Origin: Desulfobacterales bacterium HSG2
Lineage (GTDB): Bacteria > Desulfobacterota > Desulfobacteria > Desulfobacterales > 4be13
NCBI GenBank assembly: GCA_030378035.1
Contig: JAUCGI010000003.1
Span: 1 to 64,000, forward strand
Reading direction: 5' to 3'
Length of the DNA stretch: 64,000 nucleotides
A model generated the notes under the pieces. It saw nothing but the letters and a program-made list of their open reading frames with translations. It was not told where the DNA came from and did not search any database. Positions 1 through 64,000 of this stretch are shown here, piece after piece; positions within the stretch are counted from its first letter, which is position 1, and each line of letters opens with the position of its first letter. A program made the translations under genes and the position numbers.

Positions 1-18
1 GCTGGGTCATTAAGAGTG

Positions 19-117
19 GATTCCGGGTCAGAATGGCGGGGCCAGCTTGAAGGTTAGGCAGGATTTGAGGTGACAAGGGATGTCTGAGTTGACGGCCCCG
101 CCATTCTGCCCGGAATG
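19..117. repeat. Imperfect inverted repeat upstream of the caspase gene
   Basis: The arms at 19-43 and 94-117 are reverse complements apart from one inserted base; both carry a CAGAATGGCGGGGCC core. The 50-bp spacer shows no gene. The arms could form a long hairpin. A short array of TTCAAG/TTTAAG units follows at about 131-160, just before the ribosome-binding site of the next gene. This is probably a small non-coding repeat element. Confidence 0.6.
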
Positions 118-185
118 ACAGGGTTGGGAGTTCAAGTTCAAGTTTAAGTTTAAGTTTAAGGGAAAGGGAAAGGAGATAGAGAACA

Positions 186-1832
186 ATGAATTTTTCCAAA
201 TGGATAAAAATTTCACTGACGACATTTTGTATTTCAGCGCTCTCTTTTTCGAGCGCATGGGGAGGCAGGTATGCTCTTCTCATCGGCATCGGGGCTTATC
301 TTGATCCGGGTGCCGAGTTGGAAGGGCCTCGGCATGATATTGTTGCTTTGGATCGCCTGCTGAAAACCAGGTTCGGGTTTGCTTCCGACAACATCCGAAC
401 AGTCACGGACCGCCAGGCAACGAAGGCGGGGATTCTGAATGCGCTGAGAAACCTGGGCAGGGTTACATCTCCCGGGGATTTCATCTTCCTCTACTTCAGC
501 GGGCATGGAACCAGCTACTATGATCCGGTTGCGGCAAAATGGGATATCGATCCCCACACCGGCGCGCTGGTTCCGGCGGATTTTGTCTTTAAGCGGGGCA
601 GGGTGAGGGAGATGCTGGAGACGCTCATCATCGGCAAGCGGGATATCCGGCCCATCATAGCGCAGTTGGACAGGGACCGCCGGATTCTCGCGGTCTTTGA
701 TTGCTGCTATTCCGGCTTTGCCATACGGCCTTTAAACAACTACTGCAAGGTAAAAGGGATGGAGCTGGAAGACCTGACCGCGGATGCGGAGATGGATGCG
801 GCAACTTATGAGAATTATTTCATCCGACAGCCTCCTTATCCGTATCGCAACACCGTCTTTATCTCCGCTGCCTCCCCGCTTGAAAAGGCCGTGGATATCA
901 CTCAGGAGGCCATTTATCTCGGAAAGGAGACCATTGACGGCCTCCCCCACGGCGCGCTGACCAATGCTCTGCTCCACGCGCTCCGCGGCCGGGGGGACAC
1001 CAACAATGACCGGAAAGTGACTTACCAGGAGCTTTATCAGTATGTGAAATCCGAGGTCTCGAAGGAATTTCCCCATACGCCCCAGTTGTCATCCCCCGAA
1101 GGGAGAAAGGGCATCCTGGAGCAGCCGGTATTCAAAGAAAATGTCTCCGGCAGACCTGTGCGGGAGGAGACGGACGGGACTCTCAGAATCAGACTCAGGG
1201 ATGTGGATCAGGCTTTGGCCGGGAGAATCGCCGGGATTCCGGGGGTGAGAATTGTGGAGAAAAGGTATGACATCCTGGTAAAAGGGGATAAAAAGAGGTA
1301 TGTCCTGTATCTTCCGAACGACACCATGCTCGCGGAGATTCCCCGGAAGAACCCGGACAAAGTCGCAGAGCGACTCGCGCGCCAGGTCCGTCTCAAGGAG
1401 CTGATCCGCCTCTCCTTTCCGGGCCAGACCTTCAATGTCTTCATGGACCTGATCGAGCCGAAGGGGGTACTGGTGGAGGGCGATACCATCGGGTTCACCA
1501 TCCGGGCCGAGGCGGAGAGCCATATCCTGCTGATCAACATTGACCCGGCTGGTTACATATCGGTCATCTATCCATATACCCGGGCGGAGCTTGGGAAGGT
1601 CAGGGAACTGCGCCGCCCCGAACTCGGAAGGGTGAAGCCTCCGAACTTCGGGACTGAATATCTGAAGGTGTTTGCCTTCAGAAACAGGCCCGAGGCACTG
1701 AGAAAACTCATGGGCCGGGAATTTCCGCCAGACAGTCCGCTGTTTTCCGAACTGATGCGGATGATTCAGCAAGCCGGAAGCAGTGCGACGCTTCGGGTGA
1801 AGACTTGTGCCAAGGGAGATTTGGGGAGGTAG
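186..1832 (+). CDS. Secreted caspase-fold (peptidase C14) protein with DUF4384-like C-terminal domain
   Basis: A 548-residue protein with an N-terminal signal peptide (about residues 1-26, ending SSAWG) that implies export. The caspase-like domain spans about 28-320. It shows the strand plus SGHG motif holding the catalytic histidine (H107), and FDCCYSG with the probable nucleophile C174 (DxCxSG pattern). Residues about 415-530 resemble DUF4384, a domain often joined to caspase-like proteases in environmental bacteria. The start is supported by AGGAGAT about 10 bases upstream. Substrate and role are unknown; families of this type are linked to regulated proteolysis or signalling. The end may have been altered by rearrangement, because the next sequence in another frame belongs to an unrelated membrane protein. 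Confidence 0.85.
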   Translation: MNFSKWIKISLTTFCISALSFSSAWGGRYALLIGIGAYLDPGAELEGPRHDIVALDRLLKTRFGFASDNIRTVTDRQATKAGILNALRNLGRVTSPGDFIFLYFSGHGTSYYDPVAAKWDIDPHTGALVPADFVFKRGRVREMLETLIIGKRDIRPIIAQLDRDRRILAVFDCCYSGFAIRPLNNYCKVKGMELEDLTADAEMDAATYENYFIRQPPYPYRNTVFISAASPLEKAVDITQEAIYLGKETIDGLPHGALTNALLHALRGRGDTNNDRKVTYQELYQYVKSEVSKEFPHTPQLSSPEGRKGILEQPVFKENVSGRPVREETDGTLRIRLRDVDQALAGRIAGIPGVRIVEKRYDILVKGDKKRYVLYLPNDTMLAEIPRKNPDKVAERLARQVRLKELIRLSFPGQTFNVFMDLIEPKGVLVEGDTIGFTIRAEAESHILLINIDPAGYISVIYPYTRAELGKVRELRRPELGRVKPPNFGTEYLKVFAFRNRPEALRKLMGREFPPDSPLFSELMRMIQQAGSSATLRVKTCAKGDLGR

Positions 1833-2006
1833 CCATCTACACGGATGAGGATCTGTCCTGCCTCACCCGCCTTATCGACATTTCCCGGGAGTTTGAGGCA
1901 AACCAGAAGACGAATCTGATGATATCGGTCATCCCGGGTGTGATCTGCATCGGGGGCGTGTTCCTGCTCCGTTTCGGCATATACACATCCATGCTGATCT
2001 ACTACT
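1805..2006 (+). pseudogene. C-terminal remnant of a P-type (heavy-metal) ATPase
   Basis: An open frame reads on from the 3' end of the caspase gene in a different phase. From about 1820 it encodes a stretch with EVAIYTDEDLS, RLIDISREFEANQKTN and a hydrophobic helix (VIPGVICIGGVFLL...). This pattern resembles the last cytoplasmic helix and final membrane segments of P1B-type ATPases, where residues after the hinge read A(V)..DDL..L..LI..SR. The rest of the ATPase is missing upstream, and the frame is cut at 2007 by the left end of the IS5-like element. It is a fragment with no expected function. The family assignment comes from remembered sequence patterns and is moderate at best. Confidence 0.4.
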
Positions 2007-2134
2007 TAGTATCTGTCGAATTTCTTTTTTTCATTGATTTCCATATTTTTATATGCTATTTTCCAATAATTTGTTCCGGGAGGCTCTGAGGGTCTCAGCC
2101 GGATTCCGACAATTTTTAAAAAGGAGATGACAAA

Positions 2135-3453
2135 ATGATCAGAAACACATTTGAAGATGCCTTTTCCCCGGAATGGGTTGAAAAAAACATCACAGACCCC
2201 GCCCACGAACTCGTCCTCATAAGGAAGATCATTCCGTGGGATGCGATTATTGCCCCTCTGACACAGTTTTACAGCGAAACTTCGGGAGCCGTGGGAAAGT
2301 CCCTCCGAATCATGATTGCCCTCCTGATAATTTCCCGGTTCCGCGGACTGAGCGACCGGAAAGTTGTGGAACAGGTGAAAGAAAACCGTTACATTCAGTA
2401 TTTCTGCAATGTGCCGGACGACGGCCTGGAAACCTTTCTGCATCCGTCGTCGATGCATGTCTTCAGAAAACGCATCGGGGAGGAGGGGATTGCCGTCATT
2501 GAAAACGAGGTTTTCAGAACACTTCTCCGTGCCGGCGTCATCCGGAACGACAGGGCCCTGATCGACTCGACCGCTCTTTCGGCCGACATCGCCTATCCGA
2601 ACGATGTTCATCTGATTCACAAGGCTTTCAGAAAAATGAGGGCCTTCGCGAAACTGCACGGCATTCCCCTGTGGTGGGATGACGGGGAACTGGGAAGGCT
2701 TTGGCGGAAGTTCGGCCTGGACAAGAAGATGAGCAGGGCGGAGTGGCTGGCCGTGTTCAACGCGGTCTTCATCCCCGCCCTGGAAATTTTCCGGGAAAAG
2801 GTCGGTTCGCTGAACACCTCGGGCAAACGGAAAAGGAAGGCCGTGAAACTGCTCGGCCTCCTGAATCTCCTCGAGGAGCAGACTCTGCTGAAACTTGCCG
2901 GAGAGCGTCAGATAAAGGACCGCATCGTCTCCCTCGACGACCCCGACGCCCGTCCGATCAGGAAGGGGAAGAGTCATCCGCCCTGCGAGTTCGGAACGAC
3001 GGAGCAGTTCGCCTTCAACGGGCAGGGCTTTGCGATCTCCGTTGAAATTTTTATCGGAAATCCCAATGACGCGAAGCTTTATCCGGATACTGTCCGGCTT
3101 TACATAAAAAGGATGGGTGCCCAGGAACGGTTGTCACCGACCTCGGATACCGCAGTCAGGCCAATATTGACAAAAACACGCCTGACGGGGTCGCCAACAT
3201 TTTCATGGGACGGAGCACCGATGTGGCCGGGGAGGAGCGTGACTCCTGCCGGAAGGCCCGGTCGGCAACGGAGGGATTCATCGCCGTTGCCAAAAATCTG
3301 CGGGGCTTCGGAAAAAGTCTGTGGCACGGGCTGAAGGGACACAGGATGTGGGCCCTTCTCTGTCAGGCTGCCTGGAATCTCAAAAAATTCCTTCAGCTCT
3401 GCCATGACGACAAAATCGGGGAGGAAAGCCTCATAATGCTCGGTCTTGCCTGA
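2135..3453 (+). pseudogene. IS5/DUF772-type DDE transposase, split by a -1 frameshift
   Basis: Residues 1-325 (from 2135) carry the DUF772 N-terminal domain (ITDPAHELVLIRKIIPWD...) and the first catalytic aspartate in ALIDSTALSAD. At about 3106-3110 a run of five A lies where the correct frame moves by -1. The new frame (from about 3124) supplies VVTDLGYRSQANIDK with the second aspartate, then KARSATEGFIAVAKNLRG with the catalytic glutamate, and ends at 3453. Neither frame alone has a full DDE triad. Either this is a frameshift mutation or a programmed -1 shift on A-AAA-AGG; IS elements often use such shifts, but usually between two shorter ORFs. The start at 2135 has AAAGGAGATG upstream. Confidence 0.8.
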
Positions 3454-3597
3454 TCTGACAGGCTTTTCCGAAAATTCGCCCCTCCTCCGGTCCGGAACCG
3501 GGTGTTCCGAAGAGAGGAGAACTGTGTCCGGAAAACCGGATTTCCGACATATTTTTCCCCGATATTCTTTAAAAAGCATTTTAAACCCCTTAAATCA

Positions 3598-3983
3598 AAA
3601 ATTTTGTATTGCCACAATACTCAGTTGGATCCTGTCATATCAAGGGGTTGGGCCATACTCCGTCATGGTTTTCGAGGATGTCGTTGGAAACTGCCACCCC
3701 TGACCAAACTGTTTTTGCTACGGACAACATCCTGAATTCAAAAGGCATTTTGAACATATGTCCCGATTCTCCGACGGAGCGAAATGAGTTATCGATCACC
3801 TCGTTTTCTGACAAAGTATTGCATGAGACGCATGCAAAAAAATCCTTTGTGCAATACTTTGTCAGGAGTCAGCCATGCCATCATGAATCAGGACAGTCCG
3901 ACGTGTCCCATCCTTTTTGCGGAACAGTCATGCTAGATGAAGAGGGGAAAATCCAACTGAGTATTGTAACAATACAAAATTTT
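3598..3983. mobile_element. 386-bp nested inverted-repeat element (MITE-like)
   Basis: The ends at 3598-3630 and 3951-3983 are reverse complements at 31 of 33 positions; each contains CAATACTCAGTTGGAT and AAAATTTTGTATTG. Near the middle a second, perfect 16-bp inverted repeat (3808-3823 and 3850-3865, CTGACAAAGTATTGCA) surrounds a 26-base loop. No convincing coding sequence lies inside. It looks like a non-autonomous or decayed element lodged in the 3' part of the IS5-like element. Its transposase family is not recognisable. Confidence 0.55.
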
Positions 3984-4040
3984 CAACCCCCATGTCAGAC
4001 TGAAGGGTAATTGGTTGAATGAGAAATTCGACAGATGCTA

Positions 4041-5553
4041 CTACAGCAACTTGTAAATTCGTCCCCCCCCCCCCCTGTGCCGGAATATTTTTTGAAAAAA
4101 TTCCTTGACTTTTGCCGAGAAGCCTGTTATCTGACAGACAGATGTTTGTGTTGCATTATAAAAATGAAAAATTCCGAGGGAGGTTTCAAATGTTCGTTGA
4201 AAGCGCGACAGTGAACAGTTCCGGGGAGGTGTTCTGCGGAACTGTGACGGAAAACGGGGAGGACACGCCATTCCCCATGACGGAGAGACAGAGGGATATC
4301 CTCGAACGGATGACCCGCCGCACCACATGTGAGAAACGGCTGTGGGAAAGAGGCGGGATTATTCTTCTGCATGCGGACGGGATGCCGAAGAAACAGATTG
4401 CGAGGGAGACGGGAAATGACATAAGGACGGTGCGGAAATGGTGCGGAAGATGGGAGGAGTCCCAGCCGGGCCTGATGAGTGCTGAGGAGGCGGAGGAAAA
4501 GGAGGAAAAGGAAATCAGCCCCCGGGAATATGAGAGGAGGGTTGCGGAAGTTCTCGGAGACGCGCCGCGTCCGGGTTCTCCGCCGGAGTTCTCGCCGGAA
4601 CAGGTCGTGCACATCGTGGCGATCTCCTGCGAGGTTCTCGACGATTCCGACGAACCCGTCAGCAGCAGAAATTACGGCGACATTGCCCGGGAGGCGGTGG
4701 ACAGGGAGATAGTGGAAACGATATCGCGGGACAGTGTGGGAAGATTTCTGAGAGAGGCCCGGGTGAAGCCGCACAAAACAAGATACTGGCTGAATGCGGA
4801 CTATGAGGATGAGGAACAGTTCGGAGAAAATGTCCGGACCGTCTGCGACGCATATCAGCAGGCACCCGAGCTTTACAAACTGGGAACACACACGGTCTGC
4901 AATGATGAGAAGACGGGCATCCGGGCACTGGAGAGACGCCACGCCACGCACCCCGCCGAACCCGGGAAGCCGGAACGTGTCGAACACAGCTATGAACGGC
5001 ACGGCACGCTCTGCCTGATCGCCAACCTCGAAGTGGCCACGGGACGGATCATCGCGCCGACGATCAGTCCGACAAGGACCGAGGATGACTATGTCCGCCA
5101 TATCGAACGGACGATTGACACGGACCCCGACGCCAGGTGGATATTCATCACGGACAATCCCGACACGCACCAGTCCGAATCCCTGGTGGAACTGATCGCC
5201 CGGAAATGCGCCATTGATATCCCTCTCGGAAAAAAGGGGAGCAGCGGGATACTGAAATCGATGGGGACCCGCAGGGAGTTTCTGTCCGACACCTCGCACC
5301 GCATTCATTTCACATACACTCCGAAACACGCATCCTGGCTCAACCAGATTGAGATATGGTTCTCGTCTCTTTCCCGGCGCCTTGTAAGACGGGGAAACTT
5401 CTCCTCTCTCGAACATCTGCGACTCCGACTGGAGAAATTCATCGACTTTTTCAATGAGACCATGGCCAAGCCTTTCAAATGGACTTATACCGGCCGTCCC
5501 CTGGCAGCTTAAATTTCCTGTTCAGGGGGGGACGAATTTACAAGTTGCTGTAG
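4041..5553 (+). mobile_element. IS630-family insertion sequence, complete, TA target duplication
   Basis: The termini CTACAGCAACTTGTAAATTC at 4041 and its complement ending at 5553 form inverted repeats of about 30 bp that include C-tract and G-tract segments of unequal length (13 C on the left, 7 G on the right). TA flanks both sides (4039-4040 and 5554-5555), the hallmark target duplication of the IS630/Tc1 superfamily. One intact transposase gene fills the element. Its insertion point is the last dinucleotide of the IS5-like right terminus. Confidence 0.9.
4190..5512 (+). CDS. IS630-family transposase
   Basis: A 440-residue protein. The start at 4190 is chosen because GAGGGAGGT sits 6-14 bases upstream; an in-frame upstream ATG at 4112 lacks this. 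An N-terminal helix-turn-helix region (GMPKKQIARETGNDIRTVRKW) binds the element ends. The DDE_3 catalytic core follows: first D in NDEKTGI, second D in IFITDNPDTHQS, and E in HASWLNQIEIWFSSLSRR. The C-terminus ends just before the right inverted repeat. Length and motif order match IS630 transposases, and nothing looks broken, so the element may be active. Confidence 0.93.
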   Translation: MFVESATVNSSGEVFCGTVTENGEDTPFPMTERQRDILERMTRRTTCEKRLWERGGIILLHADGMPKKQIARETGNDIRTVRKWCGRWEESQPGLMSAEEAEEKEEKEISPREYERRVAEVLGDAPRPGSPPEFSPEQVVHIVAISCEVLDDSDEPVSSRNYGDIAREAVDREIVETISRDSVGRFLREARVKPHKTRYWLNADYEDEEQFGENVRTVCDAYQQAPELYKLGTHTVCNDEKTGIRALERRHATHPAEPGKPERVEHSYERHGTLCLIANLEVATGRIIAPTISPTRTEDDYVRHIERTIDTDPDARWIFITDNPDTHQSESLVELIARKCAIDIPLGKKGSSGILKSMGTRREFLSDTSHRIHFTYTPKHASWLNQIEIWFSSLSRRLVRRGNFSSLEHLRLRLEKFIDFFNETMAKPFKWTYTGRPLAA

Positions 5554-5605
5554 TACATTGTCGATGAGGATGCCTTGTAACTTGTAAGAACTGTAATACA
5601 CCCTC

Positions 5606-5970
5606 AAAAAGCTCGCTGGGGATTGACAAATCCCCGCCTGCATGGTTCGGATTTGCCAATCCGAGCCGGCCGGCTCCAAAAAAAATCTCAGACTCAAAAA
5701 AACTCCGTCACCCAAGCTCGCGGGGGATTGACAAATCCCCCGCCTGCATGGTTCGGATTTACCAATCCGAACCGGCCGGTTCCAAAAAAAATCTCAGTCT
5801 CAAAAAAGCTCCGTCACCCCAGGCTCGCGGGGGATTGACAAATCCCGCCCGCATGGTTCGGATTTGACAATCCGAACTGGCCGGCTCCAAAAAAATCTCA
5901 GTCTCAAAAAAGCTCCATCACCCAAGCTCGCGGGGGATTGCCGCTTGCGGGGGATTGACAAATCCTGCTG
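5606..5970. repeat. 106-bp tandem repeat array (three full copies plus a partial)
   Basis: Units begin near 5608, 5714, 5821 and 5924 (spacing 106, 107 and 103). Each contains two small palindromes, GGGGATTGACAAATCCCC-like and CGGATTTGCCAATCCG-like, followed by GGCCGGCTCC, an A-run, ATCTCAG(A/T)CTC, a second A-run and CTCCGTCACCC. The fourth unit breaks off after an internal GCTTGCGGGGGATT duplication. The palindromes keep their pairing while base substitutions differ between copies, suggesting selection on structure or recent expansion. No gene is visible between 5554 and 6153 apart from this array. Confidence 0.85.
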
Positions 5971-6153
5971 TCAAAACGGTTTTCCCCTTGACAAAACCGT
6001 CCCGTGGTATTAATGTCATATTTAAGCTTACCTGCAAGTTTAGACTTACAGGTTTCGTAGAACAGTCTCTGTTTTGCAGGTTTTGAGAATTTGCCAAAGC
6101 TGACAGATGGATCGGTCCGACCCAAGAAAAATAATTTAAGGGAGGTTACCAAA

Positions 6154-6492
6154 TTGACAAAATTCAGTGACATTCAGTTCACCCCCAGGGCAGAGTTCAG
6201 TCTGAACCGCCTGACTGACCATGAAAAGAAAGGAGTGGTCCGCTCGCTTCAGAAGGCCCGCTCAATGGGACTCACCCCGCCGACCGCCTCAAAACTGACG
6301 GGCTACGGAGATATTTATCTTATCCGTGCGGGCGAAGAACTGAGGGTAATTTTTCAGGCAGTGAAGAATATGCCAACAATTCTTGATATTGTTCGGCATG
6401 ACAAGTTGCAGTTCATATCGGATATGTTCAAAGATAGCGGGATGAAGGATTTTCAGGGTTGCGCTTTTGGCGGACACAGAACCGAGTGCTGA
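6154..6492 (+). CDS. RelE/ParE-like toxin of a type II toxin-antitoxin system
   Basis: About 112 residues. TTG at 6154 is taken as the start because GGGAGGT lies 7 bases upstream, whereas the in-frame ATG at 6091 has no such site. The fold signature is visible: FTPRAEFSLNRLTDHEKKGVVRSLQKAR (helical N-terminus), then KLTGYGDIYLIRAGEELRVIFQAV and a strand leading to DIVRHDKLQF, as in RelE/HigB-like ribosome-dependent mRNA interferases. No antitoxin is recognisable next to it: the 106-bp repeat array lies upstream and a broken TIR gene downstream. It is therefore an orphan or a solitary regulator. The residue after RHDKLQF extends further than in most family members. Confidence 0.65.
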   Translation: MTKFSDIQFTPRAEFSLNRLTDHEKKGVVRSLQKARSMGLTPPTASKLTGYGDIYLIRAGEELRVIFQAVKNMPTILDIVRHDKLQFISDMFKDSGMKDFQGCAFGGHRTEC

Positions 6493-6588
6493 AAAGAAAT
6501 TTCAGCGCCAGGTATGTCAGATAAAATAACAGGCTGCCTCAGCCTTCAGCTCTGACATTGATGTCAGGGCTTGCCAACGGAGGTAAAA

Positions 6589-7116
6589 ATGAAATCTTGC
6601 GACTATCTGTATGATGTTCTGATCAGCCATGCGGATGCTGATGCGGAATTTGCCCGGGAAATAGCGGAATATCTCCGAAGTTCGGGCATAAAAGTCTGGT
6701 TTGCCCCGTGGGAGACCGTGCCCGGTGATCATATTCCCACCCGTCTGAGCAAAGGAATGAAGGAGTCCCGCCGGATGGCCGCGGTATGGAGCGAAAGGTA
6801 TTTCCGTGACAGGGGACTACAGTCCCTGGCAGAATCCTTCGTCCGGAAGCGTTCCGGGGGAGGATCGTCCCTTGGTCCCGCTTCTGGCAGAGGACTGCGC
6901 GATTGATCCCGCGTTCAAAGACCTCGTGTTTGTCGATTTTCGCAGGGATGAGGATTTTGAATCAGGGTCAGCCGGCTTTCGGAATCCCTGCACAGTTCCG
7001 GATCTCACAGTGGTATCCCGTGGGAATTTTTTGGCGCGTTCAGAAATGACCCGAGCTGGGGAGAGTTGTTTGATGAAATTGAAAGAAGACGGAATACGGA
7101 GATTATTGAACAGTAA
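6589..7116 (+). pseudogene. TIR-domain protein, broken by two compensating frameshifts
   Basis: The start at 6589 has GGAGGT 5 bases upstream. The first frame encodes a clear TIR fold: YDVLISHADAD, FAREIAEYLRSSGIKVWFAPWE and SRRMAAVWSERYF. At the GGGGG run near 6857-6861 the coding phase moves by +1 and continues as EDRPLVPLLAEDC...FKDLVFVDFRRDEDF. It returns to the first frame before NDPSWGELFDEIERRRNTEIIEQ and stops at 7114-7116. TIR proteins act in NAD-consuming abortive infection or in signalling. Because both shifts are needed for a full product, this copy is most likely dead unless the homopolymer is a sequencing error. Confidence 0.75.
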
Positions 7117-7223
7117 AATTATGCATCTGCCTGATTCCAACATATTAGGCCTCCGGCTGCCGGCGCGGATGCTTGAACAACTTAAATAAAATTATGTATC
7201 TGCTTGATTCCAACATATTAAGG
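7114..7223 (+). repeat. Direct duplication of the vapC 5' end
   Basis: A 36-bp stretch at 7114-7149 (AAAATTATGCATCTGCCTGA and onward) recurs with few changes at 7187-7223, 73 bp downstream. The second copy is the start of the PIN-domain gene. The first copy is a dead-end start codon followed by an early stop. It may reflect local slippage or the scar of an earlier rearrangement. Confidence 0.7.
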
Positions 7224-7620
7224 CATTTCGGAGAAGGGCATGAAAATCTCCGTCTCCATCTGCAACGAAGAGAGGGCGCAGAAATTGCCTTGCCCTCGGT
7301 TGTTGTCGCGGAGATGTTGCGGGGTCGGAGTGAGTTCGCTCTGAAAGCCTCCCCCTCAGAGGCTCCCCGGACTCACAGATTTTTGCAGGAAGCTCTGGAC
7401 ATTTTGAGCAAATTCAACATGCTGCTTTTTGACGAAAAATCCGCGCAGAAACTGGAATATCTGAGGCGAAAACACAAAGCCCGCAAAAATTACGCGGATA
7501 TGATGATCTCCACGATGGCTCTGGCCGGAAAGCATATCGTGGTTACCCTGGAACATAAAGGATTTTAAAAAGTTTCTGCCCAAAAACCAACTCGCAAACT
7601 GGGTGGATGAAGCACCCTGA
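7194..7620 (+). pseudogene. VapC-like PIN-domain toxin, frameshifted near its C-terminus
   Basis: The N-terminus MYLLDSNILRHF holds the first PIN aspartate. VVVAEMLRG holds the conserved glutamate and YADMMISTMALAG a further acidic residue, so the metal-binding site of a VapC-type RNase is present. At about 7549-7552 (ACCCTGGAAC) the frame breaks: the uninterrupted frame ends as VVTLEHKGF at 7568, whereas the neighbouring frame gives the expected family ending NIKDFKKFLPKNQLANWVDE and stops at 7620. No VapB antitoxin is visible upstream; the preceding DNA is the broken TIR gene. Either it is inactivated or the final few residues are dispensable. Confidence 0.75.
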
Positions 7621-7668
7621 TTGCGAGGAAAGAAATGTATCCGAAGCTATCCGGATAATCTTTATACC

Positions 7669-10158
7669 ATGACTCCAAAAACGTATGAATCATTAAGAAA
7701 CGAGCTAATCGGCCTCCTGAAAAAAGCCGCTGCTCTCGATGCCGTCAGAGAGGAGACCCGGAACACCCTCCTCCTGATTTGCAAAAGAACTCTGGAAAAC
7801 CAATTTGAAATCGTCCTCGCGGGTGAGTTCCAGGGAGGGAAATCGACCACTTTCAACACGCTCTGCGACGGCCGGGAACTGAGTCCCGCGGGATCGGGGA
7901 TCAAGACCAGCGGCTGCATTGTCTCTGCCCAGAACATCTCCTCTCCGGATGAGCCGGAGAAAGCGTTGATCTCGTGGCGAAGCTCGGCGGATCTGATCGC
8001 CGGATTTTCGGACCTGCTTCTCCCGCATCTGCAAAGCCTTCTCCCCGAACGCTTTGGAAAGGTGAGCGCTTCGGAGCTCGGCCGCGTGATAAACCTGGAG
8101 AGAAAAGCAGACCGCCGACTCGTTGCCAAAGCCGCAGACCAGGAATGGCAGGTCTGGGAGAAGAACAAAGCAGGATATGACCCTGAACAGAAAGGGACTC
8201 TTGACATCCTCCGGGCCGCCACCCTTGTGACGCACTATTACGCAGATGAACTTCTGAATCAGTTGCGCCAAAGAGACGAATTCAGCTTGGAAGAGGTCAG
8301 AAAGATGATGGTCTTTCCCAAAGACTGGGAAGAACGCTGGATGAACAAAGACCCTGCCGGGTTCCGCATCGGAGAAGTCCTTTTCACCTTTATCCACAAC
8401 ATCCGCCTCAGACTCCGCTCGGATAACCTGGGACGCCTCGGATGTGTGCTGACAGACTGCCCCGGCCTTTTCGCCAGCCGGTGGGACACCGAGGCGGCCA
8501 GACGGGCCATGTTCAGTGCGGACGCCATCCTGTACCTCTTTGACGGATCCCGGACCATGAAACTGTCTGATCTGAGGGCGCTTCAGTTTGTCCGACAGAA
8601 CGGCATGGAGTACAAGCTGTTTTACGGCTGCAACATGCGAAGCCACACCTTTGAAGAGAGCAGACGTATTCTGAGTTCCACCGTCACCCTCCTGAAAAAC
8701 AACGGATTTCAGGTCCGGGAGGATGAGTTCGCCCTGTTCCACGCATTGCTGGCCCTGCACTCGGTTCAGGGGCAGCGATTCATCACCGGGGCTTTGGACA
8801 AATTCACTGAGAAACGACTCGGCGAATCCCGTGAAGACGCGGGAAAGAGACTTGGCAAAACGATTTCCCAGCAGTTGTCCATTCTGGATATGAATGAGGA
8901 TTACAGGGGGCTGGACGCATCCTCCCTCGAATCTGCCAGAGAAGCGAGCGGCCTGGATCAGTTAACGGAGATGGTCGAAAAGACCGTTGTCCGGAAAAAA
9001 GCGAAGGCCGTTCTCATTGACAACGGCTCACAGATGGCCGCCAACTGTCTCCTGGAAGCGGAAGGCGCTTTGCGCACCCGTGAAGAGACCGCGTTTAAGA
9101 AGGAGAAGGAGTTTCGGCAAAATGTGGAACTTGCGGAGAGATCGCTCAGAAAGTTTGAGTCGGACTGCTTCTACATCCTCAGAAGAATGGAGGACGAAGG
9201 CCCGGATTATATGCTGGCAAACGATATATGGGACAGGCTGGAGAGACGCAGAGACGATTTGTGCGGAAAAACGACGGAAAGAATATATAAGGAAGTGGTG
9301 AGCAGCTTCTCCGTATCCCTGTTCGTAGAAAGGAAATTTAAGGACAAACTCATCGGAATCATTAAGGAAGAGATTGATGACATGTTTGCAGAGGTGATCC
9401 ATTCATGGACCGCTGAGATAAAGGACGGCAAAAATGTCATTTATAATGCCCAGATTGTGCGAAGGATCAGGACAACCAGCAGGGAGATGAAGGAGATATG
9501 GGAGAAATCCGGGCTTCCTGAGATGAATCTTTTGTCAGGAATAACGCTTCCCGAATTTTCGGGAAACCTGGAATTGGACAATGCAAGAATATTTCAGGAG
9601 TTGGAAAAGGGACAGCACTTTGACAATGTCAGGTATAACGCCATTCTGGCGACAGGCGGACTGACTGGCGCATTTACCGCGGCATCCGGTATTCTTGTCG
9701 CCGTGTTTGTGCTGATTACCCGGCTTTTCTGGGTAAGAATCATCACCGTTGTCGGATTGCTGGTGAATATTATCCTCATGTTTCTGACCCGCGGGATGGT
9801 GGAGAAGGGTATGAAAGAGGAGATTCAGCAGAGGCTTTCACCGACGATTGACACCCTGTTTTATGAAGTCAGAGAGGATGTCAAAAAGGAATTTCAGGGA
9901 TTTTCAGCGGGTATCCGGGAGTTATACACGCATGTTTTTTCAGCGGCTGTCAACAGGCCCCAGCAGATATTTGAAGAGCGAAAAGCCGGGGCCGAAGCGG
10001 ATTTCAGAAAGAGCCGGGAAGAGCGCCAGTCCATCGCCGGGGAGGCAAAACGGATCCGGGAAGAACGGATCCGTCCGTTGCGGGTAGCCTTACAGGAATT
10101 CGTCTCCAAAGCGGCAGAGGATGATCAGGATGCGGGGGATAACGCCCATGGCTTTTAA
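7669..10158 (+). CDS. Dynamin-like GTPase with C-terminal membrane helices
   Basis: About 829 residues from ATG 7669; an in-frame TTG at 7621 directly after the PIN gene stop would add 16 residues, and neither start has a strong ribosome-binding site. The GTPase domain has G1 AGEFQGGKST (residues 51-60), a G2 threonine in GIKTSG, and G3 TDCPG within a conserved hydrophobic strand; a canonical G4 NKxD is not obvious. A long helical middle region is followed by two predicted membrane helices at about 655-710 and a charged coiled coil. The layout matches bacterial dynamin-like proteins, which bind and remodel membranes; some act in phage defence or stress. Context, between toxin genes and RloAB, fits a defence role but does not prove it. 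Confidence 0.72.
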   Translation: MTPKTYESLRNELIGLLKKAAALDAVREETRNTLLLICKRTLENQFEIVLAGEFQGGKSTTFNTLCDGRELSPAGSGIKTSGCIVSAQNISSPDEPEKALISWRSSADLIAGFSDLLLPHLQSLLPERFGKVSASELGRVINLERKADRRLVAKAADQEWQVWEKNKAGYDPEQKGTLDILRAATLVTHYYADELLNQLRQRDEFSLEEVRKMMVFPKDWEERWMNKDPAGFRIGEVLFTFIHNIRLRLRSDNLGRLGCVLTDCPGLFASRWDTEAARRAMFSADAILYLFDGSRTMKLSDLRALQFVRQNGMEYKLFYGCNMRSHTFEESRRILSSTVTLLKNNGFQVREDEFALFHALLALHSVQGQRFITGALDKFTEKRLGESREDAGKRLGKTISQQLSILDMNEDYRGLDASSLESAREASGLDQLTEMVEKTVVRKKAKAVLIDNGSQMAANCLLEAEGALRTREETAFKKEKEFRQNVELAERSLRKFESDCFYILRRMEDEGPDYMLANDIWDRLERRRDDLCGKTTERIYKEVVSSFSVSLFVERKFKDKLIGIIKEEIDDMFAEVIHSWTAEIKDGKNVIYNAQIVRRIRTTSREMKEIWEKSGLPEMNLLSGITLPEFSGNLELDNARIFQELEKGQHFDNVRYNAILATGGLTGAFTAASGILVAVFVLITRLFWVRIITVVGLLVNIILMFLTRGMVEKGMKEEIQQRLSPTIDTLFYEVREDVKKEFQGFSAGIRELYTHVFSAAVNRPQQIFEERKAGAEADFRKSREERQSIAGEAKRIREERIRPLRVALQEFVSKAAEDDQDAGDNAHGF

Positions 10159-10383
10159 GACTCCTGTTTCGGAGTTTCCGTCACGGACAGCGCCGGCGAG
10201 GATGCCCTGGAAGAAGCCTGCGCCGTATATAAGAATGAGGCCCGGAACGTCGATTCCGATTATTCTCCCGAAGTGGCCGCGGCCATAGCCGACAGACTGC
10301 CGCGCCTCTCCCATAGGCTTGTCTTACGCGGAGAGTGGCATTCGCGTTGGGAAGCCGGAGATGAAACTCAGGTTGAAGGATAG
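10159..10383 (+). other. Open reading frame continuing in frame after the GTPase stop
   Basis: Directly after the TAA at 10156-10158 the same frame stays open for 74 codons (SVTDSAGEDALEEACAVYKN..., PEVAAAIADRLPRLSHRL) to a TAG at 10381-10383. The composition is protein-like, and there is no ATG, GTG or TTG with a ribosome-binding site. It may be the tail of the GTPase cut off by a nonsense mutation, a remnant of a separate small gene, or a readthrough extension. No family is recognised. Confidence 0.4.
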
Positions 10384-10410
10384 CGGATACTTACTTAGTT
10401 AGACCAGATT

Positions 10411-11061
10411 TTATAGTCCTCTCAGAGCATCAGGTAGTTGTGACGGTAGTGCTTTGGCGGCAATGGCTTTCCACAATCTGTAAACATGACTTGTGTTCTT
10501 CTCGGGATTATAAGCATTGACAACTGTCCTGTCTAATGTTTCCGCCCGGATACAGGCATCACGCACAGAGTTAAGAGGGTAATCCGTTTCTTTAAGGCGA
10601 GTTTTATTATACTCTCCCAATACCGTGCGTAAGGCTGACTCCGTTTCTCTGGCATTGGAGAGAGAGACAACCTCGGCTTCCTCCACATGATGAAGCAACA
10701 GCCAAAGTTCAAAACAGGGTTTGCTTAAGGCAACACAAACACCGCGTCGTTCAGCTTCCTCAATGGCTTGGATAAAACCTTTGAAATGATTACCTTGTGT
10801 ACAGTGATCCGTGTCGAGCAACATCCACAGTTCATCGTCGTCTTCGCACTCAAATTCCAGCAACCTCCCCAGCACATATTTCGCCACGGAGGAACCATCC
10901 TGAGTCGATACAACATGAACCTGTACTCGTGTGATATTGAAAAAACTGAAATATTGCCTGGGAGCAAAAGTATCGTCACAGGCCACAATAAACAAACGAT
11001 CATCACGAAAATCCGCCTGCTCCCGATCCAATGGTCTGGGTTTGCGTTGAATAAGGCTCAT
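10411..11061 (-). CDS. rloB: RloB-family protein (TOPRIM-like partner of RloA)
   Basis: 216 residues with the RloB family pattern: an N-terminal strand RLFIVACDD, an acidic LLDTDHC motif (D83-T-D85) like the metal site of TOPRIM-type nucleases, and the diagnostic SKPCFELWLLLHH block (residues 113-125). The start codon overlaps the rloA stop by four bases (ATGA), so the two are translationally coupled. RloA/RloB pairs were first noted inside type I restriction loci and are treated as an ATPase-nuclease defence pair; the molecular action is not settled. No restriction subunits lie beside it here. Both genes are intact, and they face the GTPase gene tail to tail. Confidence 0.82.
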   Translation of the reverse strand: MSLIQRKPRPLDREQADFRDDRLFIVACDDTFAPRQYFSFFNITRVQVHVVSTQDGSSVAKYVLGRLLEFECEDDDELWMLLDTDHCTQGNHFKGFIQAIEEAERRGVCVALSKPCFELWLLLHHVEEAEVVSLSNARETESALRTVLGEYNKTRLKETDYPLNSVRDACIRAETLDRTVVNAYNPEKNTSHVYRLWKAIAAKALPSQLPDALRGL

Positions 11062-12425
11062 TTTGTCTCTTTCAATAATTGTTCAAGATTACCCAGAAAC
11101 GGAATCGCACTGAAACGCCCCTGCAAATAATGTTTGCGAATGTCCGAATCTTCTCTGGGCTTAAACTCTGACAGAGAATACAGGTGTGTGGCTCCGTCCG
11201 GGTCTTTGTCAGCAAACCAGATTTCATCCCGACGCAATAAGTCCGAATCCAACAAATTGGATTCATGAGTTGTGACAATAATCTGTCGCTGCTCATCAGT
11301 ACGGGATTTGAGAAAAAAGTCCAAAAACTTCCACGCCAACATCGGGTGCATACTGCGATCAATCTCATCAATAAAATACACAGCGTTTCTGTTGTGCGAA
11401 TGATGCAGAGCGGGGATTAAATTCAGCAATCTGCGTGTTCCGTCTGATTCTTCGGAAAAATTCAGCCTGACGGATTGTTCCGTCTGATGTTTGTGATCAG
11501 CCTGAACGGTTAAACGATAGTAATGGTTTTTATCGCTTCGCTCAATGAGGAATTCTTCATCTGTCCCACTCCCAAGCGTAACTGATGTTTTCCCCTTTTC
11601 ATCATTCATACCGTTGAACAAACGGGAAATTACCGATTCGGGCAACAAATTACGCAAAGTCTCTTCGGTAATCTCCTGCTTTTGCGTCTTGATCGCATCC
11701 ACGCCTGTAGCGGACGCTTTTAGAAAAGTCCCGGCAAATTCCCGAAATGCCGAATCACGGGCTAGCATAGTCCCAACTGGTGCAAATGGTTCATTTGGAG
11801 CTATCAGTGTCAGACTCTCCTCAAACCAAGCCAGGACAGAGGAGATTTCCTCACCATAATCATCCTCATCCAGGTTTGCCCGGATTGTGGCCAGGAAAGT
11901 CTGATTATGAGGCCCGCCAACGGTCACAAGTGCCGCGAATTTGTCACTGACATTCTTATCGTCTGTTTCAATGATGACTTTGCCATCCTCATTCCTGATG
12001 CGTTCATACAATACTTTTTCCTGCTGGCCGATGACCAGCACCAGCGATTCTTCAGTAATGTATTTATCAGTAACTGCACAGGTAAATCGATAGAGCTTGT
12101 CCTGAGCAATGAATTGCAGATCAAAACGAGTCGGCCGGGCAGAGGTGTTTTCCGCAAAACGAAAATTTTCTCGGCCGGTGTCGTTGTTTTTTTTGCGTGT
12201 ATTTAAAACGATCTCTTTCAGATAACGCAATGCTTTGAACAGGTTGGACTTTCCCGCACCGTTCGCACCGTAAAGCACGGAAGTTCTCAGTATGTGAGCT
12301 GTCACGTCCGGAACGGAGATAACATGTGTCAGATGATTAGAAGACAGGCGTTTGTCGGCAACCATGGAAAAGGTTTCTTCGGCATTGAAAGAACGAAAAT
12401 TGGCAATGGAAAATAATACAATCAT
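11058..12425 (-). CDS. rloA: RloA-family AAA ATPase
   Basis: 455 residues, SMC/RecF-like ATPase of the AAA_15/21 group. Walker A is GANGAGKS (residues 53-60) after the typical N-terminus FSIANFRSFN. Walker B is AVYFIDEID near residue 350, followed by the switch region IIVTTHESNLL. The family uses ATP to sense or thread a target and to control its partner, RloB, whose start overlaps this stop. The upstream flank has been replaced by the remnant of a RelE-type toxin that ends at this start codon, so the native promoter may be lost or shifted. Confidence 0.85.
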   Translation of the reverse strand: MIVLFSIANFRSFNAEETFSMVADKRLSSNHLTHVISVPDVTAHILRTSVLYGANGAGKSNLFKALRYLKEIVLNTRKKNNDTGRENFRFAENTSARPTRFDLQFIAQDKLYRFTCAVTDKYITEESLVLVIGQQEKVLYERIRNEDGKVIIETDDKNVSDKFAALVTVGGPHNQTFLATIRANLDEDDYGEEISSVLAWFEESLTLIAPNEPFAPVGTMLARDSAFREFAGTFLKASATGVDAIKTQKQEITEETLRNLLPESVISRLFNGMNDEKGKTSVTLGSGTDEEFLIERSDKNHYYRLTVQADHKHQTEQSVRLNFSEESDGTRRLLNLIPALHHSHNRNAVYFIDEIDRSMHPMLAWKFLDFFLKSRTDEQRQIIVTTHESNLLDSDLLRRDEIWFADKDPDGATHLYSLSEFKPREDSDIRKHYLQGRFSAIPFLGNLEQLLKETK

Positions 12426-12573
12426 AATGACCCTTTAGAGTTTTTTCACCTATTAACTTGGTATTTGAAAGAATTGCCGGAATATGCTCCGTTATAATAG
12501 CTTCCCGCAGATTCGGACCGAGTTTTTTCAAATCCTTTTTAATCCGCGGATGATATTCGTCTCTTTACGTCAT
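12426..12573 (-). pseudogene. N-terminal remnant of a RelE-type toxin
   Basis: Reading leftward from ATG 12573-12571 gives M-T-stop, after which the open frame shows DEYHPRIKKDLKKLGPNLRE and AIITEHIPAILSNTKLI, the typical N-terminal half of a RelE/ParE toxin. The first codons carry a nonsense or frameshift change and the second half is missing, cut at the rloA start. The ATG overlaps the stop of the antitoxin fragment (TGA 12572-12570), the usual arrangement of a toxin-antitoxin pair. Confidence 0.55.
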
Positions 12574-12705
12574 ATGTCAAAAACCTCATCCCGTGTCAGA
12601 AATCTGACTCTTCCGAGTTCAAGGTCTTTTTCCCGTTCCAGCAACCCTTTCCCCTCCTCTGTAAGAAGAAGATACAAAGTTTCAATCTCTCTGCGAACTC
12701 GTTCA
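12570..12705 (-). pseudogene. C-terminal remnant of an antitoxin-like protein
   Basis: One frame here reads REIETLYLLLTEEGKGLLER and EKDLELGRVRFLTRDEVFDI before a TGA overlapping the RelE remnant's ATG. The position and overlap make it the tail of that toxin's antitoxin. Its N-terminal half has been replaced by the start of a PIN-domain gene in another frame. The antitoxin family is not recognised. Confidence 0.4.
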
Positions 12706-12814
12706 CAACCGCGCCCGGTATCCACATCTCGCCGAACATTTCGGGAAGCCAGTCGAACACGCCGATACGGTGTGGGCAAAGCAGAGGCGATGTGTCGCTC
12801 ACGGCGTCAGACAT
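12596..12814 (-). pseudogene. Truncated DUF3368-type PIN toxin
   Basis: From ATG 12814 the frame reads MSDAVSDTSPLLCPHRIGVF, then LPEMFGEMWIPGAVVNEF, the N-terminal third of a DUF3368 PIN-like protein with the first aspartate (SDTSPL). After VVNEF the sequence passes into an unrelated antitoxin tail, so the catalytic C-terminal part is missing. It overlaps the upstream UPF0175 gene by eight bases, the usual order of antitoxin then toxin. Confidence 0.6.
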
Positions 12815-13070
12815 TTCCGCCCTCCAAATCATTCAGTTCGGATTCAAAGGGAGAAACTCTGTGGCGTCCCAGAGCCGACAGGAATTCCACGCGGGACATG
12901 CCTGCAAGATCGGCAGCCCGACCGGATGAGAGACGTCCGAGTTCATAAAGCTTCACGGCAGCCAGCATGCGGATCTCATCGGCAAAACTTTTCTCATCGG
13001 TTTTCTCAGCCAGCAACACTTTCTGCGGTATGCTGATTATACAGTTTCCGTCCGTCTCCCAACAAGCCAC
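12807..13070 (-). CDS. UPF0175-family antitoxin
   Basis: 87 residues with the UPF0175 signature: IISIPQKVLLAEKTDEKSFA, then MLAAVKLYELGRLSSGRAAD and LAGMSRVEFLSALGRHRVSP. The family contains a small helix-turn-helix-like segment and usually precedes a DUF3368 PIN toxin, which it neutralises and autoregulates. Here the toxin is truncated, so the antitoxin appears orphaned. The first seven residues before CIISIP are unusual, and the true start could be slightly internal. Confidence 0.72.
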   Translation of the reverse strand: MACWETDGNCIISIPQKVLLAEKTDEKSFADEIRMLAAVKLYELGRLSSGRAADLAGMSRVEFLSALGRHRVSPFESELNDLEGGNV

Positions 13071-13548
13071 TTTGAGAAACGGCTCCGCCGCTTACGACGA
13101 TGATTTTATCCCCGAAAACGGGGTTTTAAGTCGGCTTTCCCTCCGGTTTCCCGGAAGTTTGTCCGCAAGTCCGCAGCCATGTCCGTTTCGCGCACCGGCT
13201 CCATATTTTAACCTGAACCTTAACTGTATAATATCCTCATACACCAAGCCGGAAACTGCCACCTTTCGTTTCATTCCTATACTGTTTAAATATATGCTGT
13301 CAAGCTTTTTCTGAAAAAAAATAGTAAAGTCTGCCCGAGGGTTCAATTTGACGCGTTTCTGAGTTCACACTTTTCAGTTCACAGTCCCGCCTTCAGTCGG
13401 CACAATAAACTTAAAAGTGCAAACTGTTTTTCGGACAAAATAAAGGATGCCGAATTTTTCACACCCTTCCGACCCTTTTCTGACATTTTTTTCACTGCCG
13501 ACATGTCAGCTAGCTTCGGGATCAGAGCGGACAGGAGCATATGCCCTG
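13071..13548. other. Intergenic stretch with a degenerate repeat copy
   Basis: 478 bp lie between the UPF0175 gene and the decahaem cytochrome, both on the minus strand. No convincing gene is present. The only structure I see is a degenerate inverted repeat (13363-13379 against 13408-13424, GTTCACACTTTT-type arms) followed by TAAAGGATGCC. It closely resembles the perfect palindromic element at 54895-55018. Confidence 0.5.
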
Positions 13549-15138
13549 TCAAAACCTCGGAGGTCTTACCTGCCGGTAAATTTCGGTTTTTTCCAAAAGT
13601 TTTCTCTTTTCACTTTCCGAAAGCAGCCGCATGGAAGGATAAACCGGGGGACTCGGCTTTGTCATGACAAGGTCCGGGCCTTGTCCCTCCCAAAGCCCGC
13701 CGCCCGCGGCCAAAGTCTGACCGTGACACGCCTCACAGTTGCGCCCCCGTCTTCGAATCGTGTGAGGGTAAAAGGGCATATATGCCCAGCCCGGACCGCT
13801 GCCGTCCCCCCGTTCCGGGACAACACTATCCAAAACAACCCGCCCGTTTCTGTCAACAAAGGAGATGCTGTACTGGTAGCGGGGCCTGAACGGGACAATG
13901 CGCGCTTTGCTGTCAACACCCAGCGTCAGATATTCCCACCGACGGAACCGCCACGCCAGAAACCAGGGACCCGGCCCGGGAACCGGTCCCAGGAAGCGTC
14001 CCTGCTCATCAAAACGGTTGGCAACATCAGCATCCCCCTGAAGCCGCCACAGACTCCACCGACTTAGGTTTTTCCTGTCATCTCTCAGCAGGCTGGGGCC
14101 GTAATCTGCAAACCCCCATGCTGAATGACAGCCCACACAGTGGATTTGGCTCATCTGAGTTATGGTATGGGCCGCCACGGATTTGTCAGGAACATGGCAG
14201 TTCCGGCAACGGGCACGGACCGCCTCCTGCTGACTTCCCGGCATATCTCCTCTCCCCATGACATCTCCCCTGTCGTGACAGTCCGTGCAAAGGATCCCCC
14301 GCTCAAAGTGAATATCCGGTTTCAGGCGATGATGATCCGTGAGATATGTTCGTTCCGGCAATACTCCGTTTCGTATGGGCGTTCTGTAGCTCTGATGATA
14401 ATCATGCTCAAAACGGCCCGCATAGTCCGCGCCCACGCGGGGGCCGTTGTGACAGTGAAGGCATTGCCGCACCGGAATCGGCCGACAGAATCTGTGCGCT
14501 GCCGGATATCCCCTCTTTCCCTTCATGATCCGATCTTTGCCGCGATACACGCCATCATTCTCATAAAGCAGATGGCAGGCGGCACAGCCCAGCCCCCGAT
14601 AGAATCCTCTCTTCCGGGGAGGCTCTGCGCCCGGATGACAGGAGAGACACTTCCGACGCAGGAGGTCATCCGCGAGGTCTGCGGGCGACTGGACGACCCG
14701 CGGACTCGCCGGCAGCGTTCCGAGACTTTCATGCGCGGAAGCGGAATATCGGGGCGTCGGGTCCGGCTGCGCTCCCCACAGGTAACGTGTCTGGCTGATT
14801 ATGCCGGCCAGAGTGTAATGCAGGGAGTTTCTGAAATCGGATATCTCTTTCTGATGACAGCCGGCGCAGAACATCTCTGCATGAGAGGATGCCGCGGGAT
14901 GGCGGATGACCGGATCATGGCTCGTCAGAGACCGGTGCCGGTTTTCCGGCAAAAGGTGGCACTGCTCACACGGGAATCCGTGATTCTCATCCAGTGTTTC
15001 GATTCCTTTGTGACAGGTTCGGCAGGATGAGAAATCTCCGACATTTTTCTTTATCCCCTGAACATCCGTATCCTCAGATCGGGAAAGAGGCGGTTGCCAA
15101 AGAACGAGAAGTATAAGAAGGAGAACAGATATTTTCAT
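13549..15138 (-). CDS. Exported decahaem c-type cytochrome
   Basis: 529 residues with a cleavable-looking signal peptide (hydrophobic residues 4-18). Ten CxxCH haem sites can be read: CRTCH, CEQCH, CAGCH, CLSCH, CAACH, CLHCH, CTDCH, CRNCH, CVGCH and CEACH. Nine lie in the N-terminal two thirds; a haem-free stretch (about residues 325-465) precedes the last. It should be periplasmic and carry electrons. It is the last gene of a minus-strand set with a dodecahaem cytochrome, cytochrome b and Rieske protein, so it probably accepts electrons from that quinol-oxidising complex. The exact family is not recognised; it shares the general plan of multihaem cytochromes in sulfate reducers. Confidence 0.88.
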   Translation of the reverse strand: MKISVLLLILLVLWQPPLSRSEDTDVQGIKKNVGDFSSCRTCHKGIETLDENHGFPCEQCHLLPENRHRSLTSHDPVIRHPAASSHAEMFCAGCHQKEISDFRNSLHYTLAGIISQTRYLWGAQPDPTPRYSASAHESLGTLPASPRVVQSPADLADDLLRRKCLSCHPGAEPPRKRGFYRGLGCAACHLLYENDGVYRGKDRIMKGKRGYPAAHRFCRPIPVRQCLHCHNGPRVGADYAGRFEHDYHQSYRTPIRNGVLPERTYLTDHHRLKPDIHFERGILCTDCHDRGDVMGRGDMPGSQQEAVRARCRNCHVPDKSVAAHTITQMSQIHCVGCHSAWGFADYGPSLLRDDRKNLSRWSLWRLQGDADVANRFDEQGRFLGPVPGPGPWFLAWRFRRWEYLTLGVDSKARIVPFRPRYQYSISFVDRNGRVVLDSVVPERGDGSGPGWAYMPFYPHTIRRRGRNCEACHGQTLAAGGGLWEGQGPDLVMTKPSPPVYPSMRLLSESEKRKLLEKTEIYRQVRPPRF

Positions 15139-15298
15139 TTTTAAATTGTTTCCATTTCCATAGTGGATGCCCTATACCATTTAATAGAGATTCATGTCAA
15201 GCTTTTTTTATTTCATCATCCGCTATGGGCTACAAAATTGGTCATAGAGCAATGTATCCTCAGAATGACGCTAACATCGCGACGGATATCCCCGGTAT

Positions 15299-15424
15299 CA
15301 TAAGTGTAAACTTAAAGATTTCTAAATCTCTTTATCTTTATCTTTATCTTTATCTTGCTCTTGCTCTTTATCCTGATAAAGAGCAAGAGCAAGATTAAGA
15401 TTAAGTCCTAAGTTTACACTTATG
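15299..15424. repeat. Simple-repeat hairpin between the two cytochrome genes
   Basis: Outer arms CATAAGTGTAAACTTA (15299-15314) and its complement (15409-15424) are perfect. Inside, CTTTAT/CTTGCT hexamers (15353-15372) pair perfectly with AGAGCA units (15375-15394) around a 2-base loop. It would form a long stem in RNA and could attenuate or stabilise the transcript between the dodecahaem and decahaem genes. The remainder of the 15139-15467 gap shows nothing. Confidence 0.8.
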
Positions 15425-15467
15425 TCCCCGGTATTTTGTGGGTCATGTCGGGATCAGCTTTTTTCGG

Positions 15468-17315
15468 TCATTTCTTCCGGCAGGGAACGTCCCCCGCCCA
15501 GAAACGCCTCAGACTCCGCTCATACTGCTCGTAAATCGGGTCGCCATACCGGTCGTGGCACGGCAGGCAGAGGCTCACCTGCGTAATCCGTTTCAGTTCC
15601 TCTTTATTGAAAGGCCGGCTCTGAGGCCGGGAAGTCTGTTGCAATGGTTCTCCTTCCGGCGACACAAAGGCATCCGGTGGAAAATCAATGCCGAGCCCGG
15701 ATTCACGGGACTGGTAAACCGGCTCAAATTCCAGTCCGTCACGGGTGATATTCATGTATCCCTCGCCAAGCCCCAGAACTTTAGGGTCGAGATGACATCC
15801 GGAACACGCCGGCGGCTTTAACGCGGTGGTGTGGGGATCGAAGCTTGCCATGATTAGTGAGCGGAAAGACCGGTCCGGTTCATAATTACCCGAAGCGTCA
15901 AAGGCTTCCAGAAAAACCTGACAGCCCGGGGCAAAGGGGCCGATGCTTCCGTCAGGCCATATCCCCAGAGAGGGCCGGCGAAATCTGAGATAGCTTCGGC
16001 CTTCCACCCATCGCCCGGGCCGTTTCTTACCAGTCAGCCAGTCTTTCTGGCTCACCTGCAGAAAGAGGGTTTCATGGCATCCGTAGCACTGGGGTATCCA
16101 CGCGCTGTGACATGCCTGGCATGAAAGGCGTTTGTGATAAGAGGTTTTGTGGATCTCCGGCATTCCAAGCCTTTTAAAAGGAATCTCCCGGCCGTCCCGC
16201 TTGCGGTAAAGTCTCATCTTTTCTCCCGGCCCAACCCGGAGATGATAGAGAGGACTTCCTTTGGGAGAGATCACAAAGGATTCCGATTGAAAAGGCGGCT
16301 GTCGCTGATTCAGACGGATAAGGCGGTTTCCGGTTTCCGGTTGACGGTTGACGGTTTCCGGTTGACGGTTTCCGGTTTCCGGTTGACGGTTGACGGTTTC
16401 CGGTTCGTGGCAGGTTTCGCAGCGGATGTCAACTTGCTGCTCCTGGTGCGTGTGAATTTTTCCGTCGCCCATGACACCCTTTTCCGTGTGGCAATCGATG
16501 CAGTCCATACCGGCTTTTTTGTGATGCACATCCGGGGGAAGCTCCAAATAGAACCGCCTGCCGGAAAGCCTGCGCTGTCCGGGTCCGCCCTGCTGAAAAG
16601 GCGTTCCGTACCCTTCCGACTCAAAGCGTCCCATGTATGACAAACCGATTCGGGCGGAGCGGTTATGGCATTTGAGGCAGTTTTCATTGGGGATGCGTGT
16701 GGTCAGTTCCGGGTGTCGGAATTTTTTTTCGGACAAATTCTGGGGATCGCCTGAAATCTCTGAAATGTGGCAATCCGTACATCCCCCTCCCCGCCGGCCG
16801 ATTTCGCCGAGTGCGGGATATCGGGGTCTCCATAAATGGCATCCGCCGCACATTTTGCGATAATGATCCAGGGCCAGGCTCTTGCCGGGCACTTGTTCCG
16901 TGAGTTCACGGACATCCTGAACCGTTTCTTTCACATCATGCGGCCACAGGCTCTGCATAACCTTCAGAATCCCCCGATTGGTGGCCATAAGACTCTGCTC
17001 CACCCGTTGCGGGAGGTCCGGGTGGCACGCTTTCTGACCGCATGTCAGCCTGTTAAAGTGCATGTCGCCCGGATTCGCAGCAAGTCCCAAGTGCGCCCTA
17101 TCCTTTTCTCCGGCAAACGGATTGCCCAGATGACAGCAGGCGCAACCCAGCACAGCCACAGGGTGAGAGGGCGAGGGATCGGCTTGGGATTCATGGCACA
17201 CTCCGCAACTGTCAGGCGGAGAAGAAGATGCTTTGTCGCTGGACTCCTCACGCCAAAGAAGAAAGCCGAGAATCAGGATCAAGGTTGATAATGAAAAAAT
17301 TTTAATCTTTCTCAT
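15468..17315 (-). CDS. Membrane-anchored or exported dodecahaem c-type cytochrome
   Basis: 615 residues, with an N-terminal hydrophobic helix (residues 5-20) that may be an uncleaved anchor. Eleven CxxCH sites are readable (CGVCH, CACCH, CGGCH, CTDCH, CLKCH, CIDCH, CETCH, CQACH, CYGCH, CSGCH, CLPCH), plus one CxxxxCH (CGQKACH), giving about twelve haems. Near residues 303-332 a run of PETVNRQPETGNR units separates two haem groups; it is encoded by a simple DNA repeat. The start lies 9 bases after the cytochrome b stop, suggesting one operon. It likely takes electrons from the Rieske/cytochrome b pair. The repeat insertion seems tolerated because the frame is kept. Confidence 0.88.
   Translation of the reverse strand: MRKIKIFSLSTLILILGFLLWREESSDKASSSPPDSCGVCHESQADPSPSHPVAVLGCACCHLGNPFAGEKDRAHLGLAANPGDMHFNRLTCGQKACHPDLPQRVEQSLMATNRGILKVMQSLWPHDVKETVQDVRELTEQVPGKSLALDHYRKMCGGCHLWRPRYPALGEIGRRGGGCTDCHISEISGDPQNLSEKKFRHPELTTRIPNENCLKCHNRSARIGLSYMGRFESEGYGTPFQQGGPGQRRLSGRRFYLELPPDVHHKKAGMDCIDCHTEKGVMGDGKIHTHQEQQVDIRCETCHEPETVNRQPETGNRQPETVNRQPETGNRLIRLNQRQPPFQSESFVISPKGSPLYHLRVGPGEKMRLYRKRDGREIPFKRLGMPEIHKTSYHKRLSCQACHSAWIPQCYGCHETLFLQVSQKDWLTGKKRPGRWVEGRSYLRFRRPSLGIWPDGSIGPFAPGCQVFLEAFDASGNYEPDRSFRSLIMASFDPHTTALKPPACSGCHLDPKVLGLGEGYMNITRDGLEFEPVYQSRESGLGIDFPPDAFVSPEGEPLQQTSRPQSRPFNKEELKRITQVSLCLPCHDRYGDPIYEQYERSLRRFWAGDVPCRKK
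16324..16405. repeat. In-gene GGTTTCC/GGTTGAC simple repeat
   Basis: Units GGTTTCC and GGTTGAC (7 bp) alternate about eleven times inside the dodecahaem gene and encode the PETVNRQPETGNR linker. The unit resembles the TTGACGG array at 18240-18280, so the same kind of simple repeat has expanded in coding and non-coding DNA. Total length is a multiple of three. Confidence 0.8.
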
Positions 17316-17324
17316 TTCTTGCTC

Positions 17325-18242
17325 TTAAAGCCACGCCGCAACAAGAATCATCCCGTGAATCAGCCATGCGGCCATAGTCAGCCTCTTTCCCCATTTTGAG
17401 AGTTTCGGAGGCGCAAACGGGAGAAGGGCTGTCAGCAGCAGAGGAATCACAGGCCATATCACGCCTGCCCACAGGGGCGGCACCTGACGCAAAAGCAACT
17501 GAACGCCGTGAAAGAACCAGGGGCCGCTGATGTGAGAAATCTCCATATAAGGCGGTATATCCGGGGGAAGCGGAAAAAAAGTGGCAAGGAGAGCCAAAAA
17601 TGCCATAAAAGGCCATCCCCAGTCCCCGCGGGGTAACAGACGTCTGGTGTGGCGGTCCAGAAGGAAAATCACCGTCAGGGGCAATATGACCGTGTGGTAA
17701 AGATACGGAAGAAGGAAAAACTCCTCCCCGGGTCTCAGAAGCATCCGGGCCAATCCTGAGCCGATGAGAGGTATTTCCTGAGCCAGATGATACATGACCT
17801 CTCCTGCCAGAATCCCTTCTTTGTCTCCCTTGAGTATGAAACCTGTGAAGAGGAGGGGAAAACCGAGTGAGAAGAGCAGAACAAGGCGGCTCCATTCCTT
17901 TGGCCGGATTCGGCGATAGGTTTCTTTCAGAAAATGCTCCAGTACATGGGCAAAGCTCAGAATCAGGAAGCACTGACCCGCGAGATAGTGCAGTTTCCGA
18001 AGAAAATCGCCATAAGGCAGCCACCCGGAAATCTTTGAGACCGACTTAAACACATCTCCCCACGGACGATAGTGAAAGGAGAGGATCACACCCGTGAGCA
18101 GGGCGACGTGAAATGCCCACAATGCCAGTTGTCCGTAGTTTGTCCGTGGTCCGTTGTCCGTGGTCCGTTGTCCGTGGTTGTTGTCCGTGGTCTGTTGTCC
18201 GTAGTCTGCTGTTTGTTGCAATGAACGACGGACAACTGTCAA
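17325..18242 (-). CDS. Cytochrome b (N-terminal bc1/b6-type) subunit
   Basis: Up to 305 residues. Membrane helices are visible from about residue 39 (LALWAFHVALLTGVILSF), and histidines for two b haems sit on two helices: KLHYLAG with FAHVLEH, and MYHLAQEIP with YLYHTVILP. This places it in the cytochrome b family of quinol-oxidising complexes. Further hydrophobic helices follow at the C-terminus. Residues 1-38 are low-complexity (TTDNNHGQRTTDNG-like) and are encoded by an intergenic TGTCCGTGG repeat. The only start in that part is TTG 18242, so the repeat may have replaced the native 5' end and the real start is uncertain. A Rieske gene lies immediately upstream and a multihaem cytochrome downstream. 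Confidence 0.85.
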   Translation of the reverse strand: MTVVRRSLQQTADYGQQTTDNNHGQRTTDNGPRTNYGQLALWAFHVALLTGVILSFHYRPWGDVFKSVSKISGWLPYGDFLRKLHYLAGQCFLILSFAHVLEHFLKETYRRIRPKEWSRLVLLFSLGFPLLFTGFILKGDKEGILAGEVMYHLAQEIPLIGSGLARMLLRPGEEFFLLPYLYHTVILPLTVIFLLDRHTRRLLPRGDWGWPFMAFLALLATFFPLPPDIPPYMEISHISGPWFFHGVQLLLRQVPPLWAGVIWPVIPLLLTALLPFAPPKLSKWGKRLTMAAWLIHGMILVAAWL

Positions 18243-18285
18243 CCGTCAACCGTCAACCGTCAACCGTCAACCGTCAAAATATAAC
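18126..18285. repeat. Simple-repeat array at the Rieske/cytochrome b junction
   Basis: Two arrays abut: TTGTCCGTGGTCCG-type units (18126-18215) and CCGTCAA units (18237-18277). The first array supplies the N-terminal codons of cytochrome b. The second includes the Rieske stop codon (TGA within the TTGACGG unit). Translation signals of both genes therefore lie in repeat DNA. Confidence 0.75.
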
Positions 18286-18666
18286 TTTGTAACCTTCGCA
18301 TTCGTGATCCTGCCGAAGTTCCAGAACTGTCATCTCTTTTTTCGCGGGGCCCTTTAGACGGTGGCCTTTCAGAGAGAACTGTGAACCGTGGCATGGGCAT
18401 TGGAAACGGCGATCCGCGGCATTATAGGCCAACTGACACCCTAAGTGGGGACAGCGGGCAGAGAGGGCGAGGAGTCCGCTTTTTACGCCTATGAGATACA
18501 CTCCGCTGTTAAAAATAACCTGGCCATCCCGCGGCCGCTCAGAAAAAGATACGCTGAGGGGAGAAGAGGCGGATCCGCAGATATATTTCCAGATCATATA
18601 AAAAAAGCCTCCTCCTGCCAGATATTGAAGCAACTGTTCACAGGATTCTCTTCGTGTCATCTCCAT
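18274..18666 (-). CDS. Rieske 2Fe-2S protein
   Basis: About 130 residues from ATG 18666. The longer in-frame start at 18768 falls inside a palindromic element and is rejected. An N-terminal membrane anchor (LLQYLAGGGFFYMIWKYI) is followed by the Rieske fold with ligands CPHLGC and CPCHGS (CxH...CxxH pattern) and a short C-terminal strand region. The protein passes electrons from quinol to cytochrome c in a bc-type complex with the cytochrome b encoded directly downstream. The stop codon lies inside the CCGTCAA repeat array. The protein is small for the family but complete in ligands. Confidence 0.86.
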   Translation of the reverse strand: MEMTRRESCEQLLQYLAGGGFFYMIWKYICGSASSPLSVSFSERPRDGQVIFNSGVYLIGVKSGLLALSARCPHLGCQLAYNAADRRFQCPCHGSQFSLKGHRLKGPAKKEMTVLELRQDHECEGYKVIF

Positions 18667-18754
18667 TTTCGTTGAATACCGGTGAACACTCAATTTTATC
18701 AATCTGATGAATGACTTGTTCACATCATCTTTTGCTTGTTCAGCAGATCTTTTT

Positions 18755-18917
18755 AAGGGGTGTCCCATCTTTTACTTCGGCAGCATTCCGGTTAGTGCGG
18801 CATTCCGGCTCCGTATCTACAAGGATTAGCGATAAGAAAAGGATTTTCATGTCTGAGCCGCATCCTTTTCTTATCGCTAATCCTTGTAGATATACAGTAA
18901 AAGATGGGACACCCCTT
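18755..18917. mobile_element. 163-bp palindromic MITE-like element
   Basis: Outer arms 18755-18776 and 18896-18917 form a perfect 22-bp inverted repeat (AAGGGGTGTCCCATC...). An inner perfect 31-bp inverted repeat (18814-18844 and 18862-18892) surrounds a 17-base loop. There is no coding capacity. It sits between the truncated parA and the Rieske gene and overlaps the false upstream start of the latter. The double inverted repeat suggests a folded-back non-autonomous element, or two element ends brought together. Confidence 0.7.
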
Positions 18918-18972
18918 TTTAAATGGTTAAGAGATATGTTTTTGGCCATCGGATTGTAATCTCTCTGAAACA

Positions 18973-19590
18973 TTAAGCCTGTCCTGATCCACATAATATG
19001 GGGTTTTGTTTTGCATATTTTTCCCTAAAATCACGCATTGAGCTAACGAGTAAAGGAAGACCTATGGTTGACAGATATTCCGGTCTTACCGGAACTAAAA
19101 TATAATCACTTGCCAGATAAGCCGATATAGTAAAGACTGATTCGGTTGGCGGGCAATCAATTAAAATGATATCGTATTCGCTTTCAACTTTCTTTAAATA
19201 TCTTTGTAGTAAATATTCCTTCTGAGCAGGGTTTTTTAAAGACAAAGATAGTTCCAAACGGGAAGGTATCAAATCAATTCCGCCCCCGCCACGTATTCTG
19301 GCAACAGCTATGAGTACATCTTTCGGATCAAATCCTTTTATTTTTCCTGTGGGGGTTTTTGTGTGTTGCTCAAAAATTTCCCATATCGTCGGATTCTCAT
19401 CCCTGAGCATTTGAGCATACCTTTCTACACCGATAAGATACTGGCTGGCATTAAATTGGGGATCAAGATCAACTACCAACACTTTTTTCAGCCAATCTTC
19501 ATAGGCTGCAAAATGCCATGCCAGATTAATCGTTAATGTGGATTTCCCTACCCTACCTTTCATATTTATAAGAGAAATAGTCTTTGCCAT
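18973..19590 (-). pseudogene. ParA/Soj-like ATPase, truncated at the C-terminus
   Basis: 205 residues. The deviant Walker A reads KGRVGKST (residues 11-18) where the family has KGGVGKST, an arginine replacing a glycine. VLVVDLDPQFNAS (A' motif) and DIILIDCPPTES (Walker B) are present. The normal family length is about 250-300; here the frame ends after KYAKQNPILCGSGQA. Just downstream (18755-18917) lies the palindromic element, so a rearrangement probably removed the end. ParA proteins segregate DNA or position cargo with a ParB partner; none is visible. Function is doubtful, though the nucleotide-binding core is largely intact. Confidence 0.72.
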
Positions 19591-19664
19591 ACTTATTACT
19601 CAAGATATTTCTTTTTTTAATTTAGTCCTGATTCGTTAAATAAATAAACATTCTATCTGTCAAA

Positions 19665-20216
19665 CTATAGCTCAGAAATACTGATCATTTTCTCCGCGTT
19701 CTCATCGGGACGCATCGCTTTTTCCATGTTTCTGAACCAGGGAAGTTTATGTTTTATCTTCCCGAAAAGGATATGAATGAGTATGTAAAGTGGGATGAAT
19801 GTGAATGTGTAACCGACTGACTCACCGATTAGCGGGACATGTAACGGCAACAAAAATTCGACTTCGGCAAATCTCGTCTGCATCCATCCCAGGGCAAAGG
19901 GAACCGGCCACAGGGATGAAATTCCTATGGCAATCTGTCCGAAGAAATACTTGCCGAATGCCTCATTTGCCTCTTTGTTGCAGGCTTTGTACGCGGCTTT
20001 GTCTTTTGCGGCCAGAGCATGCATGGAGAGATTATGCATCCTGATCATTTCTTTGTTGTCACTGCCAATCCGTTTTTTATTGAGCATGAAAGCCGCATAC
20101 ACGGTGATCTGCCCAACGACAACACAGATAAGCGCGAGGACCGATGTTCCCAGAAAATATCCGACAATGGGGATTTCGGGTATTCGGTAAAAATAAATTA
20201 AAAAACTGTCAATCAT
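19665..20216 (-). CDS. Small integral membrane protein, function unknown
   Basis: 183 residues with hydrophobic helices at about 17-44, 90-108 and 125-152 and a charged cytoplasmic loop (RMHNLSMHALAAKDKAAYKA) between the first two. This three-helix plan with a long helical loop is reminiscent of EMC3/Oxa1-type insertases, but I see no decisive motif and do not assign that role. The gene follows the TauE/SafE permease on the same strand across a heptamer hairpin array, so both may be transcribed together. The C-terminus is hydrophilic. No signal peptide is evident. Confidence 0.55.
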   Translation of the reverse strand: MIDSFLIYFYRIPEIPIVGYFLGTSVLALICVVVGQITVYAAFMLNKKRIGSDNKEMIRMHNLSMHALAAKDKAAYKACNKEANEAFGKYFFGQIAIGISSLWPVPFALGWMQTRFAEVEFLLPLHVPLIGESVGYTFTFIPLYILIHILFGKIKHKLPWFRNMEKAMRPDENAEKMISISEL

Positions 20217-20218
20217 AA

Positions 20219-20358
20219 TGAGGGTTAAGTTTTAAGGGTTAAGGGTTAAGGGGTTTAAGGTTTAAGGGTTAAGGGTTAAGGGTTAAGGGTAAGTTTTAAG
20301 GGTAAGGTATCTGCCTTAACCCTTATCCCCCTTAACCCTTAACCCTATCCTTTATCCT
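20219..20358. repeat. TTAAGGG heptamer hairpin array
   Basis: GGGTTAA-type heptamers (about ten, 20221-20310) are followed by the complementary CCCTTAA units (20314-20355), leaving a short asymmetrical loop near ATCTGC. The array runs from the TauE gene stop (20359) to the next gene start (20216). It would fold into one long stem in RNA, so it may act as an intercistronic stabiliser or attenuator. Confidence 0.85.
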
Positions 20359-21528
20359 TTAAAACGGCGGTACGATGCTGTAACCAAGGAATCCCTTTGT
20401 TGTATAGCGAAGTCCCACATAGACAGCCAGCACCACAAATATCCGCTTGAGCCAGATATCCGGTATGTATTTCGAAGTCCTGGGGCCGATCATTGAGCCC
20501 ACAAAAATCCCTATCAGTTCAACGCCGATCAGGGGCCAGTATATTGCAATCCCCTTGACGACCATATAGGTGAAGATGCTTATGATCATGCCCACAAGAA
20601 CGGTGAGCGCGGATGTCCCGGCCACCAGAAACATGGGAAGATTGGCAATGCTTGTCAGAAACGGCACAAACAGAAAACCGCCGCCGATTCCCAGAAATGA
20701 GGCGACAGCAGCGATAAAAAATCCGCCGATAATGGGGATTACGGGTTTGAAACTGAAATCCACACCGTAAAAGGTGAAGCTGATCTTACCGATTCCCCAT
20801 TCTGTCACCTTCACGCCCTTATCTTCTGTTGAAACACCTTCCCCTTTAATATGCGCCTCTTCAAATGCCTGAGCCGCGGCTTTGGATTCTTTCTTCTTTG
20901 CCTGTCCTTTTGGGGTGGTTTCATAGAAAAGGAAGCCGCCAATGATAAAGACAATGAGGCCGAAATAGCCGATATACGCTTTGAGGGATATCTTTCCGGC
21001 TGTGATAATCGGTACAAGGATACTTCCTCCCACAGAACCGATGGCCAGAGCGATTCCCAGGGGCAGAACCAGTCTGCCCATTTTATAATAGTTGAAACTC
21101 GAAACAGCGGCGCTCAGTCCGACCATCCACTGGTTGGACACACGGATGCTGTCAGTTATGAACTTGTTTAACACAGGAGAGGTCTTTTTAAACGTCTTTC
21201 CGTAATCAGCCAAGCCGAACACGGTGATATGTCCCACCCCTGCCATGATACCGCCGAACGCGCCGACAGTGGAGAATATCCAGCCGACCCAGATGGCCCA
21301 CAGAAATCCGACAATCAGCATCGGTTTGGGCGCGCCGGGTATTCCGAGAAAACCGGGTTCGGCCTTGGGGTCAATCTGCCCCTTTTCGGCACCTTGCGGT
21401 GTTTTTGCAATAGCCTCCTGAAGCTTGTCGGCATAAGCCGTGTCGGTCAGCAGCAGAGGGGAAACAACAGATACGACAAACAACGATACACAAAAGACGG
21501 TAAAAAGAATTCTCAGATGTTGGTTCAT
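20359..21528 (-). CDS. TauE/SafE-family sulfite/organosulfonate exporter-like permease
   Basis: About 389 residues from ATG 21528, which has GGAGG 8 bases upstream; the longer in-frame start at 21561 is less likely. A signal-like helix (RILFTVFCVSLFVVSVV) precedes the first TauE/SafE half (GFLWAIWVGWIFSTVGAFGG) with several membrane helices. A hydrophilic loop (about residues 215-260, rich in K and E) leads to the second half, which repeats the motif as FLGIGGGFLFVPFLTS. The internal two-fold repeat is typical of the family, which exports sulfite, sulfonates or related anions. In a sulfate reducer a sulfur-anion role is plausible but not shown by the sequence. The unusual N-terminal extension is also seen in Desulfobacterota homologues as I remember them. 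Confidence 0.85.
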   Translation of the reverse strand: MNQHLRILFTVFCVSLFVVSVVSPLLLTDTAYADKLQEAIAKTPQGAEKGQIDPKAEPGFLGIPGAPKPMLIVGFLWAIWVGWIFSTVGAFGGIMAGVGHITVFGLADYGKTFKKTSPVLNKFITDSIRVSNQWMVGLSAAVSSFNYYKMGRLVLPLGIALAIGSVGGSILVPIITAGKISLKAYIGYFGLIVFIIGGFLFYETTPKGQAKKKESKAAAQAFEEAHIKGEGVSTEDKGVKVTEWGIGKISFTFYGVDFSFKPVIPIIGGFFIAAVASFLGIGGGFLFVPFLTSIANLPMFLVAGTSALTVLVGMIISIFTYMVVKGIAIYWPLIGVELIGIFVGSMIGPRTSKYIPDIWLKRIFVVLAVYVGLRYTTKGFLGYSIVPPF

Positions 21529-21632
21529 CAGTTTTCCTCCATAATAAATAGTTTGAATCATTAATTGATCCGTTTGGTTAATAACCCCATTGATAAAATT
21601 TATTCTGTTTATCTATCACCCCCCTTTTACAA

Positions 21633-21806
21633 TGCAACCTAAATTGAGCGGTTTTTTGAGCTGAATACAACTCTCATTCAGCAAGACCGGGATAACAGCG
21701 GTTTCCTAATTTTAACCCGCCGGGTTAAAATCACAAAACATGCAGTGCCAGGCTTGCTGGGCATCTGATCGCTTTTTGCCGATAAGAATCGCTCAATTTA
21801 GGTGCA
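21633..21806. mobile_element. 174-bp inverted-repeat element (MITE-like)
   Basis: The ends TGCAACCTAAATTGAGCG (21633-21650) and CGCTCAATTTAGGTGCA (21790-21806) are reverse complements with one extra base. In the centre a perfect palindrome, ATTTTAACCCG-C-CGGGTTAAAAT, spans 21709-21731. No gene is present. It sits upstream of the TauE/SafE gene, so it could also carry a regulatory site, but its termini suggest a small non-autonomous transposable element. Confidence 0.6.
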
Positions 21807-21947
21807 AGATTAACGGTAATTGTTCGTTAAATACTTATCCATAAATTTTTCTGTTCTCACCTTTGTGCCTTTCTTTGCGCCTTAGCGCCTTTGCGTGAGA
21901 TATGAAATGCCGGAAAATTTATGGCCAGCTACTTATATTTTTCCACA

Positions 21948-22020
21948 TCGTAATGATCTGATTGACCGGATTGAAATTGGCTGAAAATTTTCAGGACCAG
22001 TTCCGAGGCAAGCAGCATTA
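21948..22020 (-). pseudogene. C-terminal fragment of the 151-residue hypothetical gene (49270-49725)
   Basis: The DNA matches about 49310-49383 with scattered changes and a small insertion, covering the coding end that contains the LKILSQFQSDHCDVEEY region. It lies just downstream of a HicB-like gene, the same order as at 49.3-49.9 kb, so a whole gene pair was duplicated and this member mostly lost. Confidence 0.6.
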
Positions 22021-22021
22021 C

Positions 22022-22249
22022 CTAACTCCCGTGTACTTCTTTCATAGGCCGGATAGACGGAATCGGAAGCGGGTGTCCTTCAGATTCGAAATGCTGAATA
22101 ACATCTTCAATAACTTCACATAATTCGCCATATAATTTTACCGGGTCATCACCATGCATGCCGGTAATCAGATCAGGGCATTTTCCAATGTAAACATGAT
22201 CTTCCTCGCTCCATTCCACCCATTTGTGATAACGATCAATTGCTTTCAT
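22022..22249 (-). CDS. HicB-like antitoxin
   Basis: 75 residues with the HicB-like N-terminal fold: YHKWVEWSEEDHVYIGKCPD, LITGMHGDDPVKLYGELCEV, then a helix and a short proline-rich tail. HicB proteins neutralise HicA RNA-binding toxins; no HicA is visible, and the start overlaps an upstream 39-codon ORF by four bases (ATGA). It lacks the C-terminal DNA-binding domain of many HicB proteins. GAGGAGG lies 5-11 bases upstream of the start. A truncated relative is at 49744-49909. Confidence 0.65.
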   Translation of the reverse strand: MKAIDRYHKWVEWSEEDHVYIGKCPDLITGMHGDDPVKLYGELCEVIEDVIQHFESEGHPLPIPSIRPMKEVHGS

Positions 22250-22365
22250 AATTTCACCTCCTCTATGGCTTGTTCCACCTGTCGTTCCTGGTAAGATTTG
22301 GCATCATTTCCTGATTTGCCACTAATATTGGATCTGGGAACATACCAATATGTGGGAATACGCAT
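22246..22365 (-). CDS. Small ORF overlapping the HicB-like gene (39 codons)
   Basis: ATG 22365 opens MRIPTYWYVPRSNISGKSGN and ends with QEREQ-like polar residues and VKL; its TGA overlaps the HicB start (ATGA), suggesting coupled translation. AAAGGAGGTG precedes the ATG by about 13 bases. It does not resemble HicA. It could be a small toxin or leader peptide, or chance. The coding call rests only on the overlap and the ribosome-binding site. Confidence 0.4.
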   Translation of the reverse strand: MRIPTYWYVPRSNISGKSGNDAKSYQERQVEQAIEEVKL

Positions 22366-22512
22366 GTTAAGTCGTTTATCACCTCCTTTCAACAGTTAAG
22401 TACATGGTCATAAATTTTCCGACAGATAACAGCACATGCCGGAACTCTGCATCTCACACAAAGGCACAAAGGCACAAAAATAACACAGCTTTCAGTTTTT
22501 CCATCCTTACCT

Positions 22513-23259
22513 TCACCGGACAAACAACCTGACCCGATCTGAAAAGAGTTTGGTGCAGGCGGGACAGTATTTGTGATTTTTCTTCACATCCGGATGTTCC
22601 ACCGTGCGATCTTCGACATGCTTGAGAAAGGCGGTGGTTCCAAAAAGTATGCCGCATCCTTCGCACCGCTCCAGCGGATGTCTGCCGATCAGTTCGTCCC
22701 TGACAGAGATCGTTCTGACATTTTCCACATCATCCATCCGGATGGCCTTGGTGGGGCAGATATTCACGCAGGTTCCGCAGCCGATACAGCGACCCTCCAC
22801 CGGCGTAACATAACTTTTCCCATCTCGTTTCTCCATCTTCAGCGCGCCCGGCCCCACGATCTCCTTGCAGACCTGAATGCACAGCCGGCAACGGATACAG
22901 CCATCCGGCGGAGGCCCCAGATCGATGCCGCAGGTTTTGGCCAGATTTCTGATCAGCTCGGACTGAGGTGCCATACTCAGGAGTTTATGAAAAGCCCGGG
23001 TTCGGGCCTCGGTAACGATCTTCCCTTTGGTCTGAACGGATAGCCCTTCCTTCACTTTGAAGATGCAGGAGAGCGTGGTGATCTGCCGGCCGCTTATGTC
23101 TGAAATTTCAACTGTACACAGCTTGCACGAGCCTGAAGGCCTGAGCGCCGGATGATAGCAAAGGGTGGGAATGGCTACGCCGTTATTTTTGGCCGCCTGA
23201 AGAACGGTCGCGCCTTCCTCTGTCTGATATTCCTCTCCGTCTATCGTGATGCTGATCAT
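22513..23259 (-). CDS. HoxU/NuoG-N-like 2Fe-2S and 4Fe-4S electron-transfer protein
   Basis: 248 residues. The N-terminal 2Fe-2S ferredoxin fold has C34-x10-C-x2-C (CYHPALRPSGSCKLC) and a fourth cysteine in TTLSC. A NuoG-type helical region follows, then two 4Fe-4S motifs, CIRCRLCIQVCKE and CIGCGTCVNICP, and a C-terminal cysteine region (CEGCG...YCPAC) that resembles the tail of the GltD-like protein at 50069. Such proteins form the electron entry of NAD(P)H-linked formate dehydrogenases and hydrogenases. No catalytic subunit is adjacent; the GltD-like gene 27 kb away on the same strand is the likely partner, separated by the defence island. Confidence 0.85.
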   Translation of the reverse strand: MISITIDGEEYQTEEGATVLQAAKNNGVAIPTLCYHPALRPSGSCKLCTVEISDISGRQITTLSCIFKVKEGLSVQTKGKIVTEARTRAFHKLLSMAPQSELIRNLAKTCGIDLGPPPDGCIRCRLCIQVCKEIVGPGALKMEKRDGKSYVTPVEGRCIGCGTCVNICPTKAIRMDDVENVRTISVRDELIGRHPLERCEGCGILFGTTAFLKHVEDRTVEHPDVKKNHKYCPACTKLFSDRVRLFVR

Positions 23260-23477
23260 TTTTCCTGACCCTCCAGAATCCGGAGGCAGTCCTGGGGAAA
23301 CCGGTGGGTTCCTCTCCCGTCCAGGGTCACCTCCACGAGCGCGTCCGGATCATTGATAGCGGTGTCCGGATCCGTTATGATGCCGTGGCAGCCGATATAT
23401 TCGTCCATGTAACTCTCCCATACCTCCTCTTTTGATTTTCTGAATACTTCTATTTTCTGTCCCTTGCGGAATGTCAT
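23256..23477 (-). CDS. Small conserved-looking protein, unknown
   Basis: About 73 residues from ATG 23477, with GAGGAG upstream. The stop overlaps the HoxU-like start by four bases, indicating translational coupling. The sequence (RKGQKIEVFRKSKEEVWESY, then GCHGIITDPDTAINDPDALV and VTLDGRGTHRFPQDCLRI) suggests a small beta-barrel of SH3-like type, but I do not recognise a family. Its coupling implies a role with the Fe-S protein. It is the last gene before the defence island. Confidence 0.65.
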   Translation of the reverse strand: MTFRKGQKIEVFRKSKEEVWESYMDEYIGCHGIITDPDTAINDPDALVEVTLDGRGTHRFPQDCLRILEGQEK

Positions 23478-23501
23478 TCTTAATCTCCTCAAAATTTGTT
23501 G

Positions 23502-24000
23502 TTATCCATGGTGTGCGTCTCCTCCCAATGCCCGGCCGATTTCCAGATTGTACATTCTGGCAAACTGATCCGCAATCCTGTTCGGAGACAGGGCAGGATA
23601 AGTCTCCGAGCTGCTCAGACTGACGGAATCCCTCTCATTTTTGGAAAGCGAATAAAACCTCAGCGAATGATTTCCGCGCCGGAGTTCAAACTCTTTGAGC
23701 AGCACATAACTGTGGGTCGCGATGAAAATCTGGGCACCCATCTGTTCCAGTTCCATCAGCACACTGACGACCAGGGGAATCATGGACGGATTCAGATTCA
23801 CCTCGGGTTCGTCCCAGCAGAGAAGCGATTTTCCATCCAAGGAGCCGTTTTCAATCAGGAGCCGGAGAAGGGCGAGCTTGCGTATGCCCTCCGCGACCAG
23901 GGTGAACTCGATGTCACCGGTTCTGCTTTTCAGGTAAAATTCCTCATTTTTGGCCGTGATTTCTCCTCCCTTTTTCCAGCATTTCAATGTTATTGATCAT
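23502..24000 (-). pseudogene. RecF-like ATPase copy with a large internal deletion
   Basis: The first codons (MINNIE from ATG 24000) and the C-terminal half (GGEITAKNEEFYLKSRTGD to the end) match the intact gene at 40264-41253 almost base for base. Codons about 7-175, including Walker A, have been removed, leaving the frame broken. Upstream DNA (GTAAACTCCATGTTTATAAG) also matches the upstream DNA of the intact copy. Walker B (LLCWDEPEVNLNP) persists in the open frame from 23987, but the protein would lack nucleotide binding. Confidence 0.85.
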
Positions 24001-24196
24001 CTTAGTCTGTAAACTCCATGTTTATAAGTGAAACGCTGATAGCATGAATAAAAATGATTGTCAAACCCTTTAAAAAAAAATCATTCCCGCAAAACTTTTA
24101 AGTGTCATTCCATCAAAACTTTTAAGTGTCATTCCCGTGGAAGCGGGGATCCGCTGATGCAGTCATTTTTTTTGTTTGGCAATAGTATTAATGCTG
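24001..24196. repeat. dRS3-like repeats in the gap downstream of the first ATPase gene
   Basis: Repeated TTAAGTGTCATTCC units (about 24095-24140) lead into a degenerate palindrome related to ATTCCC...GGGAAT at 24131-24152. The same units occur at 35960-36050 and 41955-42045 within the island. No gene is seen here. Confidence 0.6.
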
Positions 24197-25975
24197 TTAT
24201 GTCGAACCCTCAGTAAGCAAATCCTGCAAACTGCCCCGCGAACCCACCTGAAATTCTTCGTAAGCATAATCGTTTTCCGAAATGTCCAAGCTGTTGCAAA
24301 TCCCGCGATAAATTTCCTCTATCGAGCGTTTCTGCTCGCACATGTTTTTAATCTGATCCTGCGGAAAAGGCTTATTATCCGTACTATTCATGTTCGACCA
24401 TTCCACGCTCTGAAATGTCCATTTCTTTAACCGATATTTACACCGGGCAAAATCTTTGTCCGCACCTTTGACCACAACATAAAGATTATCGGCAAGTTCT
24501 GCTTCGGCGGTATAATCGAGATCAGGATTTGTATAAGTTATTGTCGCATGAACGGGCAATAAGAGAACTTTTTCAATGTGCGGAAGATTCCAGAGTTGTT
24601 GAATAACTGTAAACGTGTTTTCAATTTCAACTCTGTAAACCGGGCTTTTCGGATCATCATGGGACATGGGATTCAGGACAAGGGTTTTGTAAAGTTTTAT
24701 CCCTTCCTGCACCTCTGCCGGCAAAGGTTCGCTGCAATCTTCAAAAAACCTTTCAAGGTTGTTGATTAGGGTTTCAAGACGGGTAATGTCCGTTGTGCCA
24801 AAATCTTTGTTCTGAGAGGTCTTATATGCTGCCGGCAAGAGCTTTTTGATCTGCCTTTCCAGTTCTTTCCTCAGATAATTGGCGCACGCGGGATAATCTT
24901 TGATCCTGAAATAATCTTCCGCTTTCTCAAAATACGTTTTTAAAGGATCAACAATTAAAGGAACTTCAAACCTGTTCCCGTCAATCTCTGCCATAGAGGC
25001 ATACATCTCAATTGCCTTCCAATGCTCGCCTTCAAAATAGTCGCGCATCAGCTCAAACCAGGTTCTGTCATAAGTGGTCAGAAAAATTTGAAAGTCGGCA
25101 AACTTCTCCTTCAGAATCCGTAAAAGCGGGATCCGGTTCGACATATCCAGTCCGATGAAAATATCATCGAGAAAGAGAATTTTGTACTCTACTGGTGGTT
25201 CGGGCCTGCTTATCAGAATGGATGCCAAGTAAACAGAGATTGCCAAGGCCGACAGCCGCGCCTCATTCAGAATATTCAGATGTTTAATATCCGGATGGCC
25301 AAAATAATCCACTTTGAAATGAACGGCATCCCCTGAAAACGTCTGTCCTTCCACCGCCAGCGTCGGGGCAATCAGTTCCGCGTGAATATCATGGTTGAAG
25401 CAGTCCAATAAGGATTGCAGCTTTTCATTTAGCTCGCGAAAGATATCTGCCACGCCGTTATTGAAATTATCAAGTTTTTCTGCTTCATCCGTTAGCTGGG
25501 CGGATGCTTTGAGTTCTTCCCAATCCTTTTTCAACGGATTCGTGGTGATCGGGTTCTGATGATCCTGCAAAATCGTGCTGACCAATAATTCAAAAAATTG
25601 TTCCTCGAACTGATTCGGTTCAATCAGATAGGTTTTCAGGAGCTCCTTGTATGATAAAAAAGAGTGCAGTTTATTCGTATCTTCCACAAATGTAGGCTGT
25701 TGGATGGAATCCTTGGCAAGTGTAAGTTCTTCAACCGTTCCATCGTCAGCCTTGAACTCGATTTTGATAAACGTCTTTCTTTCATCAGCCTTCAAATGAT
25801 GGTGAATATTATGAGAGGAATTAAAAAAATCGGCCAGACCGAAATAGAGTGACGATTTCCCACTCCCATTTTCACCATAGACCAAAAGATTCTCACCTTT
25901 TGGCAAGGAAATCACGGATTCTTCATAAAAGGCCCGATAGGCCTTCAAAGTGATCCTGGTTATTTGTTTGCTCAT
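24197..25975 (-). CDS. RecF/SMC-like ATPase 1, paired with methyltransferase 1
   Basis: 592 residues. Walker A is YGENGSGKSS (residues 33-42); a long helical region of about 100-200 follows. The signature-like segment LNEARLSALAISVYLA precedes Walker B KILFLDDIFIGLDMS near residue 265, followed by the H-loop-like IFLTTYDRTWFE. This puts it in the ABC-type RecF/DndD group, without a visible nuclease domain. It starts 9 bases after the stop of methyltransferase 1. A homologue (29832-31622) sits at the same place relative to methyltransferase 2, with very similar Walker B blocks and divergent C-termini. An ATPase coupled to a modification enzyme suggests DNA sensing or restriction control; that is inference. 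Confidence 0.8.
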   Translation of the reverse strand: MSKQITRITLKAYRAFYEESVISLPKGENLLVYGENGSGKSSLYFGLADFFNSSHNIHHHLKADERKTFIKIEFKADDGTVEELTLAKDSIQQPTFVEDTNKLHSFLSYKELLKTYLIEPNQFEEQFFELLVSTILQDHQNPITTNPLKKDWEELKASAQLTDEAEKLDNFNNGVADIFRELNEKLQSLLDCFNHDIHAELIAPTLAVEGQTFSGDAVHFKVDYFGHPDIKHLNILNEARLSALAISVYLASILISRPEPPVEYKILFLDDIFIGLDMSNRIPLLRILKEKFADFQIFLTTYDRTWFELMRDYFEGEHWKAIEMYASMAEIDGNRFEVPLIVDPLKTYFEKAEDYFRIKDYPACANYLRKELERQIKKLLPAAYKTSQNKDFGTTDITRLETLINNLERFFEDCSEPLPAEVQEGIKLYKTLVLNPMSHDDPKSPVYRVEIENTFTVIQQLWNLPHIEKVLLLPVHATITYTNPDLDYTAEAELADNLYVVVKGADKDFARCKYRLKKWTFQSVEWSNMNSTDNKPFPQDQIKNMCEQKRSIEEIYRGICNSLDISENDYAYEEFQVGSRGSLQDLLTEGST

Positions 25976-25984
25976 AAGCTCTCC

Positions 25985-28900
25985 TTAAAATTTGACTATT
26001 TGTTCAAGCATACCGATTTCCGGAACAGAATCTATAAAAAAAACCGAACCGCGAATCGGATGATCCTGCCTGTAAAATTCGGTAAATATCTCGGACACAC
26101 AGCGCATTTTATCTGACTGAGCCGAAAGGTCCGGCAGATTTTTCAGGTATTTGCCAAAGGCCCGTATTGACTTGCTGACGCTTTCCGGCAGGTATAATTC
26201 ATAGCTCAGTCCGTCTATGACATGTCCGAAAAAGAACGGCATCACTTTTTCCCTGCTGGTGGTCAGAGGCTGCTGTTTCAAAAACAGAATATAATCAACC
26301 AGACGGATAAACGGCTCCTGCTCAGATGGCGGAATTTTTTTGATCGGGATCCTTTCCACAAAGATTTTTTTATACTCAAGATACCCTCTTTCACGGGTAT
26401 GTCCGATTTGACGCATATAATAACTTGATATTTTCGAGTTCAGCACGGCAAGGAGATATTTGATCTCATCCGGATTCTCCGGCGGATTCCGGAATGTCAG
26501 GAAATTGGACGGGGCCGTAAGATAAAAATGCTCGGTATCAAGAGCGAATCTCGCCTGGGTCGCCAAATCTCCCCAGATAATTTTCGGCTTTTCAAATTCC
26601 TCCGAATAACCGCAATCGTGCAAACTGATCCAATCCTCTCCTTTGCCCGGACGTGTTTCAAGTTTTTCCCGGAATTGTCCGAGCCACTCATGAATGGCAG
26701 GATAATCTTTCTTAAGATTAATGGGAGGAACATCTTTCTCCTTTAAGCCATTATGCACATTGATCAGCCACATATCTTGAGATTCCGCTTTCCATTTTTG
26801 GATGTCCTTTCCTGTCAGGACCGGTTTGAGAAGTTCCGCATTTCGGGGATCCGCTTTGACAAGTCTCTCCCTGGTCTCCCTGTCAATAACGAAGGCTTCA
26901 TCATACCCTATTGCGATCCCCTGACAAATCTTAACATTCCACTCTTTTAAGGGAATTCCCTGCTTCTCGATTCGGGGTGTGATATCAAACATGTCTTTTG
27001 TACTTACCAACCAAGTCCCTCTCCGAGGCAACACCATCTGATAACTGTGGGTATGAACATACTCGGCAAGAGGCACCGAGGGATCAAAGTCATTGGAAAT
27101 CCGGCATAAGCGCATCTGTTTCGGATATCGCTTCTGTTCCGGATTCGCGGGTTCTTGTAGGAACAGGATATTGGTATATATGGCTGTGTAAAAAATCCGC
27201 ACATTGCCGAAATCAACCAAAAGCAGAGGCATTGTCTGTTCCGAGAAAAATTCCCGGAGCTTTGTGCCTTGGTCTGCCCGCATCCATTGATCAAATGTGA
27301 TAAAACACAACAGGCCGGACGGGGCCAGGAGTCGATGCCCTTTTTCATAAAACAGATAATAAATGTCTCCCATCCGGTCATAGCTCTGATACTGTTGTCT
27401 TTCCAACCTTACCTGCTGAAGACCGTAGAACTTATGCATCTGGATATATGGCGGTTCCCCGATCACAATATCAAACCCGCCCCTTATTCCGAACATCCAC
27501 TCCGGATCAAACCATTCGCAGGATTCGCCTGAAAACGGATTCCACGCGTCAAGCCGCAATGCTTCAGAACTTCCGACCGCTTTCCGTTCAGGCAGGCGCT
27601 TTGTCATGCGTTTCCGCATTTCCGCAAATTCTTTTCTCACAGCTACTTTTTCTTCACCATAACTCAGAAAATAGGCCGTATGCAGTTCTCTCAGTTTCGC
27701 AATTTCATCCTGAGATTCAAAAATACCCATATCTCCTTTTGGCAGATCGATAAGCGTATCCGCGCACACAAATTTGAACTCCAAGTTCGGCAAAGGCAAA
27801 ATTCCCCGGTTGCCCTCGGGATCATCATCAGCGACCTTTTCATCTGCGATCAGTGACAGAAAAAACCTCAGCTTTGACATTTCAATGGCGATTGGCTGAA
27901 TATCCGAGCCATGGATGCTGTTGCGGATGACGCTGAGTTTTCTTGTGTAATTCCGTAAATCTTTTTCCCCTTCGAGTTTTCTTCTCATCATCTTCCGTGT
28001 GGCCGGATCAGGGATGTCCGCAAGCAGTTTTTTCAGGCATTTTTCAGCATCCGGGTCGGTTTTTTGCAGAATCAGAATCATCTTCTGCAAGACACCCATG
28101 GGAAACGCGGCGGAACCGCAGGCAGGGTCAAGGATTTTCAGATGTTCCAGCGCATCGGTAACTTTCTCTTTTTCCGCGTCGGTCAGCTCTGTCTCTGTAT
28201 CCTGATATGAAATCAGCCTGATGATTTTGTTTTCATCAATCCCTGTCTTTGTGAGAAGATACTGTTTCAGGCTTTCGTCTGCCATGTATTCTGTTATCTC
28301 TCTCGGGAGATAATAACTTCCCGAGTTTCTTTTCGCAGTCTGCTCGGTTTCCGGTCTGATCTCGGCCAGGAGATTTTCAAAAATTCTGCCGAGCATTTCA
28401 GGCTCAACGGCAATTTCGGTTTCAGCCGGCGTGTTTTCTTTTATGGTAAAATGATAATGCTCAAAAATTCCGAGCAGTTCCTTACACCATTCATCAGGTA
28501 TTTTCAATGTGTTCAGATAAACAGACGGATTCGGTTCATTCAGGTGATAAAAATCATGCGGACGCGGTTCAAAAAGCCCGCCGTTCAGAAACGGAATCAG
28601 ATCCCATTCATCGCTACGCAGCTCGGGGGGGCGTTCATATTTTTTTCTGTTCAGGACTTCAAAAAACAAAGGTTCGAGAACAGAATGATAATATCCGTGA
28701 GCCAGGGGTTCGGTAACCGCTTTTTCAGACAGGATATTATCCGAAATCAGGGGGATGTTTGCCCGCGAGGTTTTCTTTTTCAGAAATTGGCAAAACAGCA
28801 GCCTTCCGATCAGCCGCGCTGCGAATTCCTTTCTCACTGTGTCATCGGGCTTCCCGGGCAATTCAAGCATGCCTTTCTCAGTCATCATTTCCGAACCGAT

Positions 28901-29629
28901 CTTTCTCCGGCCGCCGACAAGTTTTGTGAACATCTCTGCGATAGCATTGTAAAAATTCTTACTTAAAACAGAGATATCCAGGATTTTCATCCAAGCATCA
29001 TGCAGCTCGACAAAAGTTGTTACCGTTCGCTTTTTTCTTAATTCTCCGAGACTCAGATCATAAAGAATCTCAATATGCGCCCGGTGCGGATCCGCTATCC
29101 GAACATCTTTGATAAGCATCACTTTCTCAGGCACATCCTTGCTCTCGTCACTTTTGTGCAGTCTTCTTCTGATGACTGAAAGCGTCAGATACCCGCCATA
29201 CCTGAAAAGCACCATCACCGGCATGGGAAAAACCCGGTTCATCTGCCGGGTAATATCTGAAAGTTCTGTTCTGCTGTAAGCCTCGCCTTTCAGTTCAATG
29301 GCAAAGAACAGGTATGCCTCAGTGACGGTGCTGTCAACTTTTTTGGTGTCAGAAAGCATCTCCTGATCCGTCATCTCGGCATCTGACAACCGGAAAAGCA
29401 GTTCAGTCCCTTTCCATTCCGCTGTCAGAGCCTTCTGCTCAAATTTTCCGATATCAGGGATGCTGTCGTTCTCCTTTAGATAATTCTCGGAGAACTCCTG
29501 ATATGTGGGATCGTCAAGCCTGTTCTGCCGATCTGTGTCATATCCGAGGGTCTGAAAAAGACGGATTGCCGCGTCAAAAAGATCGTCCTGACCAAAATTA
29601 CGGATTGCGTTTTGAATTTTTTGTTTCAT
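25985..29629 (-). CDS. Eco57I-type DNA methyltransferase homologue 1 with altered catalytic motifs
   Basis: About 1,214 residues; the start at 29629 is chosen by comparison with its paralogues (MKQKIQNAIRNF). The first ~230 residues match the three paralogues closely and contain FFAIELKGEAYSR. The methyltransferase core is recognisable, but three motifs differ: motif X region SYYLPRE instead of YYTPRE/A (about residue 440), motif I DPACGSAAF instead of CGSGAF (about 505), and motif IV VIGEPPY instead of NPPY (about 725). The asparagine of NPPY contacts the target adenine in N6-adenine enzymes, so methylation is probably lost. The 1,200-codon frame is nevertheless intact. It may now be a DNA-recognition scaffold for the ATPase encoded next, or a gene in early decay. 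Confidence 0.85.
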   Translation of the reverse strand: MKQKIQNAIRNFGQDDLFDAAIRLFQTLGYDTDRQNRLDDPTYQEFSENYLKENDSIPDIGKFEQKALTAEWKGTELLFRLSDAEMTDQEMLSDTKKVDSTVTEAYLFFAIELKGEAYSRTELSDITRQMNRVFPMPVMVLFRYGGYLTLSVIRRRLHKSDESKDVPEKVMLIKDVRIADPHRAHIEILYDLSLGELRKKRTVTTFVELHDAWMKILDISVLSKNFYNAIAEMFTKLVGGRRKIGSEMMTEKGMLELPGKPDDTVRKEFAARLIGRLLFCQFLKKKTSRANIPLISDNILSEKAVTEPLAHGYYHSVLEPLFFEVLNRKKYERPPELRSDEWDLIPFLNGGLFEPRPHDFYHLNEPNPSVYLNTLKIPDEWCKELLGIFEHYHFTIKENTPAETEIAVEPEMLGRIFENLLAEIRPETEQTAKRNSGSYYLPREITEYMADESLKQYLLTKTGIDENKIIRLISYQDTETELTDAEKEKVTDALEHLKILDPACGSAAFPMGVLQKMILILQKTDPDAEKCLKKLLADIPDPATRKMMRRKLEGEKDLRNYTRKLSVIRNSIHGSDIQPIAIEMSKLRFFLSLIADEKVADDDPEGNRGILPLPNLEFKFVCADTLIDLPKGDMGIFESQDEIAKLRELHTAYFLSYGEEKVAVRKEFAEMRKRMTKRLPERKAVGSSEALRLDAWNPFSGESCEWFDPEWMFGIRGGFDIVIGEPPYIQMHKFYGLQQVRLERQQYQSYDRMGDIYYLFYEKGHRLLAPSGLLCFITFDQWMRADQGTKLREFFSEQTMPLLLVDFGNVRIFYTAIYTNILFLQEPANPEQKRYPKQMRLCRISNDFDPSVPLAEYVHTHSYQMVLPRRGTWLVSTKDMFDITPRIEKQGIPLKEWNVKICQGIAIGYDEAFVIDRETRERLVKADPRNAELLKPVLTGKDIQKWKAESQDMWLINVHNGLKEKDVPPINLKKDYPAIHEWLGQFREKLETRPGKGEDWISLHDCGYSEEFEKPKIIWGDLATQARFALDTEHFYLTAPSNFLTFRNPPENPDEIKYLLAVLNSKISSYYMRQIGHTRERGYLEYKKIFVERIPIKKIPPSEQEPFIRLVDYILFLKQQPLTTSREKVMPFFFGHVIDGLSYELYLPESVSKSIRAFGKYLKNLPDLSAQSDKMRCVSEIFTEFYRQDHPIRGSVFFIDSVPEIGMLEQIVKF

Positions 29630-29652
29630 CATTTCCATCCTTTCATGTCCCT

Positions 29653-29701
29653 CCTCACAGGACATTGCTTTAAACTCTCATTCTTTCAGTACCTTACTCA
29701 T
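29653..29701 (-). pseudogene. Remnant of the PD-(D/E)xK-like gene with internal deletion
   Basis: GGAGGAGGCAATGAGTAAGG and the next codons match the start of the gene at 39705-40271 (MSKVLKE). They join directly to DNA matching its last third (ending near CAATGTCCTGTGAGGA). The whole middle, including the putative active site, is missing. It lies immediately upstream of methyltransferase 1, exactly where the intact gene precedes methyltransferase 3. Confidence 0.75.
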
Positions 29702-29726
29702 TGCCTCCTCCCAATCTGTCTGTTTT

Positions 29727-29831
29727 TCAAATGCGGATCCTTTCGGGCTGCCTGTTCAGACAGTCATTAAGATATTCTTCAATGGTCTCTGTTTTTTCAA
29801 TGAGTTTCTCAAACGATTCATTTTGAGGAAT
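29727..29831 (-). other. In-frame open extension after the stop of ATPase 2
   Basis: After the TAA at 29832-29834 the same frame continues open for 34 codons (NESFEKLIEKTETIEEYLND and onward) to TGA 29727-29729. The amphipathic, charge-rich sequence looks like real protein. It may be the original C-terminus of the ATPase severed by a nonsense mutation, or part of a lost downstream gene. No start codon with a ribosome-binding site is seen. Confidence 0.35.
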
Positions 29832-31622
29832 TTACACCGCATCCGCCATTTCTTTCAAGGTTTTTCCTGTAGTTTCAGAACGGAATTCCGCATAAATATC
29901 TGCTTTCTCTGAAGCGTGTTTTTCTCCGTACATGTTATGGCTAATCATATCATACGCTTTATTTAAATCACATTCTGGAATATGGCTCAAATCCTCCCGA
30001 TGATCATTTTCAATATAATACAATGGTCGTAATTCGCATTTAGGGATTTTCCAATTATTTCCTTGTTTCAAGACAAGCACATTACCATTGACTTTTAAAA
30101 CGGTTTTTCTCTTCGCACCTTTCATCGCGCCAGTTGTGTGAGTTTTTTCAATAAAAAGTAATTCATTTTCAGATAATAATACAGATTTTTTCAAGGCTCG
30201 CAACGCGTCTGCCACTCTGAACGCTTCTTTTAATTCGTTTTTGTAAATCGGTTTCTCAAGATTGTCATGCGAGAAAGGATTTAATGTTGTCTTAATGATG
30301 ATGTCAATATCTTTGAAGGGTGTCCAATCCAGTTCCAGGTCATCTGTCATCTTTTTAAACATATCTTTCAATTCGCCTAACTCCTTTCTGACTAAAGTCT
30401 CTCCATTTTCTCCTTTCCTGAACCGATAGTTACCGAACAGCTTTTCTTTGAGTAACCGTTCATATTCTTTTCTCAAATAGTTCGCAGCAGCAGGATAATC
30501 AATGTTGGTTGCGTCTCCTCCAGACTTTTTGTGGAAATACTTTTCTGCCTTTGTATAGTAATCATCAGAAGGTGCGATGATAATCGGAAATTCAAAATCA
30601 AGTTCGTCTTTTTGTCCGACATACATTTCAATAGCCTGCCAACCTGTCTTTAAATGGAGTTTGGCAATTTCAAACCAATGCCGATCATAAGTGGTCAGAA
30701 AAATTTGAAAATCGGCAAAGTTCTCTTTCAGAATCTGCAAGAGCGGAATCCGGTTCGACATATCCAGTCCGATGAAAATATCGTCAAGAAACAGCATCTT
30801 ATAATTCGCTGGTTCTGGAATAATTTTCAACGAAGATAGGTACATACACAGCGCGAGTGCGGAGAGGCGAGCCTCATTCAAAAATTCTTCATATCTGCCT
30901 GTGATACTCGCGCCAAAGTATGTTGATGTGATCTTGATTTCTTTATCTGCCAAGAATTTTTTGTTGCCTGCGCCCTTAATGGTGAGGGTCGGTTTTTCAA
31001 AGCCAAGGGTCACATGATGATTAAAATACCGATTCAGCCAAACATTTGTTTTTTCAGCTAACTCTTCCAAAAATGACTCCAGACCATCATTGAAGCTCGG
31101 CAAGGTTGTCTTAATCACCTGTTTATACTTCTTAGTATTGGCACTCATTTGTAACGCATCATTAATGTCAGCCCAATCTTCTCCGAATTTTCGCTCGCTT
31201 TTGTCATTCGTATGGTAGGGTAAAATGGTTTCAACCAGGATAGAAAACACATCCGGGCGTTTTGCCTCATTTTCAGCCAAATAGGCGCGTAACAGGCGTT
31301 TGTATGTAAAGAACGGATTATGGCAATGCGTGTCGATCAGAAAGTTCGGAGTCGGTGCGGGTAATGTGCTGTCATTTTGATAGACAAAGGTCTGATCAGT
31401 ATCCATGATGACTTTGACATAGGGGGAACTGTCGTCAAATATGTTTGCCGCAACGGATTTTGACTGATTCGCTGCCGCAAAGAAATCTTCCATGGCTTTA
31501 TACAATGAGCTTTTACCGCTCCCGTTTTCGCCGTAAATCAGCATGCTTTTTCCTTCGACTGAAATGGTATGTGTGCGGTAAAAAGCACGGTAGTTATGCA
31601 GTTCGATGGTTCTGATTTTCAT
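29832..31622 (-). CDS. RecF/SMC-like ATPase 2, paired with methyltransferase 2
   Basis: 596 residues, homologous to the ATPase at 24197-25975. Walker A is GENGSGKSSL (31-40), the signature-like block FLNEARLSALALCMYLSS, Walker B KMLFLDDIFIGLDMS (near 277) and H-loop-like FLTTYDRHWFE. Between Walker B and the end the two ATPases diverge strongly, and this gene looks richer in A+T than its neighbours. Its start overlaps the methyltransferase 2 stop by four bases (ATGA), so the two products are made together. Function is inferred as an ATP-dependent sensor or effector working with the methyltransferase; no nuclease motif is clear. Confidence 0.8.
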   Translation of the reverse strand: MKIRTIELHNYRAFYRTHTISVEGKSMLIYGENGSGKSSLYKAMEDFFAAANQSKSVAANIFDDSSPYVKVIMDTDQTFVYQNDSTLPAPTPNFLIDTHCHNPFFTYKRLLRAYLAENEAKRPDVFSILVETILPYHTNDKSERKFGEDWADINDALQMSANTKKYKQVIKTTLPSFNDGLESFLEELAEKTNVWLNRYFNHHVTLGFEKPTLTIKGAGNKKFLADKEIKITSTYFGASITGRYEEFLNEARLSALALCMYLSSLKIIPEPANYKMLFLDDIFIGLDMSNRIPLLQILKENFADFQIFLTTYDRHWFEIAKLHLKTGWQAIEMYVGQKDELDFEFPIIIAPSDDYYTKAEKYFHKKSGGDATNIDYPAAANYLRKEYERLLKEKLFGNYRFRKGENGETLVRKELGELKDMFKKMTDDLELDWTPFKDIDIIIKTTLNPFSHDNLEKPIYKNELKEAFRVADALRALKKSVLLSENELLFIEKTHTTGAMKGAKRKTVLKVNGNVLVLKQGNNWKIPKCELRPLYYIENDHREDLSHIPECDLNKAYDMISHNMYGEKHASEKADIYAEFRSETTGKTLKEMADAV

Positions 31623-34600
31623 GATGCATGGACCTCCAATCCTTTGATGATTCGTATTTCTCTGACGCTATCGAAATAATATAGTCGTTGTCGGACCGGA
31701 TGCGTGGGGTCATACAGTCGGGTAAATACGGTTTTAATCCGTGCGAATGTGTGTTCCCGGGATTCTGTCGGCATGATCGCAGGCAAATCGTCCAAGTATT
31801 TCAGAATATCCTTTCCCGAACGTTTCAGACTGTCTTCAAAATACAGCTCACAGACGCAGCCGTCTGTGACTTGTTCAAAAAATGACACCATCATACGGTC
31901 TTTCGCTTTCGACAGCGTAGTCTCAATTTTTTTGAGGAACAGAATATAATCCACAAGGGTTATGAACGGCTTCTGTTCAGAGGGTGAAATTCTTTTGATC
32001 GGAATTTTTTCCACAAAGATTTTTTTATACTCAAGATACCCCCCTTCACGGCTGTATCCGGTCTGCCGCATATAATAACTTGAAATTTTCGAGTTCAGCA
32101 CCGCAAGGAGATATTTGATCTCCTCCGGATTCTCCTGCGGATCTCGGAGTGTCAGCAGATTGGACGGGGCAGTAAGATAAAAATGCTCCGTGTCAAGCGC
32201 AAATTTTGCGTTGATCGCCAAATTTCCCCAGATAATTTTCGGCTTTTCAAATTCTTCCAAATAACTGCAATTGCGTAAGTTTGTCCAATCCTTTCCTTTG
32301 TCCCGCCGTTTTTCAAGTTTTTCCCGGAATTGTCCGAGCCACTTCCGGATGACAGGATAATTTTTCTTAACATCAATCGGAGGAATATTTTTTTCCTTTA
32401 AGCCGTTATGTGTGTTAATCAGCCACATATCCTTAAATTCCGCTTTCCACTTTTGAATGTCCTTTCCTGCTAAAACAGGTTTGAGGAGTTCCGCATTTTT
32501 GGGGTCTTCAATAAGTTTGTCTTTCGTCTTTCCGTCAATAATGAATGCCTTATTACAGCCTGTTTTAACACCATAATTAATTGCAATGTTCCAATCTTTT
32601 AACGGAATTCCCTGTTTCTCAATCCGGGTTGCGATGTCAAAGGTGCCTTTTGCACCCACCACCCAGGCGGCTTTCTCAGGCTGCCTCATCCGATAACCGT
32701 GGGTACGGACATACTCGGCAAGCGAATCTGTCAGATCGAAGTCATTGTCAATCCAACACAGAAGCTGTTTCTCATTACGAGTCCGTTTCGGATTGGCGGC
32801 TTTTTGCAGGAGCAGGATATTGGTGTTTACTGCTGCGTCAAAAACCGGAACATTGCCGAAATCAATTAAAAGCAGGGGATTTGTCTGTTCCGAGAAAAAT
32901 TTGCGGAGCTTTACGCCGTAGTTTGCCCGCATCCATTTATTGGATGAGATAAAACACAGCAGACCCGGTGCGGCTAAGAACTGATATCCTTTCTCATAAA
33001 ACAGACAATAAATGTCTCCCGTTCGGTCATAGGTCTGGTACTGTTGTTCTTCCCACTCTGTTTTCTGGGAAGTGCTGAATTTTTGTATCTGAACATATGG
33101 CGGATTCCCGATCACAATGTCAAACCCGTCCCTTATGCCGAACATCCATTCCGGATCAAACCATCCGCAGGATTCCCCTGAAAACGGATTCCACGCCACA
33201 AGCCGCAAAGTTTCGGAATCTCTGACCGCTTTCCATTCAAGCAGTCGCTCTGCCATACGTTTCCGTACTTCCGCGAATTTTTTTCTCACAACTCCTTTTT
33301 CTTCGTCATAAGTTGAAAAATAGGCAGTATGCAGTTCTTTCAGTTTCACAATCTCATCCTGAGATTCAAAAATACCCATATCTCCTTTTGGCAGCCCGAT
33401 CAGGGTATCCGCGCACACAAATTTGAACTCCAGGTTCGGCAAAGGCAAAATTCCCCGGTTGCCATCGGGATCATCATCGGAGATTTTTTCCTCCACGACT
33501 AATGACAGAAAAAACCGCAGCTTTGAAATTTCCGTTGCGATTGTCTGAATATCGGCACCATGGATGCTGTTGCGAATGATGCCGAGTTTTCTTGTATAAT
33601 TCCGTAAATCTTTCTCCCCTTCGAGTTTTTTTTGCATCATTCCCCTTGCAACCGGGTCCGGGATATTGGCGAGCAGTTTTCCAAGCCATTTTTCGGAATT
33701 CGGATCTGTCCGTTGCAAAATCAGAGTCATCTTCTGCAAAATGCCCATGGGAAACGCGCCGGAACCGCAGGCGGGGTCAAACATTTTCAGATGTTCCAGG
33801 GCATCGGTGACTTTGTCTTTTTCTGCTTCAGTCAGATCTGTCTCCGTATCCTGATATGAAATCAATCTGCTGATTTTATCCTCACCGATCCCTGTCTTTG
33901 TCAGAAGATACTGTTTCAGGCTTTCATCAGTCATGTATTCCACTATCGCTCTCGGAGTATAATAACTTCCTGTGGACCTTCTCGCACTCTGACCGGTTTC
34001 CGGATTAATCTCCGCCAGCAGATTCTCAAAAACTCTTCCGAGCATTTCGGGATCAATGGCAATTTCGATTTCAACCGGCGTGTTTTCTTCTATGGTAAAA
34101 TGATAATGCTCAAAAATTCCGAGGAGTTCCTTGCACCATTCATCAGGTATTTTCAATGTGTTCAGATAAACAGACGTGTTCAGTTCATTCAAATGATAAA
34201 AATCATACCGGTGCGGTTCAAAAAGCCCGCCGTTCAGAAACGGAATCATATCCCATTCATCGCCACGCAGCTCGGGGGGGCGTTCATCTTTTTTTCTGTT
34301 CAGGACTTCAAAAAACAAGGGTTCGAGAACAGAATGATAATATCCGCAAGCCCGGGGTTCGGTAACCGCTTTTTCAGACAGGATATTATCCGAAATCAGG
34401 GGGATGTTTGCCTGCGAGGTTTTCTTTTTCAGAAATTGGCAAAAGAGCAGCCTTCCGATCAGCCGCGCTGCGAATTCTTTTCTCACAGTATCATCGGGAT
34501 TGCCGGGCAGTTCCGGTACGCGTTTTTTAGTCATCTTTTCCGAACCGGTTTTTCTCTCACCGCCGACAAATTTTCTGAACATCCTTGCAACATCATTATA

Positions 34601-35278
34601 AAAATTCTTATTTAAAACAGAGATACTGAGCGTTTTCTCCCATGCATCATGCAGCTCCGCAAAGTTTGTCACCGTATGATTTTTTCTTAATTCTTCAAGA
34701 CTCAGATCATAAAGAATCTCAACATGGGCCCGGTGTGGATCCGCTATCCGTACATCTTTGATAAGCGTCATTTTCTCAAGCACATCCCGGGTCTCCTCCT
34801 TCTTCTGCAGCCATCTCCTGATAACCGAAAAGGTGAGATATTCGCCGTATCTGAAAAGAACCATCACCGGCATGTGGAAAACCCTGTTCATCTGACGGGT
34901 GATGTCCGAGAGTTCTGTTCTGCTGTAAGCCTCGCCTTTCAGTTCAATGGCAAAGAACAGGTATGCCTCAGTGATGGTGTTGTCAATTTTTTTGGTGTCA
35001 GACAGCGATTCCTGATTTTTCATCTCGGCATCTGTCAACTGGAAAAGCAGTTCAGTCCTTTTCCATTCCGCTGTCAGAGCCTTCTGCCCAAATTTTCCGA
35101 TATCAGGGATGCTGTCGTTCTCCTTTAGATAACTCTCGGAGAACTCCTGATATGTGGGATCGTCAAGCCTGTTCTGCCGATCTGTGTCATATCCGAGGGT
35201 CTGAAAAAGACGGATTGACGCGTCAAAAAGATCATCCTGGCCGAAATTGCGGATTGCGTTTTGAATTTTTTGTTTCAT
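31619..35278 (-). CDS. Eco57I-type DNA methyltransferase 2 (probable N6-adenine)
   Basis: 1,219 residues. Canonical motifs are present: SYYTPRAIVEYM (motif X region), FDPACGSGAF (motif I, SAM binding) and VIGNPPYVQI (motif IV). The C-terminal part (DIQKWKAEFKDMWLI, FEKPKIIWG, YLLAVLNSKISSYY) is the target-recognition-like region of COG1002/Eco57I enzymes. The N-terminal ~230 residues contain FAIELKGEAYSR, whose ExK pattern could suggest a nuclease domain as in type IIG enzymes, but I cannot confirm it. It is closest to methyltransferase 1 (25985) across the middle. ATPase 2 follows with a 4-base overlap. Confidence 0.88.
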   Translation of the reverse strand: MKQKIQNAIRNFGQDDLFDASIRLFQTLGYDTDRQNRLDDPTYQEFSESYLKENDSIPDIGKFGQKALTAEWKRTELLFQLTDAEMKNQESLSDTKKIDNTITEAYLFFAIELKGEAYSRTELSDITRQMNRVFHMPVMVLFRYGEYLTFSVIRRWLQKKEETRDVLEKMTLIKDVRIADPHRAHVEILYDLSLEELRKNHTVTNFAELHDAWEKTLSISVLNKNFYNDVARMFRKFVGGERKTGSEKMTKKRVPELPGNPDDTVRKEFAARLIGRLLFCQFLKKKTSQANIPLISDNILSEKAVTEPRACGYYHSVLEPLFFEVLNRKKDERPPELRGDEWDMIPFLNGGLFEPHRYDFYHLNELNTSVYLNTLKIPDEWCKELLGIFEHYHFTIEENTPVEIEIAIDPEMLGRVFENLLAEINPETGQSARRSTGSYYTPRAIVEYMTDESLKQYLLTKTGIGEDKISRLISYQDTETDLTEAEKDKVTDALEHLKMFDPACGSGAFPMGILQKMTLILQRTDPNSEKWLGKLLANIPDPVARGMMQKKLEGEKDLRNYTRKLGIIRNSIHGADIQTIATEISKLRFFLSLVVEEKISDDDPDGNRGILPLPNLEFKFVCADTLIGLPKGDMGIFESQDEIVKLKELHTAYFSTYDEEKGVVRKKFAEVRKRMAERLLEWKAVRDSETLRLVAWNPFSGESCGWFDPEWMFGIRDGFDIVIGNPPYVQIQKFSTSQKTEWEEQQYQTYDRTGDIYCLFYEKGYQFLAAPGLLCFISSNKWMRANYGVKLRKFFSEQTNPLLLIDFGNVPVFDAAVNTNILLLQKAANPKRTRNEKQLLCWIDNDFDLTDSLAEYVRTHGYRMRQPEKAAWVVGAKGTFDIATRIEKQGIPLKDWNIAINYGVKTGCNKAFIIDGKTKDKLIEDPKNAELLKPVLAGKDIQKWKAEFKDMWLINTHNGLKEKNIPPIDVKKNYPVIRKWLGQFREKLEKRRDKGKDWTNLRNCSYLEEFEKPKIIWGNLAINAKFALDTEHFYLTAPSNLLTLRDPQENPEEIKYLLAVLNSKISSYYMRQTGYSREGGYLEYKKIFVEKIPIKRISPSEQKPFITLVDYILFLKKIETTLSKAKDRMMVSFFEQVTDGCVCELYFEDSLKRSGKDILKYLDDLPAIMPTESREHTFARIKTVFTRLYDPTHPVRQRLYYFDSVREIRIIKGLEVHAS

Positions 35279-35371
35279 TATTCAAGCCTTTCCTGTTTGG
35301 CGGCTATCAGGTGCTCAAAGTGGTGCTTTGGGCAGCAATCGCCTGTGTATTAAGATCTCCTCAAAAAAAAT

Positions 35372-35917
35372 TCAGTTCGCTATCGAATTAATAAAATCAT
35401 TAAGCTGTGCGATCAGAGGGGCATTCTGTATGGTCCTGATTGTCTGTTTGTCCATGCGGTCAAGAATTCTCTGCAACATTATGTCGTCGTAAGACTCATT
35501 TGCAAGAGCGCTGATAAGAAACTTTTTCGGATTTAACCTGGCAAACTCTCTTTCCAAGTCTGAAAACTCCTTTTTTTCAGCAAACTGTGCTATGAAACCC
35601 ATATCCCGGACAAGCAGAATTTCGATTTCCGGCACTGCCAGAAACACCTCGGACTCGGTGCCATGAGATGCCTGAACGATGGAATATCTCAGAAGTTCAA
35701 GCTGTTCCTGAACGGATGCCGAGTCGCTGGTATCCGCATTCAGGACAAGCGCTGCCGGAACCTGCTCCATGGCCAGAACAGAATGGGCCAGAGACTGGGC
35801 AGAGTAACGACCGTCTCCGACTATGAATTCAGTGAGGCGGAGTATTTCATCAGGCAGCACCGCCCTGAGAATATCCGCTTCGTGTTTGCCTTCGGTGATC
35901 AGATATGCCTTTTTCAT
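35372..35917 (-). CDS. TOPRIM-like protein, copy A
   Basis: About 181 residues from MKKAYLITEG; an upstream ATG at 35944 adds nine residues. ITEGKHEADIL (E9) followed by LVLNADTSDS (D62 and neighbours) fits the glutamate and DxD-type metal site of TOPRIM domains, as in OLD-family nucleases. The remaining helices (PEIEILLVRD, KKFLISALANESYDDIMLQR) are family-typical only in a loose sense. It differs from copy B (41364-41909) by only a few residues, and the flanking DNA is also duplicated. It sits upstream of methyltransferase 2 and downstream of methyltransferase 3, all on the same strand. A role as a nuclease subunit is inferred. Confidence 0.65.
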   Translation of the reverse strand: MKKAYLITEGKHEADILRAVLPDEILRLTEFIVGDGRYSAQSLAHSVLAMEQVPAALVLNADTSDSASVQEQLELLRYSIVQASHGTESEVFLAVPEIEILLVRDMGFIAQFAEKKEFSDLEREFARLNPKKFLISALANESYDDIMLQRILDRMDKQTIRTIQNAPLIAQLNDFINSIAN

Positions 35918-35944
35918 AATCATACCAACTTGAATGCCTGTCAT

Positions 35945-36060
35945 CTCAGCAGAGCTTTTAACTCTCTTTTAACTGTCATTCCCGCAAAACTTCTAACTGT
36001 CATTCCCGCAAAACTTCTAACTGTCATTCCCGCGAAAGCGGGAATCCACTGATGCAGTCA
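35945..36060. repeat. dRS3-like palindrome with tandem lead-in units (copy A)
   Basis: Two CATTCCCGCAAAACTTCTAA units precede the palindrome ATTCCCGCGAAAGCGGGAAT (36026-36045). The block lies between the TOPRIM gene and the end of methyltransferase 3. It is nearly identical to 41937-42052. Palindromes of this ATTCCC-N8-GGGAAT kind are widespread repeats in other bacteria (for example dRS3 of Neisseria). Confidence 0.85.
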
Positions 36061-36069
36061 TTCGGAATT

Positions 36070-39000
36070 TTAATCTCTGATTTTCTTTTTGGCAATATTA
36101 TCAATGCGTTTTGCATTGTATTCCTTTTCGGAGATGATTTTTTCTATGTCAGGATCGACGATTCTCACCTCTTCGTAGGTGAGGTCGTAGAGTTTATAGA
36201 CCATGAGGTCTATCTGTTTCTCCAATTCAGCGGTGTCGGCGTCAGGGCTTTCCTTTTTCAAAGCTGTAATATGATCTGCTTTGGATTCAAACATGGCAGT
36301 TACACCTGCCGCAGTCGGATGAAGAGTGGGAACAACCCGAAGCTGGGGGGCCTGAAATTGAAAATATCCTCCGCTCATTCGGAGCGCACCAAAAAATTGT
36401 TCGTAAAAGAACATAAATAATTTTGAGTTGCAGTATGCCGCCAGATATTTGAGAGAAACTCTCTCTTTCGGAGCATGGAAGCAATTTGTGTTTACGGACG
36501 CATAATCACCATCCGAATCCAGGAATGCCTCACACAAAACAGCCATTTTTGCGAACAATATCTTTGGTGACCGGTATATTGCCTTTCTGCGAGATATGAC
36601 ATTTGCTTTGTCCAAAGGCAAAAATGGTGTGACATAGCTGCTTCCCCTGTGTCTGAGTGCTTTAATTCCCCAGAGCGAGGCGTACCTGTCAATTGTTCCG
36701 GTGTTGATCACTTTTAATGTATCCTTCCCCTTGTCATTTGAAAAATGCATGCCGTAAGACTCCGCTTCGGATGCCGTTGATGTGGCGTTAATCTCTCCGT
36801 ATTCTGACAGAGGCTCGGTTCCGTCAATAAACGACTGAAGATAGTCGGCCTTGTCTGAAAGCAGAAATCCCCAGAGATTATCCGCCAGCATCGTGAGCAT
36901 GTCATATTCGACGAAGACAGTCTTAAATTTTTCCGTGTCGAAAACAGCGTCTTGTCTGTTAACTGGTTGCAAAACCGAAACATGCTTTTTTTCAGTGGAA
37001 ACGTGTTTTCTGAGAACAGTGATAACCGGATAAACAGATATTTCGCTGAACACATTGACGGATGACAGATCAACCAGCTTCTGAACAGTCGAACAGTTGA
37101 GCATGTGGGCTCTCAGAGCAGTTGCATATTTGGCAGACAAATATTTGTTCGGGGTAATCAGAGACATCTGCCCGTTGTTCTTCAACAGTTCCATGCCCTT
37201 CTCAAAGAATAAGACGAACACATCATAAGTCCCTTTGGATGTTCTGAATATTTTCTTATATTCCTCTCTCCGTTTTGTTCCGTAAATATTTTTAAAATCT
37301 GTCGCATTGATATACGGCGGATTCCCGATCACAATATCAAATCCGTCCCTTATCCCGAACATCCATTCCGGATCAAAAAACTCCGCAGAAGTGTTCTGGT
37401 TATACGGATTCCAGGATGCAAGCTGTTTTGCAGTGCTTTCATCACCAAAACCGGATGCCAGAACTTTGGCGATTTTCTCCCTTGTTTCCTTGTCTTCTTT
37501 TCTGTATTTCCTTTTTGTTCTCGGCGTCTTTGCGCTGAAATGACTGTGTCGTATCTCCTTTAGTCTGTTTTCAAGTCTCTCTGTTTCAGGATTGTCAAAA
37601 AGGTTTCTGTTATCTTTCGGTTTTTCAATCTTTATCAGCGTATTTGCCGCCACAAATTTGGTCTCCAAGTTCGGCAGGGGCCTGATGCCGAAATTCTCTC
37701 TTGTCTTATCAGGAATCTGCTCCGCAATCAGAGAAATAAAAAATCGGAGCATGCTGATCTGCACCGCAACCGGCTGAATATCCACGCCATAGATGGAATT
37801 TTCTATCAGATAAAGCTTTCTGCCGTAATCCGAGGTGTTGAAATCAAATGCCTTTTCTATCTCCTGAAGCTTTTGCTGTCTCTCTTTCCTGTCTCCCAAA
37901 TTATATGCTGTCTCAGTCTCCCGGATCGCCCTCTGTTTTTGCAGATCCCGCCATCTGCTGTTGTCGCTGTCAAGCTTGCCGAGAATAAAAACCAGTTTGT
38001 GCAGTATGCCCATGGGAAAAGCACCGGATCCGCAGGCAGGATCAAGGATTTTCAGTTCCGACACCGCTTCGACTATCGAAGACACCTCATCATCTGTGAA
38101 AGCATGTTCTTTTTCGGTATATGCAAAAAGAACATCCAGACCGGTTTTAATGTCATCCTCTGTGGCATCTTCAACTTTCTCCGCAACAAGATTGGAAAGA
38201 GACGCCTTCAGACTCTCATCAGCCATATAGTCAACGATCTCCCTCGGAGTGTAAAAAGAGCCTGTCTGCTTTCTGGCGGTGGTTTCTGTTTCGGGATTAT
38301 AGGAGGCAAGAAGATTTTCAAAAACTCTTCCGAGCAGTTCCGGGTCCAGGGCAATCTCTTCTGTGACGGGCGTGTTTTCCGCTATGGTGAATTTGTATTT
38401 GTCCAGAAGATTTATAAGCCCTCTCACCTCATATTTTTTGTTTCCTGTTCCGTATGTTTTATTCAGATCAAAGTTTTTTTCCTCAGCAAAAAACAGAAAA
38501 TCGGGAACTCTGAGCGGATTATCGTCTCTGTCGGAAAAGCCGTCGATTCTGATTATTCTGTCTCCGCCCCTGGGTCCTTTTTTGGTCGGATGGGGTTTGT
38601 CAAGACAGTCAAACAGTCCGCCGTTTAAGAACGGGATTTCTTCAAACAGCTTTAACACCTCATCCCTGCCAATTTCAAACAGATGTTCGTATCTGTAAAG
38701 ATTGGTCACATTATAGTTCTGCCCTTTTCTTCTGAATGCCCTTTTGCCCTGTTCCTGATTCAGAGTGGCGAAAAAAAGATTTTGCAAAATCGCCTTGTAA
38801 AAGGTGCTCCGGTTTTTATCCCTGAAATTCAGTATGCTGTCCAGTTCGTTTTTATCAAACAGTTTTTTGGGGATCAGCCCTTTTTCCCTGACAAACCAGA
38901 CAAATATCAGCCGTGTCAGCAACCTGATAATGGCAGTGGCATTCCTGATCTCCTCATTTGCCTCGCCGTCTTTGGGAAAATCCACATTTTGCAAGGCCCA

Positions 39001-39708
39001 GAAATACCAGTTGGCAAGTTCCCCGTAAAACTTTTTATTCAGCTCCGAGCAGTCCAGCACCTTCTGCCAGGCATTATGCAGCGCGACAAAATTTGTGACG
39101 GTGTATGTTTTCCCTAACGCATCCAGGTCCAGATCGGACAGTATCTCAATATGCGCCCGGTGCGGATCCGCTATTCGGATATCTTTGACAAGGGTTACTT
39201 TTTCAAGCACATCCCTGCTCTCGTCTCTTTTGTGCAGTCTTCTTTTGATGACCGAAAGTGTCAGATATTCACCGTACCTGAAAAGCAGCATTACCGGCAT
39301 GGGGAAAACCCGGTTCATCTGTCGGGTGATATCCGAAAGTTCTGTCCGGCTGTAATCCGCATCTTTCAGCTCAATGGCAAAAAACAGGTATGCCTCAATG
39401 ATGGTGTTGTCAATCTTTTTGGTGTCAGAAAGCATTTCCTGATCCGTCATCTCGGATTCTGACAACTGAAAAAGCAGTTCCACGCGTTCCCAGTGGTCTG
39501 TCAGAGCCTTCTGCCCGAATTTTCCGATATCAGGGATGCTGTCGTTCTCCTTTAGATAACTCTCGGAGAACTCCTGATATGTGGGATGATCAAGCCTGTT
39601 CTGCCGCTCTGTGTCATATCCGAGGGTCTGAAAGAGACGGATTGCCGCGTCAAAAAGATCATCCTGACTAAAATTGCGGATTGCGTTCTGAATTTTTTGT
39701 CTCATCAT
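36070..39708 (-). CDS. Eco57I-type DNA methyltransferase 3 (probable N6-adenine)
   Basis: 1,212 residues with SFYTPREIVDYM, LDPACGSGAF (motif I) and VIGNPPYINATD (motif IV). After the conserved first ~220 residues it follows a different middle lineage from methyltransferases 1 and 2 (KVLDCSELNKKFYGELANWY, RLIFVWFVREKGLIPKKLFD), shared with methyltransferase 4. The recognition region is distinct from the other three. The final ~40 residues (YDLTYEEVRIVDPDIEKIIS) are nearly identical to those of methyltransferase 4. Its start overlaps the stop of the PD-(D/E)xK-like gene by four bases, tying it to the ATPase and nuclease-like genes upstream. Confidence 0.88.
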   Translation of the reverse strand: MMRQKIQNAIRNFSQDDLFDAAIRLFQTLGYDTERQNRLDHPTYQEFSESYLKENDSIPDIGKFGQKALTDHWERVELLFQLSESEMTDQEMLSDTKKIDNTIIEAYLFFAIELKDADYSRTELSDITRQMNRVFPMPVMLLFRYGEYLTLSVIKRRLHKRDESRDVLEKVTLVKDIRIADPHRAHIEILSDLDLDALGKTYTVTNFVALHNAWQKVLDCSELNKKFYGELANWYFWALQNVDFPKDGEANEEIRNATAIIRLLTRLIFVWFVREKGLIPKKLFDKNELDSILNFRDKNRSTFYKAILQNLFFATLNQEQGKRAFRRKGQNYNVTNLYRYEHLFEIGRDEVLKLFEEIPFLNGGLFDCLDKPHPTKKGPRGGDRIIRIDGFSDRDDNPLRVPDFLFFAEEKNFDLNKTYGTGNKKYEVRGLINLLDKYKFTIAENTPVTEEIALDPELLGRVFENLLASYNPETETTARKQTGSFYTPREIVDYMADESLKASLSNLVAEKVEDATEDDIKTGLDVLFAYTEKEHAFTDDEVSSIVEAVSELKILDPACGSGAFPMGILHKLVFILGKLDSDNSRWRDLQKQRAIRETETAYNLGDRKERQQKLQEIEKAFDFNTSDYGRKLYLIENSIYGVDIQPVAVQISMLRFFISLIAEQIPDKTRENFGIRPLPNLETKFVAANTLIKIEKPKDNRNLFDNPETERLENRLKEIRHSHFSAKTPRTKRKYRKEDKETREKIAKVLASGFGDESTAKQLASWNPYNQNTSAEFFDPEWMFGIRDGFDIVIGNPPYINATDFKNIYGTKRREEYKKIFRTSKGTYDVFVLFFEKGMELLKNNGQMSLITPNKYLSAKYATALRAHMLNCSTVQKLVDLSSVNVFSEISVYPVITVLRKHVSTEKKHVSVLQPVNRQDAVFDTEKFKTVFVEYDMLTMLADNLWGFLLSDKADYLQSFIDGTEPLSEYGEINATSTASEAESYGMHFSNDKGKDTLKVINTGTIDRYASLWGIKALRHRGSSYVTPFLPLDKANVISRRKAIYRSPKILFAKMAVLCEAFLDSDGDYASVNTNCFHAPKERVSLKYLAAYCNSKLFMFFYEQFFGALRMSGGYFQFQAPQLRVVPTLHPTAAGVTAMFESKADHITALKKESPDADTAELEKQIDLMVYKLYDLTYEEVRIVDPDIEKIISEKEYNAKRIDNIAKKKIRD

Positions 39709-40271
39709 TCCCGTCCTTCCAGAAAGACCTCGGTCTCGATATATGGGTTATTATCTCTCCTCACAGGACATTGCTTTAAACTCTCATTCCAAGTCAGTTC
39801 GTTAAACACAAGGACATCTTCAAGATAGTTATTCTCCCAGGCAGAGCGGTCCGGTCCCAGCAGACAGCTTGAAAGTTTCAGGGCATCCATTGAGGCAAGC
39901 AGCAATCCGGGATCCGGATTCCCGATGGCCAGAAGTACAATATATTTCATTGGCTTGGACGGAAGCTTTTTGCACAGGTGGAGATATAAAAAACTGTCCT
40001 TTATTTTCGGGCCAAGTTCGTTTGAGAAAAGGGTCTCATTATTTATCTTCACCATGAACGCTTCAAGCCTTTGATCCCTGAATTCACGGGGTATTTTTGA
40101 ATTGGAGGGATCTTTCACTTCGACAAACCAGAAATCGTCAGGCCATTCCACAACGAAGTCCACCGCCTTCATGCAATGCGCCATTTTTCCGGCTTCCTCA
40201 TCAAAGTGTTCGGCGCTGAGTGCGGCCGTGAAATCGAATACAAGCTGTCCCTCTTTCAGTACCTTACTCAT
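39705..40271 (-). CDS. Small PD-(D/E)xK-like protein, candidate nuclease subunit
   Basis: About 188 residues from ATG 40271, which has GGGAGGAAAC just upstream and overlaps the RecF-like ATPase stop. AVDFVVEWPDDFWFVEVKDP shows the spacing D38...E51-x-K53 of a PD-(D/E)xK active site with hydrophobic strands on both sides. That is suggestive but short of proof. The stop overlaps the methyltransferase 3 start (ATGA), so ATPase, nuclease-like protein and methyltransferase are translationally coupled in series. A deleted copy precedes methyltransferase 1. A restriction endonuclease role within this cassette is a reasonable inference. Confidence 0.62.
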   Translation of the reverse strand: MSKVLKEGQLVFDFTAALSAEHFDEEAGKMAHCMKAVDFVVEWPDDFWFVEVKDPSNSKIPREFRDQRLEAFMVKINNETLFSNELGPKIKDSFLYLHLCKKLPSKPMKYIVLLAIGNPDPGLLLASMDALKLSSCLLGPDRSAWENNYLEDVLVFNELTWNESLKQCPVRRDNNPYIETEVFLEGRE

Positions 40272-41253
40272 TGTTTCCTCCCAATGCCCGCCCGATTTCC
40301 AGATTGTACATTCTGGCAAACTGATCCGCAATCCTGTTCGGAAACAGGGCGGGATAAGTTCCCGAGCTGCTCAGACTGACGGAGTCCTTGTCATTTTTGG
40401 AAAGCGAATAAAACCTCAGCGAGTGATTTCCACGTTGGAGTTCAAACTCTTTGAGCAGCACATAACTGTGAGTTGCGATGAAAATCTGGGCACCCATTTG
40501 CTCCAGTTCCGTCATCACACTGACGACCAGGGGAATCATGGACGGATTCAGATTCGTCTCGGGTTCGTCCCAGCAGAGAAGCGATTTCCCATCCAAGGAG
40601 CCGTTTTCAATCAGGAGCCGGAGAAGGGCGAGCTTGCGTATGCCCTCCGCGACCAGGGTGAACTCAATGTCACCGGTTCTGCTTTTCAGGTAAAATTCCT
40701 CATTTTTGGCCGTGATTTCTCCTCCCATCCCTTTTTCCAGCATATCCATAAGTTTTTTCTGCCGGGGGTCTGTCTTTTTCAGACGCGGGAGAAAGGCCCG
40801 GTCAATAATGTCGGAACAGACTCTTTCAAAATGGATTTCCCGGGTTGCATGCAGAGAGCGGAATCCCGGGGCATTGGCCAGCATCTCCTTTGCCGGAATA
40901 TAGACCGGCTTGCTGTCATTCCGGGGAATCCCCGATATCCGGACCGTTCCCCGTGGCGTTTTCTCTGTAATATGTATGGAAAAGGTTTCTCCGTTTTTGC
41001 CAACGGAAAGGGATGCCCCGGCTTCCCGCTTCCGGATCAGTCGTTGCAGCGAGCGGTTGTGGGGCAGGAAAATCTCCGAGATTCCGGCCCCCGGATCATC
41101 ATGCTCGTCTATAACGCCTTGGAGATAAATCAGTTTCAAAAGATGGGTTTTTCCGGTACCGTTGTCACCGATGAACAGATTTATCCCGGGAACCAGGTCG
41201 ATTTTTAATTGGTCAAACACCGTGAAATTGCATATTTCAATGTTATTGATCAT
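40264..41253 (-). CDS. RecF-like AAA ATPase
   Basis: 329 residues, short RecF/AAA_21-type ATPase: Walker A GDNGTGKTH (29-37) after a typical IEICNFTVFDQLKIDL start, a degenerate signature (LVAEGIRKLALL), Walker B LLCWDEPETNLNP (near 228) and H-loop IFIATHSYVLL. Such ATPases often pair with TOPRIM or nuclease subunits in OLD-, PARIS- or Septu-like defence systems. A TOPRIM gene lies about 110 bp upstream and a PD-(D/E)xK-like gene overlaps its end. The stop codon and the next start share bases. An internally deleted copy is at 23502-24000. Confidence 0.82.
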   Translation of the reverse strand: MINNIEICNFTVFDQLKIDLVPGINLFIGDNGTGKTHLLKLIYLQGVIDEHDDPGAGISEIFLPHNRSLQRLIRKREAGASLSVGKNGETFSIHITEKTPRGTVRISGIPRNDSKPVYIPAKEMLANAPGFRSLHATREIHFERVCSDIIDRAFLPRLKKTDPRQKKLMDMLEKGMGGEITAKNEEFYLKSRTGDIEFTLVAEGIRKLALLRLLIENGSLDGKSLLCWDEPETNLNPSMIPLVVSVMTELEQMGAQIFIATHSYVLLKEFELQRGNHSLRFYSLSKNDKDSVSLSSSGTYPALFPNRIADQFARMYNLEIGRALGGNNE

Positions 41254-41363
41254 CGTCTGTAAATTCCATGTTTATAAGTGAAACACTTGATGCCATAAAT
41301 AAAAATGATTGTCAACTCTAAAATTATTCCCGCAAAACATTTAAGTGTCATTTCAGCCGACTG

Positions 41364-41909
41364 TCATTTCGCTACCGAAGTGATAAAATCATTAAGCCGT
41401 GCAATCAGAGGGGCATTCTGTATGGTCCTGATTGTCTGTTTGTCCATGCGGTCAAGAATTCTCCGCAACATTATGTCGTCGTAAGACTCATTTGCAAGAG
41501 CGCTGATAAGAAACTTTTTCGGATTCAACCTGGCAAACTCTCTTTCCAAGTCTGAAAACTCCTTTTTTTCAGCAAACTGTGCTATGAAACCCATATCCCG
41601 GACAAGCAGAATTTCGATTTCCGGCACTGCCAGAAACACCTCGGACTCGGTGCCATGAGATGCCTGAACGATGGAATATCTCAGAAGCTCAAGCTGTTCC
41701 CGAACGGATGCCGAGTTGTTGGTATCGGCATTCAGGACAAGCGCTGCCGGAACCTGCTCCATGGCCAGAACAGAATGGGCCAGAGACTGGGCAGAGTAAC
41801 GACCGTCTCCGACTATGAATTCAGTGAGGCGGAGTATTTCATCGGGCAGCACCGCCCTGAGAATATCCGCTTCGTGTTTGCCTTCGGTGATCAGATATGC
41901 CTTTTTCAT
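41364..41909 (-). CDS. TOPRIM-like protein, copy B
   Basis: A near-identical twin of the protein at 35372-35917, with the same ITEGKHEADIL and LVLNADTNNS motifs. Differences are concentrated at the DxD-adjacent residues (TNNS against TSDS) and the last residues (TSVAK against NSIAN). Here it lies upstream of the RecF-like ATPase, an order resembling two-gene ATPase/TOPRIM defence modules. The downstream gap to the ATPase holds repeat DNA (TTCCCGCAAAACATTTAAG) rather than a tight overlap, so coupling is weaker. Confidence 0.65.
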   Translation of the reverse strand: MKKAYLITEGKHEADILRAVLPDEILRLTEFIVGDGRYSAQSLAHSVLAMEQVPAALVLNADTNNSASVREQLELLRYSIVQASHGTESEVFLAVPEIEILLVRDMGFIAQFAEKKEFSDLEREFARLNPKKFLISALANESYDDIMLRRILDRMDKQTIRTIQNAPLIARLNDFITSVAK

Positions 41910-41936
41910 AATCATACCAACTTGAATGCCTGTCAT

Positions 41937-42052
41937 CTCAGCAGAGCTTTTAACTCTCTTTTAACTGTCATTCCCGCAAAACTTCTAACTGTCATTCCCG
42001 CAAAACTTCTAACTGTCATTCCCGCGAAAGCGGGAATCCACTGATGCAGTCA
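41937..42052. repeat. dRS3-like palindrome with tandem lead-in units (copy B)
   Basis: Near-identical copy of 35945-36060, with the palindrome at 42018-42037, between TOPRIM copy B and the end of methyltransferase 4. The shared sequence runs from the TOPRIM gene through this repeat into the last ~45 codons of the methyltransferase, marking one duplicated block. Confidence 0.85.
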
Positions 42053-42061
42053 TTCGGGACT

Positions 42062-45000
42062 TTAATTTCCGGTTTTCTTTTTGGCAATATTATCAATGCG
42101 TTTTGCATTGTATTCCTTTTCGGAGATGATTTTTTCTATATCAGGATCGACGATTCTCACCTCTTCGTAGGTGAGGTCGTAGAGTTTATAGACGATGAGG
42201 TCTATTTTTCTTTCAAGCAAGGTAGTGTCAGCATCAGAGTTTCTATTTTTGATGCTGAGGATATTATCGACAATCGTTTCAACAGGCTTCGTTTTTTTGG
42301 TAGTGGGAATTGGGAAATTCTTCATAAACACAGCACTCGGTTCATAGTAACCATTTTGAAGCTTTGCCAACAATTTCTCAAAAAGCCACATGACAACACT
42401 TGAATTTAACACACCAAGCAGATATTTTGACGCGCCCGGAATGATAAAAGCTTTTTGGTTTGTATAGTAATTGTCTTCATCCCAAGTAAATTCATTGCGT
42501 TTACAGATATTTGGATAGATAATCTTTGGCTGCTCAAATTCTTGCCAATACGCAATGTTATCCTGAATCTCAAACCATTTATAGCTACCGGCTTTCCGAC
42601 CATTTTTGCCATCCGGAGTGAGTCGTTCCTTATATTGATACAGATGCTTATGAATTGCAGGATAGTTTTTAATATTAGTTCCACGCCTTGTAAATATAAT
42701 CCATAAATCCTGTGGGGCCAAGCACCATCTTTTTACGTCCCGTCCTCGCAAAAAAGGTTTCAAAACCTCTTCGGAAGACGAGTCCTCATCAATCAATCGC
42801 TCCTTTGTTACACTGTCCACGATAAAAGCTTTGTTGAAACCAGTTACAATGCCACGATAGAATCTTCCATTTACATATTCCCCTAACGGCTTTCCCACCT
42901 TACGCAATTTTTCAAGCAGATTTAAAACAGAATGTGGTTCAAATCGCCAGGCATCCGCACTAAGTTTATTTTGCGGAACATAAAAACCGTCTTTCAGGAA
43001 AATTTCAGGGAATGCTTCTATCGGATTACCAAGTTCCCAATTCAGGGCGCGGATATTTGACGGTCCGGCTTTGGCGGATTTTTCAAAGATAATGATACTC
43101 GGATAGGCAATAGCCGTAAAAACGGGCGCATCACCAAAATCAATAAGCTGACGGATACAAACGCTGTTCCTTAAAAATTCCCGCAGTTTCTTTCCATAAG
43201 CTGCCCGAAAATATTTGTTGGAAGAAATAAATGAAAGAATACCTCCCGGTTTGAGAGAATTAAAACCTCGCTCATAAAAGAAGACATACAAATCAGAGGT
43301 TCCTGTATAACACTTGTATTGTTTTAGCAAGATCGGCTTGAGATGTTTGATTTTTTCATGCCGCACATACGGCGGATTCCCGATCACAATATCAAACCCA
43401 TCCCTTATCCCGAACATCCATTCCGGATCAAAGAACTCCGCAGAGGCGTTCTGGTCATAAAGGTCCCATTTGGCCAGTTTCTTAGTCGTATCTGTGGAAA
43501 ACCCCTTTTTAGCGAGCTGTCTGCTGATCTCCTTTCTCAGCCGTTTATCTTCCGCCATACACCGCTTCTTGGTATCTCTTGTCCGCGCGTTGAAATACCG
43601 TTCCCGAACCGTTTTCAGATCGTCCTCCATACTGAAAAGTTTGGTGTCCTTCAGGCCCGTCTGGCCTGATTCCTCAATGCCGATAAGGGTGTTCGCGGCG
43701 ATAAACCGTGTCTCGAGATTCGGCAGCGGCAGTATCCCGATATTCTCTTTTTCCTCATCTGTTTTCTGGTCCACCACTAAGGAGATAAAGAAACGGAGTT
43801 TGGCAATCTGCACCGCGACAGACTGGATATCCACGCCGAAGATGCAGTTCTGAATCAGATAGAGCTTGCGCGCATAATCGAGTTCGTTGTTACCGAAAAT
43901 CTCATCGATGTTCTCAAGCCTCTCATTCAGCTCACGGACCGCCTTGTCCCTGGCCCTGTCATCATTTATCCGCTCCGCCGTCTCTATGTCCTGATTTATC
44001 TTCCGGGTCTCATTTTCAATCTGCCATTCTTTCCACCGGGCATTCACCGGGTCGGTTTTGCGGAGGATATGGAGCATCTTATGGAGGATACCCATGGGGA
44101 ACGCTCCGGAACCGCAGGCCGGATCGAGTATTTTCAGTTGATGGAGCGCGGCGATCAGCGCCTCGGTCTCCTCCTCGATGAAACGATGATCTTCTTCTGT
44201 GTAACTCAGAAGATGACGCAGTTTCCCGTTAATCTCCTTCTTTTCCGCATCTGAGAGCCGCTTCGGAGAAGGGGCGATCTCCGCCCGAACCGGCTTCTGT
44301 GTCCCGAACAATCTTCCCCGGGAAGCCCCTTTCCTCAGAACAAAACCGGCTCTGCCCTCATAAAAATCAGTCAGCCTGTTCTCCAAATACGCGATCAGGG
44401 ACTCATCCGCCATGTAACTGACGATCTCACGGGGTGTGTAAAAAGAGCCGGTCTGCTTGCGTGCTGTGGTCCCGGTCTCCGGATTGTAGCTGGCCAGCAG
44501 ATTCTCAAAGGCCCGTCCCAGTAGTTCCGGGTCCAGAGCGATCTCCTCCTCCACCGGCGTGTTCTCCGCAACGGTGAACTTGTAGCGTTTCAGCAGGTCG
44601 ATCAGCCCGCGGACCTGATATTTCCTGTTCCGGGTTCCGTAGTCCCTGTTCAGATCCTCGGACCGGCTTTCGGAGAAGAACAGAAAGTTGGGGAGATGGA
44701 GCCTGTTGTCCTTCCGGTCTGAAAACCCGTCAATCCTGGTCACGGGTTTCTCGCTGTCAAGACACTCGAACAGGCCCCCGTTCAGAAAAGGCGTCTTTTC
44801 AAGAAGTTTCAGAATCTTGTTCGGTGTGCGGAAACAACTCCGGTACCGGTAACAGTTGTGCATCATGTAACTCTTGTTCTTATCCTGATATCGCTTCTCA
44901 GTCCTGAATTCTCTGCTCTTCATCGGGGTGTTCAGGGTGGCGAAAAAGAGATTCTGGAGAATCGCTCTGTAATAGGTCCCGCTTTCGGGAGAGAAATCCC

Positions 45001-45886
45001 TCAGAAGCTTCCCCAGTTTCGGCTCGTCGAAAATATCCTCGGGTATCAGTCCCTTTTCCCTGATGAACCATACGAAAATCAGGCGGGTGATCAGACGGAT
45101 CACATTCACAGGGTTCCGGGTTTCCTCACTCATGTCATTCTGAGAGGGAAAGACCGCGTGTTTCAGAGCCCAGAAATACCAGTCGGCAAGTTCCCTGTAA
45201 AACTTTTTATTCAGTTCCGAGCAGTCCAGCACCTTCTGCCACGCGTTATGCAGCGCGACAAAGTTTGTGACGGTGTATGTTTTCCTTAACGAATCCAAAC
45301 CCAGATCAGCCAGTATTTCAATATGCGCCCGGTGCGGATCCGCTATTCGGATATCTTTGATAAGCGTCACTTTTTCAAGCACATCCCTGCTCTCGTCTCT
45401 TTTGTGCAGTCTTCTTTTGATGACCGAAAGCGTCAGATACCCGCCATACCTGAAAAGAATCATAACCGGTATGGAAAAAACCCGGTTCATCTGCCGGGTG
45501 ATATCCGAAAGTTTTGTTCTGCTGTAAGCCGTTCCCTTCAGTTCAATGGCAAAAAGCAGGTATGCTTCAAAGATGGTGTTGTCAACTTTTTTGGTATCAA
45601 AAAGCATCCCCTGATCCGTCATCTCGGATTCTGTCAACTGGAAAAGCAGTTCAACGCCTTTCCATTCCGCTGTCAGAGCCTTCTGCCCAAATTTTCCGAT
45701 ATCAGGGATTCTGTCGTTCTCCTCCTCCAGATAACTCTCAGAGAACTCCTGATATGTGGGATGATCAAGCCTGTTCTGCCGCTCTGTGTCATATCCGAGG
45801 GTCTGAAAAAGACGGATTGCCGCGTCAAAAAGATCATCCTGGCCAAAATTGCGGATTGCGTTTTGAATTTTTTGTTTCATATTCAT
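42062..45886 (-). CDS. Eco57I-type DNA methyltransferase 4 (probable N6-adenine)
   Basis: 1,274 residues, the longest of the four. Motifs are SFYTPREIVSYM, LDPACGSGAF and VIGNPPYVRHEK. An extra segment of about 50 residues (FVLRKGASRGRLFGTQKPVR...) lies between motif X and motif I. The middle lineage matches methyltransferase 3, while the recognition region (NYPAIHKHLYQYKERLTPDG, WYEIQD-like, GVLNSSVVMWLFEKLLAKLQ) differs and resembles other COG1002 enzymes. The gene begins 29 bases after the stop of the PLD-SNF2 helicase, so the two are very likely co-expressed. A helicase plus a large adenine methyltransferase recalls DISARM- or BREX-type modules, but no DrmA, DrmB, PglZ or BrxC is present. 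Confidence 0.88.
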   Translation of the reverse strand: MNMKQKIQNAIRNFGQDDLFDAAIRLFQTLGYDTERQNRLDHPTYQEFSESYLEEENDRIPDIGKFGQKALTAEWKGVELLFQLTESEMTDQGMLFDTKKVDNTIFEAYLLFAIELKGTAYSRTKLSDITRQMNRVFSIPVMILFRYGGYLTLSVIKRRLHKRDESRDVLEKVTLIKDIRIADPHRAHIEILADLGLDSLRKTYTVTNFVALHNAWQKVLDCSELNKKFYRELADWYFWALKHAVFPSQNDMSEETRNPVNVIRLITRLIFVWFIREKGLIPEDIFDEPKLGKLLRDFSPESGTYYRAILQNLFFATLNTPMKSREFRTEKRYQDKNKSYMMHNCYRYRSCFRTPNKILKLLEKTPFLNGGLFECLDSEKPVTRIDGFSDRKDNRLHLPNFLFFSESRSEDLNRDYGTRNRKYQVRGLIDLLKRYKFTVAENTPVEEEIALDPELLGRAFENLLASYNPETGTTARKQTGSFYTPREIVSYMADESLIAYLENRLTDFYEGRAGFVLRKGASRGRLFGTQKPVRAEIAPSPKRLSDAEKKEINGKLRHLLSYTEEDHRFIEEETEALIAALHQLKILDPACGSGAFPMGILHKMLHILRKTDPVNARWKEWQIENETRKINQDIETAERINDDRARDKAVRELNERLENIDEIFGNNELDYARKLYLIQNCIFGVDIQSVAVQIAKLRFFISLVVDQKTDEEKENIGILPLPNLETRFIAANTLIGIEESGQTGLKDTKLFSMEDDLKTVRERYFNARTRDTKKRCMAEDKRLRKEISRQLAKKGFSTDTTKKLAKWDLYDQNASAEFFDPEWMFGIRDGFDIVIGNPPYVRHEKIKHLKPILLKQYKCYTGTSDLYVFFYERGFNSLKPGGILSFISSNKYFRAAYGKKLREFLRNSVCIRQLIDFGDAPVFTAIAYPSIIIFEKSAKAGPSNIRALNWELGNPIEAFPEIFLKDGFYVPQNKLSADAWRFEPHSVLNLLEKLRKVGKPLGEYVNGRFYRGIVTGFNKAFIVDSVTKERLIDEDSSSEEVLKPFLRGRDVKRWCLAPQDLWIIFTRRGTNIKNYPAIHKHLYQYKERLTPDGKNGRKAGSYKWFEIQDNIAYWQEFEQPKIIYPNICKRNEFTWDEDNYYTNQKAFIIPGASKYLLGVLNSSVVMWLFEKLLAKLQNGYYEPSAVFMKNFPIPTTKKTKPVETIVDNILSIKNRNSDADTTLLERKIDLIVYKLYDLTYEEVRIVDPDIEKIISEKEYNAKRIDNIAKKKTGN

Positions 45887-45915
45887 CTTATATATCTTCC
45901 ATACACCTCAGAAAA

Positions 45916-48900
45916 CTACTTGATCACCAGCCAACTGATCAGTTCAAACTGATCACTTTTCTCAGGCCGCTCTGATTTGGGAATGATCCCGCCTCTGCCC
46001 CTGAGCAGTTTTCTGTTCACCTGTTTTTTAAACACCGACCTTATTTCACTGATCGCCCTACTCAACAACAGATTGTATTCCCGCATCTCAGAACCACTCT
46101 TTGTCTCTTTGTCAAACAGATCGCATAATTCATCATAAGGCGCGTCAACCCCGTTGCCCAGCAGCCTGAAAATCTCAAGTATCTGTTTGGCATGGGTATA
46201 ATTGAAACGAACCGTGCCATCTCTCCTGACATAGACCAGAAAATAAGGCGACAAAGGATTCACAGTCTCGTTTCCCCCGGTATCCCCTTTCTGTCTCAGG
46301 CAGAAAATGACCCCGGGCCGGATAATATCCTTCGCGCTGTCGCTCATATCGCCGATCTCAGAAGACCTGAAAAATTCACTCCCGGGCGAGGGAACCACCG
46401 CATAAAGTCCCAAAGGAGCATTCTGAAGTTTCTCCCGATTCTTCTCAATATAATTGGCCAGTTCCACCCTGAAATCATCCAGAGTGAACTCACTCAGAGA
46501 AATATTCTCATCAATCTCCTCCAAGTCAAGAACTTCCTTTTTCAGCCGCTTCAACTGCCTGTTTCTGAAATTCAGATCATCCTCTATCAGACCCCGTATC
46601 TGGTCTTTTCTGAGCAGATTATCCTGACCGGTTGCGGTAATATCGACCAGGGCCATTCTTGCTTCCACCCGGTCTTTCAGATTGATATAATTGTTCAGAT
46701 CATCCGTGGGCCAGAAGTTCACCAACTGAATCTTTTTGTTCCTGCTCCCGAGCCGGTCAATCCGTCCGAATCTCTGGATAATCCTGACCGGGTTCCAGTG
46801 AATGTCGTAGTTGATCAGATAGTCGCAATCCTGAAGATTCTGCCCCTCGGAAATACAATCCGTGGCAATGAGAATGGAGATTTCCTCATCCTGGGGCATC
46901 TCCTTTATCTTGTCCCTGTTTTTGGAGATCGGCGAAAAATTCGTGAGAATATGCTCAAACCGGGTTTTGCCCAGGGTGGTCCTGTTCGTGCCGCTGCCGG
47001 AGACCAGTGCGATGTGCAGGTTCAGCTCCTCTGTGGCAAAAGGGAGGAGATTCTCATGCAGATAGTTTGCCGTGTCTGTAAATGCCGTGAAGACAATCAC
47101 TTTCTGATTTCCGTCATTGATCGGTTTTTCAGTCTTCTCTCTGATCAGGGACTTCAGCACCCCGAGCTTCTCATCCCTGTCCGGCGTAACCGCTTTTGCC
47201 GAGTTTTTAAGCAGAACCAGCGCGTCTTTGTCGCTTTTCAGATCCTTCAGCCAGAGGTCCAAATCCAGATGGGCAAGATCATATTTCAGCTTCTTGCCGA
47301 TACTGTTCGCGTCATTCAGTTCTGTGTCGTCCTCATCATATATCTCAGGCGATTCAATCTCCGGGGAATCCGACACAGCCGCTTTGTACGCCCTGATTCG
47401 ATCCTGCAACCCTGTGATTTTTTCCATGGTTCTTTCCATGGATGTTTCAAAAGACTCAATGGAGCTTTCAAGTCTTTTCAGAAAATTCACCTTCATCATG
47501 CCGATGAGAAAATGCTCCCTGTTCTCCTGCGAAAAGGCAATAACCGTTTTTCCCGCTTTCTTTTCATAAAAACTTTTCCACTCATCCCTGACATACGCCC
47601 AGGGATTGAACAGGGAGAGTTTGTAAGTCATAATCTCCCTGTTTATCCCGTCATAAGAGGGAAATTCATCTTTTGTGTCAATATCCGGTGCTCTTGAAAT
47701 CACCGGCAGCCTTTTCGGAAACGCGCCGATACGCTCCATCTCCTCCTTATAATAGGTCTGGATGTGCTTTCTGGAACGGGCAATGGTCAGCTCGTCAAGC
47801 AGTTTGAAAAAAGAGGAATCGAGTTTTTCAAGGAGCTTTTTCACATCCCGTGTCCCGTTCTTTTTGGGATCTGCCCAGCGGGTAAATGTCTTCTGAGCCT
47901 CTTTCATTGTCTGTGCGAGATGTTTTACGTCTGTTTTGTCATAAAACGCATCCTCTTTTCCGCCGGAGATGAAATAGAGCTGGTTCCTCAGATCTTTAAG
48001 GTCATTGTTCACCGGCGTTGCGGAGAGCAGAAGCACTTTTGTCCGAACACCGGAATTGATAATATCCGCCATCAGCTTCTCATATCTGCTTTTCCTTATG
48101 ATATGACCTTCTTCATCTCTCTTGCCTCTGGTGTTGTTTCTGAAATTGTGCGACTCATCTATGACCACAAGATCATAATTGCCCCAGTTGATTGCTCCGA
48201 GGTCAATGTTGCTGACGGAACGGCCGGAGTCTCTGCTCAGATCCGTGTGACTGAGAACGGTATAACCGAGTCTGTCATCAATTAGCGGATTCAGCAGGCT
48301 GTTATTCTGAGCCTGAAACACGGTCCAGTTGTCACTCAGTTTTTTCGGGCAGAGCACCAGAACCCTGTTATTGAGCAGTTCAAAATATTTTATCACGGCC
48401 AGTGCCTCAAAGGTCTTGCCAAGTCCCACACTGTCCGCAAGCACACACCCGTTGTGCCTGAGAATCTTGTTTATCGCGCCCTTCACAGCATCCTTTTGAA
48501 ATGCGTATAGCATATTCCAGACTTTTGTGTCAAAAAAGCCGGTGTTTTCATCAAGAAGTCCGCCCCGCCGCTGCTCTGACAGGAACTTCTCAAAAAGATG
48601 ATAAAGCGTCTTAAAATAAATGAATTCGGGATCGTTCTCCGCGTAGAGCTGTTCAAGGTATCGGAGAACATCCGCTTTGACATCCTTCACCAGATGATTG
48701 TCTTCCCATATTTCCTCAAACCAGTTTAACAGGTCTGCCCTGTCTCTGTCATCGGTGACCTCCATGTTCAGTTCAATATTCGGATTTCCGCCCAGCCCGA
48801 GACCTCTCACGGTGAAATTCGAGCTGCCAAGTATGGCTTTCTGATTGCCGTTGTTGCTGATATGATACATTTTGCCGTGGAGAAAATTCGACTTTGCCAC

Positions 48901-49245
48901 GGATCTGATATTCACCCTGGCTTCTATCCAGTCACTGCATTCTTTTGCAACGGATTTTTGCCGGAGCCTGCTATGAAGCGGAATCACCAACTGGTCATCT
49001 TCGATTTCAAATTCTTTCCTGTCTGTTTTTGAAGGATCAAGAGAACGGATAAAAGCCGGTTCGCCAAACAGAAAATTGAGGGATTCGATATTGTTCAGCT
49101 TGTCTTTCAGGTGCTGATATGCATAAATCGTGAAATAGGCTGATACCACAGAAAGCCTGCTCCCCTCATCAATCTGCTGTTTTAAAAATTTCCCGACACT
49201 TCCTCTTTTATGATTGTCTTTGATTGAAGAAGGTATGAGAGTCAT
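45916..49245 (-). CDS. PLD-domain SNF2-type helicase
   Basis: About 1,109 residues from ATG 49245, with AAAGG upstream. The N-terminal phospholipase-D-like domain shows FLHGKMYHI (H123-x-K125) and GSSNFT, one HKD-type active site that would pair as a dimer. The helicase part has Walker A ADSVGLGKTF (near 273), DEAH-box VVIDESHNF (near 365), LLSATPVNN (near 408) and motif VI QRFGRIDRLGS (near 828), the SNF2 superfamily 2 set. C-terminal helices are long and charged. Helicases with N-terminal PLD nucleases occur in several phage-defence systems, where they travel on and cut DNA. It is upstream of methyltransferase 4. Confidence 0.88.
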   Translation of the reverse strand: MTLIPSSIKDNHKRGSVGKFLKQQIDEGSRLSVVSAYFTIYAYQHLKDKLNNIESLNFLFGEPAFIRSLDPSKTDRKEFEIEDDQLVIPLHSRLRQKSVAKECSDWIEARVNIRSVAKSNFLHGKMYHISNNGNQKAILGSSNFTVRGLGLGGNPNIELNMEVTDDRDRADLLNWFEEIWEDNHLVKDVKADVLRYLEQLYAENDPEFIYFKTLYHLFEKFLSEQRRGGLLDENTGFFDTKVWNMLYAFQKDAVKGAINKILRHNGCVLADSVGLGKTFEALAVIKYFELLNNRVLVLCPKKLSDNWTVFQAQNNSLLNPLIDDRLGYTVLSHTDLSRDSGRSVSNIDLGAINWGNYDLVVIDESHNFRNNTRGKRDEEGHIIRKSRYEKLMADIINSGVRTKVLLLSATPVNNDLKDLRNQLYFISGGKEDAFYDKTDVKHLAQTMKEAQKTFTRWADPKKNGTRDVKKLLEKLDSSFFKLLDELTIARSRKHIQTYYKEEMERIGAFPKRLPVISRAPDIDTKDEFPSYDGINREIMTYKLSLFNPWAYVRDEWKSFYEKKAGKTVIAFSQENREHFLIGMMKVNFLKRLESSIESFETSMERTMEKITGLQDRIRAYKAAVSDSPEIESPEIYDEDDTELNDANSIGKKLKYDLAHLDLDLWLKDLKSDKDALVLLKNSAKAVTPDRDEKLGVLKSLIREKTEKPINDGNQKVIVFTAFTDTANYLHENLLPFATEELNLHIALVSGSGTNRTTLGKTRFEHILTNFSPISKNRDKIKEMPQDEEISILIATDCISEGQNLQDCDYLINYDIHWNPVRIIQRFGRIDRLGSRNKKIQLVNFWPTDDLNNYINLKDRVEARMALVDITATGQDNLLRKDQIRGLIEDDLNFRNRQLKRLKKEVLDLEEIDENISLSEFTLDDFRVELANYIEKNREKLQNAPLGLYAVVPSPGSEFFRSSEIGDMSDSAKDIIRPGVIFCLRQKGDTGGNETVNPLSPYFLVYVRRDGTVRFNYTHAKQILEIFRLLGNGVDAPYDELCDLFDKETKSGSEMREYNLLLSRAISEIRSVFKKQVNRKLLRGRGGIIPKSERPEKSDQFELISWLVIK

Positions 49246-49269
49246 GTTTTTTTCCTTTCTCATTTTTAA

Positions 49270-49725
49270 TCATCCCGAAGCCGCGAGCAATTCCACAGAG
49301 TCCTCAACATATTCTTCCACATCGCAATGATCCGATTGAAATTGGCTGAGAATTTTCAGGATCCGTTCAGAGACAACCAGCATATTGTCATCTGATATGC
49401 CGAAGTCGTCAGCGCCTGCCTCCCCGTGTACTTTCAGCCACCGGAATTTCGGAATATTCCTTCCCGCATGCAAATCGGCGAACTGCTTTGATTTTGTAAT
49501 TTTAACATTGCCGAAGTCACATCCGGAGAGGCCCAGTTTTCCAAGTTCAGGCATGAGGCGTTCTGTGACAATATAACACGGAAACGATTCCAGCAAATCG
49601 TCACCCAGCCATCCGTCCAACTCGTAATGCAGTTTATGAACGCAGGGGGGATGAACTGTCGCATCCATCTCTGTGTCAGACCCCGGACCTCCGGCCACTT
49701 CAGGTTCTAAGATGTAGAATCTCAT
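49270..49725 (-). CDS. Hypothetical protein, possibly immunity-like
   Basis: 151 residues (MRFYILEPEVAGG..., LHYELDGWLGDDLLESFPCY, KFRWLKVHGEAGADDFGISD) with no signal or membrane segment. The overall plan resembles small proteins that act as immunity factors in contact-dependent toxin systems, but I cannot name a family with confidence. It is the first intact gene at the upstream end of the defence island and is followed by the helicase with a 24-base gap. A fragment of a second copy lies at 21948-22020, again beside a HicB-like gene. Confidence 0.55.
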   Translation of the reverse strand: MRFYILEPEVAGGPGSDTEMDATVHPPCVHKLHYELDGWLGDDLLESFPCYIVTERLMPELGKLGLSGCDFGNVKITKSKQFADLHAGRNIPKFRWLKVHGEAGADDFGISDDNMLVVSERILKILSQFQSDHCDVEEYVEDSVELLAASG

Positions 49726-49743
49726 AATTTCTGCTCCTCAGCG

Positions 49744-49909
49744 TTACGCCACTTCTTTCATAGGCCGGACCGACGGAATTGGAAGCAGGCGTCCCTCAGA
49801 TTCAAAATGTTGAATAACATCTTCAATAACTTCACATAATTCGCCATATAATTTTACCGGGTCATCACCATGAATGCCGGTAATCAGGTCAGGACATTTT
49901 CCAATGTAA
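49744..49909 (-). pseudogene. Truncated HicB-like antitoxin
   Basis: About 155 bases match the 3' two thirds of the HicB-like gene at 22022-22249 at high identity. The 5' end is missing: at about 49910 the sequence passes into a CTTACTCTTGCT repeat array. There is no start codon, so no product is expected. Confidence 0.75.
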
Positions 49910-50030
49910 ACTTGCTCTTACCCTTGCTCTTACTCTTGCTCTTACTCTTGCTCTCACTCCTGACCGGGAGTAAGGGAAAGAGCAAGATTAAGAGCAAGAG
50001 CAAGATTAAGAGCAAGATTAAGAGACCACA
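49910..50030. repeat. Simple-repeat hairpin (CTTACTCTTGCT / AGAGCAAGATTA)
   Basis: Hexamers CTTGCT and CTTACT (49910-49958) are mirrored by AGAGCAAG and AGATTA units (49978-50025) around a loop near CTGACCGG. It replaces the 5' part of the HicB-like remnant and lies 40 bases from the end of the GltD-like gene, so it may serve as its terminator-like structure. Confidence 0.85.
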
Positions 50031-50068
50031 AAATCCGTCAGAACCAGGAACAATGAACCGCAAGACTT

Positions 50069-52228
50069 TCACACCGGCGAAATTTCATCATGCCGCTTCG
50101 CCGATTCCTTTCGCGCACACGCATCGCAGATCAGCCGTTCCGATATTATCTGAGGTGCCTTTTTATCCACCCGTTTCCGGATATATTCAAGATATCTCCG
50201 GGTCCCCAGTACCGCGTCGCAGGTATCACAATGCAACAGCTTCTGGCGGTTCAGGATGGTTCCGCACAAGGAAAGGACCCGCTCGTTTTTGATATCCCTG
50301 ATCTGCATGGCTTGGTTGGGGCAGTTGGCCGCACAGGCCCCGCAGGTGATGCACCGATCCTCGGTGATCCTGAAATCAGTGGGCGTGGTGTGGTCAAAAT
50401 CGAGATACCCCAACTGCAACGCGTCGATTCCCATCTTATCGCGGCAGACCGATATACAATCCCCGCAACGCCGGCAGATATCGCAACGGAGACATCGCCG
50501 GGCCTCCTCTCTGGCCGTCTCCTCCGAATATCCGAGTTCGACCTGCTGGAACATGGTGCGACGCCTGTCAATGTTCAGCAGAGGCATCTCCGGCCGCTTC
50601 AGGATCATCTTGGTGATGGCCGGCACTTCCAGCCATTCCATCCTGCCCCGGCGGACCGGAACCGGCGGAGTGCTGGGCTGGGGAATGCCGGAGAGATAGC
50701 GGTCAATAGCGTCCGCGGCTTTTTTTCCGCCGCCGATGGCCTCGATCACGGTGGCCGGACCTGTGACCGCGTCTCCGGCTGCAAAGACCCCGTCCATGGA
50801 GGTTTCCATGGTGGCCGTGTTCACCCGAATCGTGTTCCACCTTGTCAGATTCAGGTCAGGCAAGGTACTCAGGGGATCCATATCCACCCGTTGCCCGATG
50901 GCCGGGATAACCACGTCCGCGTCTATGACATAGTCGCTCTCCTCTATGGGAACCGGAGATTTTCTGCCACTCCCCGATGTTCTGGCCACCATTTTCGCCC
51001 TGAGACATTTAACTCCGGTCACGCGGCCAGACTTGCCCATAATCTCAGTCGGAACGGTGAGAAAGGATAGCCGGACGCCTTCCTCCTCGGCCTGTTCGAC
51101 TTCCTCGACATCGGCCGGCATATCGGACCGGGTCCGGCGGTACGCGATGGTCACCTCCTTACATCCGAGCCGTAACACGGTCCGGGCAACGTCAATAGCG
51201 ACGTTTCCGCCGCCGATGACCACCACTTTTTTGCCTGGAATCCGCCGCTCCCCCAAGGCCACCCGGCGCAGGATATCTATGGCATCCAACACTTGGAGGT
51301 AATCTTCTTCTCCCGGAATATTCATCTTGATCGCCTTGTGCGCGCCGATAGCGATAAAAAAGGCACCAAACCCCTCGCTTCGTAATTGCTCCAAGGTGAC
51401 ATCCTTTCCGAACCGCGTGCTGAAGCGGAATTCGATTCCCAGCTCTTCAAGCATGGCCACTTCCCGGTCAATCACTTCCCGGGGAAGCCGATACCGGGGG
51501 ATGCCCACCATGACCATCCCGCCGGCCACGGACAGTGCCTCGATAATCCGGACCGTGTAGCCTTTGAGCGCGAGATAATAGGCCGCGCTCATTCCGCCCG
51601 GGCCCGCGCCGATGACGCAGACCTTTCTGTTTTTATCCGGCGCCTTATCCGGGTTCTTATACTGATGCTCGGACATGGCCCGCTCCGCGGCATACGCCTT
51701 GAGGAGTTTGATGGAGACCGGCGTGTCAATCCGGGCCCGCACACACATAAATTCGCAGGGCCGGGTGCAGACCAGTCCGCAGACCCAGGGAAAGGGATTG
51801 TCCCTCCGAATCACCTCGATGGCCTCCGCGTCCCGGCCCATGCCGATAAGGGTCACATAAGTGGGAACATCAATGCCCGCGGGACAGGCCATCTGACAGG
51901 GCGCGGGGGCCAGTTTCACGCAAGCACCGGTGGCACAGTTGTGCGTCTCCACATGACTTGAAAAGATTTCCGGGTGGTCATTCAGCGCGGAGATGACCAT
52001 TTTCCCGGGTTCAAATCCGGATTCGTTTCCTTGGGTCATCATCTCCCGGGCAAGGGATTTTATGGCATCCAGATGGTCATTCCCGGCTCTGCCCCAGGCC
52101 ACATCTTCCAAGAGTTCCAGAATCTCCTCGGCCATGCGTCTGACCTTCGGATGCGTCAGACCGCCCGAATGAATGATATCCTTTAATTTGATGATCGTAT
52201 GGTTGACCGGACAAGTTGTGTCAGACAT
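50069..52228 (-). CDS. GltD/NfnB-like NAD(P)H-FAD oxidoreductase with ferredoxin domains
   Basis: 719 residues. The N-terminal region holds an Fe-S-binding domain (CQMACPAGIDVPTY, CTRPCEFMCVRARI), followed by FAD-binding VIGAGPGGMSAAY, NAD(P)-binding VVVIGGGNVAIDVAR and the GltD-type AAGDAVTGP motif. The C-terminal part adds CLRCDICRRCGDCISVC and CITCGACAANCPNQA clusters and a terminal cysteine region (CDTCD, CDACA) like that of the HoxU-like protein. Such proteins link NAD(P)H with ferredoxin or feed molybdoenzymes, sometimes by electron bifurcation. The start is backed by AGGGG 8-12 bases upstream. It closes the operon with the two molybdoenzyme/ferredoxin pairs and Rnf. Confidence 0.88.
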   Translation of the reverse strand: MSDTTCPVNHTIIKLKDIIHSGGLTHPKVRRMAEEILELLEDVAWGRAGNDHLDAIKSLAREMMTQGNESGFEPGKMVISALNDHPEIFSSHVETHNCATGACVKLAPAPCQMACPAGIDVPTYVTLIGMGRDAEAIEVIRRDNPFPWVCGLVCTRPCEFMCVRARIDTPVSIKLLKAYAAERAMSEHQYKNPDKAPDKNRKVCVIGAGPGGMSAAYYLALKGYTVRIIEALSVAGGMVMVGIPRYRLPREVIDREVAMLEELGIEFRFSTRFGKDVTLEQLRSEGFGAFFIAIGAHKAIKMNIPGEEDYLQVLDAIDILRRVALGERRIPGKKVVVIGGGNVAIDVARTVLRLGCKEVTIAYRRTRSDMPADVEEVEQAEEEGVRLSFLTVPTEIMGKSGRVTGVKCLRAKMVARTSGSGRKSPVPIEESDYVIDADVVIPAIGQRVDMDPLSTLPDLNLTRWNTIRVNTATMETSMDGVFAAGDAVTGPATVIEAIGGGKKAADAIDRYLSGIPQPSTPPVPVRRGRMEWLEVPAITKMILKRPEMPLLNIDRRRTMFQQVELGYSEETAREEARRCLRCDICRRCGDCISVCRDKMGIDALQLGYLDFDHTTPTDFRITEDRCITCGACAANCPNQAMQIRDIKNERVLSLCGTILNRQKLLHCDTCDAVLGTRRYLEYIRKRVDKKAPQIISERLICDACARKESAKRHDEISPV

Positions 52229-52253
52229 AGTTTTCCCCTAAAAACCTAAAAAC

Positions 52254-52769
52254 CTAAAAACTGGTATGATCCAAAACCGCGACAGATTTCGCATGCCGTT
52301 CCCGGCGTATCTGGGTCATCTCCTCAACCCTTCCGAAACTGAGCGCGTGGCTTGTGCATGTTGTCACACACGCGGGCTTCATCCCATGATCGATCCTCTC
52401 CATGCAATAATCACATTTCACCACCTTGCCAGTCTCCGGATTCCACTGGGGCGCGCCCCATGGACATGCGGAAACACAGGTCTTGCAACCCACGCAAAGG
52501 CCCTGGTCAACCAGCACGATCCCATCCTTTTCCCGGCGTTGCATGGCCCCGGTGGGACAGGCCGCGACGCACCAGGGATTTTCACAGTGGAAACAGGGCA
52601 TGAAGATATGCGATGCCCGGGGAACCCCGCCCACAAAATGAGGCCCCACCGTGATGATCTGGCAGGGTCTGGGCCCCACAGGCAGTGCTTTGTTGCTCTT
52701 GCACACCACTTCGCATGAATGACATCCGATACACTTCTTTGTATCCTGAAACAGATAATATTTGCTCAT
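52254..52769 (-). CDS. Four-cluster ferredoxin-type electron-transfer subunit 1
   Basis: 171 residues with cysteine motifs for about four 4Fe-4S clusters: CIGCHSCEVVC, CFHCENPWCVAAC, CVGCKTCVSAC and CDYCMERIDHG...CVTTC. This is the DmsB/PhsB/HybA type that relays electrons from a molybdopterin subunit. GGAAGGAG precedes the start. It lies directly after molybdopterin oxidoreductase 1, and the pair probably forms a cytoplasmic dimer, because neither protein has a signal peptide. A second, similar subunit is encoded at 62152-62664. Confidence 0.9.
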   Translation of the reverse strand: MSKYYLFQDTKKCIGCHSCEVVCKSNKALPVGPRPCQIITVGPHFVGGVPRASHIFMPCFHCENPWCVAACPTGAMQRREKDGIVLVDQGLCVGCKTCVSACPWGAPQWNPETGKVVKCDYCMERIDHGMKPACVTTCTSHALSFGRVEEMTQIRRERHAKSVAVLDHTSF

Positions 52770-52791
52770 CTTCTCTTCTCCTTCCGCTCGC

Positions 52792-54876
52792 TTATGGCAG
52801 TCTCACTGTAACATAAGTATCATGCAATGCTGGGCTTCCGCCAATCATATCAGAAAGGTTCTCCTGCAACTCGCTGTCCGCCACTCCTTTGTTGTAAGAG
52901 CGACTGGCCAGTTTGGCCTCATGGCCGAAACCGTGAAGCATGAAAACGCATTCCGGATGAATCAGGTCGGTCACATGAGCTTGGATATCCCCGGATCCGC
53001 ACGCGGATGAGACTACCACAGTGTCCCCGTTTTTCACGCCCAAAGCCGATGCTTTTTCGGAATTGATCCAGAGTGTGTTCTCATGGCAGATTTCATTCAG
53101 ATACGGATTGTTCTGGGTGGAGATATGGGTATGCACGGCATTCCGCCCCACAACGAGCCGGAACTGATTTTCCGGAGGGGCCGGCACAGGTTCGTAAGCC
53201 GGAAATGACTCGAACCCGGCATCTTCCAAAAGGGAGGATCTCAATTCGATCTTTCCGGACGGGGTTTTGAATTTGAGCCCATCCTTCCGGTCCCAGAATA
53301 TCTGATCCTTTCCGTAAGCCACAAAGCCTTTGGCCTCAAAATCCTCCAACGTGAAGCCAGTTCCTTCCAACTGCCAACTGACCAGTTCTTCCATGTTCTG
53401 ATATGGAAAATAGTTCCCGATCCCGATGCGCTCCCCGATCTGCTTCAGAATCATCGCGCCCTCGCGGGTGTCGTAACGCGGGGGAACGGCCTGACGCCTC
53501 AGAAACATCTGGGGCTTGAGCCCGTTGGCCTGCTGGATGCAGTCGGTCCGTTCCAGATAGACGGATTCCGGGAGGATCACATCCGAATGCCAGGCAATGT
53601 CACTGTGATTAATGTCGATGGAGACGATCAGGTCGAGCTTGTCCAAAGCCTTTTTGGTCAGATTCCTGTCCGGCATGGACATGAGCGGATCAAAGCGGTA
53701 CGCGAACAAGGCTTTGATGGGATAGGGATCCGCATTCAGGATCGCGGCGGGGAGCATCTGTCCCACCCCGTGATTCGGATCCGGGAGGGGAAAATCCGGA
53801 GTTCCCACTTTGTCGAACCGGGGGACCCCGATTTTGGGGAATTCCTGCTCAGTCAGTTTTCTGGCGGGTTTGCCACCCACCTCTCCGGGGCCTTTTTTGA
53901 TGAAAAATCCGCCTTTTACTTCCATGCTCCCCATGAGCGCGTTCAGGATCATGATGGACCGGCGCAGATAAATCTCATTGACGTGATTCGCGCCCCGGTA
54001 CCCGAAATGGAAGATGACCGCCGGCTTCTCATTGCTCATCTCCCTGGCCAGGGCCACGATCTCCTGAGCCGGGATCCCGGTCTCTTTTTCGGCCCATTCC
54101 GGCGGGTACGCGCTGACAAAATCCTGAAGGTCAGAGATCCCGAGTATCCATCGATCCGCATACGCCGCGTCATACAGTCGCTCTTTGAGGATGACATGGA
54201 TCAGCGCGTAGTTCAGGGCCAGATCTGTGCCCGGCCGGATCATCCAATAGCGATGGGCCTTGGTCGCGGTAATGGTGACCCGGGGATCAATATAAGTCAG
54301 TTTGGCCCCGTTTTCCAGGGCATGCATCAGGGTGTTCACCTCTTTTACCGAAAGGGCTTCAAAGATGTTCCTGCCGTACATGACAATGTGCCGGGTGTTT
54401 TTGTAATTCATGCTCATCTGTCCATCGGTGAGACCGAACAGGGACCGGCACGCGGTATTCACGGATCCCTTGCATAGCGCGTCATGGGTGAAGTGGTTCG
54501 GGGAGCCGATGGCCTTCAGAAATGTCTTGCTGACATGGGTGGCCAACTGGGTCCGTTCCCCCAGAACCACACTGTGACCGCCGTGTTTGTCTATGATCTC
54601 CCCCAGTTTGTCCCCGACAAAATCGAGGGCCTCATCCCATGTTGCCTTTCTCCAGTTGCCCGACCCACGAGGGCCCGTCCTGATGAGTGGAAACTGAAGT
54701 CTTTCATTGTCATAAAGCAGGGAAATGCCGGCTGCCCCTCTGGGGCACAAACTCCCCTCCATGCCGGCCACATGCGGATTCCCTTCTATCCATTTCACCT
54801 GCCCATCTTTCACCACGACCTTGATCGGGCATCGGATGGAACACATGAAACATAAACTGTACATCTTTTTTTCCAT
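52792..54876 (-). CDS. Molybdopterin oxidoreductase 1 (DMSO-reductase family)
   Basis: 694 residues. The N-terminal 4Fe-4S site is C9-x2-C12-x3-C16...C44 (CFMCSIRC, LCPRG). The probable metal-ligand region HDALCKGS includes C135. Further hallmarks are DPRVTITATKA, FHFGYRGANHVNEIYLRRS and the C-terminal NPYLNEI, GDTVVV and HGFGHE molybdopterin contacts. There is no twin-arginine signal, so it works in the cytoplasm. Substrate cannot be read; formate, aldehyde or sulfur-compound oxidation are possible. GGAGAAA lies 6 bases before the start. Its ferredoxin partner follows. It is clearly related to the partial protein at 62682. Confidence 0.88.
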   Translation of the reverse strand: MEKKMYSLCFMCSIRCPIKVVVKDGQVKWIEGNPHVAGMEGSLCPRGAAGISLLYDNERLQFPLIRTGPRGSGNWRKATWDEALDFVGDKLGEIIDKHGGHSVVLGERTQLATHVSKTFLKAIGSPNHFTHDALCKGSVNTACRSLFGLTDGQMSMNYKNTRHIVMYGRNIFEALSVKEVNTLMHALENGAKLTYIDPRVTITATKAHRYWMIRPGTDLALNYALIHVILKERLYDAAYADRWILGISDLQDFVSAYPPEWAEKETGIPAQEIVALAREMSNEKPAVIFHFGYRGANHVNEIYLRRSIMILNALMGSMEVKGGFFIKKGPGEVGGKPARKLTEQEFPKIGVPRFDKVGTPDFPLPDPNHGVGQMLPAAILNADPYPIKALFAYRFDPLMSMPDRNLTKKALDKLDLIVSIDINHSDIAWHSDVILPESVYLERTDCIQQANGLKPQMFLRRQAVPPRYDTREGAMILKQIGERIGIGNYFPYQNMEELVSWQLEGTGFTLEDFEAKGFVAYGKDQIFWDRKDGLKFKTPSGKIELRSSLLEDAGFESFPAYEPVPAPPENQFRLVVGRNAVHTHISTQNNPYLNEICHENTLWINSEKASALGVKNGDTVVVSSACGSGDIQAHVTDLIHPECVFMLHGFGHEAKLASRSYNKGVADSELQENLSDMIGGSPALHDTYVTVRLP

Positions 54877-54894
54877 GAAATTTCTCCGTTTTTA

Positions 54895-55018
54895 GGCATC
54901 CTTTATTTTGCCTGAAAAGTAGTTCACACTTTTAAGTTCGTAGTTCCGCCTTTAGGCGGTGCCACACCGCCTAAAGGCGGAACTACGAACTTAAAAGTGT
55001 GAACCCATAAAGGATGCC
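54895..55018. mobile_element. 124-bp palindromic element with a 40-bp perfect inverted repeat
   Basis: Perfect 40-bp arms (54922-54961 and 54965-55004, containing TAGTTCCGCCTTTAGGCGGT) flank a 3-base loop. Outer arms GGCATCCTTTAT and its complement (54895-54906, 55007-55018) extend it. It sits between the NifU-like gene and molybdopterin oxidoreductase 1. A degenerate copy lies at about 13363-13453, so this is a dispersed family. Confidence 0.75.
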
Positions 55019-55099
55019 CGTTTTTATTGTAAAAATACGCTCTTCTAAATATTGCCTCATCCACATCCCAGATTAAAAGAGCTCCGTATTTTTCAAGAT

Positions 55100-55510
55100 T
55101 TAGGAAATCGGAACCTGTTTTTTTCTCATGTAATCATCTATGGCAGAATGCAATGTCCGGGCCGCAAGCGATGCACAATGGATGTGGTCTTTCGGAAGAC
55201 CGCCGATGGATTTCTGAATCATATCCGCGTCAATATCGAGTATCTCTTCCGGTGATTTTCCCTCTGCAATATCCGCGGCCGCAAGAGCACAGTTAAAGCT
55301 GTACGCGCAGCCATTTGTCCAGTGGGAAGTCTTAACCACTTTGTTCTTTTCAAACTGAAGACGAATCTCCATTGTATCCCCGCACGGGCCTGTAATACAG
55401 GCTTTGGCGTCCGGAGCATCAAGGCGGGGATTCAGCCAGTAATAAACAGCAAACCATATCCCCACAACTACAAGCATAAGGCCGGTTCCGGCAAGCAGTG
55501 TCAGTAACAT
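55100..55510 (-). CDS. Membrane-anchored NifU/IscU-like Fe-S scaffold protein
   Basis: 136 residues. An N-terminal hydrophobic helix (LLTLLAGTGLMLVVVGIWFA, residues 2-21) is followed by a NifU/IscU N-terminal domain with the three scaffold cysteines: GPCGD (C43), TNGCAYSF (C68) and HIHCASLAA (C112), the last preceded by the usual acidic/basic helix. IscU-type proteins assemble 2Fe-2S or 4Fe-4S clusters and hand them to targets. A membrane-bound version directly after rnfB suggests cluster supply to the Rnf complex, which is inference. Start codon context is weak, so the exact N-terminus may be slightly different. Confidence 0.82.
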   Translation of the reverse strand: MLLTLLAGTGLMLVVVGIWFAVYYWLNPRLDAPDAKACITGPCGDTMEIRLQFEKNKVVKTSHWTNGCAYSFNCALAAADIAEGKSPEEILDIDADMIQKSIGGLPKDHIHCASLAARTLHSAIDDYMRKKQVPIS

Positions 55511-55559
55511 AGAAATTAAACATCAAGAATTAAGGAGTAGGAGTAGGCTGTCTAAATCA

Positions 55560-55650
55560 GCCCTTCGGCAGGCTCAGGGCACGGCGGATGCCAGTCGCTG
55601 GCCGGTCGCTGAGCCTGTCGAAGCGTGGCCGGTCGCTGAGCCTGTCGAAG
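55560..55650. repeat. Dispersed CCTGTCGAAG-type repeat between rnfB and the NifU-like gene
   Basis: GGTCGCTGAGCCTGTCGAAG occurs twice in tandem (about 55606-55625 and 55632-55651). An inverted relative, CCCTTCGGCAGGCTCAGGG, lies at 55561-55579 and allows stem-loops. Repeats of this kind are common in other large bacterial genomes. It fills the gap after the rnfB stop. Confidence 0.7.
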
Positions 55651-55653
55651 CGA

Positions 55654-56538
55654 TCAGAGCGCCAAAGCTTCCCGCTCCGTAATTTCATTCTGATCTTTCA
55701 GGAGCGGATGCTTCCGGAAAGGCTGAATAAGATGGAGCATAAAACATGCTTTCACACATGCTTCATGGCACGAAGGTCCGTATTCCATACACCGTTTATG
55801 GTCTGCTCTTATGAGATCATCCTCAAGGGATATCGCATTGGCAGGGCATGCTCTGACACAGGACATACAATGGAAACATCCGAATGAACAGATTTTATGG
55901 TTCTTGTTTATAACGGCTCTGCTGCTGCACCGGACAATTATCCGTGCGCTCCGGGGAACGAGACTGAAAAGCCCCTTGGGACAGGTATTCACACACATAC
56001 CGCACCCCACGCAGATATCCGGATCAACAACCGGGAAGTGGTGAACCATGGTAATCGCGTTAAAGGGACATGCGCTCTCACACTCGCCAAAACCGACGCA
56101 CCCATACTGACAATCTGTTGGCCCGGCAAAGGCCAGATTCGCGGCAGAACAGTTTCCATATCCGATATAGTCATACTTTTCATATCCGGTTCTTATGCCT
56201 CTTGAACAGTGAACTGCTGCCACGGCTCCTTCTGCCGATCCGAGTTCCTTTCCGGTAATTTTGGCCACAGCCTCTGCAACAGGCACCTTTCCCGGAAAAC
56301 AGAGATTCGGAGGAACATCCGAATTCGTGACTACGGCTGAGGCGTACGCTTCGCACCCGGCAAAGCCGCACGCTCCTCACTGTCCTCCGGCAAGGACTTC
56401 CTGAACCGCCTCGACCCTGGGATCAGTCTCAACCGCAAATTTATGAGCTGCAAGCCCCAGTCCGATGCCGAAAAAAATACCGATACAGCCTAATACGGTC
56501 AATCCTCCCAGGGCCAGTTTGATATATAACGGATCCAT
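55654..56538 (-). CDS. rnfB: RnfB, Fe-S subunit of the Rnf complex, with probable selenocysteine at residue 54
   Basis: 294 residues from ATG 56538 (GGAAG upstream). The N-terminal membrane helix (LALGGLTVLGCIGIFFGIGL) is followed by the 4Fe-4S motif. It normally starts LPGxNCGxCGxxGC, but here reads AGGQ-TGA-GACGFAGC: the first cysteine codon is replaced by in-frame TGA at 56377-56379, followed by C57, C62 and C80. The downstream frame continues perfectly into FAGPTDCQYGCVGFGECESA, CVGCGMCVNTCP and CFHCMSCVRACP. Reading TGA as selenocysteine restores a full-length protein, and a hairpin can form directly after it. RnfB takes electrons from ferredoxin in this ion-translocating ferredoxin:NAD oxidoreductase. 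A pseudogene or sequencing error is the alternative. Confidence 0.85.
56338..56379 (-). promoter_or_regulatory. Candidate SECIS hairpin for RnfB selenocysteine insertion
   Basis: The 42 bases starting at the TGA (TGAGGAGCGTGCGGC ... GCGTACGCCTCA) can form a stem with TGAGG pairing CCTCA at the base, several further pairs with wobble, and a G-containing apical loop. Bacterial SECIS elements begin right after the UGA and lie within the coding region, as here. The fold is drawn by eye and not calculated. Confidence 0.45.
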
Positions 56539-56562
56539 TTTTTCTTCCTTTCATTATACACT

Positions 56563-56686
56563 CTTACTCTTACTCTTACTCTTACTCTTACTCTTTATCT
56601 TTATCCTGTTCCTGCTTACAATTGGACAGGATTAGGAGAAAGAGTAAGAGAAAAATAAAGAGAAAGAGAAAGAGAAAGAGACTTCG
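56563..56686. repeat. Simple-repeat hairpin at the rnfA/rnfB junction
   Basis: CTCTTA hexamers (56561-56595) and CTTTATCTTTATCCTG are mirrored by AGGAGAAAGAGTAAGAG and AGAGAAAGAGAAAG units to 56680. The array spans the whole gap between the rnfA stop and the rnfB start. It would form a long hairpin in the operon mRNA. Confidence 0.8.
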
Positions 56687-56687
56687 T

Positions 56688-57677
56688 CTAAAACAGCGAC
56701 ATTCCCGAAAACCCCATAAAGGCAAGGGCAAACAGCCCGGCCACAATAAACGCGATGGGAAGTCCCCTGTATGATTCGGGAATATTGGCAAACTCGAGCC
56801 GTTCACGCACACACGACATCAGGAAAAGCGCTATCAGAAACCCGAGTCCCGCCCCTGTCGCGAGCATGAGGCTTTCCCACAGGTTGTATTCGTTATCCGC
56901 AAGAATCAGGGGAACAGCGATAACAATACAGTTTGCGATCACCAATACCAGATAAACCCCGAAGGCTTTGAAAAGCGCGGGATTCACTTTTCTCAGGATA
57001 GTGTCAACCCCCTGCACCGTAAGAGAGACCAGACCGATGAATACAACGAGCTGCAAGTAATCCAGCCGGAAGGGTTTTAACACAAACTGATAGAAAAACC
57101 ATGACATCAGAGACGCGGCAATAATGACAATGGTAAACGTGATTCCCATTCCCACGGCTGTTGATTTTTTTCTGGATGTGCCGAAAAACACACAAAGCCC
57201 CAGATACTTTGAAAACACAAAATTCTGAATGATCATGGCCCCCATCAGAATGGAGAAAAGGTGTCCGATGTACAGTTTTTTCACGGTAAGATACGCGGTC
57301 CCCTGAGACACCCCGCCAGAGATGATCTCCTTTAATACGACCTTGTGGCTGATCTCCTGGGATATCGGTTCTTTCGCATGAATGGTCAGGGTCATTCTGT
57401 CAGGACTGAGAACCACGGATCTGATGTCGGACAGGATATCCGGATCCGGTTTCTCATACACGGAAAAATTGGCCATGTTTTCCGCCCATGCCTCGTCAAC
57501 AGGCCCCGCAAAGGTGATCGCGATCTCATGACTGTCCTTAAACACCGCTTTTTTTACAAAACGATGATCTGTCCTGCATCCGCAAAAAAGAAGCAGGCTT
57601 ATGAAAAAGATGACAATCCGCAGGTAATGATTTACCTGTGCAGAACTGTGCGTTTTATGAACAAATGCTCTTGTCAT
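56688..57677 (-). CDS. rnfA: RnfA with an N-terminal lipoprotein-like extension
   Basis: 329 residues, against about 190 in usual RnfA. Residues about 133-329 are RnfA: GHLFSILMGAMIIQNFVFSK, YLGLCVFFGTSRKKSTAVGM, then helices up to FALAFMGFSGMSLF, giving six membrane segments. Residues 1-132 are an extra domain: a hydrophobic helix ending in LLLFCGC (lipobox-like cysteines C32/C34) and a beta-rich region (HEIAITFAGPVDEAWAENMA, SVVLSPDRMTLTIHAKEP) like a bacterial Ig-type fold. The extension would face the periplasm. Fusion of such a domain to RnfA is unusual to my knowledge. The start overlaps the end of rnfE by four bases. Confidence 0.87.
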   Translation of the reverse strand: MTRAFVHKTHSSAQVNHYLRIVIFFISLLLFCGCRTDHRFVKKAVFKDSHEIAITFAGPVDEAWAENMANFSVYEKPDPDILSDIRSVVLSPDRMTLTIHAKEPISQEISHKVVLKEIISGGVSQGTAYLTVKKLYIGHLFSILMGAMIIQNFVFSKYLGLCVFFGTSRKKSTAVGMGITFTIVIIAASLMSWFFYQFVLKPFRLDYLQLVVFIGLVSLTVQGVDTILRKVNPALFKAFGVYLVLVIANCIVIAVPLILADNEYNLWESLMLATGAGLGFLIALFLMSCVRERLEFANIPESYRGLPIAFIVAGLFALAFMGFSGMSLF

Positions 57678-58303
57678 ACGATATTATTCTCCTTTCTTCT
57701 GCGGCTGTAGAGGGTCTCCACATAATTGAAGATGGCCATCATAAAACCGACTGTGAAAAATCCGGCAGCAGGCAGGACAAAAAAGAGAATCGGACGGAAT
57801 CCCAGTATATCGTAACCAAGGAGTGTGCCCATGCCCAGAATCTCCCGGATCGCGCCCAGCACCACCATTCCGAACATAAACCCGAACCCCATTCCCATGC
57901 CATCCCAGAAGGAAGGCCAAAGATCGTTCTTACAGGCAAAAACCTCCAGGCGCATGGTGATGATCGCAAACGCGACAATGAGTCTGACAAATATTCCCAT
58001 GGCCTTGTACGCAACAGGCATGTATGCCGCGAGCACAAGATCAATCACCGTGACCCAGGTGGCGATGGTCAGGGTATAGGTCGGAATCCGTATCCGGGGA
58101 TGGATGTAATTTTTGATAAGTGAAATGGTACAACTGGAAAACACCTGCACAAAGAGCACCGCAATGCCCAGGAGAATGCCGTTCATCACGGTGGTGCTGA
58201 TTCCCACAGCCGGGCACATGCTCAGGGCCAGACGGAATATGGGGTTTTCATTCAGAAGACCGTTAACAAATAATTGCCTATTGGTTTTTGTTGTTGCTGG
58301 CAT
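57674..58303 (-). CDS. rnfE: RnfE, membrane subunit of the Rnf complex
   Basis: 209 residues with six predicted helices and the family features: NENPIFRLALSMCPAVGIST, INC-like repeated SCTISLIKNYIHP, LAAYMPVAYKAMGIFVRLIV and a GMGFGFMFGMVVLGAIREIL helix. RnfE is homologous to RnfA and the two form the inner membrane core with a shared 2Fe-2S cluster. The stop overlaps the rnfA start. It is separated from rnfG by a long nonamer repeat array. Confidence 0.9.
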   Translation of the reverse strand: MPATTKTNRQLFVNGLLNENPIFRLALSMCPAVGISTTVMNGILLGIAVLFVQVFSSCTISLIKNYIHPRIRIPTYTLTIATWVTVIDLVLAAYMPVAYKAMGIFVRLIVAFAIITMRLEVFACKNDLWPSFWDGMGMGFGFMFGMVVLGAIREILGMGTLLGYDILGFRPILFFVLPAAGFFTVGFMMAIFNYVETLYSRRRKENNIV

Positions 58304-58309
58304 AAATCA

Positions 58310-58590
58310 ATTCCCAAGTTTTGGGAGTTTGGGAGTTTGGGAGTTTAATGAGTTTGTGAGTTTGTGAGTTTGTGAGTTTGATGAGTTTGTGAGTTTATGA
58401 GTTGAGGAGTTTGTGAGTTTAGGGGCAGGTTATCTCTTAACTCATAAACTCATAAACTCACAAACTCACAAACTCACAAACTCACAAACTCACAAACTCA
58501 CAAACTCACAAACTCACAAACTCACAAACTCACAAACTCATAAACTCCTCAACTCATCAAACTCATCAAACTCCTCAAACTCACAAACTC
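58310..58590. repeat. Large GAGTTTGTGA / CTCACAAAC hairpin array between rnfG and rnfE
   Basis: GAGTTTGGGAGTTTGTGAG-type units (58318-58425) are followed by about fifteen complementary ACTCACAAACTCATAAA-type units (58438-58592). The left and right halves pair to one very long stem. The right edge supplies the last two codons and the stop of rnfG (GAGTTTGTGA gives S-L-stop). This is the longest array in the window. Confidence 0.9.
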
Positions 58591-59462
58591 ACACGATCCA
58601 GTATCTTTATCCGATACACAAACTTCTTTACCATACGCTTCAGGCCGTTTGTCACACAACTGCTCGAAATCGTGGCTCCGGTAATCGCGTGTATATCTTC
58701 ATCCTGATATTCTTTTCCTATCCTGGCCATATCTTTTTGGGAAACCTCTCTCTCCAGATATCGCCTGTATTCCTCGGGAAGCGGTTCTTTAATCACTTCC
58801 AAAAGCCTGAGCTTTTCAAAGCTCTTTCCCTTAAACTGATTTTTAAAATATTCCCTTTCGATCTCACCGCCCAGCCCCGGATCTTCCTCATGGGACATAA
58901 TCTCCAGGCCAAGCAGATTGAAATCAGAATCCAGAGCCGCCATGACATGGATAAATGTCTTAAACCCGGGAAATTTTCCAGGAAGCAGATATGCGATCCG
59001 CTGGTCATTCAACTTCGCTATGATCATTGTCTCCGCATACCTTGCATGTTCATGAGAACCCAGCACATTTGCTATGGCAGCGGCCCGATCCTGCTCCTCC
59101 ATGGCCCTCTCGGACAAGAGATCAAGCCTGTGCCGGGTTATCAGTCTTCCTTCAAGGTCAATGAGCAGCAATTCATAGCCTGAGCCGGTATCCTGCTCGG
59201 CCGGAACCACATATCCCAGGTATGTCTTATTTTTATCCTCAATAATATAGCGGTAAATATTACAAAAGTCCAGTTCCTCGGTGGAAAATCCCGGTTTCCC
59301 CCGAATTTCCGATTCCAGCAGGCCGAGCATGGTTTGCTGCATATTCAGATGTTCATTATGCTTTTTTGCTTTTGCAGTGAGAATAAAGACTCCGCCCATC
59401 ACAGTGCCCGCGACCAGACATGAAATGGTCAGGGCCACGGTAATTCTTATAATCTCTTTCAT
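58581..59462 (-). CDS. rnfG: RnfG, FMN-binding subunit of the Rnf complex
   Basis: 293 residues from ATG 59462, overlapping the rnfD stop (ATGA). An N-terminal membrane helix (TVALTISCLVAGTVMGGVFI) precedes the periplasmic FMN-binding domain, with the covalent FMN attachment threonine in DIHAITGATISSS (about residue 258). The C-terminal residues KKFVYRIKILDRVSL end in repeat DNA that provides the stop. The domain carries electrons between RnfD and the membrane core. It is somewhat longer than usual. Confidence 0.92.
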   Translation of the reverse strand: MKEIIRITVALTISCLVAGTVMGGVFILTAKAKKHNEHLNMQQTMLGLLESEIRGKPGFSTEELDFCNIYRYIIEDKNKTYLGYVVPAEQDTGSGYELLLIDLEGRLITRHRLDLLSERAMEEQDRAAAIANVLGSHEHARYAETMIIAKLNDQRIAYLLPGKFPGFKTFIHVMAALDSDFNLLGLEIMSHEEDPGLGGEIEREYFKNQFKGKSFEKLRLLEVIKEPLPEEYRRYLEREVSQKDMARIGKEYQDEDIHAITGATISSSCVTNGLKRMVKKFVYRIKILDRVSL

Positions 59463-60472
59463 ATTTTCGCGCCTTCGGAGAAACGTACGGGTCTGAACCA
59501 TTGGTCCAGAGCCGGGGTTAATGAATTCATCACCAGGATGGCATAGCAGATCCCTTCGGGATATCCCCCTTTCAGGCGGATCAGAACAGTCAGCGCGCCG
59601 ATCCCCATGCCGAATACGAGTTTGCCGGTCTTCTGGATGGGCGAAGTGACATAATCGGTGGCCATAAAAAAGGCTCCGAGTATCACGCCCCCGGAAAGCA
59701 CTGCCACCAGGGGATTTCCTGTGAACAGGGTTTCGCCTCCGAAAATCCAGGTTAAAAATCCGACAGACAGGATCAGGGATACCGGAATATGCCAGGTAAT
59801 ATATTTTTTCCAGATCAGAAAAATCCCGCCAATAAGAAGGAGCAAGGCTGATGTCTCGCCGATGCACCCGGGCCTTAATCCGATAAAAAAATCTGTATAA
59901 ACGGTTGTCACTGATCCGAACTTTTCAGTAAAGGCCGACATGCCGTAATGTTTTAAAACATACAGCGGCGTGGCCGCGGAAATGGCGTCAACACCGGTTC
60001 CCGCATACTTGAAAACCGAGCCATCCCTTATGGGTTCCAGCCAGGCCGTGGTCATTGCCACCGGATATGTGGCAACCAGAAAGGCCCTGCCGATCAGAGC
60101 CGGGTTGAAAATATTAAAGCCCAGCCCTCCCATAAGCACCTTTGTGACAAAGATAGCCATGATTGCAGCCGGAATGGGCATCCAGAAGGGAACGCCCGGG
60201 GGAATCACATAAGCCAGAAGCAGGCCTGTGATCACCGCGCTGCCATCGTTCACAGTAACAGGCCGCCTTAGAAGCGTCTCAGACACTGCCTCGACTGCGA
60301 TACAACTACCCACACTCACCAAGGTAATATACAGAGTCTGAAACCCGAACACAAACACGGACAACACAAGAGGCGGTATCAGACAGGCCACAACCGTCCA
60401 CATGATCTTTGCCACTGTAATATTCTGCTTCACATGCGGTGAAACTGATACAAATAAATCTGATCTAATCAT
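59459..60472 (-). CDS. rnfD: RnfD, FMN-binding membrane subunit of the Rnf complex
   Basis: 337 residues from ATG 60472 (MIRSDLFVSVSPHVKQ). A longer in-frame start at 60703 would add 77 residues of pure K/R/S-rich repeat translation and is rejected. Family helices and the covalent-FMN motif DAISAATPLYVLK (about residue 166; usually SGATPL) are present, followed by GETSALLLLIGGIFLIWKKY. The start codon touches a CTCTTT repeat array that may also provide its ribosome-binding site, since AAAGAGAAAG lies just upstream. RnfD is part of the ion-translocating path. Confidence 0.9.
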   Translation of the reverse strand: MIRSDLFVSVSPHVKQNITVAKIMWTVVACLIPPLVLSVFVFGFQTLYITLVSVGSCIAVEAVSETLLRRPVTVNDGSAVITGLLLAYVIPPGVPFWMPIPAAIMAIFVTKVLMGGLGFNIFNPALIGRAFLVATYPVAMTTAWLEPIRDGSVFKYAGTGVDAISAATPLYVLKHYGMSAFTEKFGSVTTVYTDFFIGLRPGCIGETSALLLLIGGIFLIWKKYITWHIPVSLILSVGFLTWIFGGETLFTGNPLVAVLSGGVILGAFFMATDYVTSPIQKTGKLVFGMGIGALTVLIRLKGGYPEGICYAILVMNSLTPALDQWFRPVRFSEGAKI

Positions 60473-60665
60473 CTTTCTCTTTCTCTTTCTCTTTCTCTTT
60501 CTCCTGCTCTTTCTCTTTCTCCTGCTCTTTCTCTTTCTCTTTCTCTTTCTCTTGCTCTTGCTCCTGCTCCTGCTCTTTCTCCTAAGCCGGAGATAAAGAT
60601 TAAGAGCAAGAGCAAGAGCAAGAGCAAGATTAAGAGCAAGATTAAGAGCAAGAGCAAGAGAAGAG
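60473..60665. repeat. CTCTTT / AAGAGC hairpin array between rnfC and rnfD
   Basis: CTCTTT, CTCCTG and CTCTTG hexamers (60473-60583) are mirrored by AAGAGC, AAGATT and AGCAAG units (60598-60660) around a CCTAAGCCGGAG loop. The array fills the gap between rnfC and rnfD and contributes the bases next to the rnfD start. A long stem in the mRNA is likely. Confidence 0.88.
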
Positions 60666-60699
60666 AGATTTTTTGTCCTGTACTCACCTAACCTGCCAC

Positions 60700-62142
60700 T
60701 CAATGCCTCTTTCTTTTTTTCCTGGCCTCATCGATCTGTATCCTGGCCAGTCTTATAAACTGAACCAAAGGCCGTTTTGCAGGGCATACATACGCGCAGC
60801 TCCCGCACTCAAAACAATCGTCCATCAGGCCGAAGTCCTCGGTTTCGGCCCCCCGGCCCGCCTCAACCCATATACCGATATTATTCGGTTCAAGGCCCAT
60901 GGGGCAGGCATCTAAGCAAAACCCGCAACGGATACAGGGGCCATACGCCTGCGTATCAATCTCATTTTGTGTCAGAAAAAGCACTCCCGAGGTGGTCTTG
61001 GTGATGGGAATGTTCAAGCTTGACACGGCATATCCCATCATGGGCCCTCCCATCACCACTTTGGCAAGATCAGGAGTTGTTCCGCCCAGATATGACACAA
61101 TATCAGAAAGATGCGTTCCGATGGGAACAAGCAGATTGGCCGGCCGGGCAATTCCTCTGCCGGAGACGGTAATGACTCTCTCATAAAAGGGCTTGCCCAG
61201 GACCACGGCATCATAAACGGTCTTTGTTGTATAGACATTCTGCACAATAATGCCAATGGATGAAGACCGTTTGCCCGAGGGCCTCACCCTGCCTGTGATG
61301 CTCTGCATGATCTGATCTGCCGATCCCTGGGGATATTTGACTTCAAGGGGGCATACACGGATCCTGAACCCGTTCTTCGCGGGATCCTGCGAAATGGTCT
61401 CCTGCAATCGCTCAATCGCGTCCGGCTTGTTGTTCTCTATACCGACAGAGCAGTCCCTGATCCCGAGAATCTTCAGAAGGATCTTTGCCCCTTCGATCAC
61501 CTCATGGGCATTTTCCACCATGATCCGATGGTCGCAGGTGAGATAAGGCTCACACTCCGAGCCGTTTAAAATCAGGGTATCCAACTCAGCATCCGGTTTC
61601 ACCTCCAGTTTGATATCCGAAGGAAACCCCGCGCCCCCCAGTCCCACGATTCCGGCGTTCCGTATCCGGTCAAGGAGTTCCTGCCTGGAGAACCGGTGCC
61701 ATTCGGTCGAAGCATAAGTCCGCGGTTCCCCTTCCGGATCTCCGGAAATGATAATGGCAGTCGATTTTCCGGACATGGGATGAAGCACATCCGTGACACC
61801 TTGCACAGTACCGCTCAGGCTTGCATGAAGATTGGCCCCGAGCTGTTCTCCCACAGTTCCGATCATATCCCCCGCCTTAACCCTGTCCTTTCTGTCCACC
61901 AGGATTTGATAAATACGACCCGGGTGACGATGCAGCAAAAGGGCCTGGGGCGGGGGGGGATCATACCTTTTTTTCACTGAAACCTGACACGGAGCCCCGA
62001 CATGCTGCTTTAAAAAAAGAGAGACCCCCGAAGGAGCGGGCATGGTTTCCACGGGCAGACCGGCCGTGAATTCTTTGAGTTCTCCGGGGTGGACCCCGCC
62101 TTTCGGAAAAGTGGCCAATGTTTTAAGCGCCATAGCTTTCAT
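60700..62142 (-). CDS. rnfC: RnfC, NADH- and FMN-binding Fe-S subunit of the Rnf complex
   Basis: 480 residues. The N-terminal barrel-like region (FPKGGVHPGELKEF) precedes the NADH/FMN-binding part (GIVGLGGAGFPSDIKL, NGSECEPYLTCDHRIM, VNPPAGTP-like SGRGIARPANLLVPIGTH). Two 4Fe-4S motifs follow: CIRCGFCLDACPMGLEP and CFECGSCAYVCPAKRP. RnfC passes electrons to NAD. First gene of the rnf cluster, 10 bases downstream of a ferredoxin gene, so the ferredoxin/molybdoenzyme pair and Rnf are probably one transcript. The C-terminal extension of other RnfC proteins is absent here. Confidence 0.93.
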   Translation of the reverse strand: MKAMALKTLATFPKGGVHPGELKEFTAGLPVETMPAPSGVSLFLKQHVGAPCQVSVKKRYDPPPPQALLLHRHPGRIYQILVDRKDRVKAGDMIGTVGEQLGANLHASLSGTVQGVTDVLHPMSGKSTAIIISGDPEGEPRTYASTEWHRFSRQELLDRIRNAGIVGLGGAGFPSDIKLEVKPDAELDTLILNGSECEPYLTCDHRIMVENAHEVIEGAKILLKILGIRDCSVGIENNKPDAIERLQETISQDPAKNGFRIRVCPLEVKYPQGSADQIMQSITGRVRPSGKRSSSIGIIVQNVYTTKTVYDAVVLGKPFYERVITVSGRGIARPANLLVPIGTHLSDIVSYLGGTTPDLAKVVMGGPMMGYAVSSLNIPITKTTSGVLFLTQNEIDTQAYGPCIRCGFCLDACPMGLEPNNIGIWVEAGRGAETEDFGLMDDCFECGSCAYVCPAKRPLVQFIRLARIQIDEARKKRKRH

Positions 62143-62151
62143 ATTCTTCTC

Positions 62152-62664
62152 TTATTTCCTGGGTTTCCTTTTTAACAGTCTGAGAGCATACTCCTCTCTT
62201 GATTTGTGAGACAACTGGGTCGGTTCCCCGAATTGCAACGCATTTGTGGGACACACGGCAACGCAGGCAGGCTCCATGCCCTGATCAATTCTGTCCATGC
62301 AGAGATCACATTTCATCGCCTTTCCCGCGTCAGGATCCCACTGGGGGATATGCCAGGGGCAGGCCAGAATACAGGCTTTGCATCCCACGCATAATTCCCG
62401 CAAAATATAGACCAGGCCGTCCTCATTCCGTTTACGGATGGCATCCACGGGGCATGCGTTCATACACCAGGCATCTTCACAGTGAAAACATGGAACAAAC
62501 AGGGATGACATATCGGGTTGTCCGTTAACCATTTCAGGTCCCAGAATCACGATTTTACCGAGTGTCGCGCCGGCCGGAACATCGTTCTTCGTCTTACATG
62601 CGACTTCACATGAATGGCAAGCCACGCATTTTCTCGGTTCCGTATAAATCAGATAATCTCCCAT
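62152..62664 (-). CDS. Four-cluster ferredoxin-type electron-transfer subunit 2
   Basis: 170 residues from ATG 62664 (GGAAGGAGAG upstream; the ATG at 62685 is less likely). The cysteine pattern matches subunit 1: CVACHSCEVAC, CFHCEDAWCMNAC, CVGCKACILAC and CDLCMDRIDQG...CVAVC. It serves the adjacent molybdopterin oxidoreductase 2. It lies directly upstream of rnfC and may hand electrons on toward Rnf or ferredoxin. No signal peptide. Confidence 0.9.
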   Translation of the reverse strand: MGDYLIYTEPRKCVACHSCEVACKTKNDVPAGATLGKIVILGPEMVNGQPDMSSLFVPCFHCEDAWCMNACPVDAIRKRNEDGLVYILRELCVGCKACILACPWHIPQWDPDAGKAMKCDLCMDRIDQGMEPACVAVCPTNALQFGEPTQLSHKSREEYALRLLKRKPRK

Positions 62665-62681
62665 TCTCTCTCCTTCCGAAA

Positions 62682-64000
62682 TCAAACCTTTTTCACTCTT
62701 ACGAGTGTGTGATCAAAGGCCGGGCTTCCCCCGACCTTATCCATAATCGGGTCCTGAATCATCGCGTCGGCCACCCCTCGCTGATAACTCCTCCGGGATT
62801 CGGGTTCCTTGTGTCCGAACCCGTGAAGCATGAAAACCGCTTCCGGATGAATCATGTTTGTCACAAAGGCCCTGATCTCTCCCTTACCCGAGTCCGACTC
62901 GATTTCCACCAATTTCCCGTCCCTTATCCCCAGAGCCTCTGCCCGTTTTTCATTGATCCAGAGCGTATTTTCAGGCACAAGCTCATTCAGATACGGATTG
63001 TTCTGGGTCATCACATTGGTGTGGGCAGAACACCGGCCCACCATAAGCCTGAAACGATCCTCGGGGGTTTCCAGTTTTTCATAAGGCGGAAACGATGGAA
63101 AACCGTTATCTTCCAGCAGACTGGAAACAAACTCGATCCTGCCCGAAGGTGTCTTGAACTTTATTCCGTCGTTCCTGTCCCACAAGATCGCTTTGTCACT
63201 GAGTGAGACAAATCCTTTTTGCTCAAAATCCTCTATGCGGATTCCCATATCGGCCAACTGGTAATTCCAGATATCTTCAATGGTCTCATACGGAAAATAT
63301 TCTCCGACGCCCAGACGTTCTGCCAGTTGCTTTAATATCCACCACATCGGTTTCGTGTCAAACCGGGGTCTGATACACGATATCCTCCGGTTCACGGCAG
63401 GTTTCAGGCCCGCGCCCATTTGCAGGGGGTCTGATCGCTCCAGGAAAAGGGATTCCGGCAGAATCACATCCGCGAGGGAGGTGGTCCCCCCGAAGTTGAT
63501 ATCGCAGGAGACTATCAGCTCCAGTTTTTCCAAGGCTCTGAGACTTTGCTGAAGATCAAAATTTGAATACAGAGGATCAAAACGAAAGGCAAAAAGCACC
63601 TTGATGGGATAAGGATCCTCATTCAACACAGCGCTGGGAAACATGGACCCCACACCGTGAGCCGTATCCGCAATGGGGAATTCATCCTGCCCGCACCCGT
63701 CAAATCTCCGGATATCCTCCATTGCAGGGAACTGCTGTTCGGAAAATTTCCTGATCCCTGCTTTTAAGCCCGCATCTTTGGGCCCTTTTTTGATAATGAT
63801 CCCGCCCGGGGCCTCGATGCTGCCCATGAGCGCGTTCAGAATCATGATGGAGCGTCTGAAATATATTTCCGTGGGATGATGGGATCCCCTGTAACCATAG
63901 TGAAAGATCACGGCCGGTTTTGCCTGGCTCGCTTCCTTGGCAAGCCGGATAATATCCTTGGCAGGGATACCGGTTTCCGCTTCTGCCCATTCCGGAGTGC
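62682..64000 (-). CDS. Molybdopterin oxidoreductase 2 (partial, cut by the window end)
   Basis: The open frame runs to base 64000 without a start. It resembles oxidoreductase 1 from PEWAEAETGIPAKDIIRLAK through FHYGYRGSHHPTEIYFRRS to NPYLNELVPENTLWINEKRA and HGFGHKEPESRRSYQRGVAD, so the C-terminal two thirds (about 439 residues) are present. The N-terminal 4Fe-4S and metal-ligand region lies outside the window. The stop is 18 bases from the start of its ferredoxin subunit. The two molybdoenzyme/ferredoxin pairs are paralogous and flank the Rnf genes. Confidence 0.88.
   Translation of the reverse strand, partial: TPEWAEAETGIPAKDIIRLAKEASQAKPAVIFHYGYRGSHHPTEIYFRRSIMILNALMGSIEAPGGIIIKKGPKDAGLKAGIRKFSEQQFPAMEDIRRFDGCGQDEFPIADTAHGVGSMFPSAVLNEDPYPIKVLFAFRFDPLYSNFDLQQSLRALEKLELIVSCDINFGGTTSLADVILPESLFLERSDPLQMGAGLKPAVNRRISCIRPRFDTKPMWWILKQLAERLGVGEYFPYETIEDIWNYQLADMGIRIEDFEQKGFVSLSDKAILWDRNDGIKFKTPSGRIEFVSSLLEDNGFPSFPPYEKLETPEDRFRLMVGRCSAHTNVMTQNNPYLNELVPENTLWINEKRAEALGIRDGKLVEIESDSGKGEIRAFVTNMIHPEAVFMLHGFGHKEPESRRSYQRGVADAMIQDPIMDKVGGSPAFDHTLVRVKKV

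What the first reader, a model, noticed from the sequence alone, without database searches (positions are those of the whole stretch)
23502..49725. A 26-kb array of four paralogous methyltransferases, each with a different ATPase, nuclease-like or helicase partner
Seen: methyltransferases 1-4 all point the same way, and their first ~230 residues are close to identical. Partners: RecF/SMC-like ATPases (1 and 2), RecF-like ATPase plus PD-(D/E)xK-like protein (3), PLD-SNF2 helicase (4), with TOPRIM-like genes between. Known: helicase, methylase and ATPase genes recur together in phage-defence catalogues, but the DISARM core (DrmA/DrmB) and BREX core (PglZ, BrxC) are absent. Inference: either one large multi-specificity defence system, or a cassette series in which a common N-terminal domain docks interchangeable effectors.
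Basis: partly seen in the sequence, partly recalled or inferred. Interest (0 to 1): 0.85.

Follow-up and report, generated by a model that had tools for sequence, protein, structure and literature searches.

The report
One helicase shared by four methyltransferases
A bacterial genome carries a 26-kb defence island in which one DNA-cutting motor protein is followed by four different DNA-methylating proteins that all wear the same front domain, and comparison with other genomes suggests that this front domain is a plug fitting the motor, so that one cutting machine could be aimed at several DNA sequences.

Summary
The array is real: four large N6-adenine-type methyltransferases (MT1-4), two RecF/Rad50-like ATPases, a HEC-02 pair and one HKD-nuclease/SNF2 helicase (HEL). 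It is a 25.75-kb insertion (23509-49258) with an empty site in a same-family genome. The unit recurs: 53 of 60 loci with at least 3 kb upstream have HEL 5' of such a methyltransferase; only this island has four. The finder's common-N-terminus docking idea is supported, but towards the helicase rather than the downstream effectors: over 43 loci, methyltransferase residues 1-232 track helicase divergence (Spearman 0.87), the rest hardly (0.12-0.20), with a step near residue 225. Six related methyltransferases beside two other helicase clades carry two other N-termini. In the window the N-termini are recent copies (dS 0.28-0.63) on three separate catalytic-core lineages. Best reading: an ATP-dependent restriction-modification system with one translocating nuclease, several exchangeable modification/specificity subunits, and ATPase backup effectors. 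MT1 has lost both catalytic motifs. It fails defining tests for DISARM, BREX and Hma. Physical docking, targets and activity are untested.

The parts
23509..49258 (.). Defence island (25,750 bp) inserted between two genes of a redox (formate-dehydrogenase-like, by eye) operon
   Evidence: Empty site in same-family genome G004: L147 258-1239 matches window 22527-23508 (88%), L147 1366-1833 matches window 49259-49738 (90%), 126 bp between
45916..49263 (-). HEL: HKD(PLD)-nuclease + SNF2 helicase, 1115 aa; predicted translocating nuclease; single copy in the held genome
   Evidence: PLDc_2, SNF2-rel_dom, Helicase_C; C3a139 HKD+Snf2 E 5.7e-133; GLGKT, DESH and HxK...GSSN motifs; own-genome search
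42062..45886 (-). MT4: N-terminal adaptor + N6-type MTase + TRD
   Evidence: Eco57I E 4e-41, TaqI_C; REase_MTase_IIG; core places apart from MT3 and MT1/2
36070..39708 (-). MT3: N-terminal adaptor + N6-type MTase + TRD; translationally coupled to HEC-02B (4-bp overlap)
   Evidence: Eco57I E 4e-36; orthologue of Desulfonema magnum MT residues 1-800
31619..35278 (-). MT2: N-terminal adaptor + N6-type MTase + TRD; 4-bp overlap with AT2
   Evidence: Eco57I E 1.6e-35, TaqI_C
25985..29665 (-). MT1: paralogue of MT2 with changed motif I (GSAAF) and motif IV (GEPPY); probably catalytically dead, ORF intact
   Evidence: Motif IV changed in 1 of 66 MTs examined (64 NPPY, 1 no regex match); motif I changed in 1 of 62 with a match; omega 0.26-0.34 against MT2 over residues 1-1140
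45212..45886 (-). N-terminal adaptor domain of MT4 (residues 1-225)
39034..39708 (-). N-terminal adaptor domain of MT3 (residues 1-225), DUF4391-like
   Evidence: (DUF4391 E 9.1e-6)
34604..35278 (-). N-terminal adaptor domain of MT2
28955..29632 (-). N-terminal adaptor domain of MT1
29832..31622 (-). AT2: ABC (Rad50/RecF-like) ATPase with C-terminal R-x3-E ... NPxSH region
   Evidence: SMC_N; invariant R/E and >=90% N,H columns in 13 homologues
24197..25975 (-). AT1: same family as AT2 (37% identical)
   Evidence: head domain matches Rad50/SMC/RecF at Z 20-23
40264..41253 (-). HEC-02A ATPase
   Evidence: PADLOC E 2.5e-103
39705..40331 (-).
   Evidence: PADLOC E 8.2e-48; nuclease reading by eye only
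41364..41936 (-). T2, 190-aa ORF of unknown family
   Evidence: 97.5% DNA duplicate (842 bp) of the T1 segment
35372..35944 (-). T1, 190-aa ORF of unknown family
   Evidence: no family match
23502..23987 (-). Truncated HEC-02A copy at the island's end
   Evidence: 94% DNA identity to 40273-40749

Best explanation
The island encodes an ATP-dependent restriction-modification system with a shared motor and several swappable heads. HEL (HKD nuclease + SNF2 translocase) supplies DNA translocation and cleavage but no obvious target-recognition domain of its own (inferred). Each MT carries (i) an N-terminal ~225-residue adaptor that matches the helicase type (shown by covariation; physical contact inferred), (ii) an N6-adenine-type methyltransferase core and (iii) a target-recognition domain. 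MT2-4 would methylate host sites; an MT-HEL complex meeting an unmethylated site on incoming DNA would let HEL translocate and cut (inferred by analogy with Type I/III/ISP enzymes and with SauUSI). Four MTs give at least three TRD types to one HEL. The ABC ATPases AT1/AT2, coupled to MT2 and MT1, would be backup guards of PrrC/RloC type (inferred), and the HEC-02 pair another accessory cassette. The array grew by duplication and by copying the resident adaptor onto MT modules of other origin, and such arrays also collapse and recombine: the Desulfonema magnum locus is a mosaic of MT3/MT4 and of AT2/AT1.
For: HEL-adaptor covariation 0.87 against 0.17/0.20/0.12 for linker/core/TRD; within helicase clades 0.91 and 0.91. 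Sliding windows 0.77-0.87 over windows up to 181-220, 0.17 at 221-260, at most 0.26 in all later windows. Clade concordance 63 of 64 rows. Four helicase clades with four N-terminus types in 16 representatives, while MT bodies cross: L168 (clade 3) body scores 987-994 bits with L116 (clade 1) but 177-220 with its own clade mates. YhcG-type genes, five of nine lying between HEL and MT, do not follow HEL (rho -0.01; HEL vs N-terminus 0.84 in the same loci). In the window three MTs stand 6-20 kb from HEL yet carry its adaptor type, as recent copies (N-terminal dS 0.28-0.63; saturated or >1.6 elsewhere between MT1/2 and MT3/4) on cores that reject one clade (AU p 0.0004). Stand-alone DUF4391 genes lie directly 3' of a HEL-family gene in 5 of 5 loci. 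D. magnum: MT residues 1-800 MT3-like, 801-1150 MT4-like; AT N-half AT2-like, C-half AT1-like.
Against: No structure or experiment shows HEL-adaptor contact. Adjacency could keep HEL and the N-terminus together passively, and the KilA-N insert does correlate moderately with HEL (0.44, Mantel p 0.03) and with the N-terminus (0.58). The weak HEL-core and HEL-linker correlations are themselves above chance (Mantel p 0.002). 7 of 60 testable loci lack an upstream HEL. A catalytically dead MT1 with an intact TRD would endanger the host if it aimed HEL at sites that no other MT protects. The genome is an incomplete assembly (72.6%, 288 contigs), so further HEL copies or a repeat-induced misassembly cannot be fully excluded. 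The AU tests used a quick tree with long-branch warnings.
Confidence: 0.65

Rival explanations
1. Passive linkage: the N-terminus simply stays with HEL because recombination replaces the operon's 3' part at a conserved boundary near residue 225; there is no docking.
For: HEL and the MT 5' end are neighbours; the boundary region (LNKxFY..) is conserved between N-terminus types and could serve as a crossover site. The KilA-N insert correlates moderately with HEL.
Against: YhcG-type inserts between the two are uncorrelated with HEL while the N-terminus beyond stays correlated; three of the four window MTs are far from HEL yet have its adaptor type; DUF4391 genes stand alone next to HEL-family genes in 5 of 5 loci.
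Confidence: 0.2
2. Four independent restriction-modification cassettes piled up in one island; HEL works with MT4 only and the other MTs act as Type IIG-like enzymes or as plain methyltransferases with their own ATPases.
For: MT-AT and HEC-02B-MT3 pairs overlap by 4 bp; all four N-termini keep 'IELK', as in an active PD-(D/E)xK motif; PADLOC labels them REase_MTase_IIG.
Against: The E-x-K is not kept in the family: IRLR in D. magnum, IELS/IELA/IGL and others in clade 1, mostly VTL/ITL in clade 2; no second HEL in the held genome; the same adaptor type was copied onto all four.
Confidence: 0.2
3. A decaying array: duplicated copies, a dead MT1 and a truncated HEC-02A show a locus losing function, with only one MT used.
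For: MT1 motif I and IV changes; truncated HEC-02A copy; a relative's locus has collapsed to one MT plus a TRD remnant.
Against: All four MT and both AT frames are open; MT1/MT2 omega is 0.26-0.34 over residues 1-1140; MT1 does not depart from near-invariant core sites much more often than MT2 (15 vs 13 of 75).
Confidence: 0.15

Closest known systems
Type I restriction-modification (HsdR shared by exchangeable HsdS/M)
   Same: One ATP-dependent motor-nuclease, separable specificity; TRD exchange
   Different: Here TRD and MTase are one polypeptide, the motor carries an HKD nuclease, and the N-terminal adaptor marks the motor type; no HsdS found. Type I features are recalled; PMC3874165 seen in passages only
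Type IIL/IIG enzymes (MmeI, DrdV, Eco57I-like)
   Same: MTase-TRD architecture (Eco57I, TaqI_C, weak MmeI_Mtase hits); adaptor occupies the place of their N-terminal nuclease (DrdV Z 5.4, weak)
   Different: Nuclease motif not conserved in the family and a helicase partner in 53 of 60 testable loci
BREX-related (BR) Type-2 systems, PMC12839542
   Same: HKD + Swi2/Snf2 helicase with an N6-MTase (sections 13 and 30 and passages read)
   Different: Defined around DUF499 ATPase and DUF3780, neither found in the 11 array proteins scanned
Hma (helicase-methylase-ATPase), PMC8565338
   Same: Gene order helicase, methylase, ATPase in the commonest simple loci
   Different: HmaB is an m5C methyltransferase (passage); here Eco57I-type NPPY enzymes
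SauUSI (PMC7913695, abstract and outline seen)
   Same: ATP-dependent translocating endonuclease with a helicase-like ATPase, a plausible model for HEL's action
   Different: Type IV, methyl-directed, own TRD in the same chain; that its nuclease is of the PLD/HKD type is recalled
PrrC/RloC ABC-HEPN anticodon nucleases (PMC3710099, passages seen)
   Same: ABC ATPase next to RM genes, conserved R-x3-E...H in the C-terminal region (PrrC's triad recalled)
   Different: No HEPN family match; C-terminal fold not tested separately

Membership tests
DISARM | DrmA helicase and DrmB (DUF1998) core | tested here: not met
   NCBIfam lists for 10 array proteins show no DrmA/DrmB; HEL reaches DrmD at 161 bits against a cut-off of 610. 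PADLOC shows a partial DrmA match of HEL (E 1e-21, residues 684-849), read as generic SF2
BREX | PglZ and BrxC core | tested here: not met
   No PglZ or BrxC in the NCBIfam lists; PglX models far below cut-off, 80 bits at most against 400-900
BREX-related (BR) Type-2 | DUF499 ATPase and DUF3780 | tested here: not met
   No such Pfam match in the 11 array proteins scanned (T2 not scanned)
Hma | m5C methyltransferase HmaB | tested here: not met
   MT1-4 are Eco57I-type, MT2-4 with NPPY; HmaB definition from PMC8565338
Type IIG/IIL restriction-modification | Nuclease, MTase and TRD in one chain, nuclease active | tested here: inconclusive
   MTase and TRD present; IELK kept in the four window MTs but not across the family; fold match weak; activity untestable here
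PD-(D/E)XK fold of the N-terminal domain | Fold similarity to known members | tested here: inconclusive
   Foldseek: nothing at E<=0.001; VIA top rows DrdV Z 5.4 and 5.3, tied with an unrelated ribosomal row at 5.0
HEC-02 (PADLOC candidate) | HEC-02A and HEC-02B side by side | tested here: met
   E 2.5e-103 and 8.2e-48, overlapping genes
PrrC/RloC-type ABC-HEPN | C-terminal HEPN domain with its catalytic residues | tested here: inconclusive
   R and E invariant, N and H in 90% or more of 13 homologues; no HEPN or C-terminal Pfam match among listed families; model pLDDT 66.9
DUF4391 (PF14335) | Match over the curated cut-off | tested here: inconclusive
   MT3 E 9.1e-6, 26.2 bits of 29.9 as a whole protein; 31.2 bits with neighbours in the frame in the genome search; MT1 and MT4 weaker, MT2 no match listed at E<=0.01

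The most novel reading that the evidence does not exclude
The N-terminal domain is a helicase-specific plug, a degenerate nuclease domain turned adaptor, that converts an otherwise self-sufficient Type IIL-like methyltransferase into a detachable specificity subunit of a shared HKD-SNF2 translocase; plugging is the rule across at least four helicase clades, and this island is a natural multiplexed restriction complex, one motor with four heads, one of which (MT1) has lost methylation and only reads DNA.
Probability: 0.35. Interest if true: 0.85.

Novelty: new variant of a known kind. Interest (0 to 1): 0.72.

Why it matters
If true, recognition and cleavage in a widespread class of ATP-dependent restriction systems are joined by a recognisable, swappable domain. 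That would allow predicting which methyltransferase works with which helicase from sequence, explain how such systems change specificity without losing cleavage, and offer a way to retarget a translocating nuclease. It also gives a testable role to DUF4391, for which the held library returned one paper with one mention (listing only).

Tried and rejected
Filing under DISARM, BREX, BR Type-2 or Hma: defining parts absent. Independent pile-up: rejected by recurring pairing. Pure purifying selection as the cause of similar N-termini: rejected because dS is low there too. MT1 as an ordinary pseudogene: not supported. The 179-bp repeat as the island's ends: rejected, the empty site puts the ends inside it. 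Foldseek for the N-terminal domain gave nothing significant; sequence search of solved structures gave only growth hormones at E 0.14 or worse. The whole-protein VIA run on AT1 tested only its ATPase head. A regular HEPN Rx4-6H motif was not found in AT by eye; the R-x3-E...H likeness to PrrC is recalled. Extending the DUF4391 survey to another phylum was not achieved.

Literature: searches of the held library listed no paper that, from titles, abstract starts and the passages read, describes this helicase-N-terminus covariation or a one-helicase/four-MT array. Krishnan et al. 2020 on ABC ATPases is not held and may bear on the ATPase partners.
Full report
What is there. The listed genes run on the - strand from 49263 down to 23502: HEL, MT4, T2, HEC-02A, HEC-02B, MT3, T1, MT2, AT2, MT1, AT1 and a truncated HEC-02A copy. 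Pfam and PADLOC identify HEL as an HKD/PLD-SNF2 helicase, MT1-4 as Eco57I/TaqI_C-type methyltransferases nearest PADLOC's REase_MTase_IIG models, AT1/AT2 as SMC_N-type ATPases and the HEC-02 pair. Overlaps of 4 bp couple HEC-02B to MT3 and MT2 to AT2. A same-family genome (G004) has the empty site: its DNA aligns to window 22527-23508 and 49259-49738 with 126 bp between, so 23509-49258 is an insertion and the 151-aa ORF at 49270-49725 is a neighbour, not a part. A same-order genome (G038) also lacks the array at the related place.

How common. The N-terminal domain was found in 11 of 58 relatives (own genome included) and, with a profile, in 14 of 395 genomes of the phylum; only the own genome had more than one match on one contig. 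A scan of named genomes gave 62 loci, the best in Desulfonema magnum, others in Bacteroidota, Cyanobacteriota, Elusimicrobiota, Ignavibacteriota, Planctomycetota and more. After dropping ten repeats, 75 loci have an N-terminus ORF; none but the window has more than one except L113, a split gene. Of 60 with at least 3 kb upstream, 53 have HEL on the same strand; the seven without are L029, L082, L089, L110 (a remnant), L124, L127 and L128; 15 loci were too short to test. Own genome: one HEL, four N-termini.

The N-terminus follows the helicase. With 44 loci holding a full MT and HEL (43 with an N-terminus), pairwise identity of HEL correlates with that of MT residues 1-232 at Spearman 0.87, but with linker, core and TRD at 0.17, 0.20 and 0.12; within the two helicase clades the values are 0.91 and 0.91 against -0.08 to 0.25. 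The Mantel test gives p 0.002 (the floor of 499 permutations) for the N-terminus, and also 0.002, 0.002 and 0.012 for the weak correlations of the other parts. In 40-residue windows the correlation is 0.77-0.87 for windows up to 181-220, 0.66 at 201-240, 0.17 at 221-260 and never above 0.26 later over the whole set; single windows within a clade are higher (0.60 at 361-400 in clade 2, 0.41 at 461-500 in clade 1). N-terminus type and helicase type agree in 63 of 64 rows, four of these being the window MTs that share one HEL; the exception, L128, fits neither type (0.21/0.20). In the core tree, the 31 clade-1 rows of 63 reject being one clade (AU p 1.7e-67).

A wider test. Searching with MT2 without its N-terminus gave 17 rows in 297 genomes. 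The six rows from genomes not among the N-terminus positives were fetched. In all six the gene directly or nearly upstream is an HKD-SNF2 helicase of two further clades (25-27% identical to HEL), and the N-termini belong to two further types with no phmmer hit to ours or to each other, with HMMER's filters on. For 16 representatives both N-terminus and HEL scores are block-diagonal; MT bodies are not: L168's body scores 987-994 bits with L116 of clade 1 but 177-220 with its own clade mates.

Is it linkage only? Genes lie between HEL and MT in many loci: KilA-N, YhcG/DUF1016 nuclease, HSDR_N-like and Schlafen-type (one member of each scanned). The YhcG family (nine members, five between HEL and MT, four downstream) is uncorrelated with HEL (-0.01) while HEL and N-terminus correlate at 0.84 in the same loci; the KilA-N family (eight) correlates at 0.44 with HEL and 0.58 with the N-terminus, against 0.79. 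DUF4391, the Pfam family that MT3's N-terminus weakly matches (E 9.1e-6), occurs alone in five loci of 247 genomes and in 5 of 5 lies 3' of a HEL-family gene (gaps -4 to +2 bp; in L137 HEL is split), followed by a second RM system that in the one case scanned (L134) is a Type III-like Mod and Res.

Inside the window. N-terminal dS between all six MT pairs is 0.28-0.63; elsewhere MT1/2 versus MT3/4 is saturated or above 1.6. The N-terminus tree joins the four MTs with D. magnum (support 97); the core tree puts MT1/2, MT3 (with D. magnum and L024) and MT4 apart, and the AU test rejects one clade for the four (p 0.0004) and for MT3+MT4 (p 0.0016); both trees carry long-branch warnings, notably MT1/2's branch of 1.6. 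So one adaptor type was copied onto three core lineages. TRDs of MT3 and MT4 are unrelated to each other (0.21) and to those of MT1/2; MT1 and MT2 share 0.71. The D. magnum MT is MT3-like for residues 1-800 (62-96% per window) and MT4-like for 801-1150 (39-95%), its ATPase is AT2-like in the N-half and AT1-like in the C-half, and a 386-aa ORF joins an MT N-terminal 39 residues to MT2's TRD: a collapsed, recombined array, and independent support from a single-contig genome that such arrays are real.

Domains. The N-terminal model is confident (pLDDT 87.6, pTM 0.84). Foldseek finds nothing significant; the VIA top rows are the N-terminal region of the Type IIL enzyme DrdV (Z 5.4, 121 residues, 4.0 A), tied with an unrelated row at 5.0. 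The E-x-K of such nucleases is kept in the four window MTs but not in the family. I read it as a degenerate nuclease domain used as an adaptor; that is inference. AT homologues keep R-x3-E and NPxSH in the C-terminal half, reminiscent of PrrC/RloC (PrrC triad recalled; ABC-HEPN guards beside RM systems, PMC3710099, passages); the AT1 model is poor there (pLDDT 66.9). AT covaries most with the TRD (0.73; N-terminus 0.63, HEL 0.49; 15 ATs, five of them 85-93% alike).

MT1. In 66 MTs examined motif IV is NPPY in 64, GEPPY in MT1 and not found in L080; motif I is GSG in 61 of 62 found and GSA in MT1. MT1 is otherwise constrained. It may read DNA without modifying it, or be on its way out.

Mechanism and confidence. 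Shown: recurring gene pairing, covariation, domain swapping, insertion. Inferred: physical docking, HEL as the cutting motor for all four MTs, several targets, ATPases as backup. A dead MT1 would be risky unless MT2 protects the same sites; this is unresolved. The assembly is 72.6% complete in 288 contigs, and the 97.5% duplication at T1/T2 is a place where misassembly could hide.

Noticed in passing
window 22035-22211 and 49751-49929: 179-bp direct repeat (91%) outside the island ends; by eye it encodes a HicB-like fragment (not from a call).
   Followed up: partly
window 35372-36213 and 41364-42205: 842-bp duplication at 97.5% identity covering T1/T2 and the 3' ends of MT3/MT4: recent duplication or conversion, or a possible assembly trap.
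   Followed up: partly
window 24081-24167, 35976-36062, 41968-42054: Shared short repeats between cassettes that could drive recombination.
   Followed up: no
window 45916-49263: HEL matches PHROG family phrog_26785 over its whole length (E 5.6e-222), so relatives of this helicase exist in phage or prophage records.
   Followed up: no
L134-L138: DUF4391 genes stand directly 3' of HKD-SNF2 helicases, upstream of a second RM system (Type III-like in L134).
   Followed up: partly
L023 14789-15949 (Desulfonema magnum): 386-aa ORF made of the first 39 residues of an MT joined to a TRD, an HsdS-like short protein or a deletion remnant.
   Followed up: partly
L178: Decayed HEL and MT fragments next to an AT-type ATPase in G200.
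   Followed up: yes
loci with genes between HEL and MT, e.g. L121, L116, L081, L063: KilA-N, YhcG/DUF1016, HSDR_N-like and Schlafen genes inserted between helicase and methyltransferase.
   Followed up: partly

Follow-up and report, generated by a model that had tools for sequence, protein, structure and literature searches.

Is a DNA methyltransferase whose catalytic motifs have been rewritten kept by its bacterial host as a reader of DNA, or is it a duplicate that has not yet acquired its first stop codon? This question is raised by M1, one of four related methyltransferases (M1 to M4) encoded on the minus strand of the window, i.e. the whole 64,000-nucleotide stretch of Desulfobacterales bacterium HSG2 analyzed here. 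A sequence-only reading of the window had claimed that M1 carries T to L, G to A and N to E substitutions in its key motifs yet retains an open frame of 1,200 codons, and had proposed that it became a non-catalytic recognition subunit acting with the adjacent ATPase 1. The cluster members and the domains of M1 are located as follows:

45916..49263, minus strand: PLD-Snf2 helicase (HKD+Snf2), common to the cluster
42062..45886, minus strand: M4 methyltransferase, intact motifs
36070..39708, minus strand: M3 methyltransferase, intact motifs
31619..35278, minus strand: M2, the sister methyltransferase, intact motifs
29832..31622, minus strand: ATPase 2, with a 4-nt overlap with the end of M2
29678..29701, minus strand: remnant start (MSKVLKE*) of a 208-aa gene, upstream of M1
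25985..29665, minus strand: M1, Eco57I/PglX-like methyltransferase with target-recognition domain (TRD), altered motifs, open frame
28955..29629, minus strand: M1 N-terminal domain, residues 1-225
26150..26992, minus strand: M1 TaqI_C/MmeI-type TRD, about residues 880-1160 (Pfam PF12950, 6.6e-14)
24197..25975, minus strand: ATPase 1, RecF/SMC-like, Walker A GENGSGKSS and LFLDD intact
23502..24167, minus strand: decayed 190-aa/HEC-02A ATPase unit directly downstream of ATPase 1, with the 190-aa gene gone and the ATPase internally deleted

In the order of transcription, the cluster comprises the PLD-Snf2 helicase, M4, a 190-aa gene, a HEC-02A-like ATPase, a 208-aa gene, M3, a near-identical copy of the 190-aa gene, M2, ATPase 2, M1, ATPase 1, and the decayed third 190-aa/ATPase unit. 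Relatives from many phyla exhibit a basic unit of one PLD-Snf2 helicase and then one methyltransferase-TRD protein, with the helicase gene usually directly upstream of the single methyltransferase; the four methyltransferases found here are therefore duplicated forms of a protein that combines modification with specificity, and they serve a single helicase. None of the cluster proteins attains the curated NCBIfam cut-off of any named system. The whole cluster is bracketed by direct repeats of ~179 bp (22035-22211 and 49751-49929, 91% identical) and its G+C content is mostly lower than that outside, which suggests an inserted island. An 842-bp duplicate (35372-36213 and 41364-42205, 97.5% identical) encodes the 190-aa protein, for which we found no family match; its copies adjoin those of the HEC-02A-like ATPase, one of which, at 23502-24112, is truncated. 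The 208-aa protein (39705-40331), located between the HEC-02A-like ATPase and M3, is of unknown family and has a D/ExK-like stretch, FVEVKDP.

Read from the homologous start at 29629, the M1 frame (25985-29629) encodes 1214 aa with zero internal stops, and an in-frame upstream ATG at 29665 lengthens it to 1226 aa. The protein is 73% identical to M2 and contains both the methyltransferase fold and the TRD, according to Pfam (PF07669, PF12950) and to an AF2 model, which shows a complete methyltransferase-TRD chain (pLDDT 78.9). Among solved structures in the PDB, the model matches CamA best, followed by BseCI, BrxX/PglX, MmeI and BpuSI. The N-terminal domain keeps the family-conserved R128, N131, P137, R155, H182 and H185. 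A PD-ExK nuclease considered in this domain (AIELKG) was rejected, as its E and K are not conserved across 28 homologs (residues 1-225).

Aligned with about 70 family homologs spanning many phyla, M1 shows the reported substitutions in a frame of 1214-1226 codons, together with two further altered stretches:

28307..28309, minus strand: T441L, motif X, SYYTPR to SYYLPR (T in 67/67 homologs)
28109..28111, minus strand: G507A, motif I, CGSGAF to CGSAAF (G in 67/68 homologs)
27455..27457, minus strand: N725E, motif IV, GNPPY to GEPPY (N in 69/69 homologs)
27287..27295, minus strand: SNK to FDQ, residues 779-781, motif-VI region
26912..26923, minus strand: TGxN to IGYD, residues 903-906, conserved start of the TRD

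At the first three sites M2, M3 and M4 carry S[YF]YTPR, CGSGAF and GNPPY. M1 alone in the alignment has L at 441 and E at 725, while A at 507 occurs in one other homolog. In the last two stretches SSNKW has become TFDQW and TGCNKAF has become IGYDEAF; SNKW and TGxN recur in most relatives that possess the TRD type of M1. Across the 52 columns conserved at ≥95%, M1 departs only at T441, G507 and N725, and M2, M3 and M4 depart at none; all three departures fall among the about 17 columns that form the SAM/adenine pocket (chance about 0.03). The motif losses are real and exceed chance. Relative to M2, T441L (ACT to CTC) differs at three codon positions and N725E (AAT to GAA) at two, so they are not single-base slips; compensated frameshifts could be an alternative origin, indistinguishable from substitutions.

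Active gamma-class N6-adenine methyltransferases are characterized by NPPY (or DPPY) in motif IV, DPACGSG in motif I and TP in motif X, where M1 has GEPPY, DPACGSA and LP. Judged by these motifs, the loss of SAM use and adenine catalysis by M1 appears well supported. A methyltransferase that is still active, or of altered chemistry, might be argued from the retention of Y440/P442, DPACGS, the motif II aspartate D576 and the catalytic-loop PPY, and from the presence of the same motif I change in a homolog with NPPY (L043), but every homolog examined has T441 and N725, and E at the corresponding position marks the non-catalytic METTL14 (PMC5023411), and we regard residual activity as highly improbable.

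Eroded catalytic motifs in a preserved frame, as found in M1, are one hallmark of a pseudo-methyltransferase; another is their conservation in more than one genome, and in the genomes searched EPPY is found in one MAG only. A search of 389 genomes of the class found the EPPY DNA pattern in HSG2 only, no viral contig has it, and queries with M1 and ATPase 1 gave no match in viral contigs. The conservation test set by the sequence-only reading, a search for the EPPY form beside a RecF-like ATPase in other genomes, thus fails for EPPY itself.

This uniqueness is what would be expected if M1 were a decaying duplicate, in which catalytic constraint was lost recently, no stop has yet arisen and no function is retained. 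Selection on M1 can be read in the same direction. The refuting criteria of the sequence-only reading, dN/dS near 1 or restriction of the altered motifs to one genome, yield a divided outcome. Pairwise dN/dS between M1 and M2 is 0.33-0.44, but in our own branch codon model with outgroups, whose synonymous sites are saturated, the M1 branch has omega of ~0.65, with an interval from about 0.33 to >1, and the M2 branch ~0.15; equality of the two is rejected (2dL 4.8), whereas for M1 a value of 1 is not. Amino-acid changes in the catalytic half are 2-3 times as numerous in M1 as in M2, with similar synonymous change, whereas in the N-terminal domain the two have equal numbers. The omega of the M1 TRD depends on the topology, being either 0.31 (1 rejected) or 0.81 (1 not rejected). 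Saturation of the outgroup synonymous sites makes such region-wise branch values poorly determined, and the M1-M2 contrast rests on the whole-gene omegas. Also consistent with decay are the gene remnants that flank M1 and its location in a multi-copy locus with gene conversion.

The intact frame argues against simple decay. The M1 branch comprises ~400 substitutions and contains no stops, where simulation predicts ~14 under neutrality; as 80 neutral substitutions leave a 5% chance of no stop, at most ~15% of the branch was unconstrained. The earlier argument that decay should have yielded stops hence holds for most of the branch, and their absence leaves room for a neutral phase no longer than ~80 substitutions (P = 0.05). 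A terminal phase of about this length, in turn, predicts a mean omega near 0.28, which the likelihood profile disfavours (2dL about 8-9), and so short a phase does not readily produce multi-hit codons at two invariant sites. With both the absence of stops and the omega profile against it, simple decay is disfavoured; we consider it rather unlikely, though a serious rival to retention.

The gene conversion between M1 and M2 is evident from tracts of the N-terminal half where the two are identical at synonymous sites (64 codons, permutation p < 0.001). Together with a clean ATP2/ATP1 recombinant found in genome G002 (see below), it would fit a silent reservoir from which M2 draws stored TRD or N-terminal sequence by recombination, switching specificity. 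None of the tracts lies in the TRD, and a donor needs neither an intact frame nor a ribosome-binding site nor an ATPase partner; we hold this role to be very improbable.

What, then, might M1 do if it is retained? M1 and ATPase 1 form an operon, in which the ribosome-binding site of ATPase 1 overlaps the M1 stop (TAAGGAG). The C-terminal half of ATPase 1 is constrained, with dN/dS of 0.21 against its counterpart in G002. ATPases 1 and 2 are about 35% or more alike in their N-terminal halves and almost unrelated in their C-terminal halves, as if effector or coupling domains had been swapped; the C-terminal halves gave no family match, AF2 gave no usable model of ATPase 1 (pLDDT 33), and no relatives of ATPase 2 were found in phages.

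In the genomes and plasmids traced, the RecF-like ATPase recurs beside members of the M1 enzyme family. Relatives of ATPase 1 come immediately after a methyltransferase whose motif IV is intact in G052, G187, G497, G653, G461, G648 and a Prevotella replicon, and in G678 a single gene lies between the two. In G697 (L126:1-5937) the adjoining methyltransferase has NLSY in motif IV and is fused in frame to the PLD-Snf2 helicase (1979 codons); this fusion may be real, or a product of decay or of assembly, the MAG being 68% complete. Motif-IV damage was found in two of the 11 methyltransferases beside the ATPase vs none of ~60 others, in a post hoc comparison of small numbers.

Other relatives lack the methyltransferase domain altogether. 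In G002, a genome from the family of the host, a 386-aa TRD-only ORF of the M2 type abuts the ATPase (L082:12789-15781). The ATPase itself is the recombinant mentioned above, with an ATP2-type N-terminal half, an ATP1-type C-terminal half and a crossover near the conserved Walker B segment. The degenerate 41-codon N-terminus of the ORF has omega of about 1.3 and its TRD about 0.33, for which omega = 1 is rejected with 2dL of 23 under the better-fitting topology and 3 under the other. On the conjugative plasmid pANSO36B of Nostoc cf. commune SO-36 (L107:10985-13431), a free 338-aa TaqI-like TRD overlaps a RecF-like ATPase by 4 nt, and the 25-kb stretch examined contains no other methyltransferase homology; this is possibly a minimal two-gene recognition module. 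The Thiospirochaeta plasmid pSpe encodes a 285-aa protein beside the ATPase and, to judge from a weak TRD match (8e-7), possibly represents a further pairing with a free TRD. A similar arrangement in G200 was rejected, since the locus is IS-interrupted and truncated and its TRD remnant is insertion debris. As the ATPase pairs with a TRD even without a methyltransferase domain, it appears to travel with the recognition domain, and some of these pairings seem able to do without the methyltransferase domain.

The gene overlaps themselves admit another explanation, namely that the M1 frame is kept only for expression of ATPase 1, through translational coupling or polarity, its protein being useless. 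In addition to the TAAGGAG arrangement, overlaps of about 4 nt join the ATPase to the methyltransferase or TRD in M2-ATPase 2, G052, G187, G648 and the Nostoc pair, and coupling accounts for an open frame with relaxed amino acids. The strong Shine-Dalgarno sequence of ATPase 1, on the other hand, makes it odd that 1200 codons should have to be translated in full, and both the conserved TRD sequence in G002 and the TRD-only gene kept in Nostoc are left unexplained, which renders coupling improbable as the sole reason.

Retention for recognition accommodates these relatives: those that keep only the DNA-reading part beside the same ATPase suggest that M1, too, may be kept to recognise DNA. We propose that M1 is a pseudo-methyltransferase, derived by duplication from the methyltransferase-specificity protein of a restriction-modification-like system with a PLD-Snf2 helicase, which would have retained its N-terminal domain and TRD for DNA recognition and lost SAM use and adenine catalysis. 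Most likely, it would bind the target site, leave it unprotected and pass its occupancy to ATPase 1. That M1 acts in this non-catalytic way, with ATPase 1 and/or the shared helicase, is the reading we favour over its rivals, at about even odds; its inactivity, its binding to DNA, its membership of a complex and any defensive role are what we infer, and we can only speculate that it reads methylation or the absence of methylation. The proposal of a recognition subunit has gained independent support from the TRD-ATPase pairs in G002, Nostoc and possibly pSpe and from the NLSY protein of G697; it is plausible, and stands on firmer ground than when the sequence-only reading put it forward. Against it weigh the restriction of EPPY to one MAG, the M1 omega interval that extends above 1, the altered TGxN in the M1 TRD, the decayed gene copies directly on both sides of M1, and the G200 remnant that is plainly IS debris.

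More tentatively still, and with doubt, we suggest that the RecF-like ATPase and the TaqI/MmeI-type TRD constitute a sequence-reading module with optional methylation, in which a restriction-type specificity domain would sense sites for a defence response driven by the ATPase. Its TRD would be joined to an active methyltransferase in M2-ATP2 and to a dead one in M1-ATP1 and G697, and would be free in G002 and on the Nostoc plasmid. If true, this small pair of TRD and ATPase, at its most compact on the Nostoc plasmid, would separate sequence recognition from methylation in restriction-like defence.

Known systems share parts of this architecture. Type IIG/IIL proteins (MmeI, BpuSI, PADLOC REase_MTase_IIG) and CamA have, like M1, an Eco57I-like N6-adenine core followed by a TaqI_C/MmeI-type TRD, whereas M1 is without the T of motif X, the G of motif I and the N of motif IV and is accompanied by a separate PLD-Snf2 helicase and ATPase; type IIG enzymes carry the nuclease in the same chain, and the N-terminal domain of M1 exhibits no conserved PD-ExK signature among 28 homologs. 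PglX/BrxX of BREX is similar to M1 in length and domain order and matches it structurally over the full length, but M1 scores 57 bits against an NCBIfam cut-off of 400, and no other BREX genes were found among the cluster proteins examined. The cluster helicase resembles DrmD of DISARM and PLD-Snf2 anti-phage proteins (HKD+Snf2) below the curated cut-offs, with no DrmA/B/C set among the cluster proteins, and ATPases 1 and 2 show weak P-loop similarity, far below cut-offs, to the MADS ATPase MAD3 and to RecF. The role envisaged for M1 has parallels in the literature: BrxX is reported to sense sites that lack methylation (PMC11842806), and for BREX-type systems a sensor role has been proposed for enzymatic domains that are inactive (PMC12839542). 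Among eukaryotic proteins, METTL14 and MTA9 have eroded tetrads, EPPL (PMC5023411) and NALW (PMC9852454), respectively, as does M1, and retain a substrate-binding or structural role. They belong to the MT-A70 family and act on RNA or DNA in heterodimers, unlike M1, and the comparison is one of analogy only; if our reading is true, M1 would offer a bacterial parallel to these eukaryotic proteins, as a DNA methyltransferase that has become a reader of DNA without catalytic activity.

What the first reader, a model, noticed from the sequence alone, without database searches (positions are those of the whole stretch)
39705..41909. Candidate TOPRIM / RecF-ATPase / PD-(D/E)xK / methyltransferase cassette
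Seen: in transcription order TOPRIM-like, RecF-like ATPase, PD-(D/E)xK-like and methyltransferase 3, with the last three coupled by overlapping start/stop codons. Known: ATPase plus TOPRIM pairs (OLD, PARIS, Septu relatives) are defence effectors. The combination with a small nuclease-like protein and an adenine methyltransferase is not one I can match to a named system.
Basis: partly seen in the sequence, partly recalled or inferred. Interest (0 to 1): 0.7.

Follow-up and report, generated by a model that had tools for sequence, protein, structure and literature searches.

The report
Known ATPase–nuclease pair beside methyltransferase
A bacterial anti-phage gene pair (a sensor-like ATPase and a small nucleic-acid-cutting enzyme, already catalogued as HEC-02) sits in front of a DNA methyltransferase in a repeated restriction-type gene array; the neighbouring TOPRIM gene, proposed as a fourth member, belongs to a different gene pair.

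Summary
The four genes and their overlaps are real. The ATPase (40264-41253) and 188-residue protein (39705-40271) are full-length matches to PADLOC's HEC-02 family ("Hma-embedded candidate"). The small protein has an invariant D...ExK motif, and its predicted fold matches restriction endonucleases best, so PD-(D/E)xK is supported. The pair is adjacent in 27 of 27 loci examined. In 13 of 27 a methyltransferase follows directly: BREX PglX in twelve, the type IIG-like enzyme here in one. So ATPase > nuclease > methyltransferase is a recurring arrangement, but a known one. The same kind of pair (OLD-type ABC ATPase plus PD-(D/E)xK) is described in BREX, and a similar pair, WonAB, aborts infection.

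The TOPRIM-fold protein is not part of the cassette. It is duplicated in the window without the ATPase. Its relatives follow an Mrr-like nuclease in 10 of 13 loci, and it is absent from the other 26 HEC-02 loci.

The host locus is an array of four DUF4391-Eco57I-type methyltransferases with a phospholipase D-SNF2 helicase and two SMC-like ATPases, a context I did not find recorded for HEC-02. New member of a known kind. The mechanism (backup abortive effector triggered through the ATPase) is inferred.

The parts
40264..41253 (-). HEC-02A: OLD/RecF-type ABC ATPase, 329 aa, Walker A GDNGTGKTH, Walker B LLCWDEPE, H-loop ATHS
   Evidence: PADLOC HEC-02A 2.5e-103 over residues 1-325; Pfam AAA_21/AAA_15; motifs conserved across relatives
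39705..40271 (-). HEC-02B: PD-(D/E)xK nuclease, 188 aa; D38, E51, K53 (ExKD) invariant
   Evidence: PADLOC HEC-02B 1.1e-47; invariant columns in 19 sequences; model pLDDT 85.5; best structural neighbours are restriction endonucleases, Z about 6
36070..39708 (-). Methyltransferase 3: DUF4391 N-terminus with an ExK-type motif, Eco57I/N6 MTase core (DPACGSG, NPPY), TaqI_C target recognition; starts at the stop of HEC-02B (ATGA)
41364..41936 (-). Orphan TOPRIM-fold protein (ATG 41909 preferred); not part of the cassette
   Evidence: fold; no Pfam or PADLOC match; Mrr-like partner in relatives:
35372..35944 (-). Second copy of the TOPRIM-like gene (96% aa identical), without a neighbouring HEC-02 pair
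42062..45886 (-). Methyltransferase 4 (1274 aa), same family
45916..49263 (-). Phospholipase D (HKD)-SNF2 helicase, 1115 aa, core of the host locus
   Evidence: Pfam PLDc_2, SNF2-rel_dom, Helicase_C; PADLOC C3a139 'HKD+Snf2' 5.7e-133; next to an MTase in relatives
31619..35278 (-). Methyltransferase 2 (1219 aa)
29832..31622 (-). SMC/RecN-like ATPase (596 aa), overlapping methyltransferase 2
25985..29665 (-). Methyltransferase 1 (1226 aa); motif I DPACGSA and motif IV EPPY suggest it is inactive
24197..25975 (-). SMC/RecN-like ATPase (592 aa)
23508..24001 (-). Truncated second HEC-02A copy with an internal deletion and no HEC-02B
   Evidence: 93.7% nt identity over 477 nt; sequence read

Best explanation
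Genes 41253-39705 are a two-gene HEC-02 module: an OLD-type ABC ATPase (sensor/regulator) and a PD-(D/E)xK nuclease (effector). The module is embedded in front of a methyltransferase gene of a restriction-type array. Most likely the ATPase dimer holds or licenses the nuclease and lets it act when phage infection, possibly inhibition of the host methylation-based defence, is sensed. The nuclease then cuts nucleic acid and stops growth, as a backup abortive-infection layer behind the restriction system. Shown here: identity, fold, motif, pairing, order and embedding. Inferred: complex formation, trigger, target and abortive outcome. The TOPRIM-like gene next door is a bystander.
For: Full-length HEC-02A/B matches. 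Invariant D...ExKD motif and restriction-endonuclease-like model. A-B adjacency in 27/27 loci; methyltransferase directly downstream in 13/27, usually with brxC directly upstream. TOPRIM absent from the other 26 HEC-02 loci, and an Mrr-like gene directly upstream of TOPRIM in 10/13 loci. Purifying selection on both genes. Literature: OLD-ABC paired with PD-(D/E)XK in BREX, proposed as backup effectors (PMC12839542); HEC means Hma-embedded candidate (PMC12988326, PMC10855318); WonAB, an OLD-ABC ATPase plus PD-(D/E)xK pair, aborts infection, needs both active sites, and halts translation without degrading chromosomal DNA (PMC12137116).
Against: No experiment on this pair; direct homology to WonA/WonB was not tested. 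Foldseek gave no PDB match below E 0.001, and Z about 6 is modest. The pair also stands without a detected methyltransferase neighbour in several loci (L069, L075, L076, L078), so dependence on the host system is not shown. The MAG is 72.6% complete and the region is repetitive, so the array order could contain assembly error.
Confidence: 0.72

Rival explanations
1. One reading: TOPRIM, ATPase, nuclease and methyltransferase form one four-part defence system, for example a TOPRIM-ATPase (PARIS-like) effector with an extra nuclease.
For: Same strand, 110-nt gap, TOPRIM fold closest to OLD and Gabija. In one relative genome (G002) a TOPRIM copy lies near the same helicase-methyltransferase locus (L085).
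Against: The second TOPRIM copy has no ATPase beside it; 0 of 26 other HEC-02 loci have TOPRIM; 10 of 13 TOPRIM loci have an Mrr-like nuclease directly upstream and none has HEC-02. The TOPRIM glutamate is not conserved in the family and the first D of DxD is N in both window copies.
Confidence: 0.05
2. HEC-02B is the cognate restriction nuclease of methyltransferase 3, so the two form an ordinary restriction-modification pair with the ATPase as motor.
For: ATGA coupling of nuclease and methyltransferase here; nuclease directly before pglX in many loci.
Against: The nuclease always follows HEC-02A but not always precedes an MTase; the partners are unrelated MTases (PglX and DUF4391-Eco57I types), and in L065/L066 the pair lies after pglX. 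The ATPase is OLD/RecF-type, not a helicase motor. The MTase family already carries a DUF4391 N-terminus with an ExK motif and sits beside an HKD-SNF2 helicase.
Confidence: 0.12
3. The module is a decaying remnant kept by duplication in a repetitive array.
For: A second HEC-02A copy is truncated; methyltransferase 1 looks inactive; broken HEC-02 copies occur in relatives (L067, L068, L151).
Against: Both HEC-02 genes here are full length with intact motifs, and comparisons show purifying selection.
Confidence: 0.1

Closest known systems
HEC-02 (PADLOC, Hma-embedded candidate)
   Same: Both proteins match its models over almost full length, adjacent and overlapping, embedded in a methyltransferase-containing defence locus
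   Different: Host locus is not Hma or BREX: it is an HKD-SNF2 helicase plus DUF4391-Eco57I methyltransferase array with SMC-like ATPases
OLD-ABC ATPase + PD-(D/E)XK pairs in BREX (PMC12839542)
   Same: Same pair type; in BREX type 1 relatives the same position directly before the methyltransferase
   Different: No brxC found in the window array
WonAB (PMC12137116)
   Same: OLD-type ABC ATPase followed by a small PD-(D/E)xK protein; two-gene operon
   Different: Prophage-borne and stand-alone; sequence homology to HEC-02 not tested here
PARIS / Gabija / OLD
   Same: ABC ATPase of the same broad clade; a TOPRIM fold lies nearby
   Different: Effector partner is PD-(D/E)xK, not TOPRIM; the TOPRIM gene is not linked to HEC-02 in relatives

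Membership tests
HEC-02 | HEC-02A ATPase homology | tested here: met
   PDLC04213 E 2.5e-103, residues 1-325 of 329
HEC-02 | HEC-02B homology | tested here: met
   PDLC04227 E 1.1e-47, residues 5-175
HEC-02 | A and B adjacent, same strand | tested here: met
   8-nt overlap here; 27/27 loci
HEC-02 | Antiviral activity | not testable with these tools
   Needs experiment; the defining preprint is not held
PD-(D/E)xK nucleases | D...(D/E)xK motif at the core strands | tested here: met
   D38 and E51xK53 invariant in 19 sequences; D38 begins the strand 39-42 and E51/K53 lie on strand 47-53 of the model
PD-(D/E)xK nucleases | Restriction-endonuclease-like fold | tested here: met
   Top VIA matches are mostly BspD6I, EcoO109I, BstEII, FokI, Can2, Z 5.5-6.1 over 104-125 residues, rmsd about 3.4-4.7; modest Z, and Foldseek alone not significant
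TOPRIM nucleases (OLD/PARIS/Gabija type) | TOPRIM fold in the 181/190-aa protein | tested here: met
   OLD Z 9.6-9.9, GajA Z 7.1-8.8; model pLDDT 81
TOPRIM nucleases (OLD/PARIS/Gabija type) | Conserved catalytic glutamate and DxD | tested here: not met
   Glutamate varies across the family; DxD reads NxD in both window copies
PARIS/OLD-type ATPase-TOPRIM system | Conserved linkage of the ATPase with TOPRIM | tested here: not met
   0 of 26 other HEC-02 loci carry the TOPRIM gene
BREX type 1 | brxC present in the locus | tested here: not met
   No brxC profile match at 20-52 kb
Hma | HmaA-type SNF2 helicase with HmaB methyltransferase and HmaC (DUF499) ATPase | tested here: not met
   Helicase matches C3a139 (5.7e-133) far better than HmaA (1.1e-25); MTases match type IIG models and the other ATPases are SMC-like, none listing HmaB or HmaC among the shown matches
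WonAB | Homology to WonA and WonB sequences | not tested
   Sequences not fetched

The most novel reading that the evidence does not exclude
HEC-02 is a guard of methyltransferase-based immunity: the ATPase monitors the adjacent methyltransferase complex, whatever its family, and releases the nuclease when a phage inhibitor disables it. That would explain its repeated placement directly before unrelated methyltransferases (PglX and DUF4391-Eco57I types).
Probability: 0.25. Interest if true: 0.6.

Novelty: new member of a known kind. Interest (0 to 1): 0.33.

Why it matters
It supports a small nuclease family by motif and model, corrects the gene membership of the cassette, and shows the same ATPase-nuclease pair placed directly before two unrelated methyltransferase families. 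That makes the question of what the ATPase senses (phage, or damage to the methylation system) directly testable.

Tried and rejected
Four-gene TOPRIM system: rejected on neighbourhoods. Septu, PARIS and Gabija as names: the ATPase matches HEC-02 by far best. Sequence profile of the nuclease against PDB chains: no match up to E 1. Foldseek against PDB: nothing below E 0.001 for either model, so the second look with VIA-align was used. The family PDLC04213 over whole genomes rings in all control genomes because it is an ABC ATPase, so the nuclease was used to define HEC-02 loci. The HEC preprint is not held. Plasmid and phage collections gave only two records per query for the cassette proteins.

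Full report
What is there. The window is part of a 101,762-base contig of a metagenome-assembled genome (72.6% complete). The order is probably Desulfobacterales, because the closest relative of the TOPRIM-like gene lies in a Desulfobacterales MAG (86% identity). On the minus strand, from 49.3 kb down to 23.5 kb, lies one array: a phospholipase D-SNF2 helicase; methyltransferase 4; TOPRIM-like gene; HEC-02A; HEC-02B; methyltransferase 3; second TOPRIM-like copy; methyltransferase 2; SMC-like ATPase; methyltransferase 1; SMC-like ATPase; and a truncated HEC-02A. The four methyltransferases share a nearly constant N-terminus (77-92% identity over the first 200 alignment columns) and diverge in the target-recognition region (13-52% in columns 1001-1100), as expected of enzymes with different specificities. 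Methyltransferase 1 has DPACGSA and EPPY in place of DPACGSG and NPPY and is probably inactive.

ATPase and nuclease overlap by 8 nt, and nuclease and methyltransferase by ATGA. Substitution patterns show that the ATPase and nuclease are real genes.

What the ATPase and nuclease are. PADLOC's HEC-02A model matches the ATPase at 2.5e-103 and HEC-02B the 188-aa protein at 1.1e-47. The nuclease alignment has invariant K35, D38, E42, E51, K53, D54, K89 and D92 in 19 sequences. In the model (pLDDT 85.5) D38 begins one core strand and E51/K53 lie on the next. The closest solved folds are mostly restriction endonucleases and other PD-(D/E)xK enzymes (BspD6I, EcoO109I, BstEII, FokI, Can2; Z 5.5-6.1). 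The Z values are modest; motif, conservation and fold together make the assignment.

Conserved neighbourhood. I gathered 27 loci that encode HEC-02B: order- and phylum-wide genome samples, two plasmids and the window. HEC-02A precedes HEC-02B in all 27. A methyltransferase follows directly in 13: pglX in twelve, methyltransferase 3 in the window. In L065 and L066 the pair follows pglX instead. Several loci show no methyltransferase neighbour. On the Methylomonas and Sphingobium plasmids the pair sits between BrxC and PglX. These loci are not independent samples, so the counts show recurrence, not a rate.

The TOPRIM-like gene is a bystander. But its relatives follow an Mrr_cat-type nuclease gene in 10 of 13 loci, usually with touching or overlapping ends. 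It occurs in none of the other 26 HEC-02 loci. In the window it is duplicated as part of an 842-nt, 97.5%-identical repeat that includes the end of the upstream methyltransferase, and the second copy has no ATPase beside it. Its Mrr-like partner is missing from the array. The catalytic glutamate is not conserved in the family, and the DxD motif reads NxD in both window copies. Divergence from its closest relative shows weaker constraint (dN/dS about 0.6) than that towards a more distant one (0.26).

The host locus. Close relatives of the phospholipase D-SNF2 helicase are followed by the same type of methyltransferase and, in some, an SMC-like ATPase (L119, L120, L128, L132). A more distant one lies beside a stand-alone DUF4391 protein and type III Mod and Res genes (L131). 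In the window's family DUF4391 is fused to the methyltransferase N-terminus. Between helicase and methyltransferase, relatives carry other inserted genes: Schlafen AlbA_2 (L122), KilA-N (L123). HEC-02 in this setting is an embedding I did not find recorded. PADLOC gives the helicase only a candidate label (C3a139).

How it probably works. In WonAB an OLD-ABC ATPase and a PD-(D/E)xK protein are both needed, the nuclease is toxic only when an active ATPase is present, and infection is aborted by a block of translation without loss of chromosomal DNA (PMC12137116). By analogy HEC-02 is best read as sensor plus effector. Embedding in methyltransferase systems fits the published proposal of a backup layer (PMC12839542). 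The trigger and the target (DNA or RNA) are not known. Nothing here shows contact with the methyltransferase.

Verdict. The finding is real, half of its interpretation stands, and the pair is a new member of a known kind in an apparently new host locus.

Noticed in passing
L029, L030, L033, L086-L091, L157: Recurrent two-gene pair of an Mrr_cat-type nuclease and a TOPRIM-fold protein, ends touching or overlapping, in Desulfobacterota and on Rhizobium and Leptolyngbya plasmids; tested members have no PADLOC match. Possibly an uncatalogued system.
   Followed up: partly
window 25985-29665: Methyltransferase 1 has altered motifs I and IV (DPACGSA, EPPY) and is probably inactive.
   Followed up: partly
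L132:22-5937: A 1972-aa open frame joins the SNF2 helicase part to a DUF4391-Eco57I methyltransferase in one chain, reminiscent of single-chain type ISP enzymes.
   Followed up: no
window 22035-22211 and 49751-49929: A 179-nt direct repeat (91% identical) flanks the whole array, 27.7 kb apart; it may mark the ends of the array.
   Followed up: no
window 35976-36062, 41968-42054, 24081-24167: REP-like repeats (GATTCCCGCTTTCGCGGGAATGACAG...) lie at the duplication junctions of the array.
   Followed up: no
L122:3633-5135, L123:7202-8011: The slot between helicase and methyltransferase holds different inserted genes in relatives: Schlafen AlbA_2, KilA-N.
   Followed up: partly
L084:6393-7499 (G000:C57): The same genome carries another, more distant HEC-02A-like ATPase (368 aa) on another contig.
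   Followed up: no
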